A program made the translations under genes and the position numbers. From a virus, in the IMG/VR virus record IMGVR_UViG_3300001450_000317, positions 1 to 23,705 of that record: a stretch of DNA of 23,705 nt; one strand, 5' to 3'. Below the pieces are notes generated by a model, which was given only the letters and a program-made list of their open reading frames with translations, ran no database searches and had not been told where the DNA came from. Shown in pieces: positions 1 through 23,705 of the stretch. The stretch's first letter is position 1. Every line of letters starts with the position of its first letter.

Positions 1-22
1 TCAAGTCCCAGTTGACCCACCA
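1..22 (+). tRNA. 3' end of a tRNA cut by the window edge
   Basis: The first 22 bases fit the end of a tRNA: the rest of a T-loop (TCAAGT), the 3' T-stem strand CCCAG, the 3' acceptor strand TTGACCC, discriminator A and an encoded CCA at 20-22. The missing 5' acceptor strand should read GGGTCAA. The anticodon lies outside the window, so the identity is unknown. It is the left member of the tRNA cluster that runs to 942. Confidence 0.75.
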
Positions 23-33
23 TTTACATAAAA

Positions 34-110
34 GGGCTCTTAGCTCAGTTGGTCAGAGCACCCCGCTCATAACGGGATGGTCCTCGGTTCAAGCCCGAGA
101 GAGCCCACCA
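34..110 (+). tRNA. tRNA with CAT anticodon (elongator Met, or Ile2)
   Basis: A full 77-nt cloverleaf: acceptor GGGCTCT / AGAGCCC, D-stem GCTC / GAGC, anticodon loop CTCATAA, T-stem CTCGG / CCGAG with TTCAAGC loop, discriminator A and encoded CCA. The outermost anticodon-stem pair is a C-A mismatch. CAT can be elongator Met, or Ile2 if C34 is modified to lysidine. A separate Ile tRNA with a TAT anticodon lies at 867-942 and would already read ATA, which favours Met, but this is inference. It is not an initiator by any feature I can confirm. Confidence 0.93.
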
Positions 111-134
111 TTCAATCGAAGAGAAAATAACATA

Positions 135-374
135 ATGATAAAAGCATTAGCAACCTTTGTTCTGGTCGGTACCGTTGATTCCACAGACCAGTTTTTTGCC
201 TCAGTTGAGGTTAATCTAAATCCGCCACTGGCAGAGTCCAGCATGGCAGTTATACCTTTGCACGCATTTCCGTGTGAGATTAGTGAGGGTGATTCTTTTT
301 ATATTTTAAAGTTGACAAAGGAGTCAGACCCTGTTATTATATGTGGAGAGTACAAATCAAATGATGGAGAATGA
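135..374 (+). CDS. hypothetical protein, 79 aa
   Basis: The frame is open further upstream, but that part runs through the tRNA at 34-110, so I start at the ATG at 135 (MIKALATFVL). The protein is mostly beta-type: a hydrophobic first strand, an S-V-E-V-N-L strand, then I-P-L-H-A-F-P followed by S-E-G-D. That last pattern, a proline-rich turn before an EGD motif, recalls small DUF3006-like proteins, but the similarity is too weak to name it. It sits between tRNAs, with the next gene starting 4 nt after its stop. The SD is weak (GAAGAG, about 12 nt upstream). Function unknown. Confidence 0.6.
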   Translation: MIKALATFVLVGTVDSTDQFFASVEVNLNPPLAESSMAVIPLHAFPCEISEGDSFYILKLTKESDPVIICGEYKSNDGE

Positions 375-378
375 TGAA

Positions 379-624
379 ATGATTTACACTGCTATTTTTC
401 AAAACCCCCAAGGTAAGCTGACCCGCTCGCGATATACTGGAGTGATGTCGCGTTCCGAAGCGTGGCTAACAGCAACCAAGATGGGTGCTAGCAACGGAGA
501 GTGTTTGATCGCTCTGGTATCGGGGGATCACCCAGTATATTTCTATGAAAACTTTGTAGAAGACAGTCGAACCGATCCTGCCATGACCGCTATGCAAGCC
601 CACGATGTTTACGAGATGCCATGA
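379..624 (+). CDS. hypothetical protein, 81 aa
   Basis: Start chosen at ATG 379 because GGAG at 366-369 lies about 9 nt upstream; in-frame ATGs at 343, 361 and 364 would overlap the previous gene and lack a good SD. The product begins MIYTAIFQ and is a small alpha/beta protein with a basic T-R-S-R-Y segment and an acidic C-terminal third. I recognise no domain. It follows the 79 aa gene by 4 nt and ends just before tRNA-Arg, so the pair is probably carried as tRNA-cluster cargo on one transcript. Confidence 0.65.
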   Translation: MIYTAIFQNPQGKLTRSRYTGVMSRSEAWLTATKMGASNGECLIALVSGDHPVYFYENFVEDSRTDPAMTAMQAHDVYEMP

Positions 625-634
625 CACTCAACAA

Positions 635-711
635 GCGTCCTTAGCTCAGTTGGATAGAGCATCGGCCTTCTAAGCCGAGGGTCGTAGGTTCAAATCCTAC
701 AGGACGTACCA
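635..711 (+). tRNA. tRNA-Arg(TCT)
   Basis: 77-nt cloverleaf: acceptor GCGTCCT / AGGACGT (G-U at the first pair), D-stem GCTC / GAGC, anticodon stem TCGGC / GCCGA around loop CTTCTAA (anticodon TCT), T-stem GTAGG / CCTAC, discriminator A, encoded CCA. It reads AGA and, by wobble, AGG. Arg-TCT is a common phage tRNA because AGA is often rare in the host but used by the phage. Confidence 0.96.
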
Positions 712-718
712 TTTATTT

Positions 719-795
719 TCCCGTTTAGCTCAGTTGGTTAGAGCATCTGACTGTTAATCAGAGGGTCGAAAGTTCAAGTCTTTCAACGGGAGCCA
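719..795 (+). tRNA. tRNA-Asn(GTT)
   Basis: 77-nt cloverleaf: acceptor TCCCGTT / AACGGGA, anticodon stem TCTGA / TCAGA around loop CTGTTAA (anticodon GTT), T-arm with TTCAAGT loop, discriminator G and encoded CCA. The 5' T and G73 match bacterial tRNA-Asn. It begins 8 nt after tRNA-Arg, so the two are surely processed from one precursor. Confidence 0.96.
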
Positions 796-866
796 TTTTA
801 GGAGACAGCTTACCCGAACATAAACCAGAGTCTTTGACCGGACGCCAAAAGTTAACCCCAGATTAT

Positions 867-942
867 GCGCCTATAGCTCAGGGGTTAGAGCGTTGTTCTT
901 ATAAAGCAGATGTCGTGGGTTCAACTCCCACTAGGCGCACCA
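867..942 (+). tRNA. tRNA-Ile(TAT)
   Basis: 76-nt cloverleaf: acceptor GCGCCTA / TAGGCGC, D-stem GCTC / GAGC, anticodon stem TTGTT / AGCAG (two G-U pairs) around loop CTTATAA (anticodon TAT), T-stem GTGGG / CCCAC, discriminator A, encoded CCA. It should read ATA directly, without lysidine modification. Most bacteria read ATA with a modified CAT tRNA, so a TAT isoacceptor is uncommon. The 71-nt gap before it (796-866) holds no gene that I can see. Confidence 0.93.
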
Positions 943-968
943 CTTAACAAACCAGCCGGAGCCATATA

Positions 969-1193
969 ATGAGCTATCACGATTACCAACACTATACAAC
1001 TAAATGGAGCCCCATCAAAAAAGATGAGGCAGAAGAAATGAAGAAGCAAACCGACAATCCGCGAATACAAGTAATCTCACCCCAGAAAAAGTTGTATGAT
1101 ATCCAACAGATTATCAATGGCTTGCCAGACAAACACATGAATACTTATGAATTGCAAGAAGCAATCCAAAAGATTCTTAACGGAGAAGTATAA
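969..1193 (+). CDS. hypothetical protein, 74 aa
   Basis: Start ATG 969 with GGAG at 958-961. The product is hydrophilic and lysine/glutamate-rich, with a basic middle and a C-terminal amphipathic helix (LQEAIQKILNGEV). No domain recognised. It is the first gene after the tRNA cluster; the next gene starts 1 nt after its stop, and its last codons contain that gene's SD (GGAG at 1182). No composite promoter precedes it, so it may be read through from the tRNA operon. Confidence 0.8.
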   Translation: MSYHDYQHYTTKWSPIKKDEAEEMKKQTDNPRIQVISPQKKLYDIQQIINGLPDKHMNTYELQEAIQKILNGEV

Positions 1194-1194
1194 C

Positions 1195-1506
1195 ATGAAG
1201 ACGGGCAAAAGATATGAATTGGTTGAGTGCGTGGACGGATTTAAGATGAGCGTGCAAGCTCACGGCACCGCTTACTGTACCCCGCGCGCCGATGACGCGG
1301 ATAACTATACCGAAGTGGAGGTCGGGTTTCCAAACTGCCGCGAAGATTTGCTAATGGAGTTTGCCGAAGAACCAGATGATCCAACCGGAACTGTTTACGC
1401 TTGGGTTCCGAGCCAGATAGTTACTACAGTGATCGCCAAGCATGGCGGTATGGTTTCTGGAGAAGTCCCACCGGGTGTAGCCCCTTTAAGAGCGAGTAGT
1501 AGATAA
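1195..1506 (+). CDS. hypothetical protein, 103 aa
   Basis: ATG at 1195 has GGAG about 9 nt upstream and begins 1 nt after the preceding stop; an earlier in-frame ATG (1147) lies inside the upstream gene and has no SD. The N-terminal part (MKTGKRYELVECVDGFKMSV) is strand-rich and is followed by an acidic stretch with two cysteines, Y-C-T-P and F-P-N-C-R. C-terminal tail is Gly/Pro-rich then basic. I know of marine-phage hypotheticals of this general look but cannot name a family. Its stop overlaps the next start by 1 nt (TAATG). Confidence 0.8.
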   Translation: MKTGKRYELVECVDGFKMSVQAHGTAYCTPRADDADNYTEVEVGFPNCREDLLMEFAEEPDDPTGTVYAWVPSQIVTTVIAKHGGMVSGEVPPGVAPLRASSR

Positions 1507-1691
1507 TGTCATTTTGTAAGTTTAAGGCAGGCGACTTAGTTCGCCGCAATAGTAATCGAGAGTTTTGGAAAGGTAAGTTAGGTTTGGTCTTGTCTATCGA
1601 ATTTACGCACGGCGACCCGAAGTTTGTGGTGAAGTGGAATCATGTTCCCAAGCCGCGCCGCTACGCGACGAATGGGTTGGCGAGAGTATAG
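1506..1691 (+). CDS. GDLV-family small SH3-like protein, 61 aa
   Basis: First member of the GDLV family in the window: F-K-A-G-D-L-V-R-R at residues 6-14, then a second strand (G-L-V-L-S-I) and a third (F-V-V-K-W). This is the strand pattern shared by the whole family (VGDLV, GIV/GLV, V.W, hydrophobic end) and suits a five-strand SH3-like/KOW-like barrel. Here it ends without the usual L-E-V-V tail. The start overlaps the preceding stop by one base. It is the last gene before the first composite promoter. Confidence 0.78.
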   Translation: MSFCKFKAGDLVRRNSNREFWKGKLGLVLSIEFTHGDPKFVVKWNHVPKPRRYATNGLARV

Positions 1692-1734
1692 ATACCAGTC
1701 CCGCCACGCGATTTTTTTCCGCCTAAAATTTCCT

Positions 1735-1789
1735 TTTACATTTCCTTGACACAATAAACATTGACTTCAGCCGCAAGATAGGATATATT
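1735..1789 (+). promoter_or_regulatory. Composite promoter 1
   Basis: TTTACA 1735-1740 and TTGACA 1746-1751 (11 bp apart), -35 TTGACT 1761-1766 (15 bp on), 17-bp spacer, -10 TATATT 1784-1789. It drives the GDLV operon at 1810; SD AAGGAG follows. Confidence 0.88.
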
Positions 1790-1809
1790 ATAAGGGTAAG
1801 GAGACAAAC

Positions 1810-2019
1810 ATGAAAGTTGGTGATCTGGTAATAATGCCCGGTTCTTGTTATCGTGACAACAGCAATAACCCCGCAACGGGTATTATCCTTCGGACAAAGC
1901 CGGACGGCATACCCCGAGGTACGCCAAGTTTAAGTAGAGTTAAAGTATACTGGTTGCAAGATGCAGAGGTATCATGGGAGCCTAAGAAATGGTTGGAGGT
2001 TATAAATGAAAGCAGGTGA
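1810..2019 (+). CDS. GDLV-family small SH3-like protein, 69 aa
   Basis: Starts MKVGDLVIM after SD AAGGAG. Strands: K-V-G-D-L-V, T-G-I-I-L-R, V-K-V-Y-W, then W-L-E-V-I-N-E-S-R. First gene of an operon of four (to 2670). The codons for L-E-V (TTGGAGGTT) place GGAGG upstream of the next ATG, and its last four codons N-E-S-R and stop are the first 14 nt of the next gene in another frame. Function unknown; a protein- or nucleic-acid-binding mini-barrel is the structural inference. Confidence 0.87.
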   Translation: MKVGDLVIMPGSCYRDNSNNPATGIILRTKPDGIPRGTPSLSRVKVYWLQDAEVSWEPKKWLEVINESR

Positions 2020-2212
2020 TTTAGTAAAATGGAACGGTAGCATTTGTTTGGTAACGGAAGTTTACGAAAGCAAGTGTTGGCGCACTGATGAGAGAGGCAA
2101 AGCTATTAACTGGGGAGCAATCCCCCATGAGCCGTTCGCTCGCATTCTTTTTAAGGGTGACTTGCGCGGCATCCCACAAGCAGACTTGAGTTCAATCGAT
2201 GAAACTCGGTGA
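2006..2212 (+). CDS. GDLV-family small SH3-like protein, 68 aa
   Basis: Starts MKAGDLVKW 14 nt inside the previous gene, with GGAGG at 1995-1999. A second strand (S-I-C-L-V-T-E-V) follows the GDLV strand, then a charged loop and F-A-R-I-L-F. The C-terminal strand lacks L-E-V-V, having L-S-S-I-D-E-T-R; D-E-T-R plus stop are again the first 14 nt of the next gene. Two cysteines (near 15 and 25) are not in a metal-site pattern. Translationally coupled to both neighbours. Confidence 0.85.
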   Translation: MKAGDLVKWNGSICLVTEVYESKCWRTDERGKAINWGAIPHEPFARILFKGDLRGIPQADLSSIDETR

Positions 2213-2429
2213 TCTGGTAAAGGTTCGATACCGTGATGGTGTTAATGAACTTAACGATCCACTGTGGACCGTTCCTTATCACGGAGTTGTATTTGAGACA
2301 CCTGATATGGGTGAGTTTTGCATGTGGAAAATGTGGTGCATTGAACGCGGTAGCGTGCATATCTTGTCACCACGTAAAGATAATATAGAGGTAGTATATG
2401 AAGTTAACATTAGTGATAGACACCGATGA
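2199..2429 (+). CDS. GDLV-family small SH3-like protein, 76 aa
   Basis: Starts MKLGDLVKV, overlapping the previous gene by 14 nt. A longer loop than usual precedes strand two (H-G-V-V-F-E-T), and the middle is rich in Met/Trp/Cys (C-M-W-K-M-W-C). The SD is poor (TTGAG), so it may depend on coupling with the gene upstream. The stop lies 32 nt inside the next gene, the longest overlap seen here. Confidence 0.83.
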   Translation: MKLGDLVKVRYRDGVNELNDPLWTVPYHGVVFETPDMGEFCMWKMWCIERGSVHILSPRKDNIEVVYEVNISDRHR

Positions 2430-2670
2430 CATCGACGGCATCCACGATGCTTTCAAGATCGCTGGGCATTTTTACAAAAAGTATGGACCACCCGGCAGCT
2501 ACGGTCATCAACTTTCTTACGGAAAGATTAAGCATATCAAGATGCTGCGGTCATTTGCAAAGAAAGCAATCGAAGCGCACGAAGCCGGTAAAGATCCGGC
2601 CGGGCTAAGGTTTACAAAAGATTATACCGAGGCACTTATCAATGATGATCCTGGCTATCCGGGCATTTGA
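2398..2670 (+). CDS. hypothetical protein, 90 aa
   Basis: ATG 2398 has AGAGG 8-12 nt upstream. The product begins with a strand, M-K-L-T-L-V-I-D-T-D-D, followed by two amphipathic helices (H-D-A-F-K-I-A-G-H-F-Y; L-R-S-F-A-K-K-A-I-E). The pattern M-K-L-T-L-V-[IV]-D, helix, L-R-x-F-A is one I associate with small phage proteins of unknown function. Its TGA stop (2668-2670) is part of the first TTGACA of promoter 2, so gene end and operator overlap. Confidence 0.82.
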   Translation: MKLTLVIDTDDIDGIHDAFKIAGHFYKKYGPPGSYGHQLSYGKIKHIKMLRSFAKKAIEAHEAGKDPAGLRFTKDYTEALINDDPGYPGI

Positions 2671-2721
2671 CATGTCCTTGACAAGAAATACATTGACTTT
2701 TTTTCGTCAATGGTGTATATT
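2667..2721 (+). promoter_or_regulatory. Composite promoter 2
   Basis: TTGACA 2667-2672 and TTGACA 2678-2683 (11 bp apart), -35 TTGACT 2693-2698, 17-bp spacer, -10 TATATT 2716-2721. It drives the operon at 2748. The first hexamer holds the stop codon of the upstream gene. Confidence 0.92.
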
Positions 2722-2747
2722 TATAGAGTAAGTCAAAGGAGAACTAC

Positions 2748-3050
2748 ATGTCTGTAAAAGTAACTGATAACCTTAACGTCGTTCGTGCATGGAAGGACGG
2801 AAAAAATGCGCGCAACCATAAGAACACACTGATGACACTTGATGGAGAACTGTTCTCTTATCGCTTGAAGATCGGATCGCGCACGGATGCCGGTGTTTGC
2901 GTTATCGCGGACTTCATGGCTGGGTCTGGTGGGTTTCACTCGATGACCACTTCTCAGCATGTCTCGCTTGCAAAGCGATCAGCTGATGTTGTTATGCACC
3001 CGCTTGTGTGGGAGTCTTCACCACTTTCTTACGATGAGGTTCCTTTCTAA
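2748..3050 (+). CDS. hypothetical phage protein, 100 aa
   Basis: Start ATG 2748 after SD AAAGGAG. The protein has a helical/basic N-terminus, a strand region (L-F-S-Y-R-L-K-I-G-S-R-T), then V-C-V-I-A-D-F-M and the motif G-G-F-H-S-M-T-T-S-Q-H-V, followed by a helix and a conserved-looking tail (W-E-S-S-P-L-S). The paired His and Ser/Thr in the FHSMTTSQH segment could be a ligand or active-site loop, but I cannot tie it to a known fold. First gene of an operon running to 4476; next gene overlaps by 1 nt. Confidence 0.83.
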   Translation: MSVKVTDNLNVVRAWKDGKNARNHKNTLMTLDGELFSYRLKIGSRTDAGVCVIADFMAGSGGFHSMTTSQHVSLAKRSADVVMHPLVWESSPLSYDEVPF

Positions 3051-3394
3051 TGGGTGAGATTGTTGATCTTGATGCTTTCCGAAAACAGCGGAAAGAAGAT
3101 GAAGAAGCTGAAGCAAGAGCCGAAGCGGAGGCTTTGGCACAAGAGGAGAAGGACGAGATTGATTATATGCGTGATGTCCTTCAGCAGATCATGGTCAACC
3201 TCTCTGATTCACTAACAGGCTCAATGATGACTTATAACCCTGATGATCCGAACAACTTTGGATACGATGGATATTCGTCAGATGATTATATGGTCAATAC
3301 ATATTATCACGAAGCTGGGTACGATGAGAATGGCTATTACGAAAAATCATGGGAGTTTGATCCAAATGAAGACGAGGATAATGATGACGTTTAA
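3050..3394 (+). CDS. acidic coiled-coil-type protein, 114 aa
   Basis: Starts MGEIVDLDAFRKQRKEDEE, a motif (I-V-D-L-D-A-F-R-K-Q-R) common at the N-terminus of small phage proteins. Residues 8-45 form a long charged helix; the C-terminal half is Asp/Glu/Tyr-rich and probably disordered. The net charge is strongly negative, so a DNA-mimic or scaffolding role is possible, but that is speculation. Overlaps the previous stop by 1 nt and the next gene by 11 nt. Confidence 0.82.
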   Translation: MGEIVDLDAFRKQRKEDEEAEARAEAEALAQEEKDEIDYMRDVLQQIMVNLSDSLTGSMMTYNPDDPNNFGYDGYSSDDYMVNTYYHEAGYDENGYYEKSWEFDPNEDEDNDDV

Positions 3395-3602
3395 GAAAGG
3401 TGACTTTGTTCGCATCAAAGAAGGCACGCATTCGGATCGAATGCCGAAATCTCGGCTTGGTCACGTGCAGGGGTTTGCTCACGTAGCGCGCTTGTATAAT
3501 GAAGAGGGCGTTACAGCCCAACAAACAGACCAATATAACATTTACATGACGAATGGAGAAATCCTAAAGTTTCACGAATCATATTTGGAGTTGGTTGAGT
3601 AG
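3384..3602 (+). CDS. GDLV-family (KGDFV) small protein, 72 aa
   Basis: Start ATG 3384 is better placed than 3381 because GAGG (3374-3377) then lies 6 nt upstream. Begins MTFKKGDFVRIKEG, followed by L-G-H-V-Q-G-F and Y-N-I-Y-M-T-N-G-E-I-L-K-F, ending with Y-L-E-L-V-E: the family strand order with the C-terminal L-E-[LV]-V strand. The L-E-L-V codons again supply GGAG for the gene that follows directly at 3602. Confidence 0.82.
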   Translation: MTFKKGDFVRIKEGTHSDRMPKSRLGHVQGFAHVARLYNEEGVTAQQTDQYNIYMTNGEILKFHESYLELVE

Positions 3603-3760
3603 TGGTATTAAGTAAAGAAGAAAAGAAACTTATTTCAGAATGCATCGAGTCGCACCAACGCATGATTAAACATCATCGCCAGCAGATTATTGATTTGTCA
3701 CGGAAGTTGGTTGAAGTTGAAGTTGAAATGGAATCATTTAACATTGAGGTTAAGAAATGA
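3602..3760 (+). CDS. small coiled-coil protein, 52 aa, GTG start
   Basis: GTG at 3602 overlaps the preceding TAG by one base; GGAG in the upstream L-E-L codons and TTGAG nearer the start serve as SD. The product VVLSKEEKKL... is one continuous charged helix with heptad-like hydrophobics (I-I-D-L-S-R-K-L-V-E-V-E-V-E-M), so probably a coiled coil. Its stop overlaps the ATG of the next gene (ATGA at 3757). Real by spacing and coupling, though short. Confidence 0.72.
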   Translation: MVLSKEEKKLISECIESHQRMIKHHRQQIIDLSRKLVEVEVEMESFNIEVKK

Positions 3761-3933
3761 AAGCTGGAGACAGAGTAACAAAACAAAAGGTCATGTCAGT
3801 TGAGAATGCACTGGGAACCGTCGAGAAGATTACCAAAGATTATATTGTGGTCATTTGGGATAAAGTTAATGGGCACTGGCATTATACACATGATCAGTCT
3901 GCTGCACTGGATCCAGTTGATGAAAGTGGGTGA
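3757..3933 (+). CDS. GDLV-family (MKAGDRV) small protein, 58 aa
   Basis: Starts MKAGDRVTK with a 4-nt ATGA overlap on the previous stop. Strands: A-G-D-R-V, A-L-G-T-V-E-K-I, Y-I-V-V-I-W-D, W-H-Y, then A-L-D-P-V-D. The G-T-V-x-x-[IV] after the first strand resembles the KOW motif spacing. The last codons D-E-S-G and stop are the first 14 nt of the next gene. Confidence 0.8.
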   Translation: MKAGDRVTKQKVMSVENALGTVEKITKDYIVVIWDKVNGHWHYTHDQSAALDPVDESG

Positions 3934-4108
3934 TTTGGTTGTGCATGCCAAGGGCACGATCCACCCACAGAAATACCTGCTGGGCATTGTTATTAATAAG
4001 AGTTTAGAGTTTGAGACATTATATGAAGTTGTGTGGTTTCATTCGGCGCGCAAGCAGTTGTGTCGCTATGACGTTATAAAGAGGTTAGAAGATTATGAAA
4101 GTAGGTGA
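3920..4108 (+). CDS. GDLV-family small SH3-like protein, 62 aa
   Basis: Starts MKVGDLVVH at 3920, 14 nt inside the previous gene; upstream in-frame codons lie within that gene and are not needed. Strands: V-G-D-L-V-V, L-G-I-V-I, Y-E-V-V-W-F, then R-L-E-D-Y-E-S-R. It ends in E-S-R* because its terminal codons are the start of the next family member. Confidence 0.84.
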   Translation: MKVGDLVVHAKGTIHPQKYLLGIVINKSLEFETLYEVVWFHSARKQLCRYDVIKRLEDYESR

Positions 4109-4286
4109 TCTAGTGCAGTTTGAAAGCGTAGATAATGATGATGTTGAGTCTCAACTAGATTATGGGATCGTCGTTAAACTTTCTAGAACTGGGCACAAAA
4201 CAAAATCGGCCGAAGTTTTATTTCACGATGGTGAGATTGCATGGATTGGTACGAATACTTTGGTGGTGGTTAGTGAGAGTAGGTGA
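4095..4286 (+). CDS. GDLV-family small SH3-like protein, 63 aa
   Basis: Starts MKVGDLVQF. Strands: V-G-D-L-V-Q-F, Y-G-I-V-V-K-L, A-E-V-L-F-H-D-G-E-I-A-W-I, T-L-V-V-V-S-E-S-R: the clearest family pattern in the window, with a D-G-E turn between strands three and four. 14-nt overlaps on both sides. The D-G-x-x-x-W turn is typical of small SH3-like/Tudor-type barrels. Confidence 0.86.
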   Translation: MKVGDLVQFESVDNDDVESQLDYGIVVKLSRTGHKTKSAEVLFHDGEIAWIGTNTLVVVSESR

Positions 4287-4476
4287 TCTAATATCATTCA
4301 AGCCCGAGGGCTATTCGGATGATGATTATTCAAATCCTGCAATAGTTTTGCGTCGGTTTGAACCTGTCACAGAACCGGGTATCTGGATAGTTTGGTGTGA
4401 AGGGCTTGAGTGTCTTGTCGACGAAGAAAACTACGATGTTGTTTACTTGACATCTTCTTTACAAAAGAGTGCTTGA
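4273..4476 (+). CDS. GDLV-family small protein, 67 aa, GTG start
   Basis: GTG at 4273 gives (M)RVGDLISF, aligned to the family start and placed exactly 14 nt inside the previous gene; no ATG fits. Strands: V-G-D-L-I-S-F, A-I-V-L-R-R, I-W-I-V-W-C, V-V-Y-L. Its 3' end overlaps promoter 3: both upstream hexamers lie in its coding sequence and the TGA (4474-4476) is in the -35 box TTGACT. Confidence 0.83.
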   Translation: MRVGDLISFKPEGYSDDDYSNPAIVLRRFEPVTEPGIWIVWCEGLECLVDEENYDVVYLTSSLQKSA

Positions 4477-4501
4477 CTTATGGTGAGATCGATGATATAT
4501 T
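4447..4501 (+). promoter_or_regulatory. Composite promoter 3
   Basis: TTGACA 4447-4452, TTTACA 4458-4463, -35 TTGACT 4473-4478, 17-bp spacer, -10 TATATT 4496-4501. It overlaps the end of the upstream gene by 30 nt and drives the membrane-peptide operon at 4525. Confidence 0.9.
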
Positions 4502-4524
4502 ATATGTATAGAAAGGAGAGTTTT

Positions 4525-4650
4525 ATGAGTAGAACAGCGATAAAGATTGGACAGAACAGACTTGCGATGACTTTGGTGGCGGTGGATGCCGTATGCTGGG
4601 GCGCGCTGCTTTTCTTCAGCATTCACTTTTTCACCTGCCCTGCGGCATAA
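4525..4650 (+). CDS. one-helix membrane peptide, 41 aa
   Basis: ATG 4525 follows a strong SD (AAAGGAGAG) and promoter 3. The product has a basic N-terminus (M-S-R-T-A-I-K-I-G-Q-N-R) and a hydrophobic helix at about 15-37 (L-A-M-T-L-V-A-V-D-A-V-C-W-G-A-L-L-F-F), so it should be an inner-membrane protein with N-in topology. Small membrane peptides in early phage operons often act on the host envelope or in superinfection exclusion; nothing here proves that. Confidence 0.75.
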   Translation: MSRTAIKIGQNRLAMTLVAVDAVCWGALLFFSIHFFTCPAA

Positions 4651-4662
4651 AGGAAGTTTAAC

Positions 4663-4725
4663 ATGCGTTTAGAGTTTATTTTTCTTGTGTCCATTGGCTT
4701 CGCGCTCGGAGCGGTTCTTACATGA
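4663..4725 (+). CDS. tiny membrane peptide, 20 aa
   Basis: AAGGAAG SD at 4650-4656, ATG 4663, product M-R-L-E-F-I-F-L-V-S-I-G-F-A-L-G-A-V-L-T: a single hydrophobic helix. Its stop overlaps the next ATG (ATGA at 4722). Could be a real micropeptide or a leader for coupling the next gene; the SD and the coupled stop favour translation. Confidence 0.5.
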   Translation: MRLEFIFLVSIGFALGAVLT

Positions 4726-4874
4726 GTCCAGTTGAAGTTTCAATACCACCGGCGATCTTCACAAATCACAAGGGGATCCGTTACGGGATCGCTGGCTCTG
4801 TGTGGATTGAGGTGCCAGAAGGCACACTCTCGACGAGCTATCAGAATACATGGTCTACAAGCCACGTGAGATAG
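4722..4874 (+). CDS. hypothetical protein, 50 aa
   Basis: ATG 4722 overlaps the preceding TGA by ATGA. The product begins MSPVEVSIPPAI and has a strand-rich middle (G-I-A-G-S-V-W-I-E-V-P). No domain recognised. It overlaps the SWIM-finger gene by 25 nt. No good SD, so translation is probably coupled to the 20 aa peptide. Confidence 0.6.
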   Translation: MSPVEVSIPPAIFTNHKGIRYGIAGSVWIEVPEGTLSTSYQNTWSTSHVR

Positions 4875-5032
4875 CGTCTGCGCCCGGTGAAAACTCTTGG
4901 AGTGTAAAGGGTAGTAAAGGAAATGTTTACACCGTTAAACTCTCTAAGGGCGTTTATTCTTGCTCTTGTCCCGGCTACGGTTTTCGGCGTAAGTGTCGCC
5001 ACATTACGGAGATTAAAGATGAAACAAAATAG
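4850..5032 (+). CDS. mini SWIM-type zinc-finger protein, 60 aa
   Basis: Cys38, Cys40, Cys49 and His51 form C-x-C-x8-C-x-H, the SWIM zinc-finger signature, preceded by the usual strand pattern (N-V-Y-T-V-K-L-S-K-G-V-Y-S-C-S-C-P-G-Y). In cellular proteins SWIM domains bind nucleic acid or protein and are part of larger proteins (SWI2/SNF2, MuDR transposases, recombination-accessory factors). Here the domain is nearly the entire protein. The start at 4850 overlaps the previous gene. Likely a DNA-, RNA- or protein-binding adaptor. Confidence 0.83.
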   Translation: MVYKPREIASAPGENSWSVKGSKGNVYTVKLSKGVYSCSCPGYGFRRKCRHITEIKDETK

Positions 5033-5141
5033 TTTTAAGGATGATATTGAATCGGCAGAGAGGAAAATCCTCATTGTTAGTTGGTTTGGCGCGCTTTCTG
5101 CGTTAGCGGTCATCGGTTATACGCTCTTGACATTCTCTTGA
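5019..5141 (+). CDS. one-helix membrane peptide, 40 aa
   Basis: ATG 5019 with ACGGAG about 8 nt upstream, overlapping the SWIM gene by 14 nt. An N-terminal charged helix (M-K-Q-N-S-F-K-D-D-I-E-S-A-E-R-K) is followed by a transmembrane segment (I-L-I-V-S-W-F-G-A-L-S-A-L-A-V-I-G-Y). Its TGA (5139-5141) lies within the second TTGACA of promoter 4. Confidence 0.72.
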   Translation: MKQNSFKDDIESAERKILIVSWFGALSALAVIGYTLLTFS

Positions 5142-5181
5142 CAAGAAGTCTGTTGCAATCACTCCCCCCTTATGGTATAAT
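5127..5181 (+). promoter_or_regulatory. Composite promoter 4
   Basis: TTGACA 5127-5132, TTGACA 5138-5143, a degenerate -35 TTGCAA 5153-5158, 17-bp spacer, extended -10 TGGTATAAT with the hexamer at 5176-5181. It drives the GDLV operon at 5207. The upstream hexamers are perfect although the -35 is weak. Confidence 0.88.
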
Positions 5182-5206
5182 CTATTTATAGAAAGGAGAG
5201 AAATCT

Positions 5207-5395
5207 ATGATCAAAGTCGGAAGCATGGTTCAAAGCAAATACTCGATGGGTCGGAGAGCCAAGCCCGGAAATCTCGGTTTGGTGCTGGAGTTGCGCAACA
5301 CAGAAGAAGAAGCCTTCGGCTTGGCTCGCGTATTTTATCCAAAGACCGGCAAACAAGGCTGGGTTGTAGTCAAAGACATGAAGGTGGTAGCATGA
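5207..5395 (+). CDS. GDLV-family (IKVGSMV) small protein, 62 aa
   Basis: Starts MIKVGSMVQS after GAAAGGAG. Strands: K-V-G-S-M-V-Q, L-G-L-V-L-E-L, G-L-A-R-V-F-Y, Q-G-W-V-V-V-K-D-M-K-V-V-A. The first-strand Asp is replaced by Ser. First gene of a five- or six-gene operon (to 6193). Four-nt overlap with the next gene (ATGA-like CATGA). Confidence 0.84.
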   Translation: MIKVGSMVQSKYSMGRRAKPGNLGLVLELRNTEEEAFGLARVFYPKTGKQGWVVVKDMKVVA

Positions 5396-5547
5396 AAGTC
5401 GGCAGTTTAGTACGTGAGACTATGGATGGCAACATCGGTGTCATCTTGGCGTGGGAGAATGACGGCTGGCTCGTCAACTTCCCGAAGCATGGCATGGTAT
5501 TCCACATGATGCCGAGACTCTTGGAGGTGGTTGATGCAAGTAGGTGA
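5392..5547 (+). CDS. GDLV-family (MKVGSLV) small protein, 51 aa
   Basis: ATG 5392, product MKVGSLVRE..., one of the shortest family members. Strands: V-G-S-L-V-R, I-G-V-I-L-A-W, W-L-V-N-F, M-V-F-H-M, L-L-E-V-V-D. The codons for L-L-E-V-V contain GGAGGTG, the SD of the next gene, and D-A-S-R plus stop are the first 14 nt of that gene. Confidence 0.82.
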   Translation: MKVGSLVRETMDGNIGVILAWENDGWLVNFPKHGMVFHMMPRLLEVVDASR

Positions 5548-5698
5548 TCTGGTGATTTCTGCGCGTGGGCATTGGCTCACTCCGAGACTTGTGGTATCCA
5601 TGCACGAGACAGCTAAAGCGTTGATTGGTATACTATGGCCAAACGGCGAGATAAGATATGTTCACCATAAACACTTGGAGGTGGTCAGTAATGTTTGA
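5534..5698 (+). CDS. GDLV-family (MQVGDLV) small protein, 54 aa
   Basis: ATG 5534 with GGAGGTG about 8 nt upstream, giving MQVGDLVIS. Strands: V-G-D-L-V-I-S, R-L-V-V-S-M, A-L-I-G-I-L-W-P-N-G-E-I-R-Y-V, H-L-E-V-V-S. The L-W-P-N-G-E-I-R turn matches the D-G-E turn of the 4095 protein. Its own L-E-V-V codons give the SD for 5691 (8-nt overlap). Confidence 0.82.
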   Translation: MQVGDLVISARGHWLTPRLVVSMHETAKALIGILWPNGEIRYVHHKHLEVVSNV

Positions 5699-5879
5699 GT
5701 TCATTACACGCCTGTTCAGGACAGATCCGGGTTCAAAGATCCGCAAGGAGAGAGATAGAAAGTATAAAGAAGCTGTCCAGTTGCAAAGGGATGGCAAGCT
5801 GCGAGAGTATGCAAAGATTATGAAAGAGATCGAAGCACTTGAAGACGAGTACATCAAGGTGACAAATGAAAGTCGGTGA
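5691..5879 (+). CDS. Lacal_2735/DUF6435-like small helical protein, 62 aa
   Basis: ATG 5691 follows GGAGGTGG. The pattern M-F-x-F-I-x-x-L-F, D-P-x-x-K-I-R-K-E-R-x-x-K-Y-K-E-A-V-Q-L-Q-R-D-G-K-L-R-E-Y-A and a final helix resembles Lacal_2735/DUF6435 proteins (M-F-x-F-x-K-x-D-P-x-K-K-L, then A-x-x-x-Q-R-x-G-D-I-R-x-Y), small helical hairpins of unknown function found in marine bacteria. The match is from memory. It sits between GDLV members and ends N-E-S-R because its last 14 nt are the start of the next one. Confidence 0.75.
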   Translation: MFEFITRLFRTDPGSKIRKERDRKYKEAVQLQRDGKLREYAKIMKEIEALEDEYIKVTNESR

Positions 5880-6024
5880 TCTGATCAGACACAAACAAAC
5901 CGGTAAGATCGGCATTGTTCGCCGCATAGCCGACGAATACGGGGCGCACTTTTGGGTTTACGGATGGCCGACCAATCAAGTTTTTAACTCGACTACATGG
6001 GAGCGTTTAAGTGAAAGTAGGTGA
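5866..6024 (+). CDS. GDLV-family small SH3-like protein, 52 aa
   Basis: ATG 5866, MKVGDLIRH. Strands: V-G-D-L-I-R, G-I-V-R-R-I, H-F-W-V-Y-G-W, W-E-R-L-S-E-S-R. Overlaps both neighbours by 14 nt. The SD is AAGGTG in the end of the upstream gene. Confidence 0.82.
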   Translation: MKVGDLIRHKQTGKIGIVRRIADEYGAHFWVYGWPTNQVFNSTTWERLSESR

Positions 6025-6193
6025 TCTGGTAAAGTGGCGCGGTACTGTCGCGACCATCGTTAAAGAATACAAACGCGCCGTTCCCGATGGCAACCCCGAT
6101 GGTGATTGGCGTTATGATCGTAGCTGGGATATTCTAGTGGGTGCTGAAACTATCCGCATTAAACGCCAACTTCCGGTTGTTAACTGTTCTTGA
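6011..6193 (+). CDS. GDLV-family small protein, 60 aa, GTG start
   Basis: GTG 6011, product (M)KVGDLVKW. The start DNA (GTGAAAGTAGGTGATCTGGT) is almost the family consensus. Strands: V-G-D-L-V-K-W, V-A-T-I-V-K-E, W-D-I-L-V, then I-R-I-K-R-Q-L-P-V-V. The TGA stop (6191-6193) lies in the first TTGACA of promoter 5. Confidence 0.83.
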   Translation: MKVGDLVKWRGTVATIVKEYKRAVPDGNPDGDWRYDRSWDILVGAETIRIKRQLPVVNCS

Positions 6194-6244
6194 CATTTCC
6201 TTTACAATAAAACCCTTGTAATCTCGATGCCCCTGTGTTATATT
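6190..6244 (+). promoter_or_regulatory. Composite promoter 5
   Basis: TTGACA 6190-6195, TTTACA 6201-6206, weak -35 TTGTAA 6216-6221, 17-bp spacer, -10 TATATT 6239-6244. Leader TAATCAAGGAGG follows; drives 6270. Confidence 0.86.
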
Positions 6245-6269
6245 ATATAGGTAATCAAGGAGGACCATT

Positions 6270-6614
6270 ATGGCCTATCTCACGAAAGACGACCTCGTAA
6301 TCATCCGAACCAGCGAGGCTACCATTCAGGCGCGTGTCGTTGACATGCAGTTCCGGCGCTTCCGCAGTAGCTGGAAGGACAAGAAGACCGGCGAGACTAA
6401 GCGCCGATGGAAGTCAGTGCCTTACGCTATCTGTGAATGCTTCATCGGCGCGCCTATAGGCACCGAGTTTCTGATCCCCGGCTACAAGCTGAAAAGCGAA
6501 ACTAAAGACGGTGAGAAGCTACTGGTGTTGCAAGACAAGTACGCCGCCGAGTTCAACGGTGCATGGGTAAACAAGATGCTTGCCGACAGCAAGGCAAAGA
6601 GAGAGAGTGTATGA
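6270..6614 (+). CDS. hypothetical protein, possible divergent GDLV relative, 114 aa
   Basis: ATG 6270 after AAGGAGG. The opening Y-L-T-K-D-D-L-V-I-I-R, then I-Q-A-R-V-V-D-M-Q-F, follows the family strand pattern with D-D-L-V for G-D-L-V. The protein is longer, with a basic insert (W-K-D-K-K-T-G-E-T-K-R-R-W-K-S) and a strand-rich C-terminal half. The basic hairpin could bind nucleic acid. Four-nt overlap with the next gene. Confidence 0.8.
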   Translation: MAYLTKDDLVIIRTSEATIQARVVDMQFRRFRSSWKDKKTGETKRRWKSVPYAICECFIGAPIGTEFLIPGYKLKSETKDGEKLLVLQDKYAAEFNGAWVNKMLADSKAKRESV

Positions 6615-6952
6615 TGAAAGTTTGGGTTTTATGTGGAAGCTATGAAAGTGAGGGATTCACATCCGTTCATCTGACCGAGAAGGGCTGCGCGTTGGCGTGT
6701 ATCGCTGATGTGTTACAGTTCTTGGGCGTTGACGATGAAGAAACAGCATTGCAGGTTGTGAACAGTCATTATAGTTATACAGAGACAGACGGCGAACAAA
6801 CAGAACCATTTGAGTGGGATTCTGACAAGTTGAAAGATATGTCACGTGAAGAGTTGTGGAAAGTCTTTAATGACTGGACTGAAAATAGCTGGGAACACAT
6901 GGCAGATCGCAGCTATTATATCACTGCCGATGCGCAAATGATCCAGCCTTGA
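6611..6952 (+). CDS. hypothetical phage protein, 113 aa
   Basis: Start ATG 6611 (ATGATGA junction; 6614 is an equal alternative). Begins MMKVWVLCGSYESEG, a strand and turn reminiscent of phage proteins that display V-W-V-[LV]-x-G-x-Y-x-x-E-G, then T-E-K-G-C-A-L-A-C-I-A-D-V-L-Q-F-L-G, a helix. The C-terminal half is acidic and Trp-rich. No function known. Its TGA (6950-6952) lies in the first TTGACA of promoter 6. Confidence 0.82.
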   Translation: MMKVWVLCGSYESEGFTSVHLTEKGCALACIADVLQFLGVDDEETALQVVNSHYSYTETDGEQTEPFEWDSDKLKDMSREELWKVFNDWTENSWEHMADRSYYITADAQMIQP

Positions 6953-7003
6953 CATTCTCTTTACAACTTTCTTATTGACATTCTCTCCCGCCTGTGAGAT
7001 AAT
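6949..7003 (+). promoter_or_regulatory. Composite promoter 6
   Basis: TTGACA 6949-6954, TTTACA 6960-6965, -35 TTGACA 6975-6980, 17-bp spacer, -10 GATAAT 6998-7003. Leader TAATCAAGGAGG as in promoter 5. Drives 7030 and 7221. Confidence 0.9.
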
Positions 7004-7029
7004 ACAGGGGTAATCAAGGAGGCATCTAA

Positions 7030-7218
7030 ATGCTCACACTTCCGCTAATCAATCAACGCCAATCGCTTACACCGCTTGAGGACACCCAAGATCGCATGGA
7101 GATCATGATCACGATGATGATGCTATACGGTGAAGTCAATAATGAAGACAATGATCCGCTTGCAATCGAAACCTTGACAATGGCTTCGGCGGCTGTCAAC
7201 TCACCTGCGGAGGCATAA
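7030..7218 (+). CDS. hypothetical protein, 62 aa
   Basis: ATG 7030, SD CAAGGAGG. The product starts M-L-T-L-P-L-I-N and has a Met-rich helix (R-M-E-I-M-I-T-M-M-M-L-Y) and an acidic turn, ending in an Ala-rich tail. No domain recognised. The next gene begins 2 nt after its stop, so the two form an operon. Confidence 0.78.
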   Translation: MLTLPLINQRQSLTPLEDTQDRMEIMITMMMLYGEVNNEDNDPLAIETLTMASAAVNSPAEA

Positions 7219-7220
7219 TC

Positions 7221-7595
7221 ATGGGTTATCGTTCAGATGTTATATTGGCCATCATGCCTGAAGTTATGCCACAGTTTATGGTCACGATGGCAAAGTCGCC
7301 AGAAGCGCGTAAACTTTGCTGGTCTGATCATGACGAAATGATTAAAGACTATTGCGACATCAAGGGTGCGTTCCTGTTTCGATGGACTAGTATCAAATGG
7401 TATGATTCCTTTGAAGAAGTGTCAGCCATCCAAGACTTTATTGATTGGTGTGAAGGCGAAAGGGTTGAGGTTGAGGGTGAAAAGCATGATGCATCCGAGT
7501 TTTACCGCTTCATCCGTATTGGAGAAGAAGCTGATGATAATCAAGTTGAAGGCTGGGGCTTTGATATTCATATCGAGAGGACCGCAACCTATTAA
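7221..7595 (+). CDS. conserved phage protein (MGYRSDV type), 124 aa
   Basis: ATG 7221 with GCGGAG upstream. The opening M-G-Y-R-S-D-V-I-L-A-I-M is one I recognise from a widespread family of small phage and bacterial proteins of unknown function. Later landmarks are I-K-W-Y-D-S-F-E-E-V (strand plus helix) and a C-terminal G-W-G-F-D-I-H-I-E-R strand. The family is alpha/beta; no catalytic motif is evident. Cytoplasmic. Second gene of the promoter-6 operon. Confidence 0.87.
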   Translation: MGYRSDVILAIMPEVMPQFMVTMAKSPEARKLCWSDHDEMIKDYCDIKGAFLFRWTSIKWYDSFEEVSAIQDFIDWCEGERVEVEGEKHDASEFYRFIRIGEEADDNQVEGWGFDIHIERTATY

Positions 7596-7695
7596 AGTTT
7601 TGTCAAGCCCGCGAGTAATAAAAGGTATTCGTGGGTTCAATGTCTCCAACGAACCGACACGCTCTAAAGAATGGGCGAAATCCAATAAGCATTAA
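7534..7695 (+). CDS. doubtful small ORF, up to 53 aa
   Basis: ATG 7534 has GGAG 9 nt upstream, but the first 62 nt overlap the previous gene. The non-overlapping part reads like protein (S-S-P-R-V-I-K-G-I-R-G-F-N-V-S-N-E-P-T, then a basic end S-K-E-W-A-K-S-N-K-H). A shorter form could begin at TTG 7600. It may be a small gene, or the tail of one that has lost its start. Confidence 0.3.
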   Translation: MIIKLKAGALIFISRGPQPIKVLSSPRVIKGIRGFNVSNEPTRSKEWAKSNKH

Positions 7696-7769
7696 CTAAC
7701 TTAGCTTTGCGGAAGTGACAGGGAGACTGGCGAGTGGGTTCGCGGCAAGGACAGCGACCCCTCACGGGC
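7696..7769 (+). other. non-coding spacer with possible folded RNA
   Basis: No gene seen. GGGTTCGC at about 7736-7743 can pair with GCGACCC (7754-7760) with one bulge, giving a GC-rich hairpin just before promoter 7. There is no T-run after it, so it is not a clear intrinsic terminator. Confidence 0.35.
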
Positions 7770-7824
7770 TTGACATTTACTTTACAACTTTTTTATTGAC
7801 TTTCTCACTTAAATATGAGATAAT
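7770..7824 (+). promoter_or_regulatory. Composite promoter 7
   Basis: TTGACA 7770-7775, TTTACA 7781-7786, -35 TTGACT 7796-7801, 17-bp spacer, extended -10 TGAGATAAT with GATAAT at 7819-7824. Drives 7847. Confidence 0.92.
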
Positions 7825-7846
7825 ACATTTGTACTTAGGAGGTATA

Positions 7847-8278
7847 ATGACAGATATTAGAATGATTAAACTTGACGCCGATGATTTTGAGGCGATTCAG
7901 TTCGCGCTCGATATTGCTGCAAAAACTGCGGGCGATCATCGCGGCAGCGTTGCGGTAGACTTTCATGAGCTTGCCGATGACATCCGTGAGCAGTGGCATC
8001 GCAATGATGACGAATGGGGTTGGCGAGATGAGCCGACTGATCTCGATGGAAGCCATGTGGGTAAAACATTCTTGGTCGATGAAGCTGATTTTATAGACGC
8101 TGGGATCCGCGCGCGAGAGATGGAAAAGGTTGCAAATCGAAGTGTTGTAGAAAGGGCATTTGCTGATAGTGATACCCGGACTGCTTCTCTGGCGGCTAAG
8201 CGTCGCGATGAGCAGTTGATGAAAGGAACAGCAGCACCGTGTATAGCTGAGTTTATGAATGATCCAGTAGACTGGTAA
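7847..8278 (+). CDS. hypothetical protein, 143 aa
   Basis: ATG 7847 follows TAGGAGG and promoter 7; the frame is open upstream but runs through the promoter. The product opens M-T-D-I-R-M-I-K-L-D-A-D-D-F-E-A-I-Q-F-A-L-D-I-A-A, a helix, and continues with acidic, mostly helical sequence and a basic stretch (A-A-K-R-R-D-E-Q). No domain recognised. The zinc-ribbon gene follows after 15 nt. Confidence 0.82.
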   Translation: MTDIRMIKLDADDFEAIQFALDIAAKTAGDHRGSVAVDFHELADDIREQWHRNDDEWGWRDEPTDLDGSHVGKTFLVDEADFIDAGIRAREMEKVANRSVVERAFADSDTRTASLAAKRRDEQLMKGTAAPCIAEFMNDPVDW

Positions 8279-8293
8279 GGGAGTTAAACTATT

Positions 8294-8548
8294 ATGAATA
8301 TGAAAACATGCAAACACTGTAACGACAGTTTTGATCTCGATGGACATTTCAAACGCAAGATCGGGGGCAAGATTAACGAATGTCCGTCATGCGTTGAGGA
8401 ACTAGAAACAGAAACGGCCGTTAAATATCTTGGGTTCGCTTCCGGGCATGATGGCGAGGCTACCGATCTTGCGATCAAGTCTTTCGGGTCTAAGGCAGAA
8501 CAGATCGCATCCTCGTCGGCATGGCGCTCCGAACCGGCAAAGGGGTAG
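8294..8548 (+). CDS. zinc-ribbon-like small protein, 84 aa
   Basis: Cys6-x2-Cys9 and Cys30-x2-Cys33 (C-K-H-C ... C-P-S-C) form a four-Cys zinc ribbon in the first 35 residues. ATG 8294; an SD-like GGGAG is about 13 nt upstream, slightly far, and ATG 8300 is an alternative. The C-terminal half is helical. Phage zinc ribbons of this size are usually nucleic-acid or RNA-polymerase binding, but nothing selects a target here. Confidence 0.8.
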   Translation: MNMKTCKHCNDSFDLDGHFKRKIGGKINECPSCVEELETETAVKYLGFASGHDGEATDLAIKSFGSKAEQIASSSAWRSEPAKG

Positions 8549-8558
8549 ATGTAATCTC

Positions 8559-8612
8559 TTGACATTCCCTTTACAATATCGACTTGACTTCTGCCCTCGC
8601 ATATGAGATAAT
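8559..8612 (+). promoter_or_regulatory. Composite promoter 8
   Basis: TTGACA 8559-8564, TTTACA 8570-8575, -35 TTGACT 8584-8589 (14 bp on, one less than usual), 17-bp spacer, extended -10 TGAGATAAT with GATAAT at 8607-8612. The stretch CATATGAGATAAT is shared with promoter 10. Confidence 0.9.
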
Positions 8613-8637
8613 AAGGAACAATCAAGGAAAGGTATAC

Positions 8638-8781
8638 ATGCTCAACGACTTGCAAATCACTCTACTCGACAACGGGATCTGGCTTCTGCCTGTTCTCTGT
8701 GTCGTTGCCCTTGCGGTGTTCCCGTGGAAACATTGGAACGCGCTCCTCGATTCTTTGGAGGATACTAATGCAAGTAGGTAA
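8638..8781 (+). CDS. one-helix membrane peptide, 47 aa
   Basis: ATG 8638 after AAGGAAAGG; earlier in-frame codons lie in the promoter. A hydrophobic helix at about 14-30 (W-L-L-P-V-L-C-V-V-A-L-A-V-F-P-W) is followed by an amphipathic tail that ends N-A-S-R because its last 14 nt are the start of the next gene. The S-L-E codons (TCTTTGGAGG) hold the next SD. A membrane peptide fused into the GDLV cassette format. Confidence 0.78.
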   Translation: MLNDLQITLLDNGIWLLPVLCVVALAVFPWKHWNALLDSLEDTNASR

Positions 8782-8986
8782 AATGTATAAGTTTGAAGGT
8801 TGGGGCTTGTCCCGCAGCGGTTTAGATGGAACACTTGCGGTGTATCTCGGTGAGGATTTTATTCACCGAGATGATGGGTTGATCATCGAGAACCACAGGA
8901 TCCTAAAGGTCGGCGCGCCAGCATCCACGCTCATTGATCGGGGTCTGTTAAAGTATATGAAGGAGGTAGTAAATGAAGATCGGTAA
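8768..8986 (+). CDS. GDLV-like (MQVGKMY) small protein, 72 aa
   Basis: ATG 8768, SD GGAGG. Starts MQVGKMYKFEG, a divergent form of the family start with G-K-M-Y for G-D-L-V. Strands: G-K-M-Y-K-F, G-T-L-A-V-Y-L-G, H-R-I-L-K-V-G. The C-terminal end (Y-M-K-E-V-V-N-E-D-R) supplies AGGAGG for the next gene and overlaps it by 14 nt. Confidence 0.8.
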   Translation: MQVGKMYKFEGWGLSRSGLDGTLAVYLGEDFIHRDDGLIIENHRILKVGAPASTLIDRGLLKYMKEVVNEDR

Positions 8987-9140
8987 TCTGGTGAGAAACC
9001 TTAACTCTGAGCGCGGTATGCTGGGTGTCATAGTGTCTTGGTATTTCTATGAAGATAGCCCCACACCTTGCCCAGTGGTTCGCTGGAATGATGGAAGAAC
9101 TAGCTGGGTCATGCCACACTTGGTCACTGTAATCTCCTGA
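8973..9140 (+). CDS. GDLV-family (MKIGNLV) small protein, 55 aa
   Basis: ATG 8973 with AAGGAGG upstream. Strands: I-G-N-L-V-R, L-G-V-I-V-S-W, P-V-V-R-W-N-D-G-R-T-S-W-V, H-L-V-T-V-I. The W-N-D-G-x-x-x-W-V turn matches 4095 and 5534. The TGA stop (9138-9140) lies in CTGACA, first hexamer of promoter 9. Confidence 0.82.
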   Translation: MKIGNLVRNLNSERGMLGVIVSWYFYEDSPTPCPVVRWNDGRTSWVMPHLVTVIS

Positions 9141-9191
9141 CATTCTCTTGACAACTTAGTTGTTGACTTACCCCCCTATTTCTGGTATAAT
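9137..9191 (+). promoter_or_regulatory. Composite promoter 9
   Basis: CTGACA 9137-9142, TTGACA 9148-9153, -35 TTGACT 9163-9168, 17-bp spacer, extended -10 TGGTATAAT with hexamer 9186-9191. A 51-nt leader follows before 9243. Confidence 0.93.
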
Positions 9192-9199
9192 AGGTGCAT

Positions 9200-9234
9200 A
9201 AGTTAGAGAAATCAATCAACCCCCTCCGCTGGAG
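9200..9234 (+). promoter_or_regulatory. Leader motif with SD-pairing hairpin (gene 9243)
   Basis: AAGTTAGAGAAA at 9200-9211 recurs exactly at 10541-10552. Both leaders then carry CCCCTCC facing the SD GGAG: here CTCC 9224-9227 can pair with GGAG 9231-9234 over a 3-nt loop. The stem is short, so SD masking is only a possibility. Confidence 0.4.
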
Positions 9235-9242
9235 AAAATCAT

Positions 9243-10127
9243 ATGTCATATAACGGAACCGTCCGCTGCTCACACTGCTACCAAACCGGTCACAACCGGC
9301 GCAAGTGTCCCGATCTCACTCAATCATTTCTTGATGGTTATAAGCGTGAACTGAAGAGGATCGCCGGATATGAGGCGCTGACCGAAGAAGAAGCTGAAAG
9401 GCAGGGTACTGATCGCGCGTGGAACCTCGACTATCACACCCGGAAAGCGGAAGAGCTGCGTTCCAACTATATGAAGCGGACCAAGGTTGATCCAGCTACG
9501 GGCGAGAAGGTCACCAATAAGAAAGCAAAAGCCGAGCGCATGAAGAAGGTGAAGTGCGGCTATTGCGGCAACCGTGGACACACGCGCCGAGTTTGCCAGA
9601 ACGCCAAGAACGACTATGCGATCTACGCCGAGCGTACGCGCGCGGTGCGTCAAGAATGGTATGATCTGCTCAAGTCTCTGGGTGTCGGTGTCGGCACAAT
9701 GGTCATCCGTCGCGACTTCCGGGGCTACCTGCCAAACGGTGAGTACGGACTACAAAACATCACAGGTTTGATCACTGAGATTCAGTGGGATCGCATTGAC
9801 GCGCACCGCGAGGGTCATCCTCTCGTCGTTAGAAGCAACGCGCAGCTTCGCGGAGAAAAGAGTGATTATTACACTCCGACTTTGCCCAATATGACACTGG
9901 GTGAGATCGCGCAAGCTGAGACAGCCGTAGCGCGGGACTTGACTGTGCTTCCTTCAGGAAAGCCGCCACAGATGCCAGCAGGCTGGTTGACAGACACTAA
10001 ATCTATCAAAGCGGTCTTTAGCACCGAAAACGATCGACCGTGGGAATACCAGTGGGGCGATTCGGACTCATGGCAGGTAAAGACTCGCGAGGATCTTGGG
10101 CTTCCAAGGTGCGCTTACGAGGCTTGA
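9243..10127 (+). CDS. double CCHC zinc-knuckle protein, 294 aa
   Basis: ATG 9243, SD TGGAG. Two CCHC knuckles (C-x2-C-x4-H-x4-C): Cys9, Cys12, His17, Cys22 and Cys105, Cys108, His113, Cys118, each followed by Arg-rich residues (H-N-R-R-K-C; H-T-R-R-V-C). This knuckle binds single-stranded RNA or DNA in retroviral nucleocapsids and eukaryotic RNA-binding proteins; I recall similar two-knuckle proteins in large T4-like phages. Between the knuckles is a charged helical linker (23-104). The C-terminal 170 residues have a strand-rich region near 140-200 (G-V-G-V-G-T-M-V-I-R-R-D-F) and an unknown remainder. Likely an RNA/ssDNA-binding protein. It stands alone between promoters 9 and 10; its TGA is in the first TTGACA of promoter 10. 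Confidence 0.88.
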   Translation: MSYNGTVRCSHCYQTGHNRRKCPDLTQSFLDGYKRELKRIAGYEALTEEEAERQGTDRAWNLDYHTRKAEELRSNYMKRTKVDPATGEKVTNKKAKAERMKKVKCGYCGNRGHTRRVCQNAKNDYAIYAERTRAVRQEWYDLLKSLGVGVGTMVIRRDFRGYLPNGEYGLQNITGLITEIQWDRIDAHREGHPLVVRSNAQLRGEKSDYYTPTLPNMTLGEIAQAETAVARDLTVLPSGKPPQMPAGWLTDTKSIKAVFSTENDRPWEYQWGDSDSWQVKTREDLGLPRCAYEA

Positions 10128-10178
10128 CATTCTCTTGACAATAAACCTGTTGACTTTTCTTCTCGCATATGAGATAAT
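10124..10178 (+). promoter_or_regulatory. Composite promoter 10
   Basis: TTGACA 10124-10129, TTGACA 10135-10140, -35 TTGACT 10150-10155, 17-bp spacer, extended -10 TGAGATAAT with GATAAT at 10173-10178. Drives 10209 alone. All three upstream hexamers are near-perfect. Confidence 0.94.
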
Positions 10179-10208
10179 GTATACATCATCGAGCATAGGA
10201 GCTACCTG

Positions 10209-10469
10209 ATGACTGACACCCTGACCACTTCTGACCTTCGCGCCCTCAAGTTGACCGAGGACGAATGGCATACACTCTTCCATTCGGGCGAGTTTACTGC
10301 TGACAGCAACCGCGTTGACATGCTTGTGCTGGCTGGACTGGCTGTATGGAAGGACGAGCCTGACCATCCTGAACGTAACTGGGATCTGACCGAGGAAGGT
10401 CGCGCTGCCTGCAACACGATTGACCTTATCTTTGACTGGGCTGACTTCGCGCACGTTGAAGTAGCCTGA
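10209..10469 (+). CDS. possible winged-helix small protein, 86 aa
   Basis: ATG 10209, SD TAGGAG. The order L-T-x-x-E-W (helix), a middle helix (R-V-D-M-L-V-L-A-G-L-A-V-W), then N-W-D-L-T-E-E-G-R-A-A-C (wing strand plus helix) is the arrangement of MarR/PadR-type winged helices, where L-T-x-x-G-R-x follows the wing. At 86 aa it would be a bare domain. If it binds DNA it is a candidate regulator of the phage promoters, but it is acidic overall, which argues against tight DNA binding. Single-gene unit between promoters 10 and 11; TGA lies in CTGACA at 10466-10471. Confidence 0.8.
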   Translation: MTDTLTTSDLRALKLTEDEWHTLFHSGEFTADSNRVDMLVLAGLAVWKDEPDHPERNWDLTEEGRAACNTIDLIFDWADFAHVEVA

Positions 10470-10477
10470 CAAATCCC

Positions 10478-10532
10478 TTAACATTTACTTTACAATAAAC
10501 CTGTTGACCTTTACCCCCACTTATGGTATACT
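10478..10532 (+). promoter_or_regulatory. Composite promoter 11
   Basis: TTAACA 10478-10483, TTTACA 10489-10494, -35 TTGACC 10504-10509, 17-bp spacer, extended -10 TGGTATACT with hexamer 10527-10532. A further CTGACA lies 12 bp upstream (10466-10471) and holds the preceding stop. Leader contains AAGTTAGAGAAA (10541-10552) as in promoter 9. Drives the AAA+ gene. Confidence 0.88.
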
Positions 10533-10574
10533 TACTAAGTAAGTTAGAGAAAGAACCCCTCCAAGGAGAATCAC

Positions 10575-11657
10575 ATGTCTGTCGATTTCGCAACCTTCAC
10601 GTCCGTCGTCCCTCATATCCTCAATGCACGCCTGCCCGTGCTTCTCCGTGGTCGTCACGGTGTCGGCAAGTCGCAGGTGGTCTATCAGATCGCGGAGTCC
10701 CGTGGTCTTCCCGTCATCGAGCGCCGTGCGTCTCAGATGACCGAGGGTGATCTTCTCGGTCTGCCTGACACGGCAGACACCGAGATCAACGGCCGCAAGG
10801 CTACCACGTGGAACGCCCCCGACTGGCTTGTGACCGCGTGTGAGCAGCCTGTGTGCCTCTTCCTCGATGAAGTGGACCGCGCGACTCAAGAGGTCCGTCA
10901 GGGCTTGTTTGAGTTGACCGATAGCCGCAAGATCAACGGCTGGCACCTGCACGCCGACACCTTGATCGTCGCTGCCGTTAACGGTGGCGAGCATGGCGCG
11001 CAATACCAAGTCGGTGAGATGGACCCTGCCGAGCTTGACCGCTGGACCGTGTTCGATGTCGAGCCTTCTACAGAAGACTGGCTCAAGTGGGCGCAGGACA
11101 ATGTTGATGGTATCCTTTGGGATTTCATTAACCAGAACCGCACACACCTTGAGCACATCGGTGAGTACGAGCCTAACAAGGTTTATCCTTCTCGCCGTAG
11201 CTGGAAGCGGTTTAACGATACCGTTGCCCCGGTCGGCGTGTTCGGTGAAGAGGGTGATCGTGACATGCTCTTCAACCTCGCGACCGCGTTCGTGGGCTTT
11301 GAGGGTGCCGTTGCTCTCCGTGACTTCGTTGAGAAGTACGAATGGCAGGTAACCGTTGAAGACCTCATCGACAACGGTGAGATCGACAAAACCGACAAGT
11401 GGGGTATCAATGACCACGCTGCCATGATCGAGAAGATGGAGGCGGCTAAGACCTTCGCGGAGCCTCTGTCCGAGGCTCAGATCGCCAACGTCGCGGAGTA
11501 CTTCGTGACCCTGCCTTCCGAGGTAGCGATGAAGCTGTGGACGGTTATCGGTGACTCCGATAACATCGACAACACGATCGCTCTGCACAAGGCAGAGACT
11601 AAGGACGGACGCCGAGTGTCCGATCACCTTGTCGAGATTCTTGGAGGCAACCAGTGA
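10575..11657 (+). CDS. MoxR-type AAA+ ATPase, 360 aa
   Basis: ATG 10575 after CAAGGAG. Walker A G-R-H-G-V-G-K-S at 26-33; Walker B C-L-F-L-D-E-V-D at 94-101; sensor-1 strand I-V-A-A-V-N-G-G with Asn136; then D-P-A-E-L-D-R-W with Arg156 in the place of the MoxR arginine finger. The short N-terminus and the N-A-P-D-W-L segment (about 80-84) match the MoxR/ATPase_5 (dynein-like) AAA+ type. Such ATPases work with VWA-domain partners to remodel or insert metal or cofactors into proteins; the VWA protein at 11995 is the obvious partner. Residues 165-360 form an unassigned helical C-terminal region. G+C-rich third positions compared with neighbours suggest high expression or recent acquisition. Confidence 0.92.
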   Translation: MSVDFATFTSVVPHILNARLPVLLRGRHGVGKSQVVYQIAESRGLPVIERRASQMTEGDLLGLPDTADTEINGRKATTWNAPDWLVTACEQPVCLFLDEVDRATQEVRQGLFELTDSRKINGWHLHADTLIVAAVNGGEHGAQYQVGEMDPAELDRWTVFDVEPSTEDWLKWAQDNVDGILWDFINQNRTHLEHIGEYEPNKVYPSRRSWKRFNDTVAPVGVFGEEGDRDMLFNLATAFVGFEGAVALRDFVEKYEWQVTVEDLIDNGEIDKTDKWGINDHAAMIEKMEAAKTFAEPLSEAQIANVAEYFVTLPSEVAMKLWTVIGDSDNIDNTIALHKAETKDGRRVSDHLVEILGGNQ

Positions 11658-11917
11658 TCACAGGTCCGCAGCGCAGCGCGCGCATGATGCTCCCAAGGGT
11701 CAGGGTTCTCCGAAAGGGGGATCTGATCTTTAGGAGTCGCGCAGAAGGCTCTGAGAAGCCCCACGTTGTCGTCCGGGTGACTGATACCGGCATACCCCGC
11801 TACGGCTCTCAGAAAGGCACACGGCTCACCTACCGGGTGATTAACCCGGCCACGGGAGTAGAGTTAAACCTTTCAGAGTTTGAGATCGCCGCCGAATACG
11901 ATGTCAGCGGTCCTTGA
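11654..11917 (+). CDS. small GDLI-containing protein, 87 aa, GTG start
   Basis: GTG 11654 overlaps the ATPase stop by 4 nt and has GGAGG 6 nt upstream (11643-11647). After a basic N-terminus, L-R-K-G-D-L-I-F-R-S-R aligns with the GDLV first strand, followed by H-V-V-V-R-V and L-T-Y-R-V-I-N and a final L-S-E-F-E-I-A. So a longer GDLV-like protein is coupled to the ATPase and may belong to its complex. The TGA (11915-11917) is in the first TTGACA of promoter 12. Confidence 0.8.
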   Translation: MITGPQRSARMMLPRVRVLRKGDLIFRSRAEGSEKPHVVVRVTDTGIPRYGSQKGTRLTYRVINPATGVELNLSEFEIAAEYDVSGP

Positions 11918-11969
11918 CATTTACTTAACAAACTTTCTATTGACTTTAACCCCTTTTCTATGGTATACT
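11914..11969 (+). promoter_or_regulatory. Composite promoter 12
   Basis: TTGACA 11914-11919, TTAACA 11925-11930, -35 TTGACT 11940-11945, 18-bp spacer (one longer than usual), extended -10 TGGTATACT with hexamer 11964-11969. Drives the VWA gene. Confidence 0.9.
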
Positions 11970-11994
11970 TGTAAAGTAATCAGGAGAGATACAC

Positions 11995-13293
11995 ATGTCC
12001 GATGAATCCACAAAGCCCGCCGCCCCGTTCAACTTGAACATGCACACCGCTCGCCTGCTTATGCGTGAGCCGTTCTTTGCCGCGCTCTCGCGCCGGATTG
12101 ACAAGACTGCTACAAAGTCTCTTCCGACCGCTGGCGTGCGTGTCAACCCGCATACTGCGCAGTTTGAACTTCTTTATAATCCTGACTTCATGGGTCAGTT
12201 GAAGCCAGAACATCAACTCGGTGTGTTGATGCACGAGTTTTATCACATCATCCTTGAGCACGTGACTGGTCGCAAGCCTACCGATGGTCTTGGGCGTATT
12301 GATAACATTGCAATGGACCTTGCGATCAATGGTTTGCCTGAGATGAAGGGCAAGCTGCCTTGTGAAGCTGATCCCGGTCCTGTCATGTACGATGGCGAGG
12401 GCATGAAGGGCGTTTTCCCCGGTGAAGGTCCGTTTAAGCATCTGCCTGCTGGCAAGTCTTACGAGTGGTATCTTGCTGCTCTCAAGGATATGCAGGACCA
12501 GCAGGGTGAAGGTGACGGCTCTGACGGTCAGCAGGACGGCGACGGTGAACCCGGTGAGGGCAACGGTCAGGGTCAAGGTCAGGGCGGTGATCCGTTCGGT
12601 GGTGCTGACAGCTTCGACTCACATGAGGAGTTCGGTGAGGGCGATGGCACTACTCAAGAGATCGCTAAGGAACGACTTAAAGAAGCTGTCAAGAAAGCAG
12701 CCGAGGAAGCTGAGAAATCCCGTAACTGGGGATCTGTGTCTCATGGCATGCGCTCCGACATCATGGACCGCATTCAGACTAAGGTTGACTGGCGCAAAGT
12801 TCTGCGATACTTCGTCAAAACCTCACAACGCGCTGAGAAGACCTCGACGCCTCGACGCCTTAACAAACGCTTCCCTCGTATCCACGCAGGCAAGCGCGTC
12901 CGTCGTCAAGCCAAGATCGCGATCAGTATCGATCAGTCCGGCTCTGTTGATGATCAGATGCTCTCTACATTCTTCTCGGAGCTTAACAAGCTGGCAGAAA
13001 TCGCGGAGTTCACCGTGATCCCCTTCGACACTAAGGTAGCCGAGGACAAGGTATATACTTGGAAGAAGGGCGCGAGCCGTAAGACCGAGCGCGTCTTGAC
13101 TGGCGGTACCTGCTTCGATGCTCCAACGCGCTACGTCAATAAGCACAAGTTTGACGGGCACATCGTCTTGACCGACCTTTGCGCGCCCAAGCCCATTAAC
13201 AGCAAGTGCCAGCGCATGTGGATGACCACTAAGGCGCACGCCGCTCGCCCATACTTTCAAACCAATGAACGCATCATAGCCATCGACGCTTGA
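11995..13293 (+). CDS. HExxH + VWA protein (COG3864/DUF2201 type), 432 aa
   Basis: ATG 11995, SD CAGGAGAG. N-terminal metallopeptidase-like domain with H-E-F-Y-H at 80-84 (HExxH) inside L-G-V-L-M-H-E-F-Y-H-I-I-L-E-H, followed by N-x-A-x-D-L-A-I-N (103-112), which matches the DUF2201_N type. Residues 168-222 are a Gly/Asp/Gln-rich low-complexity linker, then a charged helix (223-242). The C-terminal VWA-like domain has D-Q-S-G-S at 313-317 (MIDAS D-x-S-x-S), a T-G-G-T Thr near 370 and V-L-T-D-L for the MIDAS Asp. Bacterial COG3864 proteins sit beside MoxR-type ATPases, as this one does (10575). The linker repeats may be polymorphic. TGA lies in the first TTGACA of promoter 13. Confidence 0.92.
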   Translation: MSDESTKPAAPFNLNMHTARLLMREPFFAALSRRIDKTATKSLPTAGVRVNPHTAQFELLYNPDFMGQLKPEHQLGVLMHEFYHIILEHVTGRKPTDGLGRIDNIAMDLAINGLPEMKGKLPCEADPGPVMYDGEGMKGVFPGEGPFKHLPAGKSYEWYLAALKDMQDQQGEGDGSDGQQDGDGEPGEGNGQGQGQGGDPFGGADSFDSHEEFGEGDGTTQEIAKERLKEAVKKAAEEAEKSRNWGSVSHGMRSDIMDRIQTKVDWRKVLRYFVKTSQRAEKTSTPRRLNKRFPRIHAGKRVRRQAKIAISIDQSGSVDDQMLSTFFSELNKLAEIAEFTVIPFDTKVAEDKVYTWKKGASRKTERVLTGGTCFDAPTRYVNKHKFDGHIVLTDLCAPKPINSKCQRMWMTTKAHAARPYFQTNERIIAIDA

Positions 13294-13344
13294 CATTCAC
13301 TTGACAACTTTGTTGTTGACTTTCACCTGTTTTTAGTGTATAAT
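13290..13344 (+). promoter_or_regulatory. Composite promoter 13
   Basis: TTGACA 13290-13295, TTGACA 13301-13306, -35 TTGACT 13316-13321, 17-bp spacer, -10 TATAAT 13339-13344. The best consensus promoter in the window. Drives 13374. Confidence 0.95.
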
Positions 13345-13373
13345 GATAGCATATCAAGTAAGGAGATATATCC

Positions 13374-13679
13374 ATGAAGTTTTACGTTTCTCGCACTCAC
13401 GTTTTTATCAATGATTCCGGCAAGGTTGACGGCTATGAAACCGTCTTGACCAAGCCAGATAGTCACAAGCCTACCCGCGAGATGCTTCGTCGAATGAAGG
13501 CACTCGGTATTCCAAACTTGCACATCTGCGAGCATCCTACCAACTCTCGTCGGTGGGGTCAGCTTGATCGCGCTCAAACCAAGCGCACAAAGACCCGCGC
13601 CATGACCATGGCTGATGTTGCTGGTGATCTCGCCGAGCTTGAGAAAGAAGCGGCCGAGAAAGAAGCAAACAACTCTTAA
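13374..13679 (+). CDS. hypothetical basic protein, 101 aa
   Basis: ATG 13374 after AAGGAG. The N-terminal half is strand-rich (K-F-Y-V-S-R-T-H-V-F-I-N, Y-E-T-V-L-T), then a basic helix (T-R-E-M-L-R-R-M-K-A-L-G), a T-K-R-T-K-T-R basic stretch and a C-terminal charged coiled-coil-like helix (D-L-A-E-L-E-K-E-A-A-E-K-E-A). Highly expressed by promoter strength. No family recognised. TAA stop (13677-13679) is part of TTAACA in promoter 14. Confidence 0.82.
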   Translation: MKFYVSRTHVFINDSGKVDGYETVLTKPDSHKPTREMLRRMKALGIPNLHICEHPTNSRRWGQLDRAQTKRTKTRAMTMADVAGDLAELEKEAAEKEANNS

Positions 13680-13729
13680 CATTCTCTTTACATAAAACTC
13701 TTGACCTTTAAGGTTATTTCTGGTATACT
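13676..13729 (+). promoter_or_regulatory. Composite promoter 14
   Basis: TTAACA 13676-13681, TTTACA 13687-13692, -35 TTGACC 13701-13706 (14 bp on), 17-bp spacer, extended -10 TGGTATACT with hexamer 13724-13729. Drives 13760 and the downstream GDLV/ferredoxin genes. Here the stop in the hexamer is TAA, matching the TTAACA variant. Confidence 0.9.
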
Positions 13730-13759
13730 TACTGTGTAAGTGAGTAAAGGAGCTTTCAC

Positions 13760-14569
13760 ATGCCTCGCCGTACCTATCGCCATCGTCTTCAAGACCTCGT
13801 TGCTAACCCTGCGATCTCAGGTCGTGACAAGTCTTTCGCGGAGTCTCTCTTAGGCTATTATGAGCGCAAGGGGTCTTTGACCTCTGGGCGCGCCGGCTGG
13901 GTCCGCACGCTTGAGGACCGCTACAGCGCCGACAAGCTGGCTGTTAACGCTGCCAAGGGTGCGAGCATGCTGGAGCGCCTGAACGCCGTTTGTGAGCGTA
14001 CCGCAGAGGCTTCATGGGCGCGCGGCTTCATCAACTCCCTGCAAGGTCAGATCATGACTGGTAAGCAGTTGTCCGAGAAGCAGATCCAGACTCTTTCAAA
14101 GATCGAGGGTGAGCATGATGACACAGCAATGTCCGCGCGCGCCTCGTTCGCCGCTGACTACACAGCCGATAAGGATGGCATGCGCTCCGACGCAGTTGTA
14201 TGCGCGCACTACTATCGTGCGGCTGGATACTTCCACGCGCTCGCTTCTCAGATCATCGAGAGCCCTGCCTTTGTGCCGGGTGTTGGAGAGTTTAACAAGA
14301 TGACAAAGAATAAGTATGCTCAGAAGGTATTGCGTGAGCACCACGCAGAAGCCAAATACCCTATAGGCTCTTACGTACTCCCACGCGCCGCTCACCGCTC
14401 CCTGAAGCTCAGGATAGGTAACAAGCCTTGTATCGTCGTGGAAGCCAACGCAGCCCCTGTGACGAGCGCGGCAAAGGGGTCCAAGATATACAAGCTGCTA
14501 CCCATCGGTCGCGCTGAGACTGTTCTAGTTGAGGAACGCCAGATCATGAAGGCGAGGAAGGTAAAATAA
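13760..14569 (+). CDS. hypothetical protein, 269 aa
   Basis: ATG 13760 after AAAGGAG. The first 130 residues are helical and basic (R-R-T-Y-R-H-R-L-Q-D-L-V; S-F-A-E-S-L-L-G-Y-Y-E-R-K-G; W-V-R-T-L-E-D-R-Y). The G-R-A-G-W-V-R-T-L-E-x-R-Y segment and a later S-E-K-Q-I-Q-T-L-S-K-I-E repeat a helix-turn-helix-like layout that I have seen in phage hypotheticals built on K-[QL]-[IL]-x-x-L-x-K-I. The C-terminal part (about 195-265) is a strand-rich domain: P-I-G-S-Y-V-L, C-I-V-V-E-A-N, Y-K-L-L-P-I-G, T-V-L-V-E-E-R. Function unknown. The stop overlaps the next ATG by 1 nt (TAATG). Confidence 0.84.
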   Translation: MPRRTYRHRLQDLVANPAISGRDKSFAESLLGYYERKGSLTSGRAGWVRTLEDRYSADKLAVNAAKGASMLERLNAVCERTAEASWARGFINSLQGQIMTGKQLSEKQIQTLSKIEGEHDDTAMSARASFAADYTADKDGMRSDAVVCAHYYRAAGYFHALASQIIESPAFVPGVGEFNKMTKNKYAQKVLREHHAEAKYPIGSYVLPRAAHRSLKLRIGNKPCIVVEANAAPVTSAAKGSKIYKLLPIGRAETVLVEERQIMKARKVK

Positions 14570-14748
14570 TGAAAGTCGGTAACCTCGTAAGCGTGAAGCG
14601 CACACACGGCCGCGATCCCGTGGTCGGTCTTATCATCGCGATCAAAGAAGATGATCACAATCGTACCATTCTTATACAGTCTATTAAAAGTGATTATAGA
14701 ATGTACGCGCACCCTACTGATGTTGAGGTGCTTAGTGACTGTGGGTGA
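14569..14748 (+). CDS. GDLV-family (MKVGNLV) small protein, 59 aa
   Basis: ATG 14569, one base inside the previous stop; SD AGGAAGG. Strands: V-G-N-L-V-S-V, V-V-G-L-I-I-A-I, T-I-L-I-Q-S, V-E-V-L-S. First of three family members in tandem; its last codons (S-D-C-G, stop) are the first 14 nt of the next gene. Confidence 0.82.
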   Translation: MKVGNLVSVKRTHGRDPVVGLIIAIKEDDHNRTILIQSIKSDYRMYAHPTDVEVLSDCG

Positions 14749-14914
14749 TTTAGTTAAAGTTATAATGCAATGGGGTCAGCCTCCCATCACGGGAATCATC
14801 ATTAAGAAATGGCATGATCGGGCGCAGTGGGTCTATGAGGTTCGCAATGTTAAAAGCGGATTGAAGACCCACGCCGCAGAATCAGATATGGAGTTGATTA
14901 GTGAGAGTAGGTGA
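14735..14914 (+). CDS. GDLV-family small protein, 59 aa, GTG start
   Basis: GTG 14735 (M-T-V-G-D-L-V-K-V), exactly 14 nt inside the previous gene, SD GAGGTG from the upstream V-E-V-L codons. Strands: V-G-D-L-V-K-V, T-G-I-I-I-K-K, W-V-Y-E-V-R-N-V, M-E-L-I-S-E-S-R. No ATG fits the family alignment. Confidence 0.82.
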   Translation: MTVGDLVKVIMQWGQPPITGIIIKKWHDRAQWVYEVRNVKSGLKTHAAESDMELISESR

Positions 14915-15065
14915 TTTAGTTAGGTATCCCGGTTGGGATGAGGTCGGCGTGATTGTACGTGAGATCCCCGGCACCGAACGGCGTAAGGTTGTGCATTGGT
15001 CGGTGTCTGGTATGGCGAGTCATACCGAGAAAGATTTGAAGGTGGTAAGCAATGGCAGATCCTAA
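14901..15065 (+). CDS. GDLV-family small protein, 54 aa, GTG start
   Basis: GTG 14901 ((M)RVGDLVRY), 14 nt inside the previous gene. Strands: V-G-D-L-V-R-Y, V-G-V-I-V-R-E, K-V-V-H-W-S, D-L-K-V-V-S. The L-K-V-V codons (TTGAAGGTGGTA) are the SD of the ferredoxin gene, and N-G-R-S plus stop overlap its first 14 nt, so even a non-family gene has been fitted to the same junction. Confidence 0.82.
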   Translation: MRVGDLVRYPGWDEVGVIVREIPGTERRKVVHWSVSGMASHTEKDLKVVSNGRS

Positions 15066-15315
15066 AGAGAAGTTTGAGGATAACAATACAGACGTTGTTG
15101 AGTTTAATGATAAGAAGGTATCATTTTATGTTGATTCAACCTGTATTATTTGCAACGTCTGTTTATATGAAGCCCCTAACAACTTTCGCGAGAGTGATGA
15201 CGCAACTCATGACCTCGTATACAAACAACCGGAAACCGAGGAAGAACTTGCTGAATGCTATGAAGCAATGGACGCCTGTCCGGTTGAAGCAATCGGCGAC
15301 GATGGAGTAGAATGA
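15052..15315 (+). CDS. 4Fe-4S ferredoxin, 87 aa
   Basis: ATG 15052, SD AAGGTGG. Cys31-x2-Cys34-x2-Cys37 and Cys76-Pro form a single-cluster 4Fe-4S ferredoxin, with the family landmarks Y-V-D-S-T-C-I-I-C, A-P-N-N-F after the third Cys, V-Y-K-Q-P-E-T-E-E-E and C-P-V-E-A-I-G-D-D-G. It is a soluble electron carrier. An extra Cys69 is not a ligand in the usual fold. From memory, the N-A-P-N-N-F and V-Y-K-Q-P-E-T patterns are closest to ferredoxins of Verrucomicrobia/Bacteroidetes-type bacteria. Cyanophage ferredoxins are the unrelated 2Fe-2S plant type. Likely an auxiliary metabolic gene; its partner reductase is not in the window. Next gene overlaps by 4 nt. Confidence 0.93.
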   Translation: MADPKEKFEDNNTDVVEFNDKKVSFYVDSTCIICNVCLYEAPNNFRESDDATHDLVYKQPETEEELAECYEAMDACPVEAIGDDGVE

Positions 15316-15455
15316 TGTCGAGACTTATACATAATATATTAATCATTGCAGGTATTATCTATCTGTATGAGAATAGAGCCATGTGGGTACCAGAGTTAGT
15401 TAATGTTACTAATACTGTTATAAGCACTGTGGGTAGTACTGTACAAAGCATTTAG
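15312..15455 (+). CDS. small membrane peptide, 47 aa
   Basis: ATG 15312 (ATGATG; 15315 is the alternative) overlapping the ferredoxin stop. A hydrophobic helix near residues 5-19 (L-I-H-N-I-L-I-I-A-G-I-I-Y-L-Y) and a Thr/Val-rich tail. Last gene of the promoter-14 operon before the non-coding region. It could anchor the ferredoxin or be independent; unknown. Confidence 0.65.
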   Translation: MMSRLIHNILIIAGIIYLYENRAMWVPELVNVTNTVISTVGSTVQSI

Positions 15456-15542
15456 TTAAAGTGTAGTGTGGTGGATCAATGTGGTTTGTAGTGGGATAAT
15501 GTGTTAGCATGTGTTTATAATATGTTTTATAACTGCACTTCA

Positions 15543-15741
15543 CATGCGGTGGGGCTTTATACCTATACGCACACACACTGTCAAGCACATTTATTTTGAC
15601 ATTCTTTTGACATGCCGCCCACAATGCGCGACACATGCGACAGCATGCGGACGATAGTGCCCGTGTAACCTGCGTTATGCTCGGGTGTATACACTCACAT
15701 GCGGCGGGGGTGCGTTAAACTATTTGTAGGTTTGCATGCGA
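15543..15741 (+). repeat. CATGCG iterated short repeat cluster
   Basis: Six close copies of CATGC[GC][GA] in 199 bp (15543, 15611, 15634, 15644, 15698, 15735), two more at 15833 and 15911. Spacing is irregular, so it is not a CRISPR or classic tandem iteron; it may be a set of binding sites. Confidence 0.6.
15596..15612 (+). repeat. TTGACA direct pair, 11-bp period, no promoter attached
   Basis: TTGACA 15596-15601 and 15607-15612, the same pair as in the composite promoters, but no -35 at +15 and no -10 follows. A TGTCAA lies about 18 bp upstream in the opposite orientation. Confidence 0.7.
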
Positions 15742-15911
15742 GGGCAAAACTAATTAAAGTATTATAATCATTAAACAATATCTGTATCATTCTCATGTTA
15801 CAAATGTGACACCGCCTGCCGCGTGTTGTATGCATGCCGATGATACATTAAATAGAATGTCTAACAATACTAGTAACTTAGTTAACGTTTGGCTTAAAGG
15901 GAGAGGAATAC

Positions 15912-16085
15912 ATGCGACAGATACGTAACCGGTTGCGAGAAAAGTATCCGAGATCATATAAAATAATATCTAAATCGACAGACATTGCATTCCATGTAAG
16001 CTATTGGGGTATGTGTACAGCTGCATTATATGTATACATGTTACAGTATAGTGTGACTGGATGTGATGGAAGTATTGACAAGTAA
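15912..16085 (+). CDS. small membrane-type peptide, 57 aa
   Basis: ATG 15912 with a strong SD (GGGAGAGG). The product has a very basic N-terminus (M-R-Q-I-R-N-R-L-R-E-K-Y-P-R-S-Y-K) and a hydrophobic segment near 27-46 (F-H-V-S-Y-W-G-M-C-T-A-A-L-Y-V-Y-M-L), so probably an N-in membrane peptide. It lies alone within the non-coding region, and its start codon overlaps a CATGCG word. The TTGACA at 16075-16080 is in its last codons. Confidence 0.68.
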   Translation: MRQIRNRLREKYPRSYKIISKSTDIAFHVSYWGMCTAALYVYMLQYSVTGCDGSIDK

Positions 16086-16148
16086 TTGACAGTCACTGTG
16101 TCTGACACTGTTTTGACGTTTATTTAACTGCTGTCAAAATGCTGTCAA
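16075..16148 (+). repeat. Convergent array of 11-bp-phased TTGACA pairs
   Basis: Forward: TTGACA 16075 and 16086 (11 bp), CTGACA 16102 and TTGACG 16113 (11 bp). Reverse: TGTCAA 16132 and 16143 (11 bp), which read TTGACA on the minus strand. No -10 box at promoter spacing on either strand. It looks like a cluster of the same binding site used in the composite promoters. Confidence 0.72.
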
Positions 16149-16336
16149 AGACGGGGGGGTCCCCCTCCCCCCTACCCGGAATGTATGTCTCGGCCGATAG
16201 GCGGTCAGCGATGGCAGACTAAGTACCTTCTCGATATGGCTGAGAAATTTTCTGAGATTATGATTTAAAAAACACCGCCTAAAAATTTCCAGATTAGCCC
16301 GGTACGCAAATTGCCCGTGACGCGTCTATATACTTT
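16086..16336 (+). other. 251-bp non-coding region with repeats and foldable DNA
   Basis: No gene seen. Besides the TTGACA array it has a G7-T-C5-T-C6 tract (16153-16172) and the inverted repeat AGGCGGT (16199-16205) / ACCGCCT (16274-16280) that would close a 68-nt loop holding a smaller palindrome (AGAAATTTTCT). It marks the boundary between the promoter-rich left part and the rest. Confidence 0.6.
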
Positions 16337-16684
16337 ATGGGTAGTAAGAGGGCAGAAAACCCATTAGGCGCAGCTGTGGGCGCGTATAGTGGGTCTATAG
16401 ATACATTTCAGTCACCGCGGTGGACGCGTGGGCTTAGCCGCCGCTTCGAGTTGGGAGACTTGGTGACACTTGCACCAGAGTTTCGGTATTCAATAACCAA
16501 ACCGGTTGGCGTCGACTTTGGACGTTACGTGGGCATTGTTGTAGAAACATACGCGAATCGTGAGTATATGGTGATATGGACAAACCACCCGTTGGTAATT
16601 AGTAAATTTAAAACAGGATTGTTCAATGGTGATCATTTGTTGTTGGTAGAAAACGCGGATAAAACGCTTATGGGGTCACGATGA
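16337..16684 (+). CDS. GDLV-containing protein, 115 aa
   Basis: ATG 16337 has no SD and sits just after TATATAC; a leaderless or shorter form cannot be excluded. An N-terminal Gly/Arg-rich extension (1-36) is followed by F-E-L-G-D-L-V-T-L, Y-V-G-I-V-V-E-T-Y, Y-M-V-I-W, and H-L-L-L-V-E: the GDLV barrel with larger loops. Four-nt overlap with the next gene. Confidence 0.72.
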   Translation: MGSKRAENPLGAAVGAYSGSIDTFQSPRWTRGLSRRFELGDLVTLAPEFRYSITKPVGVDFGRYVGIVVETYANREYMVIWTNHPLVISKFKTGLFNGDHLLLVENADKTLMGSR

Positions 16685-16929
16685 ACGAGGATGCGCGTCA
16701 CCCTGTAGACTTCGTTGTTGGCGACTTGGTGTACTATACCGGTAGTACCAATGCCAACCCGTACGGATTCCCGTATACATACTCATCAGATAAAAAACGT
16801 GTCAAGCGTGTGGGTATTGTCGTTAAAATTAACACCACCGCTTTTCATACCTACAGTGTATATTGGTTAAAAGACGAATTAGCGTCGAATCATGTTGCAA
16901 ATCATCTCGAACTGGTGTATAATGTATAG
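16681..16929 (+). CDS. GDLV-containing protein, 82 aa
   Basis: ATG 16681 (ATGA overlap). Strands: F-V-V-G-D-L-V-Y-Y, V-G-I-V-V-K-I, Y-S-V-Y-W-L-K-D, H-L-E-L-V-Y. Loop lengths match 16337, so the two are probably a recent tandem duplication within the family, though sequence has diverged. No SD of its own; coupled. Confidence 0.78.
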   Translation: MNEDARHPVDFVVGDLVYYTGSTNANPYGFPYTYSSDKKRVKRVGIVVKINTTAFHTYSVYWLKDELASNHVANHLELVYNV

Positions 16930-16946
16930 TATAGACTATTTACAGT

Positions 16947-17216
16947 ATGCACGTTTCCAAGGACATTGTTATAACTCTCATTAACGAGAATCTTTCGTCA
17001 ACCGATAAATCTGATATAAAGAAGATGATCGGTACGGAATTGGATAAGCGTATCAAGAGTGAACTTAAAAAGATTCTTGCGGATGAGCTTGCGACTGCTC
17101 TTAAGTCTAAAGACACAAAGGCGGATATTGGCGAAGTTGCCAAGAAGGTCATCAAGAAATTGTACAAAGACCTTTCTTTCCACCATCCATATATCATCGA
17201 TCGCATTAAGGTATAA
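16947..17216 (+). CDS. conserved helical phage protein, 89 aa
   Basis: ATG 16947. All helical: M-H-V-S-K-D-I-V-I-T-L-I-N-E-N-L, S-D-I-K-K-M-I, L-D-K-R-I-K-S-E-L-K-K-I-L, I-G-E-V-A-K-K-V-I-K-K-L-Y-K-D-L and the end H-P-Y-I-I-D-R-I-K-V. I recall very similar small proteins in T4-like marine phages, where their role is unknown. No clear SD. The next gene starts 1 nt after its stop. Confidence 0.82.
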   Translation: MHVSKDIVITLINENLSSTDKSDIKKMIGTELDKRIKSELKKILADELATALKSKDTKADIGEVAKKVIKKLYKDLSFHHPYIIDRIKV

Positions 17217-17217
17217 A

Positions 17218-17409
17218 TTGCAAGCTAACAACACAACGGCCGCGGTTGGATCGTGGGTTAAAGACGTCTGGCGAAAAGACCGGTCATTGGGTCTCGTTCT
17301 GCAAATCGATGACCAAACCGGTATGATGTACGTACGGTACCCAAAGATCGCTAAAGACGTTTGGCTGCGGTGGGAAAATGGCGGTCACTATATGGTTATT
17401 AATAAATAA
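17218..17409 (+). CDS. divergent GDLV-like protein, 63 aa, TTG start
   Basis: TTG 17218 follows AAGG (17208-17211) and the previous stop by 1 nt; no ATG fits. Pattern: A-V-G-S-W-V-K-D-V (GDLV replaced by GSWV), L-G-L-V-L-Q-I, M-M-Y-V-R-Y, V-W-L-R-W, H-Y-M-V-I: the family strand order is retained. Confidence 0.7.
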   Translation: MQANNTTAAVGSWVKDVWRKDRSLGLVLQIDDQTGMMYVRYPKIAKDVWLRWENGGHYMVINK

Positions 17410-17448
17410 ATGAACTATTTATTGCGATTTTGAATGCGGAGTATATCC

Positions 17449-17808
17449 ATGAAATATATGTTTACTTTTTTTGCACTGTCTGCATGCGGCGTTTGGGCTG
17501 CAAATGCGGGCATCACTGCGGATGAGCATGTGGCTAATGAGAAAAATTTTATAGAAGAAAAAACTGGCGGCGAAAAAATGGCGCGAACAAGACCGGATGC
17601 GTTGCTGGAGTCATATAACCAACCGACCTACATCGATGCCGTGCCGCCGGAAAATGGCGCTATAGCTGCGCCGTCGCCAATCCCTGCTCTTATGCTGCCC
17701 AATAATGTGTGCGTAATTAATACCGATCTTTCACCCGATCGGTCAATTGAGGAGCATATTTTAGCTTGTATCCATGCACAACGGATTAGGCGGTCAATTC
17801 AAAGATAG
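17449..17808 (+). CDS. exported small protein, possible lipoprotein, 119 aa
   Basis: ATG 17449 is preferred over 17434 because GGAG (17438-17441) then lies 7 nt upstream. N-terminus M-K-Y-M-F-T-F-F-A-L-S-A-C-G is a short signal sequence; L-S-A-C fits a lipobox with Cys13, although that position is unusually early; otherwise cleavage near A-N-A-G (about 20) is likely. The mature part is Pro/Ala-rich in the middle with two further Cys (N-V-C-V and L-A-C-I). Probably periplasmic or membrane-attached; function unknown. Confidence 0.75.
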   Translation: MKYMFTFFALSACGVWAANAGITADEHVANEKNFIEEKTGGEKMARTRPDALLESYNQPTYIDAVPPENGAIAAPSPIPALMLPNNVCVINTDLSPDRSIEEHILACIHAQRIRRSIQR

Positions 17809-17826
17809 TATCCCCTACTTACTTAT

Positions 17827-18096
17827 GTGGATATTAATTTAAAAATAGGCGACATCGTCGTTGATATAGCTACTGGCGACATCGGATTACTGGTTTCGCG
17901 CTATAGCTTGTTTGAAAATCTTTTAGACGATGACGGCAACAAATTAATTAATCTGTGGGCTTGGGACATATTCTGGACCGGACCGATGCCGACAACAGAA
18001 GATACGGTAAGTCGATATCAGCCTTATACAGAAGAAGGTTTATTAAATCTAATACGCACTGGTACTTTTAAAGTTGAAAAAGCGAGAATAGTTTGA
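17827..18096 (+). CDS. GDIV-type GDLV relative, 89 aa, GTG start
   Basis: GTG 17827 gives (M)DINLKIGDIVVD; no SD is evident. L-K-I-G-D-I-V-V-D-I-A-T-G-D-I-G-L-L-V-S-R is closely matched by the next protein (L-K-V-G-D-L-I-V-D-E-T-T-G-F-V-A-L-L-I-E-R), so the pair is a tandem duplication. The A-T-G-D / T-T-G-F turn between strands one and two is specific to this pair. Confidence 0.73.
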   Translation: MDINLKIGDIVVDIATGDIGLLVSRYSLFENLLDDDGNKLINLWAWDIFWTGPMPTTEDTVSRYQPYTEEGLLNLIRTGTFKVEKARIV

Positions 18097-18389
18097 TGGA
18101 TGACTTGTATTCTGCGCTGAAGGGTGTTATACTTAAGGTAGGAGATTTGATAGTTGATGAAACTACTGGGTTTGTTGCATTGTTGATTGAGCGTGAAAGA
18201 CGCATTGATATGATTTATGACGACATGTATTTTTGGCATGTTAAGTGGATCAAGAACGTAGATCGATATGCAGAGGACCCTACAAATGTCCCAATGTCAA
18301 CAATTATTGAGGAAGAAGGTATGAAATTATCGATTATTGTTGGCATGCTAGCACACTATCCAGCAAACGGAGGGGACCATGAGTTCTAA
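18096..18389 (+). CDS. GDLI-type GDLV relative, 97 aa
   Basis: ATG 18096 in a TGATG overlap with the previous stop; a TTG at 18093 is the alternative. Contains L-K-V-G-D-L-I-V-D at 13-21, then A-L-L-I-E-R and F-W-H-V-K-W-I. Paralogue of 17827. The C-terminal end overlaps the next gene by 11 nt and carries its SD (GGAGGGG). Confidence 0.78.
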   Translation: MDDLYSALKGVILKVGDLIVDETTGFVALLIERERRIDMIYDDMYFWHVKWIKNVDRYAEDPTNVPMSTIIEEEGMKLSIIVGMLAHYPANGGDHEF

Positions 18390-18837
18390 TTGGAATGTAT
18401 ATAAATTATTTAAAAGTGGCAAGAGGGCAAAAGCACCTATACACACATTTTTATATGATGGCGAATATGAAGAGGCGATTAGCCGATTCGAACAAATTGA
18501 GATTACAAATTTAATCGAAAAGTACGGAGAAAGAATAAAAAAATTTGATTTTAAAATTCTTAACACCGAGGGGGCTCAAGAGCGTATAGAGGTTACTGAT
18601 GAACAACGCTTTCACTTAGCAAAAAATAGAGTCTTGGCGACCATAATTAAGAAAAAGAAGATAAACACTAAAAGAAATCTTAGCGGCGGTCTTATTTATT
18701 CTAAAGACACAAATTGGAATTGGCAATGGGCCGCGTTAGAAACTGGCACTAGCCGGTATATTGAGGGTTTATCCGTTATTTTTGATTCATATGAGGAAGC
18801 TATCGATTGGATGAAAGAAAAAATAGATACAATTTGA
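18379..18837 (+). CDS. hypothetical phage protein, 152 aa
   Basis: ATG 18379, strong SD CGGAGGGG. Opens M-S-S-N-W-N-V-Y-K-L-F-K-S-G-K-R-A-K-A-P, has a basic middle (I-I-K-K-K-K-I-N-T-K-R-N-L) and then D-T-N-W-N-W-Q-W-A-A-L-E, and ends in a helix (Y-E-E-A-I-D-W-M-K-E-K-I). The W-N-V-Y-K-L-F-x-x-G-K-R-A-K-A-P and N-W-N-W-Q-W motifs are ones I have seen in marine T4-like phage hypotheticals. The tryptophan-rich motif suggests ligand or glycan contact, but that is a guess. Confidence 0.83.
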   Translation: MSSNWNVYKLFKSGKRAKAPIHTFLYDGEYEEAISRFEQIEITNLIEKYGERIKKFDFKILNTEGAQERIEVTDEQRFHLAKNRVLATIIKKKKINTKRNLSGGLIYSKDTNWNWQWAALETGTSRYIEGLSVIFDSYEEAIDWMKEKIDTI

Positions 18838-19076
18838 AAAAAATTCCCAAAAAGGGAGATTTAGTAAGAATTGTTAATCATCAATTTAAATTTGATGGCG
18901 ACACGGTCATAGAATCATGCGGAATAGTCGTTGAGAGCTACGATATTTTGCCATCAGACCAAGTACAATTAAAGATATTCCCGGAAGTTCATGTATACCT
19001 ACTCAAAACAAGAAAAATAGTGCCACTCCCAGTAGGAGGAGTGGAAATAATATCACATTGCAAAAGGGAGCCCTAA
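18834..19076 (+). CDS. KGDLV-type GDLV relative, 80 aa, TTG start
   Basis: TTG 18834 overlaps the previous stop by 4 nt (TTGA); an upstream in-frame TTG (18807) lies inside that gene. Begins (M)KKIPKKGDLVRIV, then S-C-G-I-V-V-E-S-Y, V-Q-L-K-I-F-P-E-V-H-V-Y-L, V-E-I-I-S: family order. The 3' end holds two hairpins; its TAA (19074-19076) is in the loop of the second. Confidence 0.77.
   Translation: MKKIPKKGDLVRIVNHQFKFDGDTVIESCGIVVESYDILPSDQVQLKIFPEVHVYLLKTRKIVPLPVGGVEIISHCKREP
19023..19044 (+). other. Perfect 7-bp hairpin inside coding sequence
   Basis: CCACTCC (19023-19029) pairs with GGAGTGG (19038-19044) over an 8-nt loop, within the end of the 18834 gene and directly upstream of the second hairpin. 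Confidence 0.5.
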
Positions 19077-19096
19077 TTAATCTAGGAGGCTCTTTT
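19062..19096 (+). promoter_or_regulatory. Hairpin with T-run, overlapping stop and SD
   Basis: GAGCC (19068-19072) pairs with GGCTC (19088-19092), extendable outward by G-U and A-T pairs to about 9 bp and inward by CTA/TAG, followed by TTTT. It may be a weak intrinsic terminator or attenuator. The same sequence holds the stop of the 18834 gene and the SD AGGAGG (19084-19089) of the next gene, so it could mask that SD until translation of 18834 opens it. Confidence 0.5.
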
Positions 19097-19262
19097 GAAC
19101 AATTTAATGACATCCCTGTGTCAAGCGGCAATAGTTGCAAACATTGGTATACTTCTCATTGGTATATTTCATGGTGTACATAGTTTATCTGTTTTGTCAA
19201 TTATTAATATTGCTTTATTGAGTGCTCGATTTATAATTTTTAAAGGAGAACACAAGAGATGA
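19095..19262 (+). CDS. two-helix membrane peptide, 55 aa, TTG start
   Basis: TTG 19095 with AGGAGG 5 nt upstream (the in-frame ATG at 19107 is 17 nt away, so TTG is preferred). Two hydrophobic segments: about 9-25 (C-Q-A-A-I-V-A-N-I-G-I-L-L-I-G-I-F) and 30-47 (L-S-V-L-S-I-I-N-I-A-L-L-S-A-R-F-I-I), joined by H-G-V-H. Its last codons hold AAAGGAG, the SD of the protease gene, and the stop overlaps it by 4 nt. A holin-like size and layout, but far too little to call it a holin; coupling to an exported protease suggests a shared envelope role. Confidence 0.72.
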   Translation: MNNLMTSLCQAAIVANIGILLIGIFHGVHSLSVLSIINIALLSARFIIFKGEHKR

Positions 19263-19984
19263 AGAAAATACTATTAATTGTGGCAGCGTTATTGTTGCCA
19301 GTTACAGCAATTGCAACACCGACAACTCAGAATAAAAATCTAACGACACAAATAAGCAACTCGCTTAGTGTAGTCGAGAAAAATGTACGCAATGCGTCTG
19401 TAAGAGTGCTGACCGGACAAGGTCATGGTACCGGAGGGCTAATTAACTACAAAGGAATGCATCTTGTTCTAACAGCGCACCACGTGGCAGATGGAGCGCT
19501 CGGCACTTCGTATTTGATAGCGACAGAGACTGAACGCCGTATGGCAGTCTTAGTTTATAAAGACCCATTAAATGACATGTCTTTGTTATATTTGCCTAGT
19601 GAGTTTGAATATGCGAAACCAATGCGTTGGAAGCCACGTTCAGAATTAATAGAAGTTGGTCAGACTATCACATATTCAGGTTTTCCTTCCTGGCACAGTT
19701 TGCTGAGCTTCCGTGGACACGTTGCAGGTTTCGAAACACACCCAGAAGCAGGAAGGCAAATTATTTTGCAAACTTATGGATGGTTTGGTTGTAGTGGATC
19801 AATAATATATGACAACGATGGAAAAATTGTTGGAGTGCTCTGGGCTGTCGATGTTGAGAGGAGCCCTTCATTCCAGATACAAGAGAATATGATTTGGGTA
19901 TCTCCAATACAAAACTTGAACATAGATTTAGCTTTAACTGCTTTATGCAATGGCATGCCAGAAAAACCTAGAGCGTGTAAGTAG
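19259..19984 (+). CDS. exported trypsin-like serine protease, 241 aa
   Basis: ATG 19259, SD AAAGGAG. Signal peptide: basic K-K, hydrophobic core (I-L-L-I-V-A-A-L-L-L), cleavage probably after A-I-A (residue 19). Chymotrypsin-fold triad: T-A-H-H-V with His75, P-L-N-D-M-S-L-L with Asp106, and G-C-S-G-S with Ser179, followed by D-G-K-I-V-G-V-L-W. Normal trypsin-like (Trypsin_2/DegP-like) enzymes have G-N-S-G-G; here Cys replaces Asn and the last Gly is Ser. There is no PDZ domain, so it is a single protease domain of normal length. Acts in the periplasm or outside. Roles could be virion maturation at the envelope, cutting host surface proteins or lysis aid; the preceding membrane peptide is coupled to it. 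Confidence 0.9.
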   Translation: MKKILLIVAALLLPVTAIATPTTQNKNLTTQISNSLSVVEKNVRNASVRVLTGQGHGTGGLINYKGMHLVLTAHHVADGALGTSYLIATETERRMAVLVYKDPLNDMSLLYLPSEFEYAKPMRWKPRSELIEVGQTITYSGFPSWHSLLSFRGHVAGFETHPEAGRQIILQTYGWFGCSGSIIYDNDGKIVGVLWAVDVERSPSFQIQENMIWVSPIQNLNIDLALTALCNGMPEKPRACK

Positions 19985-20058
19985 ATTATGCTCTGAAGAC
20001 GTTGGCAATAGTGAGATTCCGATCTATTTATTGGAGAAAGCTTTGGAAATATCTAAAA

Positions 20059-21123
20059 ATGAATGACTTATATGGTCCACTGGACGAAAAAAAGAAAAAA
20101 GCCGGGTCTGAATCTAGCAAAGAGTCCTCTTTAAGAGACTGGTTTGGTAGGAAGGGTGCCAAGGGTTCTAAAAAAGGATGGGTTGACTGTAACTCTCCTG
20201 ATGGGAGCGGCGGTTATAAGGCTTGTGGGCGCGGCTCAGGCGAAAAACGTAAGAAATATCCTGCGTGCAGACCTACACCGGGCGCGTGTAAAGAACGTGG
20301 CAAGGGTAAATCATGGGGCAAAAAAGCAAAATCTAAGAAAAAAAATGAGGAATTATATAAAATGGATTTGTATCAAATAATTGAAGAAGAAATACAAGCT
20401 GTGGTTACTGAGACACATACAAAAGAGCACGAAAAAGAGCTTGAAAAGATCTCTGGTGAGCTGCGCGGTGCTTCAAAAATGCACAAAGGGCAAGCAGATA
20501 AGATTGACAAAATCCTTGACCAGACTGACGATAAAGAATTAGAGGAAGGTGGAGGTATGAACTGTGGCTGTGGGAATGATCCTTGCGAAACTTATGGTAA
20601 AAATAATGAAAAAATAATTGTTATGGTCAAAGAAATGTATCAAGGTCTCTCAGATAACCTGTATGAAGAAGAAGGTAAGAAAGATGCATGTTATAATAAA
20701 GTAAAGTCGCGTTATAAAGTATGGCCGAGCGCATATGCATCCGGAGCTTTAGTTAAATGCCGTAAAGTTGGCGCTGCCAATTGGGGTAATTCTAAAAAAG
20801 AATCCCTACAGATGATGATTGAGGACGAATTAGCTCAAGTTTTAGCTGAAAAAGCCAAAAAACCTTGTAAACCCTCGAAAGGAAAGCGCTTTGCTAAGCG
20901 TGTAGATGGCAAATGCCGCTCGTTTGGACAGAAAGGACAAGCAAAAGGCGGTGGAGACCGTATCAGACCCGGCACAGCTAAGGGTGATGCGTACTGTGCA
21001 CGGTCAGCAAAGATTAAAAAGTGCAAAAACCCCCCATGTGCCAATGCATTGTCCCGCAAGAAGTGGAAATGCCGCGGCTCTAAGTCGATGAAAGAGGCAG
21101 TTAGGAAAATAAATGTTAAGTGA
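20059..21123 (+). CDS. DUF5872-type basic cysteine-rich protein, 354 aa
   Basis: ATG 20059 is taken as start; the in-frame TTG at 20002 would add 19 residues but neither has a strong SD. Residues 24-77 (S-L-R-D-W-F-G-R-K-G, W-V-D-C-N-S-P-D-G-S-G-G, K-A-C-G-R, Y-P-A-C-R-P-T-P) fit DUF5872, found in giant viruses and large phages. Residues 208-245 (D-A-C-Y-N-K-V-K-S-R-Y-K-V-W-P-S-A-Y-A-S-G-A, C-R-K-V-G) form a second motif block known from phage virion proteins, and 268-340 a third Cys-rich block (G-D-A-Y-C-A-R-S, N-P-P-C-A-N-A-L-S-R-K-K-W-K-C). Between blocks are helices with I-I-E-E-E (about 107-111) and M-M-I-E-D-E-L (about 252-258). Probably structural or virion-packaged; not an enzyme by any motif I see. 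It overlaps the next gene by 11 nt. Confidence 0.87.
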   Translation: MNDLYGPLDEKKKKAGSESSKESSLRDWFGRKGAKGSKKGWVDCNSPDGSGGYKACGRGSGEKRKKYPACRPTPGACKERGKGKSWGKKAKSKKKNEELYKMDLYQIIEEEIQAVVTETHTKEHEKELEKISGELRGASKMHKGQADKIDKILDQTDDKELEEGGGMNCGCGNDPCETYGKNNEKIIVMVKEMYQGLSDNLYEEEGKKDACYNKVKSRYKVWPSAYASGALVKCRKVGAANWGNSKKESLQMMIEDELAQVLAEKAKKPCKPSKGKRFAKRVDGKCRSFGQKGQAKGGGDRIRPGTAKGDAYCARSAKIKKCKNPPCANALSRKKWKCRGSKSMKEAVRKINVK

Positions 21124-23548
21124 TGAACAAATTTTAGCTAAAACCACCGCGTTGCTTGATGTTTTACAAGAAAAGTGTTGGGATAGCTATACACAAAAGG
21201 GAATGAAGAAAAAAGGTGACAGAAATGTACCTAATTGTGTACCTGTTAACGAAAAAGTACTCCGAGAAGTCACTGAAGATGAAATGAGAGTGTTGGAAGA
21301 TTTGTTAGATGACCTCGACCCAGCAAATCTGCCACTAAATGATCTTTTTGGTGGCAAAATGCGCGCTGTTATACCATTTCCGACAATCGATCCCTCTACA
21401 GACCTTGGAAAGTTTGCAAAATTCTTCAAATCTCAAGAGTATGATGTAGATTGGGACAAGGGCATGGTCTTTGCTGAGCGAGATATACGCACAACCGATG
21501 ATTTACTGGGTACTTTGATTGGTATGACCCAAGGACAGCCCGAAAAGAAGAAAACCAAGAAGATTCAGATGAAAATCGGCAAATTATTTAAAAAAATAGC
21601 CGATTTAAGCAGAAAAAAGGACGCATTGTACCAAAAAGTCTATGATCACTTGGCTGGTATTGGGTATAAAGGTCCAAATGGTCGACCAATCACCAAGTGG
21701 CAGGAAGTTACAGTGAAAATGCGTAATGCTGCGCTTGATGAGAAGGAATTGGAGAATTTAAACAGAATTAACGATCAAATGTACTTATATATCGTAAGTC
21801 CGGGTGTTGTTGGACCTGCAGGCTATGATTTAACCGAATTAGCAACAAAATACGCCGAATATTGGCAAAAGAACGCCGCATTCATCAAAAAAGAGATAAA
21901 TAACCTCGATAATGACAAATTTTCCATTATTATCACTCGACATCCGGTAGATGTACTCAGAATGAGTGATTTTGACAAAATTACTTCTTGTCACTCTCCG
22001 GCTAGCCGTACAAACGCCTATCAGTCCTATTATAAGTGTGCTGTAGCAGAAGCACGCGGGCATGGGGCGGTTGCATATGTGGTAGAGACAGAAGAATTGC
22101 TTACAAACACAAATACGGGCAATATAGACAGTGCAGAGCAAGAAATCCAAGAAGGTGAGATATTTGCCGACGATGCAAGATATGGAGGCGCCGGATTTGA
22201 TATTGAGCCAATCTCTCGTGCGCGAATCCGTCACGTTAGATATTACGATACAGATGAGCCCGGGCGCTATGATGACGGACAAGATGTTGGAATGCCCGAA
22301 AAACGAGTTTATGGTGCTGACATTCCCGGTTTAGTCGATAGAGTTACTGACTGGTCCCGCGATAACCAAGAAGAAGTCATCGCAAACATGCCGAAAGAAA
22401 ATGGAAAGATTGATTTAAATAAATTTATGATTTTTGGTGGTTCATACGAAGACACCGCAGGGTGGCAAGGTCGCGAAGCACTAATGAGACAGTTGTTAGG
22501 CATAGAACAACGCGTTAGCGGTAACATGAAGCAAAACACAGATACCGAAGACACTCTTGACGCCGATTTAATCGGAGACATCAGAACATCCTACGAGGAA
22601 CAGTGTCAAGCAATCATTGATACTTGGAACCAAAGAGCAGCAGTCACAAAAATTAGCTTTGACGTCGAAGATGACGGCGGCGATGGCGTATATATTAGGG
22701 GTTCTGCCGAAGTTGTGATTGAGTGGAATAAGAGCGATTGGACCAGATTACCAACCGCGGCCGACCGAGTCGTCCAATATTCTCCAGAAGCGATTAACGA
22801 TATATATGGAGATTTATTTACCGATCGAGCTTATATGGGTCGTCAAGGTGACACTATCTTTTGGACATGCGGAGTAAACCTAGAACACCCAGAGTTGGGT
22901 GGTGATTCTTATTATGCTATGCCAGAAGAGTTCAACGAAGCTTGTCAACAAATTGACTCTGTAATCGATGACCGTCATGACGCGTGGAAAGAAATATTAT
23001 CAAATTACTTCAAGCGCGAAGGTCAAATGGCCGGTGGCGAATATATGACTCTCGCTGTGGATATTGAGAACGGCGAGATAGACTCTTACGAGTGGGACGT
23101 GGAAACTGATGGAGAGTATGAGGACAGCCATGAATCATATGCCTCTGTGAGCTTTGAGTACGACTCAGAGGAATGGAAAATGTCTCCGGAGATACTAGAG
23201 AGGCTTTTAGATTCTCGCGAGTTTAAACTGCTTCTAAGGACGAATTTGTTAGCCAGCGCAAGACAAGAAGTTGGAACAGAATATCATTTAGATATTTCTC
23301 ATTATACTGTTACTAGAAGTGGCGAAGAAAGAGTCGCACAAATACAGTTTAAAGTCGACGCAGACGACAACGCCGAACGTGTAGAACTTTTTAAAGAGCT
23401 GGTCACCGGTGAAATGGATGATGAAGATAATCTCACGGTTATATTTAATAAGACTCTCGCTCAAATACAATCTTCTCTTCAGAGCGGTCAATGGACTGAC
23501 GATGTTAATGAACAGCTTGTAGGAAGCTGGAGAAGGTTTATATCATGA
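21113..23548 (+). CDS. large phage protein, 811 aa, function unknown
   Basis: ATG 21113 inside the end of the previous gene. The first 50 residues hold a helix (M-L-S-D-E-Q-I-L-A-K-T-T-A-L-L-D-V-L-Q-E) and the motif C-W-D-S-Y-T-Q-K-G-M-K-K-K-G-D, V-P-N-C-V-P, which I recall as a recurrent module at the ends of virion proteins of marine phages. A lysine-rich helical segment (about 140-200) follows, then I-I-I-T-R-H-P-V-D-V-L-R-M-S-D-F and I-T-S-C-H-S-P (about 270-300) with A-V-A-E-A-R-G-H-G-A-V-A-Y-V-V-E, a conserved block in phage hypotheticals. The last 250 residues are acidic and strand-rich. Cys-His near the middle could be a catalytic or metal site, unproven. Stop overlaps the next ATG by 4 nt. 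Confidence 0.85.
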   Translation: MLSDEQILAKTTALLDVLQEKCWDSYTQKGMKKKGDRNVPNCVPVNEKVLREVTEDEMRVLEDLLDDLDPANLPLNDLFGGKMRAVIPFPTIDPSTDLGKFAKFFKSQEYDVDWDKGMVFAERDIRTTDDLLGTLIGMTQGQPEKKKTKKIQMKIGKLFKKIADLSRKKDALYQKVYDHLAGIGYKGPNGRPITKWQEVTVKMRNAALDEKELENLNRINDQMYLYIVSPGVVGPAGYDLTELATKYAEYWQKNAAFIKKEINNLDNDKFSIIITRHPVDVLRMSDFDKITSCHSPASRTNAYQSYYKCAVAEARGHGAVAYVVETEELLTNTNTGNIDSAEQEIQEGEIFADDARYGGAGFDIEPISRARIRHVRYYDTDEPGRYDDGQDVGMPEKRVYGADIPGLVDRVTDWSRDNQEEVIANMPKENGKIDLNKFMIFGGSYEDTAGWQGREALMRQLLGIEQRVSGNMKQNTDTEDTLDADLIGDIRTSYEEQCQAIIDTWNQRAAVTKISFDVEDDGGDGVYIRGSAEVVIEWNKSDWTRLPTAADRVVQYSPEAINDIYGDLFTDRAYMGRQGDTIFWTCGVNLEHPELGGDSYYAMPEEFNEACQQIDSVIDDRHDAWKEILSNYFKREGQMAGGEYMTLAVDIENGEIDSYEWDVETDGEYEDSHESYASVSFEYDSEEWKMSPEILERLLDSREFKLLLRTNLLASARQEVGTEYHLDISHYTVTRSGEERVAQIQFKVDADDNAERVELFKELVTGEMDDEDNLTVIFNKTLAQIQSSLQSGQWTDDVNEQLVGSWRRFIS

Positions 23549-23705
23549 AACTTTTAATAGAAAATTGGCACCGGTATTTGGGTGAAGACAAAAGTGCTAT
23601 TGAACCTTTTCATGTCACTAAACGCAATAATAAAATCAAAGGTAAAACTCACTATGTTGTCACACATACACCTAGTAATATGTATATCCCTTCTCACTTA
23701 TATAA
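23545..23705 (+). CDS. start of a further gene, cut by window end
   Basis: ATG 23545 (ATGA overlap), SD GGAGAAGG. The visible 53 residues begin M-K-L-L-I-E-N-W-H-R-Y-L-G-E-D, the short amphipathic opening (M-K-x-L-x-E-N-W-x-x-[FY]-L-x-E) common to many proteins of marine T4-like phages, then T-K-R-N-N-K-I-K-G-K-T and a strand-rich stretch. Function cannot be judged from this part. Confidence 0.75.
   Translation, partial: MKLLIENWHRYLGEDKSAIEPFHVTKRNNKIKGKTHYVVTHTPSNMYIPSHLY

Follow-up and report, generated by a model that had tools for sequence, protein, structure and literature searches.

All known sites of OmpR/PhoB-family regulators are direct repeats, and PhoP of M. tuberculosis strictly requires a 4-bp spacer (PMC4832192). 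Bacteriophages can make use of host response regulators: CtrA, which reads TTAA-N7-TTAA, is exploited in phage promoter regions, a usage that has evolved several times (PMC9437464), and marine cyanophages are controlled by PhoB, a host regulator of the OmpR/PhoB type (PMC10976474). In Far-T4 phages, the core transcription-regulation genes of T4 have not been detected (PMC4360716). These phages are mostly uncultured, and we describe here a concrete cis-code for one of their gene clusters, a pair of hexamers upstream of the -35 element that is exchanged across the whole promoter set.

The window, that is the entire 23.7-kb stretch analysed (virus record IMGVR_UViG_3300001450_000317, 23,705 nt), contains 14 plus-strand promoters with the hexamer pair between positions 1735 and 13729. 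They follow the plan TTNACA-N5-TTNACA, with one first hexamer changed to CTGACA (9137) and TTAACA as first hexamer in two of the 14, and the second hexamer lies exactly 11 bp after the first in every case. The -35 element starts 15 bp after the second hexamer at 12 promoters and 14 bp after it at two (8559 and 13676), hence 25 or 26 bp after the first, and the -35/-10 spacer is 17 bp, or 18 bp at 11914. The -10 hexamers are A/T-rich, with a TGn extension in 11 of the 14, and the -35 beside the pair is usually TTGACT, which has a non-consensus last base. Sites, coordinates and spacings, as well as two degraded -35 hexamers next to intact pairs, are all as described by a previous sequence-only reading, and stood when rechecked in the sequence.

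The first two promoters, at 1735-1789 (TTTACA/TTGACA, preceding an ORF at 1810-2019) and 2667-2721 (TTGACA/TTGACA, with the TGA of the upstream ORF in half-site 1), combine -35 TTGACT with -10 TATATT, as does the third at 4447-4501 (TTGACA/TTTACA), which adds a TGA extension. The degraded -35 elements come next: TTGCAA at 5127-5181 (TTGACA/TTGACA, extension TGG, -10 TATAAT, TGA of the upstream ORF in half-site 2) and TTGTAA at 6190-6244 (TTGACA/TTTACA, extension TGT, -10 TATATT, stop in half-site 1). TTGACA/TTTACA, a TGA extension and -10 GATAAT recur at 6949-7003 (-35 TTGACA, stop in half-site 1), 7770-7824 (-35 TTGACT) and 8559-8612 (-35 TTGACT, 25-bp offset). The promoter at 9137-9191 (CTGACA/TTGACA, -35 TTGACT, extension TGG, -10 TATAAT, stop in half-site 1) precedes a zinc-finger-like ORF (9243-10127) and is followed by that at 10124-10178 (TTGACA/TTGACA, -35 TTGACT, extension TGA, -10 GATAAT, stop in half-site 1). 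Extension TGG and -10 TATACT are found at 10478-10532 (TTAACA/TTTACA, -35 TTGACC), before a MoxR-like ATPase ORF (10575-11657), at 11914-11969 (TTGACA/TTAACA, -35 TTGACT, 18-bp spacer, stop in half-site 1), before a DUF2201 metallopeptidase/VWA ORF (11995-13293), and at the fourteenth promoter, 13676-13729 (TTAACA/TTTACA, -35 TTGACC, 25-bp offset, TAA stop in half-site 1), before an ORF at 13760-14569. The thirteenth, at 13290-13344 (TTGACA/TTGACA, -35 TTGACT, -10 TATAAT), has the stop of the VWA ORF in half-site 1.

Such an arrangement is far from chance expectation. Exact pairs on the plus strand number 15, against a mean of 0.013 and a maximum of 1 in 300 first-order Markov sequences, and the full pair/-35/-10 arrangement occurs 14 times in the window and never in the Markov sequences. 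Allowing one mismatch and both strands, there are 20 pair matches versus 2.7 by chance (largest 8). TTNACATN4TTNACA has 14 forward matches in the window, none in reverse and none when the pattern is read backwards. The hexamer-pair promoters are real, conserved and regulatory. Past the cluster, a noncoding plus-strand pair, TTGACATTCTTTTGACA (15596-15612), has no matching -35/-10, and its word recurs in 12 other related loci; two TTGACA pairs at 16075-16091 (plus strand) and 16132-16148 (minus strand) likewise lack a matching promoter. None of these three was in the earlier list.

A near-DNA search of phage records with the window gave no close match, and the lineage was assigned through relatives. 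The MoxR-like ATPase has 80 close relatives in IMG/VR, several of them on contigs near 200 kb, and the comparison covered about 80 contigs of related Far-T4 phages. A Gp23-type capsid gene is present in all 11 related records examined; its nearest isolates are Far-T4-like and include Rhodothermus phage RM378 and phages of Flavobacterium and Microcystis. This places the window phage in the Far-T4 lineage by way of its relatives, the window itself lacking the Gp23 gene. Most close relatives retain the pair. In the longest, with genomes of about 200 kb, nearly all pairs fall on a single strand within one cluster of about 20 kb, with stray single matches outside the cluster in two long relatives. 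Other sigma-70-like promoters of the same genome do not carry the pair, and several have A-rich upstream DNA.

Promoters of pair-bearing relatives were picked by their -35 and extended -10 alone (n=276, related sequences), and 230 of these have the two half-sites exactly 11 bp apart (12 bp in 10), as in the 7-bp half-site direct repeats of about 10-11 bp period bound by OmpR/PhoB regulators. Counted from the start of the -35, half-sites begin at -26 (195 promoters) and -15 (200) or at -25 (34) and -14 (33). The offset remains 26 at -35/-10 spacers of 16 bp (46 promoters), 17 bp (286) and 18 bp (42), so that the pair is phased to the -35 and not to the -10. The half-site reads C-[T/C]-T-G-A-C-A and carries about 10.7 bits of information compared to 6.4 bits for the -35, each read given the other elements. 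Half-sites and core are conserved, the bases between them vary, and an A/T-rich stretch separates the pair from the -35.

This anatomy bears on several explanations that dispense with an activator. The sequence-only reading had hesitated between a regulator site that serves an entire regulon and has OmpR/PhoB-like direct-repeat geometry, and a set of decoy -35 hexamers that would hold RNA polymerase. The former agrees with our data, which show a 7-bp half-site and a 4-bp spacer; the latter, in which sigma region 4 would hold the polymerase, does not. TTGACA is indeed the -35 consensus, but at positions 1, 3 and 6 the half-sites prefer other bases than the real -35 does (position 1 is T or C in the half-site and always T in the -35; position 6 is nearly always A in the half-site and mostly T in the -35), the 11-bp phasing is strict, and some relatives carry instead a palindrome that is no -35, which makes decoys scarcely credible. 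An unusual UP element, whose repeats would be read directly by the alpha-subunit C-terminal domains with no other protein, also appears very unlikely. The pair does occupy the region of UP subsites, and relatives have A-tracts at the same place; however, the TGACA core of the repeats needs exact bases where A-tracts do not, and the A-rich DNA upstream of other promoters of the same genome implies that the polymerase already has an ordinary UP element. By composition, too, the pair differs from A-tract-rich UP subsites, with its fixed non-A/T bases and an A/T-rich patch only beside the -35.

We give similarly little credence to the pair being the operator through which a repressor or dual regulator lowers expression of the cluster. 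Upstream tandem sites can repress, the site as such would suit a repressor equally well, and the near-complete core promoters could work unaided, but the pair is located upstream of the -35, phased to it and accompanied by a weaker form of it, and UP-like A-tracts take its place in relatives. The -35 ends in A at 51 of the 245 promoters with the pair versus 88 of the 108 with A-tracts, among related sequences for which a P value would not be fair.

Upstream ORFs end close to the pair. An ORF end is found nearby at 390 of 425 pair sites, and its stop (TGA or TAA) falls within half-site 1 in 196 of the 390 and within half-site 2 in 56; in the window, half-site 1 contains a stop at 8 of the 14 promoters. 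A stop built into the motif in one frame favours ORF ends at the pair, yet genes still clearly extend up to the site. T4-type phages reportedly shuffle promoter-borne cassettes, and gene content differs between the present relatives. These facts, together with the stop positions, would suit repeats that are merely the seams of shuffled gene cassettes, conserved through recombination with no regulator involved. We consider this highly improbable, as conservation is limited to half-sites and core and the pair keeps a set distance from the -35.

In some relatives the core of the ATPase promoter is retained and the upstream region differs. In two of them (L018 and L062), the ATPase, the VWA gene and the counterpart of the window ORF at 13760-14569 are each preceded by GTGACA repeats spaced 10 bp. 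In a third (L045), 8 promoters have a palindrome, GGACA-N5-TGTCC, at a constant 34 bp ahead of the -35, and another set carries A-tracts in place of the pair. In an ATPase tree (FastTree, modest support), pair-less types branch within the pair-bearing phages, the labelled rows showing 9 changes; the 10-bp type of L018 and L062 was not taken from the automatic tree labels, which undercount this form. The 11-bp pair appears again in a more remote group, at about 50-55% identity. It had been proposed beforehand that a regulatory site would be refuted if the pair were lost while the core persisted. Such loss does occur, but as replacement by another upstream element in all promoters of the cluster, a pattern that favours regulation and does not refute it: where a site is exchanged throughout a set of promoters, a trans-acting factor is indicated. 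For its part, the L045 palindrome does not fit an OmpR/PhoB site, and its sequence suggests that this lineage at least uses another protein class.

Our preferred explanation, which we hold tentatively and at somewhat less than an even chance, is that the pair serves 14 sigma-70-type phage promoters as their upstream activating site, read by a candidate OmpR/PhoB-like regulator, likely host-made, and exchanged lineage by lineage. We infer here the activation, the protein family, the host origin and an early timing of the cluster. Winged-helix monomers of such a regulator would bind head to tail, one per CTTGACA half-site, 11 bp apart, at about -59 and -48. The A/T-rich patch (about -44 to -39) would hold the alpha-subunit C-terminal domain of the host RNA polymerase, and the bound regulator would recruit polymerase to a -35 maintained just short of consensus (TTGACT); the small-gene cluster would thereby be switched on as a whole. 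In related lineages, the site would have been swapped for that of another regulator (10-bp repeat or palindrome) or for UP-element-like A-tracts. As no gene of the phages fits, the regulator would most likely come from the host. If this holds, the right host should possess a protein that recognises CTTGACA repeats at 11-bp spacing, which would give a handle on the host.

Searches for a phage-encoded reader bear on the main competing view, that the activating site is read by an early phage protein, as with MotA of T4, and that the cluster is a middle regulon. The OmpR/PhoB DNA-binding domain (PF00486) was not found in 11 phage genomes, while control genomes gave matches. A search for MotA (PF09158) gave no match anywhere, the control being likewise silent; T4 middle promoters carry a Mot box where the -35 would be, and a -35 is present at all 14 window promoters. 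When about 150 ORFs from one relative were scanned with Pfam and PHROGs, a single likely sequence-specific DNA-binding transcription protein emerged; it is small, of zinc type, and contains a sigma-70 region-4 domain, which is the part that reads TTGACA. Its presence speaks for a phage-encoded reader, as does the fact that all tested IMG/VR loci with pair plus -35 belong to this lineage. Yet the region-4 protein is found in pair and A-tract phages alike, with much the same recognition helix, which speaks against it as the factor setting the type, and a comparison of gene presence between pair-bearing and pair-less genomes revealed no recognisable DNA-binding gene restricted to the former. On balance, a phage-encoded activator seems rather unlikely. 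A bolder proposal, which we deem improbable, is that Far-T4 phages change the type of activator site (11-bp repeat, 10-bp repeat, palindrome or A-tract) throughout the cluster in a single evolutionary step, each form tuned to a different regulator and possibly read by the region-4-like zinc protein and not by a host factor. A cluster-wide site swap would let phages re-wire host takeover in one step.

Confinement to one lineage weighs against a host regulator, as such a protein might be expected to act on unrelated phages too. The pair plus -35 occurs in 86 IMG/VR stretches; all 25 previously unseen loci carry genes of this lineage, and none outside it was found among the loci tested. In 925 bacterial genomes from three phyla, the strict pattern was absent from two phyla (0 of 399 and 0 of 379 genomes) and occurred in one of 147 genomes of the third, in a stretch of a WOR-3 MAG with genes like those of this phage. 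ATPase relatives are co-binned in WOR-3, Deltaproteobacteria and Acidiferrobacteraceae MAGs. We did not trust co-binning as a sign of a WOR-3 host, with lineage-like stretches scattered at separate places in one 2.8-Mb sequence, and tRNA-Met similarity indicated mixed hosts. Site geometry and precedent (PMC4832192, PMC9437464, PMC10976474) may lean towards a host response regulator, and exclusivity to the lineage leans the opposite way.

The base preferences of the pair differ from those of the boxes compared. Position 4 of the half-site is A in essentially all of about 245 promoters, half-sites being read freely. The half-site of the enterobacterial Pho box is CTGTCAT, with T at position 4, and the pair does not fit it; the sequence-only reading was right to separate the site from the E. 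coli Pho box. The Bacillus PhoP box is TT[A/C/T]ACA. It does not fit either, hexamer position 3 being G in 86-91% of cases in relatives, although TTTACA and TTAACA are common within the window. Nor does the CtrA site TTAA-N7-TTAA, the third base being G in most half-sites. Judged on these bases, the pair appears to be outside the tested Pho-box and CtrA families.

Set beside described systems, the pair resembles the sites of M. tuberculosis PhoP, where 7-bp half-sites and a 4-bp spacer form an 11-bp direct repeat bound by tandem dimers; there, however, the half-site is TCACAGC, whereas here it is TTGACAT/A and the regulator is putative (PMC4832192). With CtrA sites in alphaproteobacterial phages it shares an 11-bp half-site period and concentration in one genome region, but those sites have TTAA half-sites and lie mainly in gap regions or terminal repeats, whereas TTGACA pairs occur once per promoter at a fixed distance from the -35 (PMC9437464). 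Cyanophages under PhoB control are comparable to the host-regulator reading proposed here; in these, the Pho box is PyTTAAPyPyT/A and only some promoters bind PhoB, in contrast to the 14 uniform sites and near-complete cores of the present phage (PMC10976474). Finally, T4-type early promoters are likewise numerous, near-identical, of sigma-70 type and placed before small novel genes, and their UP-like A-tract form is found in relatives of this phage, where the window phage has its upstream region filled by the hexamer pair (PMC1524935).

The small-gene cluster is immediately preceded on its 5' side by four tRNA genes (Met, Arg, Asn and Ile; window 34-942). Many tiny proteins, whose N-termini read M-K-V-G-D-L-V or similar, are encoded in tandem array at 1810-6193 and 14569-15300, and the product of 9243-10127, which carries zinc-knuckle-like motifs, is far more divergent than the neighbouring proteins, with about 27-49% identity between lineages. 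The stretch 3' of the cluster (15460-16330) is noncoding and contains TTGACA pairs on both the + and - strands, together with a conserved block around TTTATACCTATAC; the hexamer pair at 15596 is also present in 12 other loci.

Among the records searched, 11 of 17 encode a small protein that is rich in cysteine and has a sigma-70 region-4 domain; its gene is found on the minus strand of L112 (1596-1853), from a related phage, with homologs in L367-L377. The 195-kb relative that includes L112 (L110-L114) also encodes a GroEL-like chaperonin, IMP dehydrogenase, ribosomal protein S21, Dam methylase and a B12-type ribonucleotide reductase. Genes resembling those of the phage lineage occur at separate sites, L452 and L456, of a single 2.8-Mb bacterial sequence (a WOR-3 MAG chromosome), and reflect either chimeric assembly or a host signal.

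A further repeated upstream word, approximately GARATCATTGA, is located 5' of several promoters in L080-L084, L343 and L358. In relatives with A-tracts (L315, L316, L317 and L340), near 7131-7138, a stem-loop with a T-run abuts the -35; the T-run could act as an UP element, and the whole resembles an intrinsic terminator.
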